In this document: in pieces, positions 1-64,000 of the stretch
Numbering within the stretch: position 1 is the first letter of the stretch
How the letters are laid out: each line of letters opens with the position of its first letter
NCBI GenBank assembly: GCA_025267735.1
Contig: CM046295.1
Span: 6,657,270-6,721,269, forward strand
Source of the DNA: Mactra quadrangularis
Taxonomy: Eukaryota; Mollusca; Bivalvia; Venerida; Mactridae
Direction of reading: 5' to 3'
DNA: 64,000 nt
Position numbers and translations under genes: made by a program
The notes under the pieces: generated by a model
What the model saw: only the letters and a program-made list of their open reading frames with translations
The model's database searches: none
What the model was told of the DNA's origin: nothing

Positions 1-74
1 GACCTCAAAGTATCATTATTAATATAATTACACATTTATTTACAAACATTATCATTTCATCTAGCGTTTTCACT

Positions 75-340
75 ATAGTACTGAACCAGGGGTCATGGTT
101 TTGATTCCCAGGTGGAGCATACTTATGTGAAATGAAATAATTTATAATGTTCTCTACTAATTTATCACTCTTATTCTAAATTATGAAGTTGTCAGTCACT
201 GAAGGAAGTATGCGCCTAGTAACTGCTTAACAGCTAAATCCAGAGATTTAGGCTTACCAGGAACAGCGAGTAAATTGACTGACTGCTGTGATATGATCTA
301 TGCAATGCGTTGCAACAACATTAAATCAACAAAAAGGTCA
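75..340 (+). mobile_element. tRNA-derived SINE, family A, diverged copy
   Basis: The left end keeps a degenerate tRNA-like head with a B-box-like GGTTTTGATTCCC. The body from about 190 matches the shared SINE body (TCAGTCACTGA..., TAACAGCTAAATCCAGAG..., then a TTGCAACAACATTAAATCAAC tail). The same body occurs at 6.1, 10.3, 16.0, 28.3, 30.6, 32.9 and 33.4 kb. It is old, with many substitutions and a degraded A box. Confidence 0.7.
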
Positions 341-1244
341 TTTTGCTGTCCAGAGTAACCATCTCTTTGGATTTCAAAGAATATAACTATCAATCAAGTG
401 ATAATAAAGGGAGATAATTTGTAATACTGTAAAGTAATTAATTTAACAGAGACAGAGTTATTTCCCTTTAAAAACTTTGGTGCAATTGTGGTACACAAAG
501 CCATGAAATAATAACGATTCCTCAGCATACATATCTATTCATGCTGTCTCGAACACAGAATCCAATTAAGTTGTGAAACAAAAAGGACATGCAAAGGGAA
601 GTAATTATACAATATAGCTTAGTACAGAGTTTCTACATCAGATTGTCTCCCATTAATTGTCAAAATGATTTCTCAAATACTAAAATATAAGACAAACATG
701 TATAAACTTCGTTATTTGAATAGTAAAAAGGACAAAAAAAAGCTTTAACATGTTCTTCAATATGGGTACAGAAATTTCTTACGCTGTTGAGTGTGTACAG
801 AATAAAATTTCTTTGAGGGGACATAATTAAGATTTTGTCTTAAATGATAGCCAATTTGGGCATGAATAGTTGTTGATGTCAGTCCATGGTTGTCAATGAA
901 ACTACTCATGGTTGACTCTCCATGAATTCAAACTGCCAATTTAAAGGTGCCCTCTTCCTGGTCAGCAATTCTAATGTATTATTTTTGCCTTCTAAATTTG
1001 TCGTAAGTTATAATGCTATGTAAATATATAGCTATCATTTGTTTTATTATGTCTAAGTCATTTAAAATAGTAGCCCATTATCAATACCATGTTAATATTA
1101 TAACTAATTTCATACTAGTTCAACTCAGTCCGTGTTTTTTTTCAATTTTAGATAAATTAATAATAATGTTCTGAAGCTTGACTTCTTTAAGTATATCATA
1201 AAGTTCCCAATCTTGGACAATAAATAAAGTTTAATAGTCCCTAC
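341..1244. other. no gene seen; likely intron of the DHFR-like gene
   Basis: AT-rich sequence with no recognisable repeat or exon. If the DHFR-like paralogue continues to the left, this is its third intron: I searched for a fourth DHFR exon (a GGSSVY-type motif on the minus strand) and found none. Confidence 0.5.
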
Positions 1245-4200
1245 CTTTCATCCACTGTGTTACTAATGACAACATGATATACATTTGGTCTATATCTAAA
1301 TTGTGGTGGACAACTTAACCATGTGAGTCTACCCATGATATGTACAACCTTTCTTTCTAAAAACATTAGATATAGAGAATTCCATGAGTAAGATTACCTG
1401 ACTAGATAAACAGCATAATTAATTAGTAAAGGAGAGATCCACTGAAAATAGGAAAACAATTAAAGTGCTATATCCTCTAGACAGGGTTACATGAAGGACA
1501 GATGTTAGAAGATCTAGCCACCTGCTGCCTACCCCAGGTCCTGGGACACTGGAGGCAGATAACAAATGAACTATCTGGATTTGATTTGATGATGAATATA
1601 AATCTCAAGGAAATGATTGTATTTGGTATCTATTGTAATTCTAATTTGTGAATGTTCAGTCATTTTTTTTCAATTTGTTAATTTGAAGTACATGTACATG
1701 TATATAACCTGCATGTAATTTAAGTTATTTTGTCTGCAAATTAGTATGGATTTATTCATTATATATTTTTGATGTCACATTAATTGTTTGGTCCTATAAA
1801 ATTTCATATCCTGATATAGTCAACAAGCAAAATAATGAAACAATATCATCAAATATACATTTAATTTATATTTAATATAAAAATATGTGTTATTGTTAAT
1901 AATTCAATTTAACTTTCTGTCTACATTACATAATAATAACAAAGATATTTATTTACAGAGGCAACACAGTTAGGCACAGCACCATCTTCATTGGGAGACT
2001 CTTCAACATACATATGATACCAAGAATTCTATGAGTAAGAAAGCATTTCAAATAATGAAATAAGACTCTCGCTGAAACAAAATTATTTTAAATATATACA
2101 TGTTCATACCTGTATCAATGTTGTCTCTCTGTAGAGTGCTAGTCAAATATTCATAATATTCTTTATCTTTTCTAGAAAGAAAGAAACATTAATAGAAAAG
2201 TTCACATTCAGAGTCAATCCAATTAAGTTTCATTATTTTTTTCATTCTTGGGTAAACCTTAAGGGGGCAAACTCAAAGTGCTCAAATTTATATTAAATAG
2301 TTATTTGTGGGGGATAGTTTTAACCATTTATCAACTATTAACTTTTATTTAGTTATTTACATGAATTTACTAATCAACATTTTCTGCCTGTATTTAATTG
2401 TTTTACTATTGTAATAGTACATGTATTCCTTGACAAGAAGCCTTCAACATTTTAGAACAATTGAAAACAGGTCAATACTGGCAAATATTCCAAATTTAGC
2501 CAATTAAACATTTTTGTTTGTACAATTTTCTTTTCTTCATTGATACTGTATGTGTATTGTGTATCACTCATTGCATGACAAGCATTCATTTCAAAGAATA
2601 CAGGCAAATTGTCTTAATCTACCAATTGAAATCTGGGCTGCAGCATACTGTCTTATGATTTATTGTCAATACCTATGTCTTTTTGTTTCTGTCAAGTTTT
2701 GCTTCAAGTAGCAAGATTACAGCCTCTGCACTGTCAGAGTGTTTTGATGTATTTTAAGTACATTCAGAGAATAAAAAGTTTTTGTCATATTTCCTATCTC
2801 TCTCTATTTCTCTGTATGCCCCTATCACTATTTCACATTTCAAAGCAATTTCTAAAAATCTTCAATGCTAAGTTTTCAAAATATTTTGAATGGTAAAATT
2901 TATTTGCTGATGGTTGCAAGCAGCTAAATTATACATTATAAAATATAACCAGTTATAACTTGGAAACGTATCAGGTTTAAAACTTAACTACAAAAAATCA
3001 ACTATACTTAGAGCTGGCTCACTCAAAAACACCGACATAAAATACTGTAAGAAAAAGAAATTTAAATGGACCTCTGAATGGGCAAAAACACTGGGAATAT
3101 TTTTTTATAATGATAGAAATGAGAATTTGACAAAAAATTTAGAGCCTAAGATAGAAGAATTTAAAAATTGTTTGAAACAATGGCAACATCGTAAACTAAC
3201 TTTAATGGGTAAAATTATGGTGGTTAAAACTTTTGCACTTCCGAAACTAGTCTATCCATTTACAGTCTTGAATAATCCAAGTAAAAATATATTAGATGAA
3301 TTAAACAGCAGTATCTTTAATTTCATATGGAATGGAAAACCAGATAAAGTCAAAAGAAAACTTCTCATTCAAGACAGTAAAGATGGGGGGTTAAAATTAA
3401 CAAATCTGAATTTTTTTCTTAACTCATTGAAATGTAGTTGGGTAAAACGACTTGTAGACACAAAAAATAACAGCCAACTGAAAATATATTATCATGAAAT
3501 TTTAAAACGAAAGGGTGACATTCTAATTTTCGAGAGTTATATAATAGAACATGACGTAAGACAAATAATTAAGAAAAATAAATTTTTACAAGACGTAATA
3601 CTATGCTGGAATAATGTGAAAACTTGTACGAAAAACGACAAAAGTAAACATGTTATCTGGAATAATTCAGAAATAAGAATTAATGATGAAATTATTTTCT
3701 GGAAAGATTGGTACAATAAAGGCATAAAATTTATTCATCACTTATGGGATTTTAGAATAAACAATTTTTACAATTTTGAAACTTTCCAAGCAATCTATGA
3801 CATCGACAATAGTTGTTTGTTAAGATACAACCAAATTATAAGACAAATTCCAAATAACTTACTGATAGAAATTGAACCATCATTCCTAACACAATCACGA
3901 CCTCCTACTGTACTGAATAAAATTAGCATCTCAAAACAAGCATGTAAACTATGTTACAAAATACAATTAGATTACAATGACATTCCACACATCCCCTCTC
4001 AATTAAAATGGACAAATTTAATGGAACAAGAATTACCATGGGAAAAAATATATTTACATATAAACAAAGCATCTATCGATACCACACTGAGATCATTTCA
4101 ATATAATCTTCTGATGTTCCTTACACCAACTAACACATATCTATATAAATGTAAACTGACACAATCTAACTTGTGTGATTTTTGTCACCAAGCCAATGAA

Positions 4201-5171
4201 GATACTGAGCATCTGTTTTGGAAATGCTGTCACTCACAACACATGTGGAACAGATTATCAAATTATTTTGCCACAAAAGATGTAAACATACAATTTACCT
4301 TCAATATGATTATCTTTGGAGTTCTAGAACAATCAAGCCAATACGATGCTATTAATTTTGCCATTTTACTAATGAAATACTTTATATTCAAATGCAAATC
4401 AAGACAAACTATTCCAAACTTTAGCACTGTCTTGTCCTTTCTAGATCATAAAATTGATATTGAACTTAATATTGCATTAAATAATGACAAATACAAGAAA
4501 TTTAAAACCAATTATGAATTATTGTTATAATCAAAAAGTACTCGTCCACCTAAACGGATATTCTTCTTAACTTTCATCTCCATCTTTGAATAATTTTTGT
4601 TTAACCTTGTATAATTTATGTAGTCTTATATATATAATCTTTGTAACTGTTGTACTAACCTACAAATTACCTATCATTTCTATCTTTAAATAATTTTGTT
4701 TAACATATTGTACACATTCCAAGTCATGTATTCTTGTATATATTTTATGTTATATTATGTTATATGTGGGATTGTATAATATGGAAATCTTAATAATAAA
4801 AAAAAAAAAAAAAAGATTACAGCCTCTGCACTGTCAGAGTGTTTTGATGTATTTTAAGTATATTCAGAGAATAAAAAGTTTTTGTCATATTTCATATCTC
4901 TCTCTATTTCTCTCTATTTCTCTGTATGCCCCTATCACTATTTCACATTTCAAAGCAATTTCTAAAAATCTTCAATGCTAAGTTTTCAAAATATTTTGAA
5001 TGGTAAAATCTATTTGCTGATGGTTGCAAGCAGCTAAATTATACATTATAAAATATAACCAGTTATAACTTACTGTAATTTTGGCCAAGGAAGACCCATT
5101 TTATAACCAATGCCTCTATTACCATGGCACATAGCAGCCATTATGTTAAATCTTAGTTTACCATCACAAAT
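1245..5171 (-). CDS. divergent DHFR-like paralogue, first three recognised exons (partial)
   Basis: Three minus-strand exons can be read: 5171-5074, 2171-2110 and 1356-1245, each with AG acceptor and GT donor. Joined, they give the DHFR N-terminal half: RFNIMAAMCHGNRGIG, then LPWPKLQKDKEYYEYLT, then VVHIMGRLTWLSCPP and a VVIS strand ending in NTVDER. Splice phases (2, 1, 2) equal those of the intact DHFR gene at 7.2-12.3 kb, so this is a gene duplicate rather than a retrocopy. Kept: the GIG loop, LPW, an acidic residue at the folate-carboxylate position (Asp in QKDKEYY) and MGRxTW. Changed: the usual MGKKTW lysine is Leu, and SIPEK is SCPPQ, so activity is uncertain. The first exon has an acceptor-like CAG and an in-frame stop just before it, so the initiator is probably in an unseen upstream exon; otherwise translation would start at the Met at 5141 without the first strand. 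Exon 4 onward lies beyond the left edge. A LINE occupies the first intron. Confidence 0.8.
2713..2961. repeat. left copy of a ~250-bp target-site duplication
   Basis: 249 bp starting AAGATTACAGCC and ending AGTTATAACTT recur directly after the LINE poly(A). I see three substitutions and one 10-bp insertion between the copies. Identity stops exactly at the LINE's 5' junction. Confidence 0.9.
2962..4530 (+). pseudogene. LINE ORF2 C-terminal fragment (thumb/connection region and zinc knuckle)
   Basis: The frame is open from the 5' junction to the TAA at 4530, about 522 codons without an internal stop. The early part (KWTSEWAKTLGIFF, then WQHRKLTLMGKIMVVKTFALPKL) is the segment after the reverse-transcriptase core of L1/Tx1-type ORF2 proteins. 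FIWNGKPDKVKRKLL follows, and the C terminus carries a CX2CX8HX4C zinc knuckle (CDFC...H...C) followed by W. The endonuclease and RT catalytic core are missing through 5' truncation, so it cannot be active alone. No native start codon is present. Confidence 0.88.
2962..4812 (+). mobile_element. 5'-truncated L1-type LINE with poly(A) tail
   Basis: About 1.85 kb between two copies of a ~250-bp direct repeat. It begins in mid-ORF2, contains an open frame to 4530, then an AT-rich 3' UTR and a run of 17 A at 4798-4814. The truncated 5' end, 3' poly(A) and flanking duplication are the marks of target-primed reverse transcription. It lies in antisense orientation in intron 1 of the DHFR-like gene. 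Confidence 0.92.
4813..5071. repeat. right copy of the ~250-bp target-site duplication
   Basis: Same sequence as 2713-2961 with an extra 10 bp (TCTCTCTATT) inside a CT-rich tract. Its last base lies within the splice donor of the DHFR-like exon (donor GT at 5073-5072 on the minus strand), so this copy keeps the donor intact. Confidence 0.9.
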
Positions 5172-5229
5172 CTGTTAATATTAAAATAATATATTACGTC
5201 ACAGTCCTTGAATAAAGAATAGTCTGAAT

Positions 5230-5425
5230 TCAGAACTCAAATTTGTGGGGTTTTCCATCTCTGCCCCGGCGGTACAAACTAAGTTTGGTACATAGTTTTG
5301 CTGATGAGCATGAAATACTGATTAAATTATTGTTCTTTGTACACATATTGTCATTGTGAAAGTTTTCTTGTACTGCAGGGGGAAACCCAAATAATTAAAT
5401 TCTGGGTATAGTCTTTAGTGAAACA
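5230..5425. repeat. interspersed repeat family X, copy 1
   Basis: Contains TTGTTCTTTGTACACATATTG, a GTGAAAGTTTTCTTG-like stretch, GGAAACCC and TTCTGGGTATAGT in this order. The same order occurs at 26,320-26,463 and 33,165-33,345. No coding capacity or termini were resolved. Confidence 0.6.
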
Positions 5426-5449
5426 AGTTATTGCAACTTTGGTTAATCA

Positions 5450-5610
5450 CTTTCAAATCTGCTTCCTGGTTCACAAGTACTAACCTAGTAAGATAAAATA
5501 TACTGCTCAAGGCAACAACAAGATCAGATCCATATTGGAGCTGGCTATTCACTGATTATCAGTCAAACTTGGTAACCACTTGGCCACACCAACTCCTTAA
5601 CTGGTTTGTG
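5450..5610 (-). mobile_element. SINE family B fragment
   Basis: Shares TAATCACTTT, a (T/C)ACAAGTACT motif, TGCTCAAGG-AACAACAA, a GGAGCTGGCTATC-like stretch and GTAACCACTT in order with 9,890-10,075. Read on the minus strand, the right end looks like a tRNA-type promoter (AAGTGGTTACC... and a degraded B box). Confidence 0.5.
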
Positions 5611-6097
5611 AAAGAATACAAGTGTTTAGTACTGGTTGAAATGTTAAGTCCAGAGATTTTCAATACCCTAACTAGTTTACCAGTACTAACATGCATAAAT
5701 AGAAGAATGTAGACTAGTTTTGCATTATCCTATCAATTCAGCCTGACCAATGCCAGTTAAAAGGTCCACTGATTAATGCAATATGAAAAATTGCCAAAAA
5801 GCATTGTAACACACCATCAATTATCAAAATCATTACCAAAGAAAAATGTAGCAACACAGTATGTTTTCAAACATGATTTATCTTAATATACTACTTACAT
5901 TTATATCAAAATGAAATACAGAATATTTTATCTTAACACAAAAGGTAATTTACATGAAACATAATGAACACAATTAAGATGGCAACATGCATAGTGAACA
6001 TATAAACAGAAAGTAAAAGTAAAAAGAAATAGACAACTTTAGACAAAATTTTATTCGGTTAGCTGTCATAATGTGAATAAATTTTTCATTTTTTTTT

Positions 6098-6430
6098 TTT
6101 GGTACAGTTTAACGCCACTGTATAACCTACTCACTGTTCTTAGGATGACTAAATCTGAATTTTGCTATAATAATAATAATAATCATACTGCTATAAACCA
6201 GCATTCTTGTTCCCAGAGTCTAGTAGGATTCTCAATACTAGCTAGTATTGGTAATCCCACTAGACTCTGGGAACGAGAATATAAATCAGTTACTAGGCAC
6301 ATTCTTTTGTCACTGACTGACTACTGCCTTACACATTTTAAAAACAGTGACAAAAGGAAGAAGAATGCCCTGTTCAGAAATCAAACCCACAACCCTTTTA
6401 TCAGCAGACTGTACCTAACTGACTGAGCAA
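6098..6430 (-). mobile_element. SINE family A copy interrupted by a small inverted-repeat element
   Basis: The tail (TTTAACGCCACTGTATA...) is at the left and the tRNA-like head at the right (AATCAAACCCACAACCC... is the reverse B box), so the SINE points to the minus strand. The body is split by the 76-bp element at 6204-6279. The apparent plus ORF across it is spurious. Confidence 0.75.
6204..6279. mobile_element. 76-bp palindromic micro-MITE nested in a SINE
   Basis: 21-bp terminal inverted repeats TTCT(T/C)GTTCCCAGAGTCTAGT with one mismatch flank a 34-bp centre that is itself nearly palindromic (AATACTAGCTAGTATT). The host SINE is duplicated as TATAAA(C/T)CAG on both sides (6192-6201 and 6280-6289), which looks like a target-site duplication. 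Confidence 0.75.
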
Positions 6431-6719
6431 GGCAGGGGGGATATATTTTGCATAATTCTAGAATTTTAGAGCATTCCTAATAAAAAAGGGAAACAATCTT
6501 TTAGCTTTTAAAATTTGGTATTGATTTACAATGTTTCCTTTGCTTAAAAACCTGTTGTCAAAGTTATGACCACAATCCACTGAATAAAATTTACCAATGT
6601 TTTATATCTACACACATACAGTAACAATACAAGAATATAGAAGACATAAAAAAATTCAGATCTCTAATGGAAAACTGAGATTGCATAAATGTACTGAGAA
6701 TATACATAAAACACTTCTG

Positions 6720-7060
6720 AAGATGAAGATCTCACTGAGTATGTTTGAATGTAAAATGTCACAATAATGAAACAATATGAATGTTGAAAGGTGAAAGACA
6801 CATAATGGATGAGTGAATGTCAAGGTTACAATGATGAAACAATATGACATTTTAAAGGTGAAGGACACATAATGGATGTATGAATGTCAAGGTTACAATG
6901 ATGAAACAATATGACATTTTAAAGGTGAAGGACACATAATGGATGTGTGAATGTCAAGGTTACAATGATGAAACAATATGACATTTTAAAGGTGAAGGAC
7001 ATACTACAAATGTTTGAATGTCAAGGTCAAAATAATAAAACAATAAAGGTGAAGGACACA
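6720..7060. repeat. 67-bp minisatellite downstream of DHFR
   Basis: The GGTGAAGGACACATAATGG word starts at 6790, 6857, 6924 and 6991, exactly 67 bp apart. Diverged partial units extend on both sides. It lies 3' of the DHFR stop, probably in the 3' UTR or flank. Confidence 0.85.
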
Positions 7061-7193
7061 TGATGATTTTTTAAAGGTGAATGACACACTAGCAACTTTT
7101 TTAAGTTCAATGGTTACAATAAACAATATGAAAATTTTGAAGATGAAAGTCATATGATGAATGTTAACAATGTCAAAAGTCACAATATCAAGG

Positions 7194-12349
<5,156 letters not shown>

Positions 12350-13791
12350 TTTTGCCGGTAGGTTTTGTTTAAAGTTCACACACCGGCCTCTGTCTAGGTA
12401 AAACCCAGTAAATACCGTCTTTCGTCCCTTGGGTCAGCATCCCATAGAATTCTTTTAATTAAGATCTAAAGCATATAGAGATTGTTTATGTTGAATGTCA
12501 TTAACTTTCTTGAAATAAGATATTCAGATATCGCGTTTACATTGGCATTTAAACCTAACAGACACGCTAATCGATTCATAAATTTTAATTACATGTTCAG
12601 CCTAACTGTAATTTAGAGAGACTGTTATCCGGAATAATCCGAAAAGCGCTGGCATTTAACCGCAACCATAATTTTGACATTTAGCGTCTGTCAAATTAAT
12701 ATATGCGACGAGTTTACTTTAAAAGATTAAACTTAGTGAATCTACGACCAAAACACGGATTTGTATATAAAATCTAAACAATTCCAAATTTTCTGCAATG
12801 CGTGACATTTCGCCATTTTATGGCAAGTTCCATTAATTTACAATTTGGAATTATTTTTTGTCAAAGACCTAAGCGATTTACTTTCAATGGAAACGTAGAA
12901 ATAGATTTTTTAATGTTCACATGGAGAAATAAACAGGATTATGAAATTATTGTTTTATGAATCAAGAAAAATTTGGTTAAATATTGGATTGTAATTAATT
13001 CTGAACGGTAGACTCAACAAAAACAGATCAGGAGAAAGGTAATTAGACAATTTGCTTTAATGTTAATTAGGTCGATATTAGAATTACGATTTTCTTTCTA
13101 TTGTAGAATACATGTACATGTATACATTTTTGATAGAACAATATATTATGTTTTGCCTTTTGTTTTTTTATACAGATCGATATTTACTTTTGTTTAATCT
13201 TGTTTTAGTGAATACTCTTTAAGTTTTCTTTGGGGTGTGTTCAATTTTATGTTTTAATTCAATATACATTAGAATAGTTAATAATATCAAATATATTTTA
13301 GTTCTATTTTTCGTTGTAATGACATACCCAAGTGCATTATTTCATTGTTATGAAATACCCATGTGAGTTATTTAAGGCAAAGGGCATTTTATAGATACAT
13401 GGATCTGATTAAATATTTATATTTAACACAGCATTTTCCTTAATTCTTTATATCCACAAGACTAATTTACAATACAAAAATGCATTTTTTATAATAAAAT
13501 GTAAAATATAACATATATTAGCCTGATTTCATAAATTAGGTTTTTTATCAATCCCAAATTAATTTTCATTTGCTCAGGAGTTCAGACTTGTGGATGAAGG
13601 CAAAAACTGTGAGAATTAATGAAAAAAAATGTCCATATTTAGTATTTTTCAAAAGTAACTAGTTTAACAATTGATATTGTGTTGTTTGTTAGAAAGAAAG
13701 AAAATAATTAAATATAAATATTTTTACTAGGACAAACATACAATATATTCAAAGTTACTGACTCATAAGCAAATACAAATGCACACAGCCC
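12350..13791. other. DHFR upstream flank, no gene seen
   Basis: The first ~100 bp are richer in CpG and GC than the rest and probably hold the DHFR promoter; I see no clear TATA box. The remainder is AT-rich with no recognised exon or repeat. Confidence 0.4.
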
Positions 13792-13852
13792 TATGGGCCT
13801 ATAAGTCACCAAACATATATAGTATATATGTTTGGTGACTTATAGGCCCATA
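13792..13852. repeat. perfect 61-bp palindrome
   Basis: 30-nt arms (TATGGGCCTATAAGTCACC... and its exact complement) around a single G. The flanks do not pair further. The arms are free of mismatches, so it is young or under gene conversion. Confidence 0.95.
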
Positions 13853-14535
13853 TTATATACAATCATTATGATTTCAATGTGTATGCATATATTTATAAAG
13901 TATATATATATGTATAACAAACCTATATTGTCAATGTACAAAAATCTTATATCAATATTGCAATATCTAATGACTTAAATGGTTTAAACTAGTGATTTTT
14001 GGGGTCACTGAAATAGATATTGTTACGATTGAATAAAGAAATACTTTCTTTATATGATTGACAATACTATACCAAATATTTACTAATGTCCATTTCAAAT
14101 TGGTTCTGTAGATATATACATTGCATAGTCATAATTTTGAATAGTTTTACAGGGCTCTGCATTAATTGGAAAAGTAGGTTGCCAGGTTGAACAACATCAT
14201 GTATATCTTATTTATAACTTACTAACTAGCAGTTACAAGTTGCCTTAACGCAAAAAAATGTTGTCTGGGGCAATATGATGACCTTTAATGTCAAGCCAAG
14301 TTTGTATATTTGAAATTTATTAACATGCTTCCATGAGTACATTACATTTAAGAATATAGGTAAAAATAATTTGCCAGTTAAAAGTTTACCATATTTTTCT
14401 TTATCATTGGATACTCTACTTTGTAGTGACATACCCTTAAATCTTAACCAGATACAAGCTTGACTTTTATAGTTTATGGTCAAATCATTAACCCAATCAT
14501 ATGTACTTAGAAATTTTCACTTGATCAAATTAGTA

Positions 14536-14751
14536 CTATCATCTTCATCATTATCATAATCATCATCATAATCATCATTATCATCATAATCATCATTATC
14601 ATCATCATCATTATCATCACCATCATTATCATCATTATCATCATCATTATCATCATTATCATCATCATCATTATCATAATTGTCATCATCATCATCATCA
14701 TCATCATCACCATCACAATCACCATCACCATCACCATCATCGTCATCGTCG

Positions 14752-14797
<46 letters not shown>

Positions 14798-14800
14798 TAT
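14536..14800. repeat. (TCA)n / (ATCATT)n trinucleotide microsatellite
   Basis: About 265 bp of TCA units with interspersed TTA, CCA and CGTCGT variants. Open frames on either strand (poly-Asp, poly-Ser, poly-Met) are by-products of the repeat. Confidence 0.95.
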
Positions 14801-14900
14801 TAGCATCAATTGTTGCTTGTCTCAACATACAGACAATAGTTGAATACATTACAGTTCTCTCATTCGAACCACCCAATTTGATTAGTAAAATCATTTGATT

Positions 14901-15970
14901 TTCTGACAATTTTAAGTCCTAATTGCATCATTTGAGCAGAAAAGGGTCCCTGTTTTAGAGTCCCTATATTTAGATTATTCCACTACTAAGATCATAGATC
15001 TTGATAGCCTTAACACTGAAACTTTACTGTTATATTCTGTGTTGTATTTCTAATACACTCTTGAAGTTTAAACTTATTATTTATTGATATTGTTAATTTT
15101 ATTTCATGTAGATATTACAAAGAGATAGATGGAGTTGATTCCATTAGAATTTTAACAAATTAATGGGTGAGTTTACAGTGTTACTGTGTTAGTAGTAGTC
15201 AGTTTTTGTGTGCCTCCTGTTATAGTGTTTTTTATTTTATTAAAATGCATATTGCAATAGTTATTACTTGGATCTTGTATTTATGGGTTTTTCCAGCCCA
15301 AAAGGTTTGTTGGTACAGATGAATCAGCGCAGAATAAAGTTATTTCATATATAATTGCTGAACAATTCATAGGACCCCATACCACTGGATTAGGATTTGG
15401 TAAATTTTATTGCTGAAAAGTATGCAATACAGAATGACCAAATTCTATTGTTCTGTATTCAGACTTTTTTATTTCGACTTTGTTCTGCTCAATTACATCA
15501 GGTGCTAATGAAGATCTTTCTTATGGAAAACCCCATCAACTCAAGTTCTGTATCAAATCTATTATCCATGTCTCTCATGGAAATCATATAGGCTTTATTC
15601 CTACTAGATGTAAACACTCATATTGGCTTGGTGGCACTCCATATCTTGGTAAATATGTTATCACTTATTCCAAAATGTCACCAAAATAATCAGGTAAGAT
15701 GTTAAATGGTTAAATTACTAGTTAGATTTTATTTTTGATGAACTGAATACAAAATAGTGTACCAGAGGCTTTGAAATGTCAAAATTATAAATACATAGTA
15801 TATAGGGCTATTTGACAAATATTATGTAATTTATTTGAAAGAGTGAGCAAACATGGACCCTAATTGACCTATTTTCAGAAGTAGTTGACCCTTTTCAGCT
15901 GATTTCATTAGTCTATATTGGAAGCCCTGTTATTGTGTCTTGGTGGTTTTGTAGAAAAAATCCATATATG
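14901..15970. other. no gene supported
   Basis: AT-rich. A piece at 15,119-15,170 has an acceptor-like TTTCATGTAG and a donor-like GGGTGAGT around YYKEIDGVDSIRILTN followed by a stop. A two-frame coding-like patch lies at 15,397-15,689. Neither matches a family I know. Confidence 0.35.
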
Positions 15971-16288
15971 TTTGTTTTTTGTTGCGGTCAACTCCATAGC
16001 AACACATATATTGTATACATGTAGGTTATATCACGACAGTCAGTCATTCTAGTCACTGTTCCTGGAAAGGCTAAATCTCTGGATTTAGTTGTTTACCATT
16101 TTCAAGGTGCATACTTCCTTCAGTGACTGACAACTGCCCAGCATGATTCAGAATCAGTGGTAGGAGGGAGAATGATTGTAGAAATTATTTTATGACCAAA
16201 TTCCAAGTAAGTAGGCCTTGCCTGGGAATTAAACCCACAACCACTCGATCAGTAGACTTGTGTGCTACTTAGCAAGCCAGGTGGGTTT
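15971..16288 (-). mobile_element. tRNA-derived SINE, family A
   Basis: Tail at the left (TTTGTTTTTTGTTGCGGTCAA), head at the right (reverse B box GGAATTAAACCCACAACC). More diverged than the 10.3-kb copy. Confidence 0.85.
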
Positions 16289-16829
16289 ATTGAAATCTAA
16301 TTTAAATGAAAATCTTTCATGCATGGACCTACTTATCCCCATTCTGAAACTTCTGTCTAGGATCTATTTACTGTCTTATTACATGTATTTGGGACTATTT
16401 ACTGCCAAATATCATGTACTTGGGACCATATATCATGTATTACTACGCTCTTCAAAGCTTTTCCGTGACAACTGCTGAAAGCATTATGTAATTTACATCC
16501 AAATAATGCAGTAATTACTATACTTATGTCTTTTATGTTTAACCCCAAATTAATCTTTAAACTATTTAATCATTGGATAATCATCTGATCATATGCTTTA
16601 TGATCATCTACTTTCGTTCCCCAGGTCGATTTTCCCTACGAAATATGGAGAAGTTGATGGCTCCATATGTTTGATATACAGTGTATTCATAGTGATTAGA
16701 AAGTAGTTTTGTAGACATACAGTTCATTTACTTTTCAAAAAGAGGTTCAAAATGATAATTTTATGTCAAGAACCCTTTTTAAAAAATATTTTTTGGACCC
16801 CTTATCTTTTACTGGGACTTTGAATGTTT

Positions 16830-17240
16830 TTATTGTTACTGCATACTGTCAGTTACTTTCCGAACATTGTGTTGTTACTGCATACTGTCAACTGTTTTTC
16901 AAACATTGTGTTGTTACTGCATACTGTCATTTACTTTCTTAACATTGTGTTGTTACTGCATACTGTCATTTACTTTCCAAACATTGTGTTGTTACTGCAT
17001 ACTGTCAGTTTCTTTCCAAACATTGTGTTGTTACTGCATACGGTCAACTGTTTTTCGAAATTGTGTTGTTACTGCATACTGTCAACTGTTTTTCGAAATT
17101 GTGTTGTTACTGCATACTGTCAACTGTTTTTCGAAATTGTGTTGTTACTGCATAATGTCAGTTTCTTTCTAAAAATTGTGTTGTTACTGCATACTGTTAG
17201 TTACTTTCCGAACATTGTATTCTTACTGCACACTGCAATC
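16830..17240. repeat. 38-39-bp minisatellite
   Basis: About ten to eleven tandem copies of GTTACTGCATACTGTCA plus a variable ACT/TTT(C)...CATTGTGTT half. Units of 39 bp (AACATTG) at the left give way to 38-bp units (GAAATTG) in the middle. The leucine-rich frames across it are artefacts. Confidence 0.92.
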
Positions 17241-17516
17241 AAGTAAAACTGATATATAATCCTTAGTTTCTGTGGCATTAATTTAATTGATATCATGATA
17301 CCTAACATTACTTTTTATTTCGTGTACATTTCAATAACCAACCCTGGGTTTTGTTTGATCTTATATCATGTTGATAGTTAATATCAGGGCTTGTCATTGG
17401 CTTCTGCTGTTTTCATTTACATGCTACAGTATCACCTCTACACAGCTGTGCTCTGTAGAACAAATCCTCTGCACAACTACAGCTTTGATTTTTCTGATCA
17501 AAAGATATCAAAAGCA

Positions 17517-17857
17517 GTAGCCTGTTCAATTACCCCGAACATTCCAAAACGTTCTGTAATGTTACATTTGGAACTCCTCAGCCATTCGCTGCGAATATTC
17601 TTGGACATATTTAGACGCTATTTTGAAACTACCGGTGTTTAAGTAAACAAATATACGATCGTTATGGCAATGAGTAATGTTTTAAAATATATGGACAAAA
17701 ACGAAACATCACTCCTTGCCTAAACGATTGTATATTTGTTTACTTCAAATATAGATATTTGTTTATTAGATTAGATTTTTCGCAGTGAATGACCAAGGAG
17801 TTCCGAATGTATCGTTACGGAACGTTTTGGAACGTTTAGGGTAATTGAACAGGCTAC
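17517..17857. mobile_element. foldback element with ~85-bp and inner inverted repeats
   Basis: Left GTAGCCTGTTCAATTACCC...AACGTTC is the imperfect complement of the right end (GGGTAATTGAACAGGCTAC at 17,857). Both continue through GGAACTCC and CATTC(G/A)CTGCGAA. A second inner pair is AAGTAAACAAATATAC / GTATATTTGTTTACTT. The arms cover most of the element, and there is no coding capacity. Confidence 0.8.
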
Positions 17858-18049
17858 AGGTGCTGATTTTTACGATGAGTAATGCTGTACCTTTATCAAA
17901 TTTGAATAAAAATGAATGTAGTATAAAGTTTGCAGAGCAAAACCTCAACAGAGCAAATGCTCTTCACAACAACAGTTTTTAGTTTGACTATTGAATAGTG
18001 GGGCTATCCTACTTAGCTATGTGTCGGCGTTGGCGTTGGCATAACACTT

Positions 18050-18360
18050 CTTGGTTAAGTTTTTAGGTGCAACATTTTTTCTTTGCAACTACTGAAGGGA
18101 ACTCACTTGAAACTTCACACATGTCCACGGGGTTACTAATTGATGTCAAATACCAAGTTGCATAACTGTAGCATGAATTTTGACTGGATTATGGCCCTCT
18201 AATACTTAGAATTTTTTTGGTTAAGTTTTTTGGTGCAATTTTTTTTTTGAAACTACTGAAGGGATTTACTTGAAACTTCACACATGTCAAAAGGGTTAGG
18301 AATGAAGGTTAAATACCAAGTTGCATGACTCCAGCATGAGTTTTGATTGGTTGTTGCTGT
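18050..18360. repeat. two-copy direct repeat, ~166-bp period
   Basis: GGTTAAGTTTTT-GGTGCAA..., ACTACTGAAGGGA, ACTTGAAACTTCACACATGTC and AAATACCAAGTTGCAT occur in both copies, starting near 18,053 and 18,219. Confidence 0.75.
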
Positions 18361-20287
18361 CGTTAACACGAATACCAGGAATAGTCGTGCGTGCTGTCCT
18401 CATGGATATTGTTCAAGAGAGGTTGAACTGTATTATTAGAAATTACGCTGAGTTACTTAAACTTCATGATTAAAAAAATAAAGTTACACTTGTTTTGCAC
18501 TGAAGCTCTTCAAGTGTTATTTACAGAATAGTGAAATTTAGAGTTCGGTGCCTAAATATTGTAACTTAAATTAAATGATTAAGCAGATACTTTATTTTTG
18601 TATCAAACCTACTGATTTGATGTTGTATTTCATGTATATCCAGAACTTGGTGTAAAAATGTCGTACCTTTATATTATTCAAAAAGGCGGCTCAGTGCTAT
18701 TTGCCTGAGAGTGTGTATATTGCATGTATATCAATGGCTCTGCGTAAAAATGTCGTACCTTCATATGAATGCAAAAGGCGATAAAATGTTGTTTCTTTAC
18801 CGGAGTCAAGTTCACATGTTATTGTTATATCCTAGCATGACAATGTGGCGTAACATTCTTATATTAACAGAAAAAAGTAATAAGTTTAATTAAAGGGGTG
18901 TGAATTATTGATGAGATGGTGCTTGAATGTCATGACAAGTCAAACCTCTTTTTGATATTAAAAAATAAAGGGCGTGGAAAAACAGAAAGCGTGCAAGAGA
19001 ACTGGCCCAGAATTTAATATAGTGTCGTAATTTTTATGTCGAAAATTTTTTATGTAAGTTTTTAGTTTTTCCCGCTAATTGAGATTCGGTGCATTGATAA
19101 GGGGAGGTTACTTTAAAGTAAAGGACATATATAACGTGTGGAATGGAACCATGGGATATCCGATGTCGTTTATAGAGATTTAAGAGAATGATTATGTAAT
19201 TATATGTAATTTTCCGCAATTTTTTCTGAACTAGAGTGATTTTGATTGATTAATTACATTGTTATTTATTGTACGTTTTCTTTTGATTGATCTGCATGGA
19301 TTATTGCTTTTTTGGATAGAGGGAAAAATGAAGATTTCATTCTTCTTGAATTTCTTGTGGATACTTAAGTAGGAATACATATTATATTCGATGCCAATTA
19401 TAAATGCTACGTTTTTGATGCGTGGCCTTGTAACTAGTGATGTATCGATGTAGTGGATTTTGAATTGATGTGCTTTTATTCTGAAGTCAGCATTTCAAAG
19501 ATTTTTGATGAATGTTAGACGTTTTTTATTGGAATAATCTTGACAGGTGTTTGTTTTTTTTCCCACAATTTTTGTGTAAAAAAAAGAAAATATGAGGAAT
19601 GTGATTTGAGGCAGATATTGATTGTTTTTAATTAAGGGTGAAAATATTTGATGATGGTGAAGTTCAGATTGCCATGAAATTTGTAAAACTGTTTTGGACT
19701 TGTGAAATTTTATTTAAATATCCTTAAACTGTGAGTCAAATAGGAAGGTAGCATAACTCTTTCACATAATGTTGAGGGCATGAATGCATTCAGATTCAAT
19801 TAGTTTCCAAATTAAATTTGTTAGTCAGACAGAAAGGTAGCATAAGACTTCCACAATTTGTTGAGGGCAGTTATTCAGATTCAACTAGTTTCCAGCAGAA
19901 AAAGTTTGTTTGTATCGCTTGCATTTTGGAAAATTTGAAAAGTTTGTGCTTTGCAGAAAAGTACAAAATTATCTGAATTGGGTGCTTTTCAGATGTAAAA
20001 TGTAAAAATACTTAGTTCCACTCAGAAGTGCTTTGTTACAAATTTTCTGCTGAAAAACTGAAATATTCTGAACTGAAAAGTTATGAAGTATGAACCATGT
20101 AAAAAAATCCCAAGGTTATTTTTTATTGAAATGATTGCCAAAACTCAAGGCTAGTATTGCTTTGAACTTGTGAGCGGATATTGAACTTTAAGTCCACTAG
20201 GGATTTCACAGTTGATTTTAACATAAGATAGTAACGCAAACATTGCATTTTATTGCATGAAAAGTAATCGTAAGAGTTGATAAAAAG
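18361..20287. other. upstream flank / possible 5' UTR of the 20.3-kb exon
   Basis: AT-rich. A TATATAA lies at 19,128-19,134. An imperfect ~85-bp duplication (GAAAGGTAGCATAA..., TTGAGGGCA, CAGATTCAA(T/C)TAGTTTCC) spans 19,733-19,890. No coding exon seen. No firm transcription start can be placed. Confidence 0.35.
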
Positions 20288-21056
20288 ATGGAGTTTGAGA
20301 GGATTAATTGTTCTGAACACGATTATGATTATTGCCATGACAACCGGAGAGAAGGAATTCTGGGTAGCGATCAAAACACTGTCAATGAGGATAATAACTT
20401 GGAACAGTCTGACACTCTCTCAGACACGGATTACAATTTAGTTTTCGATGATGAAAAGTCAGAAAAAATAAGGATGGAGAATATTGACAGTTTTGATTCA
20501 AGAAATTCACAAAGTCACGACATTTCGCCCATTAATTGTACAGGGCCTGATGTGATTATTACTGAAGCTGATGTGCATTCCTCTGGAGATGACCTTGATG
20601 ACTTTTACATGAAAGGTCAAGGTCAGGGGTATAATTATGATCGGAAATTTAATGAAGGTTTGGATATTAGTAAAAGAATGGACAGACAGTCAAGTTTTGA
20701 TTTGCACAATTCTGAAAACAGGAAAAAATATCAACTAAGAAGAAGTTCTAGTACTTTTGAAGGTGAAGGTCATGGAGTTAGGTCAAGGTCATATCAAGGT
20801 CATCAAACAATGACCTTGAGCAGAAAAGGCACTGAAGATCATGATTATGGATTAGAAAATGATTTTTATGAAGATCATGCGAATGAACCAATGAAAGGAC
20901 GTGGGAACTTTGATAGAAATCAGAATGAGGCAATGTCAAGGTCATTTGGAGAAAAGACAATTGATGAATCAATGCCTCAGAACAGAATTGGAAATTTTCA
21001 AGACTTAAGAGAAATGTCGTCCTCTCGAAGTAACTCAAGGTTGTCTACATCTCAGG
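20288..21056 (+). CDS. acidic, serine-rich coding exon, probable upstream exon of the giant gene
   Basis: ATG in good context (AAAG-ATG-G), 256 codons, then a donor (CAGG|GTAAAA) leaving phase 1. Past the donor the frame turns into low-quality hydrophobic sequence and stops at 21,148, which marks the exon end. The protein is hydrophilic: Asp/Glu/Ser-rich at first (SDTLSDTDYNLVFDDEKSEK), then a DVIITEAD stretch, GQGQGYNYD, a basic site RRSSS at residues 151-155, EGEGHGVRSRS, and NFQDLREMSSSRSNSRLS at the end. No known domain. EGEGH, QDLR and RxSx-D/E-L style sites recur in the 42-64-kb frame, and the phase fits acceptors at 42,469 or 42,481. It may instead belong to a separate transcript; the coding call is firmer than the link. 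Confidence 0.8.
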
Positions 21057-21148
21057 GTAAAATTTTAGATTTTTGTTGTTGTAATGTTTTCTTTTGTCAA
21101 ATAGCGTATTTGTGTTGTTCATTTCTTTTCGTTTTTAAAAGGCAGTAG

Positions 21149-22099
21149 TTTGCTGACTTTGAGAAGAACTATTGCAGAAATTATGGATTTTGATCATGAA
21201 AAGCCTAAAAGCTTAAAGCAAGGGTTTTTGAAGTGTACCTTAGTATCACTATTCAGTCAACTCTTTGACATTAACTTCCCCGTTCATTGAGTTACACACC
21301 AACTGTTAACATACCGCGCATATTGCAGCCACAGCATACAGTGCATAACCCTAACAGGTACCTATTTACACCTGGGTGTGCCCGTGTCCTATCGCTGGAC
21401 TACTGCTCCTGCTATCATGAAAGGTTATAGAGTAAACTGCTTATTTTTAATGAAATTTTTTTTAGAAAAGCAGGGTATGCCTTATACAGGTTTTCTTTTT
21501 AATATTTTAATAATGTAAAAATACTCTGCTTTTGCATTTATGTAATATATTGGTCATACTTACGATTCAGCATTTTAGGATTTGAGAGAGGTGGGGGGTT
21601 GGGGCTAGTATATTTTAACGCAAGACTGAAATGTTCGGAAAGAAATCATTGTTTTGAGTCTGGTTCAGTTTAAATTAAATCACATGATTTTTATCAGAAT
21701 TATTTGAGAGGGAGGAGGGGGTTAGCCTCTCTTAGCTTGACCTCTTGTTCCTGGAAAAGGGGGGACCTTGGTCTCAACTAGCTCTGTACCTCTTGTTTCC
21801 ACGTCCATTAAGACCAAATTGAGACCAGTGATTGCAGTTGTAAATATCTTGTATGTTTTTTTTCTATGGATTTTGATAGATAGATATATTGACCGCTATG
21901 TGATGGTTCTAGATCAGGCCCTGTTACAGTTTACACAATATTTCATGTTATTTTTTGACAGTGAATAAAGAGATTCTGAATGGAACTCTTAGAATAAATG
22001 GAAATAAGGCCGAAGGATAGAAATATATTTGTTTCTTTGGGTGTTGACCAAAGACTTTAAAATGACCTTCAATTTATTACTTTTTTTTAAATTACTTTA
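21149..22099. other. intron-like, no gene seen
   Basis: AT-rich with short G-rich tracts (GGTGGGGGGTTGGGG near 21,590). No exon or full repeat recognised. Confidence 0.4.
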
Positions 22100-22319
22100 G
22101 GCCACAACAAGTTGATCATATGTTCTACAGATTTTTCTGGAAAAAAAATGGCTAGCGAGCGAAGAAAAAAATTAAAAAAGGTCTTTTTTCACTTGCTTTA
22201 TATAGTGGTTTGACCAAATTTTTATGAGCGAGTGAGGAAATAAAAATATTTTTTTGTAAAAACCGCCAAAATTAAGGCGCGAGCGAATCCATAGAACATA
22301 TGATCAATTTGTTGTGGCC
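22100..22319. mobile_element. 220-bp PIF/Harbinger-like MITE
   Basis: 28-bp terminal inverted repeats GGCCACAACAA(G/A)TTGATCAT... with one mismatch, flanked by TTA on both sides (22,097-22,099 and 22,320-22,322). TTA duplication and GG ends fit PIF/Harbinger. The interior has GCGAGCGA words and no ORF. Confidence 0.88.
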
Positions 22320-23703
22320 TTAATAAGACTGTTTTAGTGAGACCCATTATTTTGGACTGTGAAGTGGTAGGTTTTGGATGAAACTCTTGGAAAATAAAAT
22401 TAAGCCAACATTAAGAACTATATTTGTTTTTTGTGTCCCAACCATGGTTTTTGAAATGGCTTTGGATTTAGTATTGCTATTATTTTTTAAATTGACTGTA
22501 TGGGACACATGGTGAGGCCCAATATGCTTGACTATGAAAGGGTAAGTTTTGAATGAAAGCTGGAAGGAACTAGCTTAAGGCAAAGTTTGAGAAATATCTG
22601 TTTTTATTTCCTTCTAAGTATATTTGCCCAAACCTTTTAAATTGAAATTAATAAGTTGGGTGGGGGGTCTTAACTCAGTATTAAGTTCCTAGTTCTGTGA
22701 CAAAATTTCCTAAACCTATTCAGTTTGAAATAAAAATCAGGGGTTGTTACACAATAAACAAATATATTTTGTAATGCTTGCCTTAGTAACCCATCAATAT
22801 TGTTAGATATATGATATAATAATCAATGGATATTCGTTTAACGACCCTTGTCATTTTTTCTCGGGATAAAAGAATGAACGGTTCTCATACATCTACTTAT
22901 GTCTAATTTGTATCATTTACAAACTAACATCTGATTGGACAGCCTGATTACCAACTATTTGATTGTATTGGCAAGAAAGCTCGTAGTTCGGAAAAGTTAT
23001 CCTTACGCTTTGGGATGGTGATATTCGTCTTGGGACAAATTTTGGTCAAAAAAATATTTGTTTCATTGATAAGTGTAGTGTATACATTGGATAAACAAAT
23101 AAATGGTGCTTTGATAAGATTTCTACTCCCTTTGTTTTCACTTGTTTTAAATAATGTTTTTTATCGTGTTTTCAATGGTGTTTTTTGTGGTGTTTTTATT
23201 GGTGTTTTTTTTTTGGTGATTTTTTTTTGTGCTGGGCTGGATGATTTTGACTATATAAGGAATTCAAATATTTTGGTTTTAACTGTGGTACTAACAAACT
23301 TTCACCGTTACTTTGGAAACATGTGTACAAAGAACAAAAGGATTTGATCAGTATTTAGTGCTTTTCAGCAATAATCTGTAGAAAACTTTTTGTACCGCCT
23401 GTGCATGGACAAAAAAAACCCATAAATTAGAGTTTCAATATAAGGTCTATTGCAAGCCCCCTTTGCCTTCTAAGGCAGTAGGAATTTTAGTTTTTTTGTG
23501 TTGGAAGTTATTTGTGACTTTTGAATTGGATGGATTATCTCCCCTTGCTTTAAGCGCAATGGTAGTTTTATTATAGATCATGGCCATTTTAGTGATATTT
23601 TATGGTGTTTTTTCTTACAGTAGATCATAGATGAGTTAATGCCCTTTGCTGGCGATGGGAAATTAAGTATTTTTTATCATGTTTTATTGACGTTTTTTCT
23701 TTA

Positions 23704-24052
23704 TGCCTCAGTCCCATAAATCATGGCTTGTTGCGGACCCCTACGTGCAGACAGCTGCAGGCCATGGGAAGCCTTGCGTATTAAGATGACGGTTCGCACA
23801 TGACACAAAACAACACACCCGTACTGAGCCATAGCTGGAAGATATGCAAGTTTAACCCACTCTGCCACGATTTTGTTCACGATTTGACTTTGAAACTGAT
23901 ACGTGTATACTGGGCTCATATCAAGGACCCTGGTAAAAACGTAACAGTCAGTGCGGGAACGCAAGAGTTCGTACGGGTCCTTGCAGTAGCTTGATCGCAC
24001 GGCGCCCGTACGGTGCCCTCACGGCTATTTTTATGTTTATGGGACTGAAGCA
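23704..24052. mobile_element. 349-bp terminal-inverted-repeat element with TTA flanks
   Basis: Ends TGC(C/T)TCAGTCCCATAAA in inverted orientation (one mismatch in 17) with TTA immediately outside each end. The interior is GC-richer than the surroundings. Its family is not certain; a Harbinger-type MITE would have this target size. Confidence 0.82.
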
Positions 24053-24284
24053 TTACAGAATCATGGATTACTTCCCATTGTTTCAATGGCAAACACCAGT
24101 TTGGTGATTTTTGGGGGGATAAAATAATAAGTTTGCAGTGTTTTTGTACTGTGCTTTAATGTTTCATTAGATTTTTCATTAGAGTATGTTTCATTTGTTT
24201 ATGCTTTTAAAACTTTTTTTATAAATTATTACAGTCATGGCTCAAAATTTCAGTCATAGCATTAATTGTTCTTGAATATTAGCC

Positions 24285-24420
24285 TGATTTATCATACCCC
24301 CAAAGGGACATTCGGGACAATAGGGACATGATCCCTATTGATTTTGGCGTCAGTAGATCAAAGGTCGAGGTCACAGTGACTTGGAGCAATTCTTCTTTCC
24401 TATAATGCCATGACACGGTG
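24285..24420. repeat. fragment of a dispersed molluscan-type repeat
   Basis: CATACCCCCAAAGGGACATTCGG followed by GATCAAAGGTCGAGGTCACAGTGAC, an arrangement common in mollusc repeats. It is short and diverged. Confidence 0.4.
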
Positions 24421-24439
24421 AGCTCTGGTCATGTTTATT

Positions 24440-24780
24440 ATGCTGTGGAAATGAATTTCGTTAAACATAATGTTGGAAGCTGTGTGTTTAAGAGTAGGGA
24501 CATTTAATTGAGAATATATCGTAAATCTACTGGCTTTCTATAAGGGTAGGTTCATTTATTAGAGAATGTACAGTATATTATAGACAAAAGAATTTTGTTA
24601 AACATAATGTTGGAAGCTTTAAAGTGTCTGATTATAATTTAATAGAGAATATACTTAATATATTAGAAGCTTTGAAATGTCTGTTTATTTGATAGAGAAT
24701 ATTCATTAGAAGCTTTGGAATGTCTGTTAGGTGAGGGGCTTTTACTAGAGACTATACGGTAAATTGTAGACAATATATCA
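24440..24780. repeat. degenerate tandem array
   Basis: GTTAAACATAATGTTGGAAGCT, TAGAGAATAT and GAAGCTTTGAAATGTCTG recur irregularly. Units are too diverged to fix a period. Confidence 0.45.
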
Positions 24781-26033
24781 TCAAATATAGATGATTATAT
24801 AGATGTCTGACAGTAACAAGATGGGCAACAGATTTACTAGAAAGGTTATGATATTAGTCCGGTCATCGTTAATATAGCCAGTCCTGTATTATTTCATTTT
24901 AAGACTTTCGGCAATTTCGCAGAAAGGCTTAAGTTATACTGCAAGTCAAAAACTTTAAACGATTCAAATGCCTGACTAGTTTAACCTGCTGAGTGATACA
25001 TGTGTCTCTGATTTACTACGCAGTTTATTTCTTGGCTATAAAAGAAGTTCTGTCAATCAACTGACGCAACTTTGTTTCAGTGTCAGTAACAGGTGTTTAC
25101 TTATATTGATAAGCGTAAGAAAGGGGCGGAGTCAAATCTCATTAATACACTGTGACTAAACAGTAGTATTTGCCATTATACTGGATATAATAAAAACTAC
25201 GCCCACATTTTTTGCCCTGCTCGGTTCGTACTTGAATCTAATGTGTAAGGAGTAATCATTAGTATGGATTTGTTAGGTTTCAATGTGCACAAAAGTCTTT
25301 CTGTATTTCAATACTTTGATTTAACCTTGTTGTTTCATTGAGTAATGGTATAGGAGTAGGAAACAAGATGCCCATCATTTTTATAAACAGTGATGCATCT
25401 TTCCTTTTCCTCTTGTCCCATCCAAAAAAACTACCACAGTAAAGTTACCTTGTCTTAAATAATGGTCTTAATATGTGGTAACTTTCCTAAAGTTAAGCAT
25501 TTTGGACCAAAAAATTGTCAAAAAAACCCACATTAAAGTGCAATAACTAAAGCAGTTTTTTAAACAGAACTTTACTGTACATGTAATATTTGTATATGCT
25601 ATGATCAATAGGGTTTTATGGCTGGAAGTTGAACACTTGACTCATCTAGAGTATTTAATGTTTAACTTGTCAAAACGTTTTTTTCGGTTTTTCGATTATA
25701 CAAGCTTTCTCATACAGAAACTCAGTTCATATTTTTCATGTAACAGTTGAGTTCTTGTCTGTTTTGCAGTGTTTAGACTACATGTTTTTAGCGCTTTAGT
25801 TGCATCATGGGGTCCAGTAGCAATTTTTTTCTTGTTTAACAATAGTTACCATTATTTGGTTTTTGGAAATATTATGTTTTGTGGTGATGTCATTTACTGG
25901 GAACTTAACATGTACGTAAAGATTTGTGGTTAAATTTGGCATGTGTTGGTGCAGTGTGAACCAAAGCTGGTGATGGAACCATTTGGTTTCTTGATTTTGG
26001 ATTTTTAACATGCTTTGTGGTAATAGACCTTAT

Positions 26034-26262
26034 TATACCCCCGCTTCGAAGAAGAGGGGGGTATACTGTTTTACCCTTGTCCGTGCGTCCGTCCGTCCGT
26101 TACAAAATTTCCGTCGCAGTTTTCTCAGCAACTATAACATGCAGCAGCCTAATACTTTGCATATTGCTTCATCCCATAGTCCCTTGTGGTGTAAAGGGAT
26201 TTCATGCTCCTTGCTCATCTACTTCCTGTTTGTCGCATATTTTTAGATTTTTGCGGGGGTAT
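26034..26262. mobile_element. dispersed element with ATACCCCCGC / GCGGGGGTAT ends
   Basis: Left TTATACCCCCGCTTCGAAGAAG, then GGGGGGTATACTGTTTTACCC and (TCCG)n. Right end TTGCGGGGGTATCAC. The left end can fold on itself. It resembles a very common molluscan repeat; I could not assign a superfamily. The overlapping short ORFs are not genes. Confidence 0.65.
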
Positions 26263-26319
26263 CACTAGTGAGCATTAGCTCACAGATTTACTTGTTTGGA
26301 CCTTTTTTTCTGACCATGC

Positions 26320-26463
26320 GCAGGCGATTCTAACAAAGTTTTTTTCACGTATTGCTGAAAAGCTCAAATTAATCCTATTGTTCTTTTGTATACATATTTT
26401 CATTTTGACAGTGAAAGTTTGTTTGCAACACAGGGAAACCTCAATATTCCGGGTATAGTTTAG
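26320..26463. repeat. interspersed repeat family X, copy 2
   Basis: TATTGCTGAAAAGC, TTGTTCTTTTGTATACATATT, GTGAAAGTTTGTTTG and CCGGGTATAGTTT in the same order as at 5.3 and 33.2 kb. Confidence 0.6.
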
Positions 26464-28077
26464 AGCTTATATTTGGAATTTAATTTGTTTCACAATGTGC
26501 ATTTTGTGAGCTTTGCGGAAACTGGTCATTGCTCAATTTTAAAAAAAAATGAGTTACGACTGTTTTGCACTAAGCCTGGGATTTGTTGGTCAATATGGTA
26601 TGTTTTGCATAATGTAAATTTCCAAGTGAAGTTTGAGCAAATTTGGAATTATGATGTATGAAAAGCCGCAATAAATGAAAGCTATGCATTCATTTCATTA
26701 ATATGGGTTCTCCATTTTAGATATTGAATTTTACAAAAGAATGCATGAAAGTTAATCAACTTTGTTCAAACTCATGATGAATGGCTTTTATTTCATTGTT
26801 TATATAAACATGTTAGGTTTTGTTTATAACGTAAACACGTATTAATTTTTTTCTTGGAACCTGTTAGAGTGTTTTAGCCTCTGTGTTTCATTTTCGTTTA
26901 TTGGAATTTGTGTAATGCTTCAAGAAATTGGCTTACTGATGCATTTAAATAGTGTTCATATTTTGGAATTATTGTTAATACTTTCCATGGTGCAATTGTG
27001 CTATTATAGCGAAAATGCAAGATATAATACATCTTTTGTACTTTTTTGTCTTTGGGCTAGCTTTTATTATGTGGTAGAGAGTCCACTTGCACCTCAGAAG
27101 GTTGTGGGTTTGATCACAGTTCCTGCTATGGATTTTTATTTGGTTACATTTTTATTTTGTTTGCTTGCTTAAGAGTTAAAGTTTTTATCATTGGGAAGTA
27201 AGAAAGTCTTTTGTAGTGCTGTATTAAATTAAATTTTATTCACAGTTTGTAGAATCTGATTAACAAACTATTTTTTGTTTGCCTAATTAAGTTCATACCA
27301 ATGGATGGCTTATAATTGTCTGTGGCTTTTGTGCTTAGGAATTGAATTTGATTTATTTTTTTGTTTTGAAAATTAAACTACACTCCTTATGGTGGAAGTG
27401 TTTTGGCCTGAAATAGTTGTTGTTGCATTTGCTGGGTAGATTTGAAGTGCTAAATACATTTATGTTGGAATACGGTTCTTCTAGTTTGGACTTGATTTTT
27501 TTTTGTATTTGAAATTGGCGTCAGCTGAGTTGTATTCTTGCAGGAATATAGATGCTCTGTATTTCTATTGGAATTGGATATCTGAATTTATGTTTTAAAT
27601 ATTTGTGCAAACATCTCTAATAAGTTTTGACCAAATATGGACCAATCATAGGTCTTGTTTTAAAATGATGAAATTTGGATGAAATAAGAAGCATTTGTAA
27701 TGACTAAGGAAGTGTTTTCCATTTTGGAATAAGAACAGGAAGCTGGATGTGTGGTGCCCATGAAAATAACTATACTGTGACAATTACTCATATTAAGTTT
27801 TTGTATGCATTTGATTTGAAAATGACTGATGAGATTAACTACAATCACTTATGTTAAATTTTAACATGTTTTAATTTTGGGAATGAGATGTTCATGTAAA
27901 TAACAATTTTGTTATAATCACTTTCGATTTGTTTCTATATTTTTTTAATTCCCCAAAAAAATGTTATCATGAGAATTACTACAGTGTGACGTTTACTTGT
28001 GATTAGTTTATGACCCTTTTTGAAAAAGTGATACGATAATAAAAACATACACGTGTACATATATAAGGGAAATAATC
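26464..28077. other. intron-like, no gene seen
   Basis: AT-rich. A tRNA-like remnant (GTGGTAGAGAGTCC... and GTGGGTTTGATCAC) lies at about 27,070-27,130. Nothing else recognised. Confidence 0.4.
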
Positions 28078-28129
28078 ATGTGTTTGAACGCCAATTTCGG
28101 AGCTTGCTTGAGAAATCTTCAAACTGAAG
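28078..28129 (+). CDS. possible short alternative first coding exon (speculative)
   Basis: ATG in fair context, 17 codons (MCLNANFGACLRNLQTEG-type reading), then a strong donor GAAG|GTAAGTTC leaving phase 1, the same phase as the 20.3-kb exon. A TATATAAG lies only ~20 bp upstream, which is too close for a normal promoter. It could be chance. Confidence 0.2.
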
Positions 28130-28251
28130 GTAAGTTCAGTAGTTGTGATTTTTACTCATATTTTGTAAAACAAGGACTTAGATAGCAAAACTACGCAAAA
28201 CTAGACAATCTAAGATTACAAGGTCAAAACACAGCTCCCCTTTGTACATTT

Positions 28252-28560
28252 ATGTTTGTTTGTTTGTTGCGTTTAACGCCGTAGCAACACATTGTATAGG
28301 TCATATAACGGTGGTCAGTCAACCTACTCACTCCTCCTGGAAAGGCTGAATTTCTGGATTGAGCTGTTAACCAACTACTAAGCGAATACTTTTGTCAGTG
28401 ACTTACAACTGTCCTACAGAATTAAAATCATTGGTAGGGGGAGAATGGCAGTAGAAATAATTTCATGACCAAGCTCCACGAAAGTATGCCCTGCCTGGGA
28501 ATTGAAACCACAACTCATAATTAGTAGACTTGCATGCTACCAACTGAGCTAGCCGGGTGA
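28252..28560 (-). mobile_element. full-length tRNA-derived SINE, family A
   Basis: TTTGTTTGTTGCGTTTAACGCC tail at the left, then the conserved body, and a tRNA-like head at the right (CAACTGAGCTAGCCGGG reversed A box). Confidence 0.9.
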
Positions 28561-29080
28561 CTACATTTATGTCTATGGGCAAGTAAATATTTCCAGTCCA
28601 CTTGTTGGTGGACAAATTATGTTTCTAAGCTGTAAAACATGGCAATACATGATGTTGTAGATGTCTTAATGTTTCAATAATATTCAACTGTTAACTAATT
28701 TATTATCAATCTACTATCATTTATAATTTTAGTAAGTGTCTAATAGTCTATAGTTTTAAATATTTCTTGTTGAATATTTAACATCTGGACAAGTGTACTT
28801 TGATTCCGGACTAGTTGATTTTCAGATAAGTCTAGTAATTGGACAAGTGAAAAAAACCTTAAAATTCCACATGGTCATTCCTGTATGCCTTAATTTGCAA
28901 AGTATTCAAAGTGACTTTAATAAAAATATATTCACAAAAAGGAGCCAATTGGTCTTAGAATGGTCTGGTCAAAATAACTGCCCACAACATCTGACACCTC
29001 TTTTTATCGTCGGAACCTGTCCGAGGATAATAACAATTACAAGATTTGAGCATTTTTGTGTCGACACCGGCTGTCTTTAG

Positions 29081-29525
29081 CCAATCAGAACATTGCATTA
29101 GAGGTCACGTGACCAAAATGATGACTTCGAGTAGCAAAAAAAGGGGTGCGTGTATGGAATCGTCCACGGCGTGTATTATACGGTTACCGTTTGTAATACA
29201 AGAAAATATCATTATCGATATATGAACGGGTATCAATTTCAAGGAGTAACAATATAAAACCAAAAAAACATTCATACCTATTCGTAACATGTTCATTTAT
29301 TGAAGAAAGCTCGCTTTTGTTGAAAAACAACAACCTATCTTCCCTATTTCCGAGCGAGTTTATTAGTAAATATGAACGTTCGATTAGCTGGCGGAATGTA
29401 GGGCAGAACATGTTCTTGAAACGAGCGCGGTCGGAATATGTCTGGACAGCACATGGTAATTCGATGGTTTTTATCTGGCCTTACAGTGTGCAGAATTAAT
29501 CAAACGCTCTGTAGTCTATAAATAG
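29081..29525 (+). promoter_or_regulatory. candidate internal promoter/enhancer
   Basis: CCAATCA at 29,081, a perfect 12-bp E-box palindrome GGTCACGTGACC at 29,103-29,114 and a strong TATAAATAG at 29,517-29,525, in a patch with more CpG than its surroundings. No convincing exon follows the TATA. The elements are real; promoter function is inferred. Confidence 0.35.
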
Positions 29526-30314
29526 ACTTGGAACGGTTTAAAGCACTGACGAATACCTGAATCTGTGGTAATACTTCAGATGACCACTGCTGGTATTTAT
29601 ATCCGACGGGGATGGAGGCGCTGTAGTCGAGCTTCTGAAGGTCTGATTTAAAGCCCTCTACTGTAAAGACATGCACTGTTTGATCTGTATATTGCTTAAA
29701 TCTTTATTCTCTATGGAGAATACACGGCTAAACGACGATTTCAAGCATTTTTGGAAATGCTAATACTTGTCCTTCTTCTAGAATTGGGCAGTATCTTTAT
29801 GGATCAAACTTTGGCACGATTTCTCAAAATTTAGTTGACATTCTAACAATTTATTTACAATGGCCTAGCATACAAAATGTTATTTCTAAGTACATACATA
29901 CAAATGTTTATATTTCCCAGGAAATGTATTACTACTTAGAGCAGAGGATATAAAGTTGTAATCGTTGTATAATATTATTGAATAAAAATGGATTTTCAAT
30001 GACATGTCATTCTGTTTATCGGATAATTTCCGTAATCAATGGATATAAAGAGAAAATATGAAATTTATGGTGCACTCTGATGTCAGATGTCAAAACATTT
30101 TCATTTATGTCAGATTTTTTATGTACATCGTTAAATTGGTATCTTTGGTATTACTGGTTGATGTTTGAATATATTTATGATGCAATTCGGAATTATGTGC
30201 TTTGAATAACAACCCTTGAATTTTGCGTTGAACATTTATGTATATCATACTTTATGGTTATTTGGTCGATGTTCAGAAAATAATGAAATTATTTAAGTAT
30301 TTTTGTACTTGGAA

Positions 30315-30430
30315 TAGGAGCAGTGGTCCAGTGGTAGGAAGCTCATTTAGAGATTGAGAGGTTCCAGGTTCAAACCACACTAGGGGCACTGCTAATTTCC
30401 TTGAGCAAGAAATTTACCAGTCCAGACAAG
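30315..30430 (+). mobile_element. tRNA-derived SINE fragment, family B/C head
   Basis: GCAGTGGTCCAGTGGTAGG and GGTTCCAGGTTCAAACC at tRNA spacing, then CCTTGAGCAAGAAATTTACC as in the 9.9-kb SINE. Confidence 0.6.
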
Positions 30431-30645
30431 GTTATATATGAAAAATTTCAGCTTCTATCAATCCTTAGGTGTGGAATCCGCGGATATTTTTGGCAAAATT
30501 AATAACAGTTTAAACAGATTATCTGCTATGAAAAGGTGCAATAATTTCTTATCTGGAGTTGGAGATGCCCAAAAAATGAACTATTTCCTGCAGGGAGTCA
30601 AATCCCAGATAAGTACCATGAGTTGTGCATCTCAGTAAAGATGTA

Positions 30646-30946
30646 TTTGTTTGTTTGTTGGGTTTAACGCCGTAGCAACACATTGTATAGGTCATATAAC
30701 GGCGGTCAGTCAACCTACTCGCTCCTCCTGGAAAGGCTAAATCTCTGGATTTAGCTGTTAACCAACTTCTAAACGCATATTTTCGTCAGTGACTGACAAC
30801 TGCCCTACATAATTAAAAATCATTGGTAGGAGGGAGAATGGCCGTAGAAATAATTTTATGACCAAGCTCCACAAAAGTATGCCCTGCCCGGGAATCGAAC
30901 CCATGACCTCACAATCAGTAGACTTTACAGAGCTAGCCGGGCAGCT
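30646..30946 (-). mobile_element. tRNA-derived SINE, family A
   Basis: TTTGTTTGTTTGTTGGGTTTAACGCC tail, complete body, reverse B box GGGAATCGAACCCATGACC and a shortened head (part of the tRNA-like stem is missing near 30,925). Confidence 0.9.
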
Positions 30947-31106
30947 GTAGAGATGTATACATCGACTTATGTAATAGGATGGTTACAAAGATTGATGCTA
31001 TTAAATGATCCAGACAGTAAAAATCAGGGCCAGGGTTGATGACTTTGAATAATGCTTAATATCAGCATTATGGTATTTAGTTAGTTTTATAAAGCCTTTG
31101 TAAGCT

Positions 31107-31335
31107 GCGGCAGTGGCATAGTGGTTAACATGTCTGACTTCAAATCCGGAGATCTCGGGTTCGGGCCTGGTCGCGGCAGGTCATACCCTATACATGAGTT
31201 GTTGGCCTCGTGGTTGGGTAAGTTAGTTCTGGTGATAAAAAAAGTGTCCAGGAAACCTATAGTAGGAAGAGCTGGCCATCGTATGTATAACCTAAATATG
31301 TGTTAAATACGATGTTAAAAAAAAATAAAAGAAAT
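31107..31335 (+). mobile_element. tRNA-derived SINE, family D
   Basis: Head with TGGCATAGTGGTTAACATG and CGGGTTCGGGCC. The body is unlike family A and ends in ATACGATGTTAAAAAAAAATAAAAG, an A-rich tail. The short ORF across it is spurious. Confidence 0.7.
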
Positions 31336-31705
31336 AAAGCCATTGTTTGGCAGATTCTGCTACCAGGCCCCTATTTTTCAAAATTTTGAATAATATGATA
31401 CAATGTCTGTCGTGGGTCTGTGAATATTTTACTTAGTACATTTATTAACTGGTTCTATGTTATATGGTTGTTTTCCATGTTTCTTATTACAACATTTTGG
31501 TGGTTTTCGTCTCTCTGGGAATCATTGCTAACTTTGTGTTTATTCCATTGTCATATTTTTTAATTGTCTGGTTTTGCTGGTAATTTGCTGGGTCGGCACA
31601 AAAGTAGTCTACATTCTTCTTTACTTACATGTTGTTAGACTAGTTTTGCACTGACCCATCTTCACTGTATAAAACCTGTATGTATAAAGGAAGATGTTGA
31701 CCTAT

Positions 31706-32028
31706 CAGGGGTGGATCCAGAACTTTTTTCTAGAGGGGTCCAAACTTTTTCTAGGGGGGGGGGGGGTCCAAACTTTTTTTAGGGGGGTCCCAAACTTTTT
31801 CTGGGGGGTCCAAACTTTCAAACCACAACCACATTGTACACTGTTTGCAGAATAAAGCAACATATTAATAAAAACTAAATAACCATTAAATCTGTTTAGC
31901 ACCGAGAAAATTTGTTTCATGCTCCCTAAAATGACTTACAGTCAAGAAATACACTTATGGACAGGTACATTTTGGAAATTCCTGAAGGGTTCTAACCCCC
32001 CCCCCCCCACCCCCCCAGGATCCGCCTA
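31706..32028. mobile_element. hAT-like non-autonomous element, copy 2
   Basis: CAGGGGTGGATCCAG start, G-rich left, C-rich right ending CAGGATCCGCC. The middle is collinear with 7,974-8,274, in the same orientation. Confidence 0.7.
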
Positions 32029-32940
32029 TTTATATCTTTTTCCACTTCCAATAAAGGAGTATGTGAAAGCGAAACTCAGCAGTTTATTTCTTGAAAGTAC
32101 AATGTAGGTCCTGTGAAGATCAAAATTTTACTGGACCAAACCAAGTCTTATTGGATTGAAGACATTGTACATTATTTGATGAATTAATAAATTGTATGGA
32201 TGAGATCAAAATTTTGTCAGACAGTTTGTCCTGCAAATCAGCAGATCTATATGGAACTAATTTTTTACAGGATTTGTCCATCGGTCTGCCATGTTTGCTT
32301 GTGACGGAATAAAGTATATATTTTATTCATGATATAAAAGTTTCATTCATGGTTATAAAAATAATATTCAACAAAGGAAAATTTAAGTGTTTTCTAAATA
32401 ACAGGATTTTTTATGGCATGGTTTGAACTTAAGATATTTGTCTGGAAATAAAGGATACTTAATGCATCTATGTATCAAATAAATTTTGTAGTTTATTTTA
32501 AGATAAAAAAGTTTCATATATCATCGGAAAAACTCAAGGACGGAGAATTCAAGTGTTGTTTAAAAACAGATTTTGATGGCATATTGAGAACTGGATATTT
32601 CTTGGTTTTTGTTTTTGCGACAACAAAGACATTTTAGCTGATGGACTTATTGTGGAAGTTTATTTATGTGGAAATTACTTCATACATGACTCAAACCAAT
32701 GTGGGTGTTTTGATGTTACACAGTGTATAATAAAACCCACTCTGGTCTTTTGCTGCTATCTTTGATCTTTATTGAAATGATTGTTTCTTCAGAGTTATTT
32801 CTGTATTAGCTCCTAGGAGAAAAGTGTTGGTGAGTTGTATGTATTATTTAAAGGTATAATATAGTCAAGATAACAATACTTGTTGCTCACATTTTTTTCT
32901 GTTTTTCTGATTTTGAATAGTTATATTGCAGTTTGCTGTT
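32029..32940. other. intron-like, no gene seen
   Basis: AT-rich. Two loosely similar stretches around GATAAAA-GTTTCAT (32,333 and 32,505) suggest an old duplication. No exon recognised. Confidence 0.35.
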
Positions 32941-33117
32941 TTGTTTGTTTTTTGTTGGGTTGGACACCATAGTAACAAATTGTATAGGTCATATAACGGC
33001 TCAGTCAACCTACTCACTGTTCATGGAAAGGCTATTTCTCTGGATTTAGCTGTTAACCAACTACTTAGCTCATACTTTTAGTATGACTGATACCTGCCCT
33101 ACATAATTAAGAATCAT
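32941..33117 (-). mobile_element. SINE family A, head-truncated
   Basis: Tail and half of the body only. With the oppositely oriented copy at 33.4 kb it forms an inverted pair about 240 bp apart. Confidence 0.8.
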
Positions 33118-33164
33118 ATCGCAGTGTGCAGCTAATATATTCTCTAGCCATTCTCCCACTTACC

Positions 33165-33345
33165 ATTAAATAAATTTGGACAATAAACCTAATTTAGAAA
33201 TCAAATGCGTGGGCTTTTTCCTCACATTATTGCTGAAAAGCACAAAATTCTGATTCAATCCTTTTGTTCTTTGTATTCATATTGTCATTGTTAAAAGTTT
33301 GTTTGTAAAACCCAAATATTCTGGGTTTAATCTATTGTTTGTTTC
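33165..33345. repeat. interspersed repeat family X, copy 3
   Basis: TTATTGCTGAAAAGCACAAA, TTGTTCTTTGTATTCATATTG, AAAAGTTTGTTTGTAAAACC and TTCTGGGTTTAATC in family order, between two opposed SINEs. Confidence 0.65.
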
Positions 33346-33360
33346 TATTTTTGTTGCTAC

Positions 33361-33615
33361 ATTGTAACAAAGGCAAAATGAAAAAAAGGAAATCGTGAGG
33401 CTTGGTCATGAAATAATTTCTACAGCTATTCTCCCTCCTACAGATGATTTTTAATTATGTAGGGCAGATAAAAGTATGCGTTTAGTAGTTGGTTAACAGC
33501 TAAATCCAGAGATTTAGCCTTTCCAGGAGGGGTGAGTAGGTTGACTGACCGCTGTTATATGACCTATACAATGTGTTGCTATGGTGTTAAACCCAACAAA
33601 CAAACAAACAAAAAA
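33361..33615 (+). mobile_element. SINE family A, headless, plus orientation
   Basis: Begins in the body (CTTGGTCATGAAATAATTTC) and ends GTTGCTATGGTGTTAAACCC then (AAAC)n, giving a clean 3' end for the family. Confidence 0.88.
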
Positions 33616-36600
33616 GGAAAAAAGCAGGAACAATCTTGTTAAGTCAGAAAATACTAGTTACTATGGTAACCTCTTGGGACCATTTTTGTTGACAATATAA
33701 AGCCATTTTATCATACATTGATCTTTGACTTTGTCTCCGGGTAATTTATTATTGATAAGTAATAAAAGAAATATGTCATCTAAGTACAATGGTGTCATTT
33801 CAGGTTTTTGTTGGTATGCTTTTTTAGATGAAGTGGGGGTGGGGAATGAAAATTCACATCTGTCAATTCTTCATTCTCTGTTTAGGAAGCCCGCTGTGAT
33901 TACATATAACATTTGTATATTCATAAAATGAAGATAAATGAATCAACAATTTTTTTCTGATTATTTTGCCTCATGATATCTTTTAATTGTGAAGTCAAAT
34001 TGATACCTTATGCATTATATTTTGTCATCTAATCTTAATGAATCTTGATAGTAAGTCATTGACCATGCTTGAACTGGAAGTGATCAGTTAATACAGATTA
34101 TCTAGTGATCAATCTAGAGTATGCCATTGCTTCAATGACCCCTTATAATTGCAAATGGTACAAACTTTTGCCTATTGGGCCAGTCAGGCACTTTCACCAA
34201 ACTAATGTTATTATCACACAGTAAGCAACTTTTTTTATATTCTTGGTTAGGATCATCCCTCAACATTTTTACTTTTTGGGTTTTTTACTTATGGCCCGTA
34301 ATTTTCACCTTTGGGCCCCTTATTTTTACGTCCATGGGTCCTAACATGGCCCCTGTCCGACCATTCTAGATTGAACCCTAGATAATCATACCACCAAGAT
34401 ACAGAGTGCAATCCTCTTAATTGACATCGTATATTGATTAACTTCATTAATTATTCACAATTATTGCTGTAGTCCCTTTTAATCAGGAATTCTATTAATT
34501 CTGTAAATTATCCCTAATTTACTATATTCATTTGATTTTTCAAATTTAATCACAATGTCAGCGTTTTTTGCCTCCATCATAAATCTAATTATCGTGAATT
34601 ACATTTTCCTGTCGTCTCCCGATGTCCCTCGTCGTCGTAAGGTGTTTAATCCACTGTTGAATAAATAATAAACCCCCGTAAGCTATAAACTTGAAAATCG
34701 AGGACTTCTGTTAATTATCAGGCATCTGTCAACGTTGCCAGACCAATGTTTGGAAATAATTTAACAGTATGGTGTAGGCTTTTTGGCTAATGACTGTTTT
34801 CGGATCATTCTACATGATAACAAAGTTTTGGTTACTCGAGAAATTTTTAAAAATAACGGAACATGGTTTACATGAAGAAATTTTGTATTGGATGATCGAA
34901 CGATTGTTTGTTATTGGATAATATTGGCAATATATTAATGGGCGTAATAAGGATCGCCCTATATTGTTGTATCTTCGTAACTAGTGTTTTTTATGGGACA
35001 GATATTTACATGAGATCGCTAAAGTGATAGAGACGAAATGTATCGTTGAATTATTACGATCACTTTCGTTTTATTGGAAAAATTGACTTATGTGTTTGTA
35101 TGTATACATTTCTCATGACTTTTGGCGGTATACATGATATAGGAGATTTTGACTGTATGGTAGAGGGATTTATATATGTACATACATGTGATGTAAGAGA
35201 TTTGACGGTATGGAAGAGGTTTTAATGAACTTGATGGTATTTGTAGATGTATAGTGTAGGTTATTGATGAACTTTTTTTCTGGACAGTATGGGAAAGGTT
35301 TTTTTAAGAAACTGGACAAACTGTTGTTTGTGAACTGTATAGTACAGGTTTTTATTGAATTATTAAACCATATTTCAATGGAATGGTGCTGATTTTATTG
35401 AACTGAGTATTTTGAAGGACAGAATGGTGTGTGTTTTTGTATGAACTTGTTAGAATATCTGGATGGTATGGTAGAGACTTTTAGACAAACTTGATAGCGT
35501 AAAGGAAATTACGTGTCATGTCGAGCCCCATTGATCTACAAGATTAAAGATATAAGCAAACTCCTAAATGAAGAGTTCCATGAAACATATATTGACGTTT
35601 TGTGTACTTGAACTAAATATCGGCTACGCTTTTGATTATCAGAGGATTTTCCAGGGATATTTTGATGAATGTAAAAATAGACTGGTTTTTATTGAAGATT
35701 TGTTTGATTAAGTTGTTGATAGAAATTATTTTGAGAACCAGTCAAAAACGTTTTCTCCTCTTTGGTTTTGGTGTGCTGTTTTTCAATGATAAATGATGCA
35801 AGGTTAATTAAATTGATTAATACAGAAAAACGTACATGTTTTGTGGGACGTACTGCAATGTATGGTGTTCACTATACATGAGGGCTGACTAAAGTATTGA
35901 ATGTTTGGTTTGTGAATAAGGGTATATATATATGGTTATTTGTTATATTGTGGCTGATACAAGTGAACGGGAGTTGACTTTTGTTTTGAAGGTTAGAGAG
36001 TGAAAGCCTGCTGGCTAATATTACAACATTAAAACTGAAAAAAGTTTTGTTAATAAAGCATGCAGTTTAAAAGAGGGCTGACTATAGATTTATGTGATTT
36101 AATATGTTTTGCTGACTTTACAATCAATTTTATCAAAGAGATATATGAAAAACTATTGAGGGATGTTCCAAATGTTTTGTTGATTTTTGTGTAAAGGGAC
36201 GTTACAAAACAGTTCAGACTTGTCAACCAGTTTTTATAGTAACCACCGAAGAATGAATTTTTAACAACCCTTGCTGAACAAAATAGGTTTTATAGACTTT
36301 TTTACTTAATTCTATGAAGACTATTTTTGACAACAAAAAATATTTATTGAAAATAATAAAAGCATACAGAAATAGACTCATGGACCATTTGTAGACTAAT
36401 TATAGTACAAAGATAATCTTGTATCAAATCAACTGGGATTTCTGTTGCAGTTACAAATAGAAACTAATTTTGTTGTTGGTTACTCATTTACATTTTTGGT
36501 GTTACTATTTTTGTCTTCTGAATGAACTGTTTATTTGTGGCAACATCATCACAGAAAAAGGCAAAAATGACTCAAGCTTTATTGCTTCTTTAATATGTAA

Positions 36601-36653
36601 TAAGTATAACAAACTCATGAGGAAATAATATTTCTGTGAATAACTTTTAAAGA
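33616..36653. other. intron-like, no gene seen
   Basis: AT-rich. A patch at 34,430-34,770 is dense in TAATTA-type homeodomain cores. The 35.1-35.5-kb stretch has loosely repeated GGTATGG / TTGATG words. No exon recognised. Confidence 0.35.
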
Positions 36654-37030
36654 TGCTGTGTTAATATAAGAACTTTTGAAGACATAGTGTTACTATAAAA
36701 AACTTTCAAAGACATATCGTGATACAATAAAAACACTAGAAATAGTGTTACTATGAATAACTTGTGAAGAAATGCTGTTACTATAAATAACTTGTGAAGA
36801 AATGCTGTTACTATAAATAACTTGTGAAGAAATAGTGTTACTATAAATAACTTGTGAAGAAATGCTGTTACTATAAATAACTTCTGAAGAAACTGTGTTA
36901 CTATAAATAACTTCTGAAGAAACTGTGTTACTATTAATAACTTGTGAAGAAATGCTGTTACTATAAACAACTTGTTAAGAAATGCTGTTACTATAAATAA
37001 CTTGTGAAGAAATGCTGTTACTAAATAATA
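36654..37030. repeat. 30-bp minisatellite
   Basis: About twelve copies of ACTATAAATAACTTGTGAAG-AAATGCTGTT with AATAGTGTT, AACTGTGTT and CTTCTGAAG variants. The period is a multiple of three, so minus-strand frames stay open without being genes. Confidence 0.93.
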
Positions 37031-37204
37031 ACAAAAAGTTGTTTTTCTTAAAGCTACAAATTGGGAATCGCATAAAAGAAATGGTTGATCCTGAGGACTT
37101 ATTTGTTGATACTATAAATAACTTCTAAAGAAATGATATTCTAAAGGGAACATGTCTGGAATTACATGTCGATATGAAGTGTACATTTACATGTGTCTCA
37201 GGAA

Positions 37205-37345
37205 CTAAATACAGCCTTGGAACTCTAATGTTACTAAATATAGCTTTGGAACTCAAATGTTACTAAATACAGCTTTGGAACTCAAATGTTACTAAATATA
37301 GCTTTGGAAACTCAAATGTTACTAAATATAGCTTTGGAACTACAC
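37205..37345. repeat. 29-bp minisatellite
   Basis: Five copies of GGAACTCAAATGTTACTAAA-TATAGCTTT. Confidence 0.9.
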
Positions 37346-39439
37346 CTTATATGATATTGTTCTACTCTGGATTCCAAACACGTCAAAAATTTCTCCAGAA
37401 ATTGTGCCAATGAGTGGTGCCAACTGTTATAAATGAGCAAACTATTGCTATGGATACACAGAACTATAAAATCATGATGAAAGATATGTTTTTAGGAAAT
37501 GGTCAATTCTGGACTGTATGAAGATATTATATATATTATGTATTTTGTGTTCGATCCATTGTGTTGAATATAGTCAAAGAGCATAGAGAGATATTTAGAG
37601 TTTTAGTAGTTTTTTATTGATACTATATTCTCAAGATATTTGTTGACTTTCATTCTGGTGTTTTTTGTATGAAGTACTTGTTAAAACTGTTGATGATTTT
37701 TGTGACTTGATGGCAATGTAGTTTTTGTTAACTGTTAAACTGTTGAATTTCATCTACTTTGAAGGATTAGTGAAATATTTGGTTTAACTGACTGCATTGG
37801 ATTGTTATAGAACTGTATTAACTCACTTTTGAATACTACAGGTTACATAATTTTTAGAATCAATCTTTGCTCTCAGATTTTGCTTTGGGACATTACAATG
37901 AGTGACTTTAGCATCATATGTGAACTATGGGTTATTTAAATATGCTATATGGAACTAGTGCCAATTCTTGAAGGTCAGGCTATGTTTTACACGTCAGGGA
38001 GGAACTACTTTGTGTAAGAAAAAATAGATTTACCTGTATTCAGTTAATAAAGGGAACTATTTTATTATAACTGAGAAATTTTGATTTTTTTAAACAGCTG
38101 ATTAATAGTTAAGGTTGTGACTTATAGTTGAGTGATTAATATTTTCCCAAATGGAACTGATAGGAAATTTAATGTCTAAACATGTATTTCAGTACCAAAC
38201 TATGTACCTGTGGGTGTTTTTTGATGACTTGAACAAGAATATCTTTCGTAATATGATGAAAATGATTATTGTTAATTAGGAGTTGAGTAGTCCCCTGATC
38301 TCACGGATTTTATGACAATATGTAATAGACTATATATATTATGTCAATTTGATAGTTTTGCTGTCAACATAGGAATTGTTTCAGTTACACTAGCTTCATA
38401 TGTTATAACAATTAACAACAGTATAACTTTTTAGTATGGTCATAATTTGGAAAGGTTAATGTGAAACTTTGAACACAATCAAGGGTATCCACATCAGTGC
38501 TTTTGTATTTGTAGTAACACTATTAATAGCATCATCAAGTTGGAGGGATTTTGTGAAACCATTAAGGGTATCGTCATCAGAGTTGTTGTTCTTGTAGTAT
38601 GGTATTCACTGTTGTTATTTTGTAGCAACAATTATATTAATAGCAGTGTCAATTACCCAACGTCTGCTGTGGAACATCAACTGTATTACTAAAGATATTG
38701 TTGTTTTTTGTGGCAGTATTAATAACAGCATCAAGACTATCGCTATCAGTTGTCATTGTTTTTGTCATAGCAACAGAAATACTAATAAGGTTATCAGATC
38801 AATGATTTACTATAAAACTTAAAGCCACAACAATAATATTTGTGTTATGATATATCTACATTGACTTGAATTTCTTCATCAATTGTACAACTGAAACATG
38901 TACTAAGTAGTTCATTAATTAGACAAATTATTGAAACAATACAAAAGCACCAAGGATATTGTCAACACTACTGTTGTTTTTTGTAGCAACAACAATTATA
39001 CTAAGTTATTTCTCTTGTTATCAGGGGAAGAGACTCCTGTGACTTAAATTGCTTTATCAATTAGAAGATTATTGTAGAAGTACTACAAAACCAAGGATTA
39101 TTATCAACAATACTGTTGCTTTTTTGTAGCTACAACAATAATACATATAATTTTACTCTTGTTATTAGAGGAAGGAATGGTATTCAAGTCAGCCGTATCA
39201 AACACATCATTATCAATTTGTAAACCAATTAATTTTCTGTGAAATAGATCTACTGTCTAAAATGATACTGATGTTGTTAAATGATACTAATGTGTTCTTA
39301 ATTTCCTTGGAAAATGATCATTTTGTGGATTCTATGTACTGATGTATGGATTTGCATCAAATTGTTAATGATACATTTATCTTGACTGTACTTTTGCCTT
39401 TTGGTAGAGAATTGTGTTGATATTAATTGGATGGTATTG
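37346..39439. other. intron-like, no gene seen
   Basis: AT-rich. AGCAACA and TTTTTGTAGC words recur loosely at 38.5-39.15 kb. No exon recognised. Confidence 0.35.
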
Positions 39440-42420
39440 GAAAATTAGTGCATTGACTTTAGTGCTGAACTTTCACGACTTTAGTGCTTTGAGGTTAGTG
39501 CTGGACTGTCAGTGCTTTGATTTGAGTACTGGACTTTCAGAGCTTGTGCCTTAATTTGAGAATCGGACTGAAAGGACATTGGTGCTTTGGCTTTAGTACT
39601 GGAATATCAGACTTTAGTGCTTTGATTTAGTACTGGACTTTCAAAGTAAGCGTTTTGGTTTAAGCACAGAAACAGCCAAAGGTTGTGATTAAATTAATTT
39701 TGAAAATTCAAGAGAAGTTTACGAAAATTTGCTTTAATGGTCGTGCTAGAATGTTAGCTAGGAAAATTCCTGAAACTGTTTACATAGAAACATGGAAACT
39801 TCCAATAGACCGATTGTCTAAATATCTGCAAAAAAGTGAGTTTTCTTTAATAGGACGCATGGAGACTTTATGAATTGCCAAATTATTGAAGAAAGCAGGA
39901 AGAACGAAAGAAAAACAATGCTCTGTTCGGAAGCCAAAGTTTTGTCTTGTTGAATTAATGATAAAAGTTTTGGTTTTTTGTTTGTAGACAGATAGTGTGC
40001 ATGATTGAAAATCGACTGTTAAGTATACAAAAGAGCCAAAGGGTTTTGTGAAATATAGTTACTGGTGTTTGCTTGCATGGAAGCATGCATACCATGCCTG
40101 TGTTTGTATGTTTGAATGTTTTATGTACTTTATGGAAGTATATAAGATAAGAAGTTTCCAAGCATTTGCATATACTGTCGTTGGATTGGGAATTCATAAG
40201 CTTGTTTGGTGACAAATGTGTACTTAGCCTTATGATAAGACAGTATTATAGAAAAGGAAATTTCAATCATTGGCTTATCACCATCATTGGATTATAACAA
40301 AACATTGTTTATATGCTTTATGTGATCTAATGTGTAAGCTTGCATGTAAACTTGCCTGCATTGAAACATGCATACTTAGCAAATACATATATTCATAAGT
40401 TTTTGGAGTATTAAAGAACTGATATTGCTATTATTTGACAATAACTTCATTGGATTGAGAATACAGTGCAAGTATGGTTTTGGTGGTTATGGTTATATGT
40501 AGAGATTTGGCTATTGTATGATGAAAACAAGGGCTGCAAACTTTTACTTAAAAGTTGGAAGAGTAACAGTTCAACACTTGCGATTTATCATTATTCACTG
40601 ACATTAAGTGTTAAGTATTTTGCATGATGGAAAATACTTCAAAAGTGATATTTGTATGTTTTCCTTAATTGAATTGTAAATGTAGACTTAATTGCTATTT
40701 CAATAGATAATTAATGTGATGTGAACACACTTTTACAGAAGTTTGATAAAATTCTCTGTGAATTAATTTGTGTGGAGATTTGGGCTCCAGGACTTGGAAT
40801 GTGTTGACGTAGATTTGATTATACTTAACTATAAAATGTGTGATGAACATTTCTCTTGAATTATTTGTTATGGAAATTATTGCTCAAGTTCTTTGAATGC
40901 CTTGATGCAGATTGACAGAATCAACAATTGCAAAAAAGTGTGGCACCTGGACTTGAATGGTTTGACAAAAATCAGCATTTGTTGAAAATCATTAATTTGA
41001 AATCTGGTCTGAAAGAGTATTTTATATTTGCGGTGGAATGTTGAAATACAATGGTGGAACACTGTGACAATTGTATGTGTATGTTCCAATGAAAATCAAC
41101 ATGTCTTGATTATTATAATTATGTGAATGGTATCTTTTGAATAGCATTTTATATTTGCGATGAACAGCTTAAAAACAATGTAAAACATATATGGCAGAAT
41201 TGAATATATGTGAAACTACTGCCTGACAAAAGACAGACCTGTTATCATATATGATTAGTTAGAATAAATAAGCAATAAAATCCTGAATTTATGGACTTAT
41301 GTAATAATGATAAAAATTGGAAATTGAGTGTATTGGCTTGGAATAGGTGATAAATTTCATTTATTTATTTGTTAACTTGTTTGTATGTTGGATAACATAA
41401 AGCTATTTACTGATTAGACTAAAGCTGTTGATGTACCGTAAAGGACTGAAGGATTTCTGGAAGCTTGAATATAGAATATTGACTCTTTATTGTCATGTAG
41501 CGTATCAATTTTCATGTGTTATTAATTATAAAACATGATATTTGTTTGGATAGGGAAGACTGTCTGACAATTTGGCAGACAAATTTGATTGAAGAGTGAA
41601 TTTTTTTGTCTGTGAAGAAGGTTGATTTACATTACTGGATTTAAAAGTAGAATTGGTTTTATGAAAATTAGTGCTTTCTAGGATCGCATAAACTTATTGT
41701 ATTGAAAATTTAACTGGATTTTTAATGGAATTAGTGCTTTTAAATAAGTGCTGATATTTATAACTTGGTATTGACTTGTGCACTGGATTTTAATGGATAG
41801 AATAAGTACTGTATTAATGTGCAGAAATGCACTGGATTTTAATGGATGGAATTAGTACTGTATTGATGTGCTGAAATTAAATGACTTTAAATTGAAATTA
41901 GTGCTGGAATTTAATCAAATTAGTGCTTGACTTTTATAACATATGTATAAAAATTAGTACTGAACTATAATGAGTATGATTTAAGTGCATGAATGGCATG
42001 AAAATTATGTATTAAATGTTAAACATAAGTACTAGATTAAAAATTTTATATTGAACATTATTTTGTCATATCATTCTGAGGTATCATTACTGACCATTCA
42101 GACACAACCTGTTCACTAAAATCATTGTTGAGTCCTAATGTATCACTTTTTATAACTTGTTTTACAATTTGTGCTTGACTTTCATTGCATTTGAATTTAA
42201 TAACATTTGAAATTAGTGCTTGAATTTCATAACATTTGAAATTAGTGCTTAAATTTCTTAACATTCAAATAAGTGTTTGAATTACATAATATTTGAATTT
42301 CATAACATGTGAAATTCATAACATTTGAAATTAGTGCTTGAATTAAATAACATTTTCAATTAGTGCTTGAATGCATAACATTAAAAATTAGCGCTGGAAA
42401 GAATCAATTACTTGTCAATT
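39440..42420. repeat. degenerate TTAGTGCTT repeat field upstream of the giant exon
   Basis: TTAGTGCTTTGA / TAGTACTGGA(C/T)TTT words recur at 39,440-39,660. TTAGTGCTTGAATTTCATAAC and ACATTTGAAATTAGTGC recur at 41,640-42,410, with irregular 25-45-bp spacing. Similar words are sparse in between. All frames contain stops. Confidence 0.6.
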
Positions 42421-42438
42421 AGTACTTGAATTATCAAT

Positions 42439-45400
42439 ATGGAGGTTTATATTGAACACATTGCTACAGCGGACCTTCCAGCTTGGGACAGTTTTTGTGT
42501 GTTAGGGGTTGGACCTATCGTAAAATGCTCAAATCCCCCTCCCCCAGTGGCAACAATGTCCACTGTAAATATTGGCTTCAGGAAAAAGCAAAAGAGTTCT
42601 GCTAAAAAGAAATTGGATAAATCTGATCATGATTATGAATTGCCAAGAGGTATGCAAACGCCTAGAGAAATCATTGTGGAAGAAATAGTGAATGGTGTTG
42701 TGATTATTAAAAAGTTTATAGAAATTGAGGTGAAACATTTTTCAACTGATGACAGTCCTGATGTGAGTAGTTGTAGCCCATGCTCAAGTAGGTCAAATCA
42801 GACAATTGACCTTGATAGTGATAGATTTGACCTTGGAAGTGATAGATATGACATTGACACTTCAAGTGAGGCTGATAACGAAGCCTTGATAAACGAAATG
42901 AAATTTCGACTTGAAGAACTACTTGGAATACCTAATGAGCCTAGATCAACGATTCTAATCTCCGAAGAAGCTCTAACAGGGCCTGAGTTTGACACTGATT
43001 GTAAATCAAGCAGTGTTTCTAACAATGGATTTAGTTTAGTGTTTGATAGTCTATCTGATGACGTTTTTGAGACAGAGACGGACAAATCTGGAAGTCTTAA
43101 AGATTTGTCTATAACTTGTAGTGTACATAAGACTAAAGACAGAAATGCTGGAACTGAATTCGGAAATAAATCAGGTGATATTCGTTTACCAACTCATCGA
43201 AGTTTAGACTCAGATATAACATCCCATACCATATCATCGGAAGGTAGTAGTTTTGCCCTTTGGACTTTGTTTGGCTCCGAAAGTGGAGTTGATCGAACTG
43301 AACAGTTTATTCATTTGACTAAAAGTGGTAGTTTTGATCAAAAGAATGGTAAAACTTTAGTATCTGATGTTGAAAGTGGTAGTGGGTCAAACTCAAGCTC
43401 ACCTGGTGACAATAGTGAAAATAAATTTTCAAAATCCAACAGGGGAGGTTCAAATTCAAGTCAAAAACAGTGTGAGAATGAAATACAATCTAATAGTATG
43501 CATGTGTTAAGTGTGAACAATGGAAAGTTTGTTAAAGCTGAATCTGGGGTTGATATAGCAACTGATAAAAGTGAAGATGGTCAAACTTTTGATAATTTAA
43601 ACCATGTTCAAGGTCATGGTGACTTTGGTGGCGTTGGAAATGGTTGCCGTCAGAAGAAAGATTTATATCTTAATAACTGTGAATTGAATATAAACACTAA
43701 TGATTGCAATGAAGACGAATCGGATGAGAGTGTAAGCGTTTCTGTTGATCTGGAAATTTGTGTTCGTGTGTCATTAAATGAAGATGCAGCTACACAGAAT
43801 GTAAACGACCTTAGGCCTGGTACTCCTGTCGTTACTGACCCTTGTGTACTAATTGCAAGAGAGATTGTTGAAAAAGTTCTGGCAGCGGCTCAGCCTTTAG
43901 TGGCTCAGTCAACGGACAAAGCTTTGAAACAAAGACGTGAGAAACCTCATTTGTCAGTGTACGATGCTGACAATGATAATTATGGAAATAGGGGTGGAGC
44001 TGGAGGGGGTGGGTCTGGAGGGGGCGGAGCTAGAAGATTTAGTGGTGGGAGTTACGGTTCAGAATTTAGAGACAATGACAATGATAATGACCTTGACGAA
44101 AGTCAGAGTGAGGGTTTCTTTGAACAATCAACAGATTGGGATGGACAGTCTGATGTTACGAGTTGCAGGGAACTTGGAACTCACACTGATGTCTCTGCGG
44201 CTACATCTTTAGAGAGAATACCGGGTGTAGAAAGCCTTAATTGTAGTAGTATTAATCTGAGAGATGAGTTTGAAGCTGCCTTTGATAGTAAATCTAATGA
44301 ATCAGTTGTTGATTTTGAAGAATTTCAGAATGAGTTAAGTGGTCCATCCCATAGAACTTCAGAAGGAACAAGTGACGTAATGCATTCAAGCAATGTTGAA
44401 ATTACTGATGGAAATGATTTAATGTATTTGAGTGATAATGAAATTGGTGTTGATAATGAGCTTGATAAAACATTAGATAACAGTATTGAACATGTTACAA
44501 CAATGGCTTGTGATGTGATTGAAGAGGAAGATGAGGAATTCGAATGTTGTAGTGAAAGTTTTGAACTTGACTTTCCCAAGTTTGATATTACAGAGCAACC
44601 TTATAATGTATACTTTACTAATTATCCACATGTAAGTGTTCTATCTACCGTTATGGAAGAATCGGAAAGTAATACTACTACTGATTCTAATGGTACCAAG
44701 GATACCAAGAATGATAGAAGTTGCTATGGTGATAATAAAAAGATGGATAGAGTTTGTTTTGGTGGTGTTATTAAGGCAGACGAATGTTTCTATAGTAACG
44801 ATGACACCACTGAAACTGCGGCTTTTGGTGATGATGTGGATACTGGTGAAACTTCTGATGGTTTAACAGTTGAAGTTGGACATCATACATATAAATATGA
44901 TGACGATGATGAAGATGTTGGTGTTGTTGCTGTTAGAATTAATGATGATTATGGTGAAAATGATGATGGCAATGATGATGAGAATTATAGACTTGAAGAT
45001 AAATTCTCTGCAGAAGAGGTTGAAAAAGTTCTTAATGATTTAATTGAAGAAATCACTATGAATGTTGGAGAAGGTAGTGAACAGCCTAGTGCCATGGCAA
45101 TTATTATAGATGAAAATGATATGAATGCTAAACCTTCTTTTGAATACATTGAACTTACTGATCCTGACCACTGTGATGTTAATGTTCTTCTTAGTGAAGT
45201 CTTAGAAAAAGTTACACAAAATATGGGTGATGAAGATGAAAAGGACGAAACTGAACCACATCCATTGGCTGTCATAGTAGATGATGAAAGTTTTCAAAAT
45301 GGAAATAAAAGTTTATCGGAAGCTGTGTTGGGTATCAAGCCTCGAGATGACTTAGATCTAGTAATCATTGCACATCAGGAGTCTGAAGACAGTGATCTTG

Positions 45401-48400
45401 GTCTAGATGACTCCAGAGGCTTGGACAGTAGTGATGATTATATTACCTGTGTTAGCAGTGAGGATGAATATCATTATCCCGCTACTGATAAAGAAGATGA
45501 TGATGGTAACCATGACAACGATGATGTTCACTTTGAAGATACTAATACTGAATTTACTGAGGCATCTGATAATGGTGATTGTGGAAACGGCAATAATGGA
45601 GGAGATAAGTTAGTCTCTGTTAAACATGTAAGTGAAAAGGATTCGAAAATACTTATGCTTGATAGCGATACCGAAGCAAAATACGATTCAATACACAAAA
45701 GCCATGAATTCATGGAAACAACAGATGTTTCTATGGAGAAAATGGATGATAACAATATATCTATCGAGAAACCGGATGATGACAATGTTTCCATGGAGAA
45801 AGTGGATGATAACAATGTATCTATCGAGAAACTAGATGATGATAATGTTTCGATGGAGAAACTGGATGATGATAATGTTTCCATGGAGAAACTGGATGAT
45901 AACAATGTTTCCATGGAGAAAACAGATGATAACAATGTTTCCATGGAGAAACTGGATGATGACAATGTTTCCATGGATATTAACAATGTTTCTATGGAGA
46001 AACTGGATGATGACAATGTTTCCATGAAGAAAATGGATAATAACAATGCTTCCATGGTGAAACTGGATGATAACAATGTTTCCATGAAGAAAATTAATGA
46101 ATACAACGTGTCCATTGATAAACTAGATGAAAATGTAGACAATGGTGAAGAAGATACTGAAACACATGAGAAAACTGATATTGCAACTGACAAACCGTCT
46201 GAGATGGCCAATAAGATTGCAAATGATGAATTGTCAGAGAAAGCCGCTGACATTGCAACTGATGAATTGCTGCATGTGGACCAGACAGAGATAGGTAATT
46301 CTGAAAATGTCAAGGAGAATGAGGACATGGTTAGAAATACTGATGAAATTAATGATACAAACAGTTATTGTGTTGAAAATGAAATTGATATGACAGAACA
46401 AACCTACGAAGAAACTGTTATCAATATGTCAGACGAAAATAACTTCTCAGCTTATGAAGATAAGTTGACTGGTATTGTAAAGAACCATTCAATGGATATA
46501 CCACTAGCGATTAATAGTGAAGAATATGATTCAAATGGAGACAATTACACAATTGTTAAAGATAATGTTTTCAAGTCTCCAGAAAGTAACAATGACTTTT
46601 CTTTAAACCAGAGCACTGAACCAATAATGGAGATTAATCAAAATAATGAAGGAAATGTAAGATCAGATAATGAAAATGACAAAGTAAAAATAGATGGGAA
46701 ACATGATGATGCTATGTCACATGACACTGTGCTAATCAAAGAGGCTGCTGAAGTAAACATATGCTCAAATGATACAATCATTGAGAACAGCACTTTAGAG
46801 AATGAGGGTATAGATGTTGATAGAAACTCGAATGAAAAACTGGAACCAACTACAAATGATTACACTGATATGCTTGAAAACTTATCTGAAAATGAAGATA
46901 CAAGTACTGGGTTTATTACTGCTTCGAGTTCATATTTTGAGTTTGAAAATGCAGGCAGTAACATATATACTGATATTAAAATTGAAACATTGGCTGAAAT
47001 AGACATTGAAGCTGAAGATATGAGTAAAGCAGATCCAAATAAACCTGATATTAATGAAGAATCATTTGATATTGAAAACAGTGATAGCAAAGATAAAAAG
47101 AGTGATTTTGATAAAATGCATGGTGAACCTAATGAAACACAAACTACTGAGACACACATTGAGATTGCCGAAACACTTGTTGTGACTGATGAAAATCCGA
47201 AGGACAAAACACATGCTGAAAATGATGCGATAGTAAATGTAACCAGTGAAACATTTGTAGATGAAACAGAAGTTTATGAAACATCAGTGGAGGAAGCATA
47301 CATTGAAAAAAATGAAAGTCTCTCGGTATCCAATGAAACTGATGTTACTGAAACATCTGTGGAGATGATTGAAAACCCATTTGATAAAACACAAGATAAT
47401 GAAACCAAGTTTGATGAAGCTGAGTCTATTGAAACCTTAAATATGACTGTTGAAACACATATTGATAAAACCAATGTTGATATAAATCCAGGAGAAGAAA
47501 CATCAGTGGATGACACCCCAGTAGATACTGAGGTAATGCAAGTTAATGAAACACATGAATTTGCTACCCTAATTGGTATGGATGATACACTGCTTGTAAC
47601 CAATGAAATACCAGTTTTCAAAAATGAAAGATATTTAGATGAACTACAATTTGATGAAACCATAGCAGATGAGATGTCATTTAATAAAACACCAGTAGGC
47701 ATTGATGCATCTATCATTGGTGTAACTCCAATTGACAAAACACCAGTGATTACCGATGATACCGAAGGAAATAAAACACAAATGGAGACTGTCAAAACAC
47801 CAGTGGTGTCTGGTGTAGCACAAATAAGTGAAACATCAGTGGAGACTGATGAAACTCCAATTGATGAAACCCCCGAAATCACTGATGAAACACTGATTGT
47901 GACAGATGAAAAACATATCGATAAAACACAATTTGATAAATCACCAGTAGTCACCGATGTAACACAAGCAATTGAAACACCAATTGATGAAATATTGGTA
48001 GTCAGTGATGAAACACTGGTGGTGACTGATGAAGAACATGTTGATAAAACACCATTTAAGGAATCCCCAGTATTCATTGATAAAACACATGTAGATGTCT
48101 CACCAATTGATGAAACACCAGTAGTCACTGATGAAACATTGGTGGTGACTGTTGAAATGCAAGTGGTCACTGACGATGAAAAACAAGTCATTAAAACATC
48201 CATTGATAAAACGCCAGAAGTCACTAGTGAAACATCAGCAGTCACTAACAGAATACAATTTGATGAAGTTCCAATCAATGAAACACCCATGGTCACTGAT
48301 GAAACACCTGTTGCTGAAACACCAATTAATGAAACACTGCTTGTCACTGATGAAACACAGGTATTTACTGATGTAATAGAAGTTGATAAAATTCCAATTA

Positions 48401-51400
48401 ATAAAACACCCGTGGTCACTGATGAAATACAAGTTGATGAAACACCAATTGATGAAACTCTGAAAGTCACAGATGAAACACCTGTAAGTGAAACACACGT
48501 AGTTACTGATGAAATACAAGTTGATGAAACACCAATTGATAAAACAGTGGTAGTCACTGATGAAACACATATAGTTACCGATGAAAAACAAGTTAATGAA
48601 ACACCAATTGATGAAACACCAATTAATGAAGCACCAGTAGTCACTGATGAAATACCTGTAGTTACTGATGCAATACAAGTTGATAAAACACAAATTGATG
48701 AAACTACAGTAGGCACTGATGAAACAGCAGTAGTTACTAATGAAATACAAGTTGATGAAACACCAATTGATGAAACACTAGTAGTCACTGATGAAATTCA
48801 AGTTGATCAAACACCAATTGACGAAACACCGGTTGTTACTGATGGAATACAAGTCAATGAAACACCAAGTTATGAAACACAGATAGTCACTGATAAAACA
48901 CTGGTGGTCGTTAGTAAAATACAAGTCAATAAAACACCAGTTGATAAAACAACTGTAGTCACTGATATAACACTGATAGTCACTGATGAAACACTGGAGG
49001 TAACTGATGAAACACTGGAAGACACTGATGACACACCTGTAGTCACTGACGAAACACTGGTGGTCACTGATATAACACTGAATGTCACTAATGACACACC
49101 AGTGTTCACTGATGAAACACCGGTAGTCACTGAAGAAACACTTGTAGTCACTGATGAAACACCGGAAGTCACTAATGAAACACCGGTAGTCACTAATGAT
49201 ACACTGGTTGTCACTGATGAAACACTGGTAGTCACTGATGAAACAATGGTAGTCACTGATGAAACAAAGGTAGTCACTGATGAAACAATGGTAGTCACTG
49301 ATGAAACAATGGTAGTCACTGATGAAACACTGGTAGTCACTGATGAACCAATGGTAGTCACTGATGACACACCGGTGGTCACTGATGACACACCGGTGGT
49401 CACTGATGAAACACTGGAAGTAACTGATGAAACACTGGTAGTCACAGATGAAACACCGGTGGCTACTGATGAACCACCAGTGGTGACTGATGTAATAAAA
49501 GTCAATGAAACACCAATTAATGGAACAATGGAAGTCACTGATGATATACTGGCAGTTGATGATGAAATACAAGTCAATGAAATACCAATTGATGAAACCC
49601 TGGAAGTCACTAATGAAACATCGGAAGTCACTGTTGAAACACGGGTATTGACTGATGAAGAACAAGTCAATGAAACACCAATTGGTGAAACAGTGGAAGT
49701 CAGTGATGAAAAATCTCTGGTCAATGACGATGAAATACAAGTCAATAAAACACAAATTGATGAAACATCGAAAATCACTGATGAGACACTTGACATCACT
49801 GATGAAACGCAAGTGGTCACTAATGAAACATCTGAAGTCACTGATAAAACTCAGGAAATCACTGATGAAACGCCGAAGGTGACTGATGAAAAACTAGTAA
49901 ATGAAATACCAATTAATGAAGCACTGGTGGTTACTGATAAAACACCGACAGTGATGACTGATGAGACACCAGTGGTCATTGACGAAACACCCGAAGTGAC
50001 TGATGAAACACCGGAAGTCACTTATGAAACACTGGTAGTCACCGATGAAACACCGGAAGTCACTTATGAAACACTGGTAGTCACTGATGAAACACCAGAG
50101 GTCACTGATGAAACACTGGTGGTCACTGATGAAACACCAGAGGTCACTGATGAAACACTGGGAGTCACTGATGAAACACCAGAGGTCACTGATGAAACAC
50201 TGGGAGTCACTGATGAAACACCAGAGGTCACTGATGAAACACTGGTGGTCACTGATGAAACACCAGAGGTCACTGATGAAACTCCGGTGGACACTAATGA
50301 AACACTGGTAGTCACTGATGAAACACCAGAGGTCACTGATGAAACTCCGGTGGACACTAATGAAACACTGGTAGTCACTGATGAAACACCAGAGGTCACT
50401 GATGAAACTCCGGTGGACACTAATGAAACACTGGTAGTCACTGATGAAACACCTGTAGTCACTAATGAAACACCTGTAGTCACTGATGAAACACCGGTAG
50501 TCACTGATGAAACACCGGTAGTCACTGATGAAAAACTGGTAGTTACTGATGAAACACCTATGGTCACTGATAAATCACTGTTGGTCACTGATGAAACACC
50601 GGAAGTTACTGATGAAACACTGGTAGTCACTGATAAAACACCGGTGGTCACTGATGAAACACCGGTGGTCACTGATGAAACACCAGTAGTCACTGATGAA
50701 ACACCGGTAGTCACTGATGAAACACCGGTGGTCACTGATGAAACACCAGTAGTCACTGATGAAACAATGGTAGTCACTGATGAAACACTGGTAGTCACTG
50801 ATGAAACACCGGTAGTCACTGATGAAATACTGGTAGTCACTGATGAAACACTGTTGGTCACTGATGAAATGCTGTTGGTCACTGATGGAACACTGGTTGT
50901 CAATGATGAAACACCGGTGGTCACTGATGAAACCCCAGTAGTTACTAATGAGACCCTGGAAGTCACTGATGACACACCCATGGTCACTGATGATACACAG
51001 GTGGTCACTGATATAACACTGGAAGTCACTGATGAAACACCAGTGGTCACTGATGAAACACCGATGGTCACTGATGATACACCAGTGGTTACTGATGAAA
51101 CACTGGTAGTTACTGATGAAACCCTGGAAGTCACTGATGACACACCAGTGGTCACTGATGACACACCGGTGGTCACTGATGATACACCTGTAGTTACTGA
51201 TGAAACCCTGGAAGTCACTGATAAAACCCTGGAAGTCACTGATAAAACACTGGTAGTCACTGATCAAACACCAGAAGTCACTAATGAAATGCTGAATGTC
51301 ACTGGTGAAACACCGGTGGTCACTGATGAAACACTAGTTGTCACTGGTGAAATACAAGTCAATGAAACACCAATTAATGAAACACTGGAAGTCACTGACG

Positions 51401-54400
51401 ATGAAGTACAAATCAATGAAACACTAGTTGATGAAACACCTGAAGTCAGTAATAAAACACTGGTGGTCATTGATGAAACATCGTTGGTCACTGACAATGA
51501 AATACAAGTCAATAAAACAGTTGATGAAACATTGGAAGTGTTTAATGAAACACCGGTGGTGACTGACAAAATACAAGCTATTGAAACATCAATTGATGAA
51601 ACATTGGTAGTTGTTGATGTAACACCTGTAGATGAAACACCAATAATTGAAACAGTGGTAGTCATTGATGATACACATGTGGTGACTGATAAAATACAAG
51701 TCTATGAAACAGCGTTTGATAAAACATTGGTTGTCTCTAATAAAACACATGCAGTGACTGAAGAATCACCAATAAATGAAACTCTGGTTGTTACTGAAAT
51801 GCAACCTGTTGATATAAGAGTTGAATACTTTGAAACACAACCTGTTGAAATACAACCTGATGAAACTACTGAAACACAACCTATTAAAACACAACCTGTT
51901 GAAACGCAACCAGATGAAACACAACCTGTTGAAACACAACCTGTTGAAACACAACATGATGAAACACAACCTGTTGAAACACAACCCGTTGAAATGCAAC
52001 CAGATGAAACACAACCAGATGAAACACAACCAGTTGAAACACAACCTGTTGAAACACAACGTGATGAAACACAACCTGTTAATACAGAACCTGTTAAAAC
52101 ACATCCTGATAAAACACAGGATGTTGAAACACAACCTGATGAATCAAAACTTGTTAAAACATATGTTGAAACACAACCTGTTATGACACCACCTGATGAA
52201 ACTGTTAAAACACTACCTGTTGAAACACAAACTGGTGAAGCACAACCAGATGAAACTGTTGAAACACAACCTGGTAAAAATGTTGAAACTGTTGAAACAC
52301 TATCTGTTGAAACAGAATCTGTTGAAACACATCCTTATAAAAAAAATCCTGATGAAAATCCTGATGAAACATATGTTGAAGCACAACCTGGTGAAACACC
52401 TGTTGAAACTCTTGAAACACAACCTGATGAAACGCCAGTTGTTACCAAAATTGATGAATCACAGGTTGAAATTGTTGAAAGACAACCTTATAAAACATGT
52501 ATTGAAATAAGTAAAATAGTGAAGGAAAGTGATGCTGAAGATCATGGACATATTGTTGATGTGATAAATGTTGTGAATGGTCTAAAGAGTAGTGGTTCAG
52601 TAGATCACACAGAGATCACAGTGTCTTGTGAAGAAACAAGCAAAGTGGATAAACGTGATAAAAAGTCTGCACTTATTGATGCAAGAAAAGAAGATGCTAG
52701 TGATAAAATAGTTGGTAATGATTTTGATACTACGAAAGATGCTGGTCAAATGTCTGATAAAGCTGACGATTTTGATAGTGATGAAATAGTTGGGACTGTT
52801 CGTGATACTACAAAAGAAGCTGGACTAACTGCTGCTAAAGCTGAAGTTTGTGATAGTTTATCAGATAATTCTAAGGTTAATGATGGGAGTAATGATGCTA
52901 GTAGTGTTAACAGTACTGTTTACAAAAAAGATGTAAATAGTGTTGGTGATTCTGGTTCCAAGAAAAGTAACAATGCTAATTCTAATACTAAAGAGGAAAG
53001 CAAAAGTGCTGATTCTGGTTCCAAGAAAAAACTTAAAGCCAGAAAATCAAACTCTGAATCTATTGAGTATAGGAGAAAAGATTCCAAGAAAAGTGTTGAT
53101 TCTGTATCTGGATCGCAGGACAGTGATATCTTTGGGGATATAGATACCAATATGATTGGTTTAACAAAAGATGAGGTCAAGAGTGAAGTCACTAGATACA
53201 CCAAAGGAAAACCTAAGAGGGAATCAACCGACGTCAAAATGGTTGAGTCTACATATATTTTCTCTAATCAACAGCTCATTATTGTTATCAGTGAGGAGGC
53301 AAGTCATAGCAAACCATCCACAAGCAGTGGTAAGAAAGTAGCTGAGGTTTCATTTGATGAAAGTGCTGGTTTACATTGCATTAAAACTGCTTATGACAAA
53401 CATGCAGTAAGTAAGAGTAAAAAGCCCACTAGTATTAAACATGAAAGTGGTTCTACATCGACATCTTCATCTTCTTCCAAGTCAAAAAGGAAGTCATTGA
53501 AATCGCTTAAGAAACAGGAAAGAAATTGCAATATGGAAGAAAGTCCTTTATCTGATATTGATAAAGGAAAAGTGAAGGAGCGCCCATCTTCATCACGAGG
53601 TATGGAACCTCATCTTAAGACAGACAAAGAGCATCTCATTGTTGAAAAGTCTGAAGTTATTGATAATAGTTTTGAAAGTCCTTCGCTTCTTCCTGTTATT
53701 GAGTCACCCGATGAAGAGATTGTTAATGTTGATAAAATGGTCATTGGATCAAATAATATAGGTGAGGGAATATCATCCGATGGCTCTATTTCTGAATCTG
53801 GGTCAGATGGTGTGATTTCTGAATCTGGGTCAGATGGTGTGATTTCTGAATCTAGGTCAGATGGTGGGATTTCTGAATCTAGGTCAGATGGTGTGGTTTC
53901 TGAATCTAGGTCAGATGGTGTGATTTCTGAATCTGAGTCAGATGGTGTGATTTCTGAATCTAGGTCAGATGGTGTGATTTCTGAATCTGGGTCAGATTGT
54001 GTGATTTCTAAATCTGGGTCAAGTAGTGAAATTTTTGAAACTAAGTCAGTAGTTGAAATTTGTGATACTGGGTCATATGCGGCAATTTCTGAAAGTGATG
54101 TTGATATTGAACATACTCAATGTGATAAAGATATCAATGATACAATGGTTATGATGTCTTCTGTTGGAAATGTGAATGACTCAAATACCATTTCTGTTGT
54201 TAACAATGAAGATAAAGACAATGACAATGATGATAAAAGTGTGAAGAACGATGAGGAAATTATAGAAAGTGGAGATCTGTTTGTGCATACAGGTGATGAA
54301 GTACTAACAGAGGAGGATGGAATTGATGAAAGTGATACTGTTAAGACAGATGCAGCAATTAAAGATCCAGTAAATAATCTATCTATCAATTTTGAAGAGT

Positions 54401-57400
54401 TAAATGAAACTATACCTGAGTTAAATGATAGAAGGCAACAGATAGCAATTACAAATAATGCAACTGAGCTTAAGTCTGATTTTGAAGTACAAGTTAATGA
54501 TACAATTGTGGATAATAAGATTGATTTAGAAGAATTTGTTGAAAGAGATGATAAAAATAATGTAAAAGAATTTGTTGAAAGATATGATAAAAATGATATT
54601 GAAGAATTTGTTGAAAAAGATGATAAAAATGATAATTTTTCTCTAGCAAATTCTCATTGCTTAGAAAAGATGTGTGAAAGTTTTGTTGAAAACAATAAAA
54701 GTGGCTTTACTTTAAAAAATGATGAACAAACTTTACTTTTAACTGAAGTAATTGCTAAAAGTGAAGATAATGTTGAAAGCGTGACTGGAGCATCAAATGA
54801 AGATTACGCTAGTGATGTAAATGTTCATATTGATGATAATACAACAAGGGAACAAGGAAATGATAAAGTCAGTGAAATTGGTGTTAATAGTGGTGATAAT
54901 GTTACAAGTGAACATGAGAATGACACTGTTAGTGATATTGGTGTATGGAAAGCACCCAGAAACATCTTGCCAACAGGTACAAGTACAAAAAGATTGTGTA
55001 GAGCTAGGAGTATAATGGTCAGTGATGCTAATATGAAATTTGGCGGATTACAACGTAAACCAAGCCTTTCACAAATATGTCGTACTTCTTCAGTTTATAA
55101 GGCTGTGGAAATGAGCTACGAGTCTCAAGATTTGTCTTTTGATCGTACTGATACCATTGAGCGTGCTTTGAATGACAACTTTGAGAAGCGTGGATCTCCT
55201 CAGTCCACTATTTATGATAATGTTGAAGATGAGGACGATGATTGGGATGTTGACATGGATTCTTTAAAAAACAAAATTACCATCCTCTCTAATGTAATTG
55301 GAGAGACAAATTGTAAGATACTGTTACCTCAGAATGCCATTGACAAAGGACTTGATGGAGCAAGCTTTTCTCTTGATGAGAATAGATCAGAATCACATGA
55401 TTATTTACAAACCTCTTTGGAAGCAGAGGCGAACAACTGTGACATTAAGGCATGTGAAGATTCTACAAATGTTGAGTTTGATGAAGAGTCTACTGCAGTA
55501 TCTGATGTTGAAGCAATAGAAGAAGTAATGGAAGGAATTAATTTGAAGGATGAGGATAATACTAATGAAGAAGCCATTAATGCTGATAAAACTGAAGATA
55601 ATAAAGAAGAAAATTTAGTATATGTTTATATGACAAATTCTCAGACTGAAGAGGTAAAAATTGATGATGTTGTTGAGACAAAAATAGAGATAAATGTAGC
55701 TGAAAAGACAAATGTAGACATTGTTGATTTGACCTCTGAGGTAGAGGAAGATATGAGTAAAGTTGTTAAGACTGAAGTAGAAATAAATAATGATACTGCT
55801 GAGTCAAATGTTGAAATATGTGAGGATTTTAAGACAGAGGAGGTAGAAATTGATAATTGTGTTGAAACGAAATCAGATGTGAATGTAGCTGTAAAAATTG
55901 ATTTTGACAATGTAATGGCTGGTGACGTAGAAAGCAGTGAGGCTACTAAGGATGAGGTAGAATTAATTGAGAATGTTAAGAAGGAGGCAGAAGCAGAGAA
56001 TTGTCAGCCTGTCACAGGAGAGGGTACATTTGGAGAAGTACAAAGTAATGAAAGCGCGACCGGAGAAGTACAAAGTAATGAACATGCGATTGGAGTAATA
56101 AAAAGTAATGAGAATGTTGACATCAGTAAGGCTTGCATAACAGAAACAGAAATCATTGAGGGTGTGGAGTCTGATACCAAAATGAATGAGACTCCTAAAA
56201 CAGAGGTTGTGGTACAAATCATGGTTGCTGAAAAACCAGAAATCAGTGAGATAGTGACATATGATGATGATAATGTAGACCCACTAAAGACAGATGTTGT
56301 GGTTGAAATATATGAGACTACTGATGAGAAGGATGAAATAGATGAAATTGCAAAGAATGAAGTTGTGGAAGAAATAAATGACATTACAAAGACTGAAGAA
56401 GAAATCAAAGAGATTCATAATAATGAGGGACACATGAATGAGGTCTCTTTAACTGTGGAAAAAAACAATGAATCAACTAAAACAAATGCTGATAATGAAG
56501 TCAGTGGGGATACAACTAAAATGACTAATTTAAATGCTTATAAAAATACTGAGGTTGAGATGAATGAGATTACAAAGACAGGCGCTGAGGGTGACATGAA
56601 AAAGGCTATGAACATTGAGGCTGAGGAAATTGCTTTGGCAGGGGAAGTAATCAATGAGGTTACTAAATTAGAAACTGAAAACTGTGATGTTTATGAGACA
56701 GATAGTGAAAAAGGAAGCATTGAAATTGCAAAGTCTAAGATTAAGGGAGAAGTTGATGAACCTGTTGAAACAGAGCCTGAAGGTGCTACCAGTGTACGAT
56801 TTGAGACTATTAAAATAGAGGACAAGAATGTTACAAAATATACTGAAGAAAAGGCAGATATACATATCTCTAAGTTTGATCATATTGCTAACAGTACCCA
56901 AGAGCTTGATGATAAGGGTAAACCAGCAACAAATGTAATAAGTTTGGAAGAAGAAAGATATCCTGAGCATCAGCAAACTTTAAATATAGATGTAGAAAAA
57001 ACTGCCGAGGATAAAACTAAAGCCAGTACTAGCATTTTAGTAGAACAGAGTGATGATGCACTGCTTGAAGATGACTCTAGATATTTTCCTAATGAAAGGG
57101 TTGAGGAAGGTCATGTACAGAATGAAGATCAGTTTTCAGTGCCTGATCAGAGAGAAGTCAGCCACCCTAGAGTAGAAGTTATCTCTTATATTGAAGTGAT
57201 AGAGGCTACAAGTATTGATTCATTTGATGGGCTTTATTTAGGAGCACAGGTACAAGATGATGATGTTTTGCAAATAAATGGCAACGTAAACGCAGTAGCA
57301 ACTAATGTAAGGGCACAAGAAGTGGATGATAATAATTTACAAATGATTGACAATGAAAATGCATTAGACACTAACATAGGTGAAGTCGCTAAAGCTGGGA

Positions 57401-60400
57401 CAGAAGAAAATGGTAATGTAGGAGACGGAAAAGCTGCTGGTAGTGATTTTGTTAAAACAGTTGCTGCATATAAATCACCTTTGGAAGAACCTGTCATCGA
57501 TGCTGTAGAAGGACGAAGCAATGAGGCTACAAAGACAAAGGTTGAGGAAGAAAGCAATTATGCTACTAAGAATGAGATTGATGAAGCAATTAAAATTGAC
57601 AGCTCTCATTGTGAACCTGAAGCTGAGACTTCGAATTGTGAAAGTGTGGTGCCTAAAAATAATGATGAGACAAGAATCGGTCTGGTACATGAAGAAAATA
57701 GTATTAATAGTGATGTAGGTGTTAATAAGGAAAGTATAGAAGTTCTTGTTGTTAATGATACTTACATTGAACAGCCTGAAACTGATTCTAAAAGGCAAAA
57801 TGATGGTGTAAGTGATGATGTTATGATCAATGCCAATTCATTAAGTGATAGTGTAAGTAAAAGAGTTGAACAAGCAAATAATGAGCTGGAACTAACTGAA
57901 AGTGAGATAGCTTCCAAAGCTATGGATATAAATGTGACTTCTAATGAATTGGAGAATGAAGTTCTTGATGCTACAGATGATGTACATGTACCAGAGGCAG
58001 TTGTTGAGAATAACCAGAATAAAGAGTATGATAAGAAAACAATGGAAATGGACTTGCCACATAGTACAACTGAAACTGAGTTTTCAAATAGTGGAAGTAT
58101 GGTGCCTAATGTAACTGACACTGCTATTGATGATGATAATATACAAGAAAAACATGATAAGGTTGCAGCTTCAATGAATGATGATGAAGTTGAACTGCAA
58201 TGTTTATCAGTAAATAATGATCCCCTGGCAGGAATGAGTGATGATAGTGAAAAAGTGCAAGAGTTGTCTGATAATAAAGATAATGATTTAATGGTGGATG
58301 GGAATGCATCTGAGGCTAATCTTTCTGATGCAGCATGTCATAAAGAAATAGAAGTGAATGCTTTTCCTGTTTCCCAAGAGGAGAGTGGTGATAGTAATGT
58401 TGATGAATTTTGTGAAAGTGACAGCAAGGTGAATGAGGTTAAACATGATAATACAATTTCAAAATTATTGAAGAACATTCATCTGAATGCTGGATATATG
58501 AATGATTTTACAATAAAAAAAGATTCTTCTTTAAACCAACCAAGTGATGTTTCTGATAAATCAGATAGTGCATCTAATGCAAAAGGTCAGAAAAGTGAAA
58601 ATGAAGATGCTAACACATTTGGTAGTAGTAAAGACAATTCAGTTGATTCTTCCGCATCAAATAAAAAAAGTTCAAGAGAACATGGTATCGTAGAAAACAA
58701 AACATATACCTCAGCTGAAAGTACAAAGGTTCAGAATATAACCCTGCAAAAAGAATCAAATGAGACAAAAGATACATCAAGGAAAACTCATTCAAAAGTT
58801 TCTAAGAGTAAAGAAAAAAGAAGCAAAGATAAGCCTAAAGCTGTTTCCGAAATAGATTTATCTATTGGCTTAGGCGTTAAACCTTTAGAAAATATGGAAA
58901 ATGAAGCAGATGAGACATCAAGGGAGTCTCAATCAAAATGTTCTAAAAGTAAAAGAAATAGAAGTAAAGATAAATATATAGCTAGTGAAGAAATAGCCAT
59001 ATCTTCTGACACAGGTGTGATACCTTTAGAAAATATGGAAAATGAATCAGATGAGACATTAAGAGAATCTAGATCAATAGTTTCTAAAAGTAAGGAAAAA
59101 AGTAGTAAAGATAAACAGAAAGAAACAGGTGTTTCACCTAACCTAGATGTGAACCCTTCAGAAAATGTAGCAAATGAGGTTTCTAACTCTAAGGCTAATG
59201 AACGGAAACCACAGTTATGTCATAGAAACACATTTGAAGTTGTTGCTGATGTGCATTATTCTATGGATGAAGAAGATTGTCGACCTAAAGTTTCCAAGTC
59301 AAAGAAATCGCTTGACAAAATTGATTTTAGTAAGAAAACATCTCATGACAAAATTGAAACGAGTAAAAAGTCATTGGATCATATTGATGTGGATAAAAAA
59401 TCACATAATGAGATAGATGACCTGAAGAAATCACATGATGAAATTGATGACCTAAGTAAGTCACAGGATAAAATAGATGATGTTATAATAGTGACTGATA
59501 AGAAAGACAAAAGTAGAAAGTCACGTGAGAAAAAGGACAAAAGTAAGAAATCTCACAATGAAATTGAGAAACATGAAAAATGTCATGATGAAATTAAGGG
59601 TGATAAGAAAACACGTGATGAAACTGAGGGAAGCAAGAAAACAAATGATAAAGTAAATGAAAAGTCACATGACCAAATGGAGGCAAGTAGGAAATCACAT
59701 GAAAAAACCACAGAAATGTCATGTGACCAAATTAAAGAAAGTAATAAATCTTATGATAAAGTAAATGAAAAGTCACATGACCAAATTGAGGCTAGTGAGA
59801 AAGCACAAGAAAAAAGCTTTGAAAAATCACATGATAAAGTGGAGTCAAGTAAAAAATCTCTTGAAAAAGTCAATGAAAAGTCACATGACAAAAAGGAGGA
59901 AGGTAATAAATCACATGATAAAATCAATGAGAAGCCACATGATCAAGGGGAGGCAAGTAAATCACATGATAGAGACAGTAAGGTTAAACTTAAGTCAAGT
60001 AAGAAGGCTAAAAAATCTAAATCCAAACATGATAAATATATACCCGATAGATTAATTCAAGGTCCTGATTATGATAATACTGTTCCTGGTGTGACGGAAC
60101 ATGATAACAGTACTGATAGTGTGGATGCTGGTCAGAACTTTATGGGAATTGAGGGCGATATTGCTGGAAGTGCATATGTCGAAGATTCAAAGAAGAAAAA
60201 CAAGAAAGAAAAGTCTAAAAGGGTTGATATTCCTGATAGGTTTATTCAGGGTCCTGATTATGATACCAATGCTCCTTCTACACATGAACAAGTTGCTGTT
60301 TTGCCATATACTGATAGTGTTATGACAGTTGAGTGCCAGGAACCTAATAACTCTATTGATATGTCAAATGCAGATGTAACCTCAAGTGAACTTGCTAGTG

Positions 60401-63400
60401 ATGTCGAAAAGGATGCATCAACCATTGATTCTAAAAATGGGACTGGAAATGAAATTGAAAAGGCTGAAATTGGTGAAGAGACTAGTCTACCAGAAAACAG
60501 TTACAGTGATGAAGATAATGCTGAAAATCTGGAGCAGCCTGTTCCAATAGCTGAGCTCTATGAGGAGAACCATGTTGTTCTTGAACCTGTACCGTATGAT
60601 GATAATAAAGATGTTCCTGAAATAAGGTTGCCAAGTGATGAAAAAGGAGTTCTTGAATCTGAGTTGCTAGATAATAAAAAAGTTGTTCTTGAACCTGTAC
60701 CGTATGATGATAATAAAGATGTTCCTGAAATAAGGTTGCCAAGTGATGAAAAAGTAGTTCTTGAATCTGAGTTGCTAGATGATAAAAAAGTTGTTCATGA
60801 ATCTGAGTTGCCAGGTGATGAAAAAGTAGTTTCTGAATCTGATTTGCCAGGTGATGAAAAAGTAGTTCTTGAATCTGAGTTGCTAGATAATAAAAAAGTA
60901 GTTCCTGAATCTGAGTTGCCAAGGGATGAAAAAGTAGTTTCTGAATCTGAGTTGCCAAGGGATGAAAAAGAAAATCCTGAATCTGAGTTGCCAGATGATG
61001 AAAAAGTAGTTACTGAGTCAAAATTGCCAGGTGATGAAAATTTAGTTTCTGAATCTGAGTTGCCAAGGGATGAAAAAGTATTTCCTGAGGCAAAATTGTC
61101 AGGTGATGAAAAAGTAGATCATGAGTCTAAATTGCCAGGTGATGAAAAAGTAGTTCCTGAGTTGCCAAGTGATGAAAATGTATTTCCTGAGTCAAAATTG
61201 CCAGGTGATGAAAATTTAGTTTCTGAATCTGAGTTGCCAAGGGATGAAAAAGTATTTCCTGAGGCAAAATTGTCAGGTGATGAAAAAGTAGATCATGAGT
61301 CTAAGTTGCCCAGTGATGAAAAAGTAGTTTCAGAGTCAAAGTTGCCAGGTGATGAAAAAGTAGTTCCTGAGTCAAAGTTGCCCAGTGATGAAAAATTAGA
61401 TCTAGAGTCAAAGTTGCCTGGTGATGAAAAAGAAGTCCATGATCCTGAGTTGCCAGGTGATGAAAAAGTAGTTCCTGAGTCAAAGTTGCCCAGTGATGAA
61501 AAAGTAGATCCAGAGTCAAATTTGCCTGGTGATGAAAAAGAAGTCCCTGATCCTGAGTTGCCAGGTGATGAAAAAGTAGCTTCTGAGTCTAAGTTGTCCG
61601 GTGATGAAAAAGTAGATCACATGTCTAAATTTCCTGGTGATGAAAAAGTAGTTCCTAAGTCAAAGTTGCCTGATGATGAAAAAGTAGATCTAGAGTCAAA
61701 GTTGCCTGGTGATGAAAAAGTAGTTCCTGAGTCAAAGTTGCCCGGTGATGAAAAAGAAGTCCATGATTCTGAGTTGTTAGGTGATGAAAAAGTAGTTCCT
61801 GAGTCAAAGTTGCCAGGCGATGTAATATTGGTTTCTGAATCTAACTTGCCAGACAATGAAAAAGTAGATCCTAAGTCTGGGTTGCCAAGTAATGAAAATG
61901 CAGTTCCTGAGTTGCCAGGTGATGTAGTTGTAGTTCCGGAGTCAAAGTTGCTAGGTGATGAAAAAGTTGTTCTTGAATCTGAGTTGTCTTGTGATGAAAA
62001 TGTAGTTCCTGAAACAAAGTTACCTAGTGATGAAAAAGTAGTACCTGAGTCTGAATTGCCTAATGATGAAAAAGAAGTTCATGAATCTGCACTTCCACCA
62101 TCAAATCAACACCAATATCAAGATTTAAGAAGTAGGAGTTTAAGCGATGTTTTATCAGACGGAAGGCTACCTCCAGATGGTGGAGAAGTTCTAATCAGTG
62201 CTAGAAATAGAACAGCTAGTCTGGGTAACCTGACAAAATATAAAACATTGACAGAATTTGATTGTAGAAAACAATTTTTTGAAACCAGGGGTAGAGTGAG
62301 CGGAGAGAGTCAGGATTTATCAATATTCAGAGAAAAATCTCGGCATTCCATAGATAAAAATACAACCACCATTATTGATGAAGGTCAAGGTCAACAGAAG
62401 GTCATTGAAAGTGAAGGTCAACTGCCATTATCTGAAGGTCAAGACCATCAGGTTGGCACACAAGGTGAAGGTCACCAGATAATATCTGAAGGTCAAGACC
62501 ATCAGGTTGGCACACAAGGTGAAGGTCACCAGATAATATCTGAAGGTCATGATCATCAGATTGTAACACAAGGTGAAGGTCACCAGATAATATCTGAAGG
62601 TCAAGGTCATAAGATTGTAACACAAGTTGAAGGTCACCAGATAATATCTGAAGGTCAAGGCGATCAAATTGGCACACAAGGTGATGGCCACAGTCATGTC
62701 AATGAAAATGACTTTCAAACTGATGGGAGACGGAATTCTGAATGTCTACAGTCCAATAACTACAGAAGGAGTATTGAACATGCAACCATTAAGGACATGT
62801 CAAACCTAACTGTGGTTGACATTGACCTTGACGGAGCAGGGGAGGAGTTTGAAGAAGAGGTTGGATGTGTAGATGCTGATGTGCTTTCAGTAAAGTTGAA
62901 AAAATGGTTGGCTGAAAGGCGGAGGTCATCACTTCAAGGTGAAACTGAACGATTTATAAAAGAGGCCTTTCCAGATGATATTTGCCCTACGCCAAGAAGA
63001 ATGCATCGCTTATGTGAACAGATTAAAAGAGAAACTAAAAGGAAAGATTCATTTATTAGGCAAAAGAATGAATCTATAGAAGGGGCTGCGCCGGGGTCAG
63101 GTCGAGATTTGTCTATCAGACGTTATGGGTCTGCTCAGAGTCAACGGAGTGTTGAATGCCTAGATAGGGAAATGACCCCTAGTCATCGGAGTCGTGATGG
63201 AAGCAGATCAAGACATCCTTCGATTGAAAGTATCGGAAGCCGAGGAGGCGGAGCTTCGCCAAAAGGAACGCCACACGCATCCCCATATGAGAGTATGGAA
63301 GATTTGCGATTTAAATGCCGGAAACCAGATTTTATCGAAGTAAGAAAATGTCAAAATGAGGCCAGGAACAGGAAAGCAGATTTTCTAATGAATGCTCATT

Positions 63401-64000
63401 TAAAAACTTTTGCAAAACCTAAACCTATTGTTGAGCCTAAGTTTGGCCCCTACAATCTTATCAAAGTGAAAAAGGGTCTGCCAAGGGATCAAAATTTTGA
63501 TAAAAGATATTACCATGATGCTAAAAAACTTGGGCTGTGCCCCAGAGTAGAAGTGGCCGAACAAGCAAAAAAAGTTGAATATGACATATACCGATATGAA
63601 CGTGAATTTAAACAAAATGAAAATCGGAATGTTCGGACATACGTTGAATCACAATATTTAAACTTAAATCAGATTTATCATCGAAGGAAGAAGCCTGAGC
63701 CGGGAGAAATAAGGCGAATCATCAGTCACAGCCAGATAACCAATAAACAAGTGGGATTGATGAATGCTGCCAGTGGTTATCAAAACGAACAGCCTATAGA
63801 CAGGAACGCTGATCAATACATGAATAGCAGATGTATGAATAACTATGGCAATTCATTGACACCGAAACTTTCATATCGTACATGTAATCAAGATAATGCA
63901 AACCAGTCTTATAGGAGTAATTTAGAACAGGGACTGGTTTACGATCGGGATAAAGAACAATATTATCTATTGGGACTTAGAGAACCACAAGATCCAAATG
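42439..64000 (+). CDS. giant repetitive acidic protein, at least 7,187 residues in one exon, 3' end outside the window
   Basis: An uninterrupted frame from ATG 42,439 (context AAT-ATG-G; in-frame TGA at 42,427) to the window end, partial at its C terminus. Layout by residue: 1-1096 acidic/Ser-rich with a Gly run near 519-531 and hydrophobic helices at 473-484, 861-872 and 914-925; 1097-1233 VSMEKLDDDN repeats; 1603-3120 VTDETPV-type heptads; ~3130-3354 ETQPV; 3780-3860 SDGVISESR; 4031-4066 EEFVERDDKNNV; 4167-4290 a less acidic island; 5445-5585 three ~47-residue units; 5615-5867 Lys/His-rich SHDKI repeats; 6061-6550 ELPGDEKVVPES; 6658-6752 GEGHQIISEGQ; ~6819-7187 basic and aromatic, possibly folded. 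No signal peptide, membrane segment or catalytic motif was seen, so it is probably cytoplasmic. I recognise no family. An upstream exon (20.3 kb) may join at acceptors ending 42,469 or 42,481, making the ATG internal or an alternative start. Giant exons of this style occur in ankyrin, futsch/MAP1, AHNAK and CMYA5 genes, but I see no matching domain. Confidence 0.93.
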   Translation, partial: MEVYIEHIATADLPAWDSFCVLGVGPIVKCSNPPPPVATMSTVNIGFRKKQKSSAKKKLDKSDHDYELPRGMQTPREIIVEEIVNGVVIIKKFIEIEVKHFSTDDSPDVSSCSPCSSRSNQTIDLDSDRFDLGSDRYDIDTSSEADNEALINEMKFRLEELLGIPNEPRSTILISEEALTGPEFDTDCKSSSVSNNGFSLVFDSLSDDVFETETDKSGSLKDLSITCSVHKTKDRNAGTEFGNKSGDIRLPTHRSLDSDITSHTISSEGSSFALWTLFGSESGVDRTEQFIHLTKSGSFDQKNGKTLVSDVESGSGSNSSSPGDNSENKFSKSNRGGSNSSQKQCENEIQSNSMHVLSVNNGKFVKAESGVDIATDKSEDGQTFDNLNHVQGHGDFGGVGNGCRQKKDLYLNNCELNINTNDCNEDESDESVSVSVDLEICVRVSLNEDAATQNVNDLRPGTPVVTDPCVLIAREIVEKVLAAAQPLVAQSTDKALKQRREKPHLSVYDADNDNYGNRGGAGGGGSGGGGARRFSGGSYGSEFRDNDNDNDLDESQSEGFFEQSTDWDGQSDVTSCRELGTHTDVSAATSLERIPGVESLNCSSINLRDEFEAAFDSKSNESVVDFEEFQNELSGPSHRTSEGTSDVMHSSNVEITDGNDLMYLSDNEIGVDNELDKTLDNSIEHVTTMACDVIEEEDEEFECCSESFELDFPKFDITEQPYNVYFTNYPHVSVLSTVMEESESNTTTDSNGTKDTKNDRSCYGDNKKMDRVCFGGVIKADECFYSNDDTTETAAFGDDVDTGETSDGLTVEVGHHTYKYDDDDEDVGVVAVRINDDYGENDDGNDDENYRLEDKFSAEEVEKVLNDLIEEITMNVGEGSEQPSAMAIIIDENDMNAKPSFEYIELTDPDHCDVNVLLSEVLEKVTQNMGDEDEKDETEPHPLAVIVDDESFQNGNKSLSEAVLGIKPRDDLDLVIIAHQESEDSDLGLDDSRGLDSSDDYITCVSSEDEYHYPATDKEDDDGNHDNDDVHFEDTNTEFTEASDNGDCGNGNNGGDKLVSVKHVSEKDSKILMLDSDTEAKYDSIHKSHEFMETTDVSMEKMDDNNISIEKPDDDNVSMEKVDDNNVSIEKLDDDNVSMEKLDDDNVSMEKLDDNNVSMEKTDDNNVSMEKLDDDNVSMDINNVSMEKLDDDNVSMKKMDNNNASMVKLDDNNVSMKKINEYNVSIDKLDENVDNGEEDTETHEKTDIATDKPSEMANKIANDELSEKAADIATDELLHVDQTEIGNSENVKENEDMVRNTDEINDTNSYCVENEIDMTEQTYEETVINMSDENNFSAYEDKLTGIVKNHSMDIPLAINSEEYDSNGDNYTIVKDNVFKSPESNNDFSLNQSTEPIMEINQNNEGNVRSDNENDKVKIDGKHDDAMSHDTVLIKEAAEVNICSNDTIIENSTLENEGIDVDRNSNEKLEPTTNDYTDMLENLSENEDTSTGFITASSSYFEFENAGSNIYTDIKIETLAEIDIEAEDMSKADPNKPDINEESFDIENSDSKDKKSDFDKMHGEPNETQTTETHIEIAETLVVTDENPKDKTHAENDAIVNVTSETFVDETEVYETSVEEAYIEKNESLSVSNETDVTETSVEMIENPFDKTQDNETKFDEAESIETLNMTVETHIDKTNVDINPGEETSVDDTPVDTEVMQVNETHEFATLIGMDDTLLVTNEIPVFKNERYLDELQFDETIADEMSFNKTPVGIDASIIGVTPIDKTPVITDDTEGNKTQMETVKTPVVSGVAQISETSVETDETPIDETPEITDETLIVTDEKHIDKTQFDKSPVVTDVTQAIETPIDEILVVSDETLVVTDEEHVDKTPFKESPVFIDKTHVDVSPIDETPVVTDETLVVTVEMQVVTDDEKQVIKTSIDKTPEVTSETSAVTNRIQFDEVPINETPMVTDETPVAETPINETLLVTDETQVFTDVIEVDKIPINKTPVVTDEIQVDETPIDETLKVTDETPVSETHVVTDEIQVDETPIDKTVVVTDETHIVTDEKQVNETPIDETPINEAPVVTDEIPVVTDAIQVDKTQIDETTVGTDETAVVTNEIQVDETPIDETLVVTDEIQVDQTPIDETPVVTDGIQVNETPSYETQIVTDKTLVVVSKIQVNKTPVDKTTVVTDITLIVTDETLEVTDETLEDTDDTPVVTDETLVVTDITLNVTNDTPVFTDETPVVTEETLVVTDETPEVTNETPVVTNDTLVVTDETLVVTDETMVVTDETKVVTDETMVVTDETMVVTDETLVVTDEPMVVTDDTPVVTDDTPVVTDETLEVTDETLVVTDETPVATDEPPVVTDVIKVNETPINGTMEVTDDILAVDDEIQVNEIPIDETLEVTNETSEVTVETRVLTDEEQVNETPIGETVEVSDEKSLVNDDEIQVNKTQIDETSKITDETLDITDETQVVTNETSEVTDKTQEITDETPKVTDEKLVNEIPINEALVVTDKTPTVMTDETPVVIDETPEVTDETPEVTYETLVVTDETPEVTYETLVVTDETPEVTDETLVVTDETPEVTDETLGVTDETPEVTDETLGVTDETPEVTDETLVVTDETPEVTDETPVDTNETLVVTDETPEVTDETPVDTNETLVVTDETPEVTDETPVDTNETLVVTDETPVVTNETPVVTDETPVVTDETPVVTDEKLVVTDETPMVTDKSLLVTDETPEVTDETLVVTDKTPVVTDETPVVTDETPVVTDETPVVTDETPVVTDETPVVTDETMVVTDETLVVTDETPVVTDEILVVTDETLLVTDEMLLVTDGTLVVNDETPVVTDETPVVTNETLEVTDDTPMVTDDTQVVTDITLEVTDETPVVTDETPMVTDDTPVVTDETLVVTDETLEVTDDTPVVTDDTPVVTDDTPVVTDETLEVTDKTLEVTDKTLVVTDQTPEVTNEMLNVTGETPVVTDETLVVTGEIQVNETPINETLEVTDDEVQINETLVDETPEVSNKTLVVIDETSLVTDNEIQVNKTVDETLEVFNETPVVTDKIQAIETSIDETLVVVDVTPVDETPIIETVVVIDDTHVVTDKIQVYETAFDKTLVVSNKTHAVTEESPINETLVVTEMQPVDIRVEYFETQPVEIQPDETTETQPIKTQPVETQPDETQPVETQPVETQHDETQPVETQPVEMQPDETQPDETQPVETQPVETQRDETQPVNTEPVKTHPDKTQDVETQPDESKLVKTYVETQPVMTPPDETVKTLPVETQTGEAQPDETVETQPGKNVETVETLSVETESVETHPYKKNPDENPDETYVEAQPGETPVETLETQPDETPVVTKIDESQVEIVERQPYKTCIEISKIVKESDAEDHGHIVDVINVVNGLKSSGSVDHTEITVSCEETSKVDKRDKKSALIDARKEDASDKIVGNDFDTTKDAGQMSDKADDFDSDEIVGTVRDTTKEAGLTAAKAEVCDSLSDNSKVNDGSNDASSVNSTVYKKDVNSVGDSGSKKSNNANSNTKEESKSADSGSKKKLKARKSNSESIEYRRKDSKKSVDSVSGSQDSDIFGDIDTNMIGLTKDEVKSEVTRYTKGKPKRESTDVKMVESTYIFSNQQLIIVISEEASHSKPSTSSGKKVAEVSFDESAGLHCIKTAYDKHAVSKSKKPTSIKHESGSTSTSSSSSKSKRKSLKSLKKQERNCNMEESPLSDIDKGKVKERPSSSRGMEPHLKTDKEHLIVEKSEVIDNSFESPSLLPVIESPDEEIVNVDKMVIGSNNIGEGISSDGSISESGSDGVISESGSDGVISESRSDGGISESRSDGVVSESRSDGVISESESDGVISESRSDGVISESGSDCVISKSGSSSEIFETKSVVEICDTGSYAAISESDVDIEHTQCDKDINDTMVMMSSVGNVNDSNTISVVNNEDKDNDNDDKSVKNDEEIIESGDLFVHTGDEVLTEEDGIDESDTVKTDAAIKDPVNNLSINFEELNETIPELNDRRQQIAITNNATELKSDFEVQVNDTIVDNKIDLEEFVERDDKNNVKEFVERYDKNDIEEFVEKDDKNDNFSLANSHCLEKMCESFVENNKSGFTLKNDEQTLLLTEVIAKSEDNVESVTGASNEDYASDVNVHIDDNTTREQGNDKVSEIGVNSGDNVTSEHENDTVSDIGVWKAPRNILPTGTSTKRLCRARSIMVSDANMKFGGLQRKPSLSQICRTSSVYKAVEMSYESQDLSFDRTDTIERALNDNFEKRGSPQSTIYDNVEDEDDDWDVDMDSLKNKITILSNVIGETNCKILLPQNAIDKGLDGASFSLDENRSESHDYLQTSLEAEANNCDIKACEDSTNVEFDEESTAVSDVEAIEEVMEGINLKDEDNTNEEAINADKTEDNKEENLVYVYMTNSQTEEVKIDDVVETKIEINVAEKTNVDIVDLTSEVEEDMSKVVKTEVEINNDTAESNVEICEDFKTEEVEIDNCVETKSDVNVAVKIDFDNVMAGDVESSEATKDEVELIENVKKEAEAENCQPVTGEGTFGEVQSNESATGEVQSNEHAIGVIKSNENVDISKACITETEIIEGVESDTKMNETPKTEVVVQIMVAEKPEISEIVTYDDDNVDPLKTDVVVEIYETTDEKDEIDEIAKNEVVEEINDITKTEEEIKEIHNNEGHMNEVSLTVEKNNESTKTNADNEVSGDTTKMTNLNAYKNTEVEMNEITKTGAEGDMKKAMNIEAEEIALAGEVINEVTKLETENCDVYETDSEKGSIEIAKSKIKGEVDEPVETEPEGATSVRFETIKIEDKNVTKYTEEKADIHISKFDHIANSTQELDDKGKPATNVISLEEERYPEHQQTLNIDVEKTAEDKTKASTSILVEQSDDALLEDDSRYFPNERVEEGHVQNEDQFSVPDQREVSHPRVEVISYIEVIEATSIDSFDGLYLGAQVQDDDVLQINGNVNAVATNVRAQEVDDNNLQMIDNENALDTNIGEVAKAGTEENGNVGDGKAAGSDFVKTVAAYKSPLEEPVIDAVEGRSNEATKTKVEEESNYATKNEIDEAIKIDSSHCEPEAETSNCESVVPKNNDETRIGLVHEENSINSDVGVNKESIEVLVVNDTYIEQPETDSKRQNDGVSDDVMINANSLSDSVSKRVEQANNELELTESEIASKAMDINVTSNELENEVLDATDDVHVPEAVVENNQNKEYDKKTMEMDLPHSTTETEFSNSGSMVPNVTDTAIDDDNIQEKHDKVAASMNDDEVELQCLSVNNDPLAGMSDDSEKVQELSDNKDNDLMVDGNASEANLSDAACHKEIEVNAFPVSQEESGDSNVDEFCESDSKVNEVKHDNTISKLLKNIHLNAGYMNDFTIKKDSSLNQPSDVSDKSDSASNAKGQKSENEDANTFGSSKDNSVDSSASNKKSSREHGIVENKTYTSAESTKVQNITLQKESNETKDTSRKTHSKVSKSKEKRSKDKPKAVSEIDLSIGLGVKPLENMENEADETSRESQSKCSKSKRNRSKDKYIASEEIAISSDTGVIPLENMENESDETLRESRSIVSKSKEKSSKDKQKETGVSPNLDVNPSENVANEVSNSKANERKPQLCHRNTFEVVADVHYSMDEEDCRPKVSKSKKSLDKIDFSKKTSHDKIETSKKSLDHIDVDKKSHNEIDDLKKSHDEIDDLSKSQDKIDDVIIVTDKKDKSRKSREKKDKSKKSHNEIEKHEKCHDEIKGDKKTRDETEGSKKTNDKVNEKSHDQMEASRKSHEKTTEMSCDQIKESNKSYDKVNEKSHDQIEASEKAQEKSFEKSHDKVESSKKSLEKVNEKSHDKKEEGNKSHDKINEKPHDQGEASKSHDRDSKVKLKSSKKAKKSKSKHDKYIPDRLIQGPDYDNTVPGVTEHDNSTDSVDAGQNFMGIEGDIAGSAYVEDSKKKNKKEKSKRVDIPDRFIQGPDYDTNAPSTHEQVAVLPYTDSVMTVECQEPNNSIDMSNADVTSSELASDVEKDASTIDSKNGTGNEIEKAEIGEETSLPENSYSDEDNAENLEQPVPIAELYEENHVVLEPVPYDDNKDVPEIRLPSDEKGVLESELLDNKKVVLEPVPYDDNKDVPEIRLPSDEKVVLESELLDDKKVVHESELPGDEKVVSESDLPGDEKVVLESELLDNKKVVPESELPRDEKVVSESELPRDEKENPESELPDDEKVVTESKLPGDENLVSESELPRDEKVFPEAKLSGDEKVDHESKLPGDEKVVPELPSDENVFPESKLPGDENLVSESELPRDEKVFPEAKLSGDEKVDHESKLPSDEKVVSESKLPGDEKVVPESKLPSDEKLDLESKLPGDEKEVHDPELPGDEKVVPESKLPSDEKVDPESNLPGDEKEVPDPELPGDEKVASESKLSGDEKVDHMSKFPGDEKVVPKSKLPDDEKVDLESKLPGDEKVVPESKLPGDEKEVHDSELLGDEKVVPESKLPGDVILVSESNLPDNEKVDPKSGLPSNENAVPELPGDVVVVPESKLLGDEKVVLESELSCDENVVPETKLPSDEKVVPESELPNDEKEVHESALPPSNQHQYQDLRSRSLSDVLSDGRLPPDGGEVLISARNRTASLGNLTKYKTLTEFDCRKQFFETRGRVSGESQDLSIFREKSRHSIDKNTTTIIDEGQGQQKVIESEGQLPLSEGQDHQVGTQGEGHQIISEGQDHQVGTQGEGHQIISEGHDHQIVTQGEGHQIISEGQGHKIVTQVEGHQIISEGQGDQIGTQGDGHSHVNENDFQTDGRRNSECLQSNNYRRSIEHATIKDMSNLTVVDIDLDGAGEEFEEEVGCVDADVLSVKLKKWLAERRRSSLQGETERFIKEAFPDDICPTPRRMHRLCEQIKRETKRKDSFIRQKNESIEGAAPGSGRDLSIRRYGSAQSQRSVECLDREMTPSHRSRDGSRSRHPSIESIGSRGGGASPKGTPHASPYESMEDLRFKCRKPDFIEVRKCQNEARNRKADFLMNAHLKTFAKPKPIVEPKFGPYNLIKVKKGLPRDQNFDKRYYHDAKKLGLCPRVEVAEQAKKVEYDIYRYEREFKQNENRNVRTYVESQYLNLNQIYHRRKKPEPGEIRRIISHSQITNKQVGLMNAASGYQNEQPIDRNADQYMNSRCMNNYGNSLTPKLSYRTCNQDNANQSYRSNLEQGLVYDRDKEQYYLLGLREPQDPN
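45727..46137 (+). repeat. coding repeat 1: 10-residue VSMEKLDDDN, 14 units
   Basis: 30-bp period. Thirteen full-length or nearly full-length units and one shortened unit (VSMDINN, seven residues, near 45,967). Each pairs a Ser before a basic residue with an acidic tail. Confidence 0.95.
47245..51800 (+). repeat. coding repeat 2: VTDET(P/L)(V/E) heptads, ~1,500 residues
   Basis: 21-bp period. The core at 48,955-51,340 is nearly pure heptads (about 110 units). The flanks mix in 5-7-residue variants such as IQVDETPIDET and IDKTP. Thr and acidic residues dominate, with no aromatic residues over long spans. Higher-order units occur near 50.0-50.45 kb. Confidence 0.95.
51826..52500 (+). repeat. 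coding repeat 3: ETQPV/ETQPD pentapeptides
   Basis: 15-bp period, about 25 good units at 51,835-52,080, then diverged (VKTYVETQPV, ETVETLSVETES). Confidence 0.93.
53776..54018 (+). repeat. coding repeat 4: SDGVISES(R/G) nonapeptide, 9 units
   Basis: 27-bp period, nine contiguous units with very few changes, suggesting recent expansion. Downstream units (SSSEIFETK) decay. Confidence 0.95.
54529..54636 (+). repeat. coding repeat 5: EEFVERDDKNNV, 3 units
   Basis: 36-bp period, three units with K/E, R/K and D/Y exchanges. Confidence 0.9.
58771..59190 (+). repeat. coding repeat 6: three ~47-residue units
   Basis: Units start near 58,771, 58,909 and 59,050. Each runs DETSRES..., then a basic SKSKEKRSKDK core, then (V)xPLENMENE. 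The third is the most diverged. Confidence 0.88.
59281..60030 (+). repeat. coding Lys/His-rich SHDKIE repeat block
   Basis: Irregular 11-20-residue units such as KKSHDEIDDL and NEKSHDQIEAS. It is strongly basic within an otherwise acidic protein and ends in KSSKKAKKSKSK. Confidence 0.85.
60040..60267 (+). repeat. duplicated IPDR(L/F)IQGPDYD motif
   Basis: Two copies, 60,040-60,081 and 60,229-60,267, each directly after a Lys-rich run. The identity of 9 of 11 core residues amid disordered sequence suggests a binding motif. Confidence 0.8.
60619..62088 (+). repeat. coding repeat 7: ELPGDEKVVPES dodecapeptide, ~40 units
   Basis: 36-bp period. Early copies sit in a larger 108-bp duplication (VLEPVPYDDNKDVPEIRLP at 60,577 and 60,685). 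Variants alternate Gly/Ser/Arg before DEK. Antisense frames stay open for the same reason and are not genes. Confidence 0.95.
62410..62694 (+). repeat. coding repeat 8: GEGHQIISEGQDHQVGTQ, about 5 units
   Basis: 54-bp period. At the DNA level each unit carries two or more GAAGGTCA words; the same AAGGTCA words occur in the 20.3-kb exon. Confidence 0.93.

Follow-up and report, generated by a model that had tools for sequence, protein, structure and literature searches.

ARM-TIR proteins, in which armadillo (ARM) repeats occur together with a TIR domain, appear in lists of mollusc proteins, with oyster and Aplysia named in the excerpted text of two sources (PMC4346834, PMC9334734). In SARM1, as excerpted, the ARM part keeps the TIR domain inactive and the assembled TIR is an NADase (PMC8635717), and the activity of C. 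elegans TIR-1 is described, again in excerpt, as requiring a phase transition (PMC8923663). The excerpt on ecTIR-DC family 6 gives ARM-like repeats, a death domain and two TIRs for this family (PMC6836662). Among proteins with exceptionally long exons, the axonal targeting of ankyrin-G depends on its giant exon, according to the excerpt of PMC9467607. A search of the open literature at listing level found no TIR gene described as having a giant exon.

The locus compared here with these systems begins in a window of 64,000 nucleotides, meaning the whole stretch of DNA under study (C3:6657270-6721269 of the 979-Mb host assembly, which has 447 contigs), and the genome was also read past the window. 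The initial annotation had assigned a single long frame in this window to a protein of unknown family, with no domain recognised. In the most economical model, the frame is exon 2 of 18 in a gene that is probably of the ARM-TIR type, and "unknown family" was probably too narrow a description; the recognisable domains fall outside the window. The lack of a recognised domain holds for the giant exon itself, where Pfam matches only low-complexity sequence, and would not hold for the gene as modelled, which has ARM and TIR downstream. The 5′ part of the gene is laid out as follows.

20288..21056, + strand: exon 1, predicted to open the coding sequence (256 aa + 1 nt), with an ATG in good context and out-phase 1
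21057..42547, + strand: intron 1, 21.5 kb
42439..42547, + strand: 5′ part of the frame as initially annotated, probably intron, or else an alternative first exon start (ATG 42439)
42,548-64,057, + strand: giant exon 2 by its best splice borders (window part 42548..64000, the last 57 bp beyond)

The giant exon is 21,510 bp long, a multiple of three, and contributes 7,170 codons. Its acceptor is pyrimidine-rich (CCCCCTCCCCCAG/TG, the exon starting at 42,548) and ranks in the top 1.5% of 935 AG sites, and since ATG 42,439 sits just 5′ of this good acceptor, it is probably not the start codon. Beyond the window, the host genome keeps the frame open until a TAG at 64,060. Without splicing, the frame would close there; this TAG, however, falls within the donor ACG/gttagt, which would place the end of the exon at 64,057, in phase 1. 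On the 5′ side, a degenerate 29/57-bp tandem repeat (TTGAATTTCATAACATTTGAAATTAGTGC) at 42,188-42,399 adjoins the giant exon.

A further 16 exons lie 3′ of the giant exon, from 84,512 to a stop at 111,758, and join in frame. The resulting 18-exon model runs from an ATG to one terminal stop over 25,017 nt and encodes 8,338 aa (926 kDa, pI 4.3), and each of its 17 introns has GT-AG borders and preserves the frame. The phases (in/out) are -/1 for exon 1, 1/1 for the giant exon, 1/1 for exon 3, 1/0 for exon 4 and 0/1 for exon 5. Splice sites, reading frame and plausible domains guided the choice of exons (10, 12 and 18 were set by eye), and because they were chosen for fit, the matching phases amount to consistency, not to an independent proof of each exon. 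The exon 1 donor (CAGG/gtaaaa) is moderate, with a score of 0.4 that 6.6% of GTs reach. A scan of intron 1 gave one phase-compatible candidate exon (29089-29145, score 5.9), which was kept out of the model, and the exon scan over 90-113 kb listed 16 candidates, five of which were left out (90,476; 96,235; 98,111; 101,438; 111,691). The candidate at 96,235 resembles a repeat present elsewhere in the window. A frame at 94,545-94,742 that looked coding was dropped: it had no Pfam match and no exon scan proposed it.

Other features of the window surround this gene. Upstream, exons of a DHFR gene lie on the - strand at 10,088-12,433, where matches to PF00186 are colinear (profile 2-24, 37-76 and 71-103) and one of the three passes the cut-off. 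A 523-aa frame at 2,959-4,530 on the + strand matches zf-RVT below the cut-off (E 9.2e-5; 23.5 bits against 27.5) and is probably the remnant of a LINE-type element. A triplet-like array at 14,511-14,920 holds several open frames, on the forward and the reverse strand alike, which read as poly-I, poly-H, poly-D and poly-M.

The exon 2-3 junction is the weak link of the gene model. Given the consistency of phases and splice sites, we infer that this junction is probably used and that the giant exon and the ARM-TIR exons share one transcript. The alternative of two genes would combine exon 1 and the giant exon into a disordered protein of ~7,430 residues that ends at TAG 64,060, with a separate 910-aa ARM-TIR protein beginning at ATG 84,517; we consider it unlikely, though not negligible. 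The giant frame does have its own stop, and exon 3 carries an ATG in the context ACCATGG (MATDLSFSS) with an in-frame stop 5′ of it at 84,487, so that the ARM-TIR protein could start without the giant exon. A paralogue on C18, described below, apparently also has its own start, and the stretch read there shows no giant exon. Against two genes, the giant frame ends precisely at a phase-matching donor, which ranks in the top 1.7% of 1,220 intronic GT sites and whose own gtTAGt makes the stop, and the exon 3 acceptor (84,512) is in the right phase. This acceptor is nonetheless ordinary (score -1.6, reached by 28% of intronic AGs), and 33 of 354 60-nt windows within the giant exon hold a donor of equal strength and the same phase. 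Between the two parts lie 20 kb, intron 2 of the model, in which no frame exceeds 172 aa (+ strand; 113 aa on the - strand) and these longest frames are of low complexity, a result that also counts against two genes. With 21 in 4 kb, AATAAA/ATTAAA sites are common and do not discriminate between one gene and two. Both readings could hold if one gene makes a promoter-derived short form as well as the giant form.

Under the single-gene model, the giant exon has the same phase at both ends and a length that is a multiple of three, so it could be included or skipped in frame; skipping it gives a predicted short form of 1,168 aa. Symmetric exons are not unusual here, though: they account for seven of the 18 in the model. 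Exons 3 and 4 are Ser-rich and, among the candidates scored, match only themselves in the host genome (E 0.01), while exon 5 matches itself and one further site at chance level (E 6). We further note an LSQELASKLDI-type motif in exon 4 (89,086-89,873; C3:6746355-6747142), present several times within the Ser-rich linker just 5′ of the ARM part and possibly a docking motif.

Armadillo repeats and a TIR domain are found within the last 578 residues of the 8,338-aa model. The TIR domain, encoded by exons 12-14 (about residues 8,096-8,216), matches PF13676 (TIR_2) with an E-value of 5.1e-21 and 75.8 bits (cut-off 28). The armadillo profile PF00514 scores 27.7 bits (cut-off 20.6), or 22 bits in the 910-aa form, and PDB matches of the ARM part are to engineered ARM proteins, Vac8 and importin alpha; together, the profile and PDB matches begin at about exon 7 and extend to exon 11. 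A piece covering exons 5-9 had no Arm match in Pfam, for which reason exons 5-6 (in a wider reading, exons 5-7) are called armadillo by eye. From about residue 8,269, exons 16-18 encode an end that is perhaps SAM-like, a weak assignment, as SAM_2 matches at E 0.11 with 13.1 bits, below the cut-off of 20.5, and a PDB search with this end returned no match. Within the TIR domain, the Glu of a CRTEAEY motif aligns with a Glu of the Cat1 TIR in a weak match (E 1.1) and is kept in all five paralogue TIR loci that were aligned. This position may correspond to the catalytic glutamate of TIR NADases.

A search of the host genome with a query that included the TIR part gave at least 22 matches, seven of which are the giant-exon gene itself. 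The others, at least 15 matches in at least eight further places, are confined to that TIR part; these counts are lower bounds, since the search scores only the best first candidates. One of these places is the C18 paralogue (C18:5,015,000-5,044,999), an ARM-TIR gene in which weak ARM-like exons precede the TIR. It appears to begin with its own ATG (MGSAVSSSK), and 18.8 kb read upstream contained no forward frame longer than 97 aa. Its MGSAVSSSK start may be a myristoylation signal. Within the same paralogue, on the opposite strand, lies a 1,280-aa frame that looks LINE-like by eye.

The giant exon most likely encodes an acidic, mostly disordered region of an ARM-TIR protein. Acidic residues far outnumber basic ones (1,698 D+E vs 685 K+R), and aromatic residues and cysteines are scarce (4.2 per 100). 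When the giant region is cut into 100-aa windows, charge-hydropathy classes 130 of 142 as disordered, as it does exon 1, compared with none of seven in the ARM-TIR part; exons 3-4 fall marginally on the folded side. A single-sequence AlphaFold model of 404 aa near the end of the giant exon has a mean pLDDT of 40.9, with 0 of 404 residues at 70 or above, and is not usable. Among the host-genome candidates scored, the same 404 residues match only themselves (E 1), and so does the 1,050-residue start of the giant region (E 0.01). The tandem arrays and the unique C-terminal stretch are given here.

45720..46130, + strand: 30-bp array, MEKLDDDNVS-type repeats
48942..51352, + strand: 21-bp array, VTDETPV repeats, with higher orders of 42 and 63 bp
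51830..52399, + strand: 15-bp array, ETQPV repeats
53788..54049, + strand: 27-bp array, ISESGSDGV repeats
59621..59961, + strand: 54/108-bp array, KSHDK-type repeats
60627..62088, + strand: 36-bp array, LPGDEKVVPESK repeats
62411..62691, + strand: 54-bp array, GEGHQIISEGQDHQIVTQ repeats
62788..63999, + strand: unique stretch at the C-terminal end of the giant exon, with helices in a low-confidence model and itself as its only match among the host-genome candidates scored

Two Pfam matches in the giant exon lie above their cut-offs, to the C-terminus of herpesvirus GP350 (E 4.1e-10) and to Drf_FH1 (E 6.6e-20). Both were rejected, by judgement, as composition matches because their best stretches are low-complexity repeat arrays. 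A PDB search with the C-terminus of the giant exon gave 0 matches at E 1, Rfam at gathering cut-offs and the tRNA search each gave 0, and a scan for short linear motifs gave nothing reliable. Homologues of the C-terminal part were sought in three length classes (891, 2,287 and 2,850 word-sharing candidates, in length ranges that left out candidates of 708-1,044 and 3,326-3,952 aa), and no match was found at E 1e-3, 10 and 1, respectively. This absence of homologues is weak evidence of novelty, as the database may cover molluscs or animals thinly.

Acidic disordered repeats in a giant exon that may form an in-frame cassette would also suit a giant-exon ankyrin or a cytoskeletal protein of the MAP1/futsch type whose known domains lie elsewhere; giant-exon ankyrins are described in the excerpted PMC9467607. 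This reading is highly improbable: a Pfam scan of the giant exon (in four pieces), exon 1 and the downstream exons matched no ankyrin repeat, ZU5, death or MAP1 domain, the exons that follow in phase code for ARM and TIR, and upstream there is a DHFR gene on the opposite strand.

The claim that the frame from 42,439 stays open to the last base is borne out, with 0 stops in the 7,187 codons of 42,439-63,999, where the end of the window (base 64,000) is reached; the nearest in-frame stop on the 5′ side is the TGA at 42,427. Over the same 21.5 kb, the other forward frames contain 428 and 1,651 stops and the three reverse frames 270, 157 and 492. Chance was modelled by 200 Markov-1 simulations of the same 21.5 kb, read in three forward frames, in which the longest open runs averaged 95 codons and reached a maximum of 138. 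Codon position 1 has the highest G+C in 15 of 15 blocks (each at most 1.5 kb), unique blocks included. Furthermore, the periods reported by TRF are divisible by three in all 65 rows within the giant exon vs 13 of 39 in the flanking non-coding DNA (periods below 9 dropped); as TRF rows overlap, they are not independent of one another.

The arrays themselves are a weaker coding control, as only two of the seven are clearly expected to hold stops. When the changes between repeat units are placed at random, the probability of no stop is 0.002 in the 36-bp array and 0.012 in the 54-bp KSHDK array, and it ranges from 0.14 to 0.91 in the other five. Repeat-unit pN/pS is below 1 in five of the seven arrays (0.44, 0.70, 0.80, 0.46 and 0.60, values given without a significance test), equals 1.00 in one and is undefined in another, which has 0 synonymous changes. 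Units with less than 70% identity to the consensus were left out of this test, so that 65/66, 18/40, 8/8, 5/5, 9/13, 6/6 and 17/19 units were kept in the seven arrays, and because units were cut by a fixed period, indels shift some of them.

A frame that is open by chance or through its repeats, an assembly artefact, or non-coding DNA is extremely improbable here: although 36.8% of the giant exon is tandem repeat and five of its seven arrays are expected to hold few or no stops by chance, the 63% outside the TRF arrays is likewise open, no simulated run exceeds 138 codons, the codon-position bias recurs in every block and each TRF period within the exon is divisible by three. The giant frame is thus a real protein-coding exon of ~21.5 kb, and the initial annotation was right both in calling it a single coding exon and in observing that its unique stretches are as open as its repeats. 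It is plausibly among the largest exons known in animals, where the human MUC16 and titin exons measure about 17-22 kb.

Taking the single-gene model together with analogies to described proteins, we infer the following isoforms, location and function. The protein would begin with the disordered 256 aa of exon 1 and continue through the giant region of ~7,170 aa into the Ser-rich linker, which would be followed by a helical segment, the armadillo repeats, the TIR domain and a short SAM-like C-terminus. The 8,338-residue protein is probably intracellular. By analogy with SARM1, its ARM-TIR end would be a signalling module in which ARM may act as a sensor or autoinhibitor and TIR as a self-assembling scaffold or an NADase. 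When included, the giant region could serve as a very long acidic spacer or as a multivalent docking platform, and in this way tether TIR modules, space them or concentrate them. Cassette splicing of the kind known for giant exons in neuronal ankyrins would then yield either the 8,338-aa form, with the giant exon in, or the 1,168-aa form, with the giant exon skipped. We tentatively propose, as a reading with a serious though not a favourable chance of being correct, a giant ARM-TIR isoform of ~0.93 MDa in which a symmetric 21.5-kb cassette adds a 7,170-residue acidic disordered region, such that splicing would decide between a soluble TIR effector and a long-range tether or condensate-forming platform, the trick of the giant ankyrins having evolved independently. 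The host of such a cassette would be a protein of the innate-immune or axon-death type.

If the junction is used, the giant protein would be, to our knowledge, by far the largest TIR-domain protein, and the locus would be a second example, independent of the first, of a signalling scaffold that has gained a giant in-frame exon. It would also offer a direct way to ask how very large disordered regions affect TIR assembly and a way to ask how the splicing machinery recognises a 21.5-kb exon. Even unlinked to ARM-TIR, a 21.5-kb coding exon and a disordered protein of ~7,400 residues are exceptional.

The giant ankyrins G and B provide a close parallel for the exon, as there too one giant exon gives rise to a special isoform of a scaffold protein, in the excerpted account of PMC9467607. 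Unlike in those ankyrins, no ankyrin, ZU5 or death domain was matched in the giant-exon gene. The giant exon here is about three times larger than the giant exons of ankyrins G and B. For the domains, SARM1 and TIR-1 are similar in having an ARM part and a TIR domain, possibly with a SAM, and by analogy with them the protein would work through TIR self-assembly (excerpts of PMC8635717, PMC8923663 and PMC7075850). SARM1 has the order ARM, tandem SAM and C-terminal TIR, however, whereas here the weakly matched SAM-like end comes after the TIR, and ARM is preceded by a disordered region of 7,170 aa; the domain order rules out identity with SARM1. The ecTIR-DC family 6 proteins likewise share ARM-like repeats and TIR with the gene described here, and identity with this family is ruled out by the single TIR_2 stretch and the lack of a death domain match. 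The mollusc ARM-TIR proteins have the same pairing of armadillo repeats with a TIR domain, and differ in that the excerpts of PMC4346834 and PMC9334734 make no mention of a giant N-terminal region. By its domains, the protein files as an ARM-TIR protein, and the giant exon is what is new.

Follow-up and report, generated by a model that had tools for sequence, protein, structure and literature searches.

A predicted 21.5-kb internal exon that encodes a giant, acidic and likely disordered repeat chain

AHNAK is a giant protein that is encoded in essentially one exon; it consists of repeats of about 128 residues and has no catalytic domain. MAP1B/Futsch and the tails of neurofilaments are long, charged and disordered repeat chains that space cytoskeletal elements, whereas mucins are marked by repeats rich in proline, threonine and serine, by mucin domains and by a signal peptide. 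Exons of 20 kb are rare. Most human internal exons have a length of 50-200 nt, and internal exons that are long often encode disordered regions, as reported in PMC9825244. For the repeat exons of human mucins, a preprint gives alleles of MUC12 that are predicted to reach 23,080 residues and repeat alleles of MUC4 of up to 27.8 kb (PMC13345508). A further set of very long exons is found in the giant ankyrins, where they have been described for the bilaterian groups examined in PMC5135030; in protostomes, they are located after the Death domain. According to the same report, these exons rank with the longest frames in the respective genomes, a subset contains tandem repeats, and the encoded products are rich in S, E, T, D, K and P, where S and E together amount to about 25% and all six residues to more than 55% (PMC5135030).

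Here, we analysed a stretch of 64,000 nucleotides (the window; G000:C3:6,657,270-6,721,269 in an assembly of 979 Mb). On the plus strand, one reading frame is uninterrupted from 42,430 to the window end and comprises 7,187 codons counted from the ATG at 42,439. The preliminary description had claimed that this frame is open to the last base of the window and that its unique stretches are open as well as the repeats, and we can confirm both. In the flanking DNA, the frame is closed by a TAG at 64,060, which is 60 bases beyond the window, so that it has 7,207 codons from the same ATG and a stop-to-stop length of 7,210 codons in the assembly. The remaining five frames of 42,439-64,000 contain 428, 1,651, 492, 270 and 157 stops. 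Five segments of the frame are free of repeats (1,056, 448, 1,774, 204 and 455 codons, 3,937 in total) and none of them contains a stop, whereas the minimum among 300 dinucleotide shuffles per segment was 62, 24, 121, 9 and 16 stops, respectively. The longest open run across all these shuffles was 164 codons. If codons are taken as independent, the chance of 7,150 open codons is about 10^-217 at the 0.067 stops per codon of the preceding intron. Furthermore, all 65 tandem-repeat rows inside the giant frame have a period that is divisible by 3, compared to 11 of the 34 rows in the rest of the window (rows overlap and are not independent), and codon position 1 is the GC-richest position in each of 15 blocks of the frame. 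Between repeat copies, four of the seven arrays gave a dN/dS of 0.46-0.64 in the true frame, two others gave 0.75 and 1.14, and for the last one it was undefined; this measure failed to separate true from wrong frames, for which it ranged from 0.19 to 3.83. We conclude that the giant open frame is real and more than a product of chance, with stops being avoided in its unique and in its repeated parts.

We predict that most of this frame constitutes a single internal exon on the plus strand at 42,548-64,057 (21,510 nt, 7,170 codons), which extends from the window (up to 64,000) into the flanking DNA and has phase 1 at both ends. The prediction is based on the open frame, an acceptor and a donor. 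Scored with two matrices of rough splice-site frequencies, the acceptor at 42,548 (tract CCCCCTCCCCCAG followed by TGG, phase 1) outranks 99.9% of all AG sites between 20 and 62 kb and, with the second matrix, belongs to the best 0.7% between 12 and 123 kb; the donor at 64,058 (G followed by GTTAGT, phase 1) is in the top 2.5% and is located exactly where the frame ends. Such an exon would be about a hundred times the usual length. Since the exon would begin at 42,548 behind a strong acceptor whose phase matches an upstream exon, the ATG at 42,439 is probably intronic. The in-frame stretch containing it (42,439-42,547, plus strand, about 36 residues) ends in the tract CCCCCTCCCCCAG and probably still belongs to the preceding intron, of which it would be the last part, and one of the coding scores begins at 42,583 and not at this ATG. 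Thus, of the previously described single coding exon of at least 21.5 kb, the very long coding frame is retained, but the start at ATG 42,439 is not: the exon is predicted to be internal and to be preceded by another coding exon.

This upstream coding exon is predicted at 20,288-21,056 on the plus strand, with an ATG at 20,288, a phase 1 donor at 21,057 and support from the coding score. The first coding score is passed by three segments before 42.4 kb, of which only 20,270-21,070 is on the plus strand; a general codon model also ranks this segment far above all others there (52 versus 11). The donor of this exon (21,057) ranks no higher than the top 6%. An acceptor within the exon, at 20,424 (phase 1), is in the top 2%, and it is possible that the upstream exon is shorter and internal via this acceptor instead of starting at ATG 20,288. 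As donor 21,057 and acceptor 42,548 are both in phase 1, the two exons would be joined in frame, where the predicted protein reads RSNSRLSTSQ before and VATMSTVNIGF after the junction. The predicted intron (21,057-42,547, plus strand) has a GC skew of +0.14 and no strong coding segment, and might include small extra exons; Pfam gave no match in the three plus frames of 12-42 kb. Because the giant exon has phase 1 at both ends, the frame would be kept if the exon is skipped, and it is possible that one short isoform exists beside the giant isoform.

Positive GC skew can be read as a mark of plus-strand transcription. Around the giant exon, the skew goes positive at about 17.75 kb and drops at about 84.1-84.6 kb (right edge with a permutation p of only 0.035), and we predict that the plus strand is transcribed between about 18 and 84 kb. 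The left edge is in or beside a dispersed element and its position is therefore uncertain. This element (about 17,515-17,860, about 345 bp) is CpG-rich and palindromic, matches itself on both strands and has at least 80 rows in the genome, with the best 40 of 6,259 candidates scored.

Several other features were observed in the window and its surroundings. On the minus strand, exons of DHFR are located at 10,145-10,279 and 11,027-11,152 (DHFR_1 with 9.1e-09, over the cut-off, and 0.017, below it), and 5,073-5,165 is by eye perhaps the start of DHFR, although without a Pfam match. An open frame of 523 codons on the plus strand (2,959-4,530) resembles the final part of a LINE-type reverse transcriptase, with a match to zf-RVT (9.2e-05) that stays below the cut-off. 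Asp/Asn-rich simple-repeat stretches at 14,532-14,873 (minus strand) and at 72,382-72,642 and 78,207-78,533 (plus strand) score as coding, but are probably no genes. Outside the window, the minus strand contains coding segments with ankyrin-repeat-like sequence at about -29,100 to -18,900 in window coordinates, which we take to be reminiscent of synphilin, and a tandem repeat at -2,679 to -2,161 that reads LVRALGNHVKKRRLY repeatedly.

Within the giant exon, unique sequence alternates with arrays of units of 5, 7, 9, 10, 12 and 18 residues, all read on the plus strand. From its start to its end, these are a 10-residue array of the NNVSMEKLDD type (45,720-46,130), a 7-residue array of the VTDETPV type (48,942-51,352, with looser related repeats from near 47,849), a 5-residue array of the ETQPV type (51,830-52,399), a 9-residue array of the ISESGSDGV type (53,788-54,021), an 18-residue array of the KSHD type (59,621-59,961), a 12-residue array of the ELPGDEKVVPES type (60,627-62,088) and an 18-residue array of the GEGHQIISEGQ type (62,411-62,691). 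The remainder of the exon in the window (62,692-64,000, plus strand) is free of repeats and has no stop in 455 codons, compared to at least 16 in the shuffles.

The predicted exon product has 7,170 residues, a mass of 794 kDa, a pI of 4.22 and a net charge of about -1,000; it contains 12.6% E, 11.0% D and 4.3% P, and the last 170 residues of the exon are basic (pI 9.0). Each of 15 blocks has a charge-hydropathy value on the disordered side, and the product is likely disordered, with no stable fold. An AlphaFold2 single-sequence model of 434 residues of the end is of low confidence (mean pLDDT 39.6, pTM 0.17), so that a fold is neither shown nor excluded by it. We also considered a brush phosphorylated at CK2-type sites and found no sign of it, as these sites are not enriched and are fewer than in shuffled sequences (247 compared to a mean of 303).

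We detected no credible Pfam domain in the giant exon or in the upstream exon, which agrees with the earlier statement that no domain is recognised. Two profiles scored over their cut-offs in the exon (Drf_FH1, 4.4e-19; HV_Gp350_C-term, 2.4e-09) and two below (LbR_Ice_bind, 4.7e-05; RDM3_C, 0.044); the best stretches of all four are in tandem arrays, and we read them as matches to composition and not as domains. A search of a large protein collection gave nothing at E <= 0.001 for 369 residues of the end, for residues 6750-7187 of the whole protein or for 600 residues near the start (with the best 7,977 word-sharing candidates scored); as the collection's share of animal proteins is uncertain, this absence is weak. 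Likewise, two pieces were searched against PDB sequences without a hit at E <= 1, phage records gave no match either, and we recognised nothing in the literature that describes the exon. The suggestion that the protein or its family is undescribed is thus weakly supported, by the lack of a relative in a collection of uncertain animal coverage. For a piece of 500 residues from the start, a piece of 434 residues from the end and the upstream exon, the genome contains no match besides the queried sequence itself, and the gene with the giant exon is apparently single-copy.

Taken together, we favour the reading that the locus contains one internal exon of 21,510 nt (42,548-64,057) in a plus-strand gene, and that its acidic and likely disordered product of 7,170 residues would act as a very long flexible spacer or scaffold arm; we consider this reading rather probable, albeit well short of certain. 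We infer the role as spacer or scaffold arm because of the charge, the repeats and the absence of domains. A charge of about -1,000 would keep the chain unfolded and self-repulsion would extend it. The extended chain could then tether or space whatever is bound by its two ends, with the binding being done by the ends, and in-frame growth of the repeats may have lengthened the chain at little cost. The giant exon might serve to test what allows the splicing machinery to recognise an exon of such length and what keeps growing repeats in frame.

Further predicted coding sequence lies downstream of the giant exon. From 84.5 kb onwards, predicted plus-strand exons match Arm (9.8e-06) and TIR_2 (8.8e-14), both over the cut-offs, and have a SAM-like match below the cut-off (0.019). 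This ARM-TIR gene spans about 84,512-111,027 on the plus strand in window coordinates; its serine-rich exon at 89,086-89,873 occurs once in the genome. The giant exon could encode an N-terminal arm for the ARM-TIR protein, the exons of which lie 20-47 kb downstream, if 64,057 is spliced to 84,512 and a short isoform starts from the ATG at 84,517. The first ARM-TIR exon (84,512-84,724) likewise begins and ends in phase 1, so that splicing it to the giant exon would preserve the frame, but phases agree by chance in one of three cases. Both lie on the same strand, the positive GC skew persists to 84.1-84.6 kb, and the plus frames of 63.7-83.7 kb contain no Pfam domain that would mark the end of another gene; however, the drop of the skew at this position is expected if the giant gene ends there. 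Furthermore, the acceptor at 84,512 is weak (top 22%), and the ATG at 84,517 is well placed just past it, in a good start context. We thus regard the link as possible but doubtful. A further argument for a single gene, which took CpG-normal peaks (e.g. 17.4-18.1 kb) as promoters and noted none at 84.5 kb, was dropped, as the peak holds the dispersed element of about 345 bp. If the link exists, which we suggest only tentatively, a skippable exon of 21.5 kb would put an acidic disordered arm of 0.8 MDa before an ARM-TIR-SAM-like module, and the same gene would encode a TIR protein in two forms, one short and the other giant and tethered. With a contour length of 0.35 nm per residue, the TIR module would then be located on a chain of about 2.5 micrometres (7,170 residues), which would be a new kind of architecture and would connect giant disordered spacers with TIR proteins.

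Alternatively, the giant exon could conclude the coding sequence of a separate gene, whose translation would stop at the TAG at 64,060 and which would continue as 3' untranslated sequence or non-coding exons. The TAG is in frame and many AATAAA signals follow it, the first at 64,425, although this signal is frequent in AT-rich DNA of such kind. The alternative has to account for a donor in the top 2.5% that has the same phase as the acceptor and is located exactly at the end of the frame, and for a GC skew that stays positive for another 20 kb. We consider this ending unlikely, but would give it some weight.

Since the chain is very acidic and repeat-rich, it could also be imagined as a secreted acidic matrix protein or a mucin-like protein. 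The predicted start MEFERINCSEHDYDYCHD, however, is charged and has by eye no signal peptide, proline amounts to only 4.3%, and Pfam found no mucin domain in the exon or the upstream exon, which makes secretion quite improbable.

In length, repeats and composition, the exon is similar to the long exons of giant ankyrins as described in PMC5135030, so that it could be such an exon itself. To judge this, the genome offers a control. In a search of the genome, UPA_2 was found at a single locus, on C11 (44,869,780-44,870,555), whereas the window is on C3. A Death domain (6.7e-10) follows about 2 kb after the UPA. Three long frames of 2,023, 1,787 and 2,972 codons lie downstream on the same strand, with 34 kb between the Death domain and the first of them. 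In these frames, S and E amount to 28.3, 27.5 and 26.6% and the six residues to 59.6, 57.0 and 55.5%. The locus as a whole (G000:C11:44,791,089-44,870,555) includes the UPA, the Death domain and the three long frames, and its composition is as reported for giant ankyrins. We take it as an ankyrin gene with its own long exons, which would be spliced to the ankyrin exons; the long frames behind its Death domain thus serve as a positive control from the same genome. The occurrence of such a locus in the assembly is consistent with a bilaterian animal. The gene with the giant exon lacks the UPA of the ZU5-ZU5-UPA core, a test based on UPA_2 that found C11 only, and no Death domain was found upstream of the giant exon, where the three plus frames of 12-42 kb are without a Pfam match. 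That the giant exon belongs to a giant ankyrin gene is therefore hardly credible and, judged by these domain searches, the exon on C3 is part of a gene other than ankyrin. Scarcely more tenable is the idea that the giant frame is stop-poor repeat DNA and no gene: tandem repeat makes up roughly a third of the exon (summed rows) and protein searches gave no homologue, but the stop-free 3,937 non-repeat codons contradict it when compared to the shuffles, as do the abundant stops in the five other frames and the codon-position bias.

Lastly, we compare the favoured reading, a giant internal exon that encodes an acidic spacer, to the known systems. With AHNAK it shares the giant single-exon repeat protein without a catalytic domain; however, the units of the main arrays have 5-18 residues and not about 128, and the product is strongly acidic. 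The repeat exons of mucins (MUC4, MUC12, MUC16) are alike in being single giant exons that consist partly of tandem repeats, whereas the product described here is acidic, rich in E and D, has 4.3% proline and is predicted to be intracellular. The comparison also bears on the earlier claim that the exon is among the largest in animals, which is fair, although the exon is no record: the human MUC4 and MUC12 repeat exons are longer according to the preprint (PMC13345508). A long, charged and disordered repeat chain is also found in MAP1B/Futsch and in neurofilament tails, but Pfam detected no MAP1 or filament domain in the exon or upstream exon and the repeats are unlike those known from these proteins. 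Similar in architecture are also the giant ankyrins (vertebrate AnkG, Drosophila Ank2-XL and C. elegans unc-44), which likewise have one very long exon that is rich in the six residues and sometimes bears tandem repeats. Here, the exon on C3 has 21.5% S and E and 53.1% of the six residues, a little below the reported values of about 25% and more than 55%; it is 2.4 times as long as the longest frame found at the ankyrin locus on C11 (7,170 compared to 2,972 codons), and its gene contains no ankyrin domain as far as seen. We thus regard the predicted giant exon as a new, apparently single-copy case of a known design, in which a giant exon encodes an acidic, disordered repeat chain. This suggests that the giant acidic exon design may be used by at least one further gene besides ankyrin.
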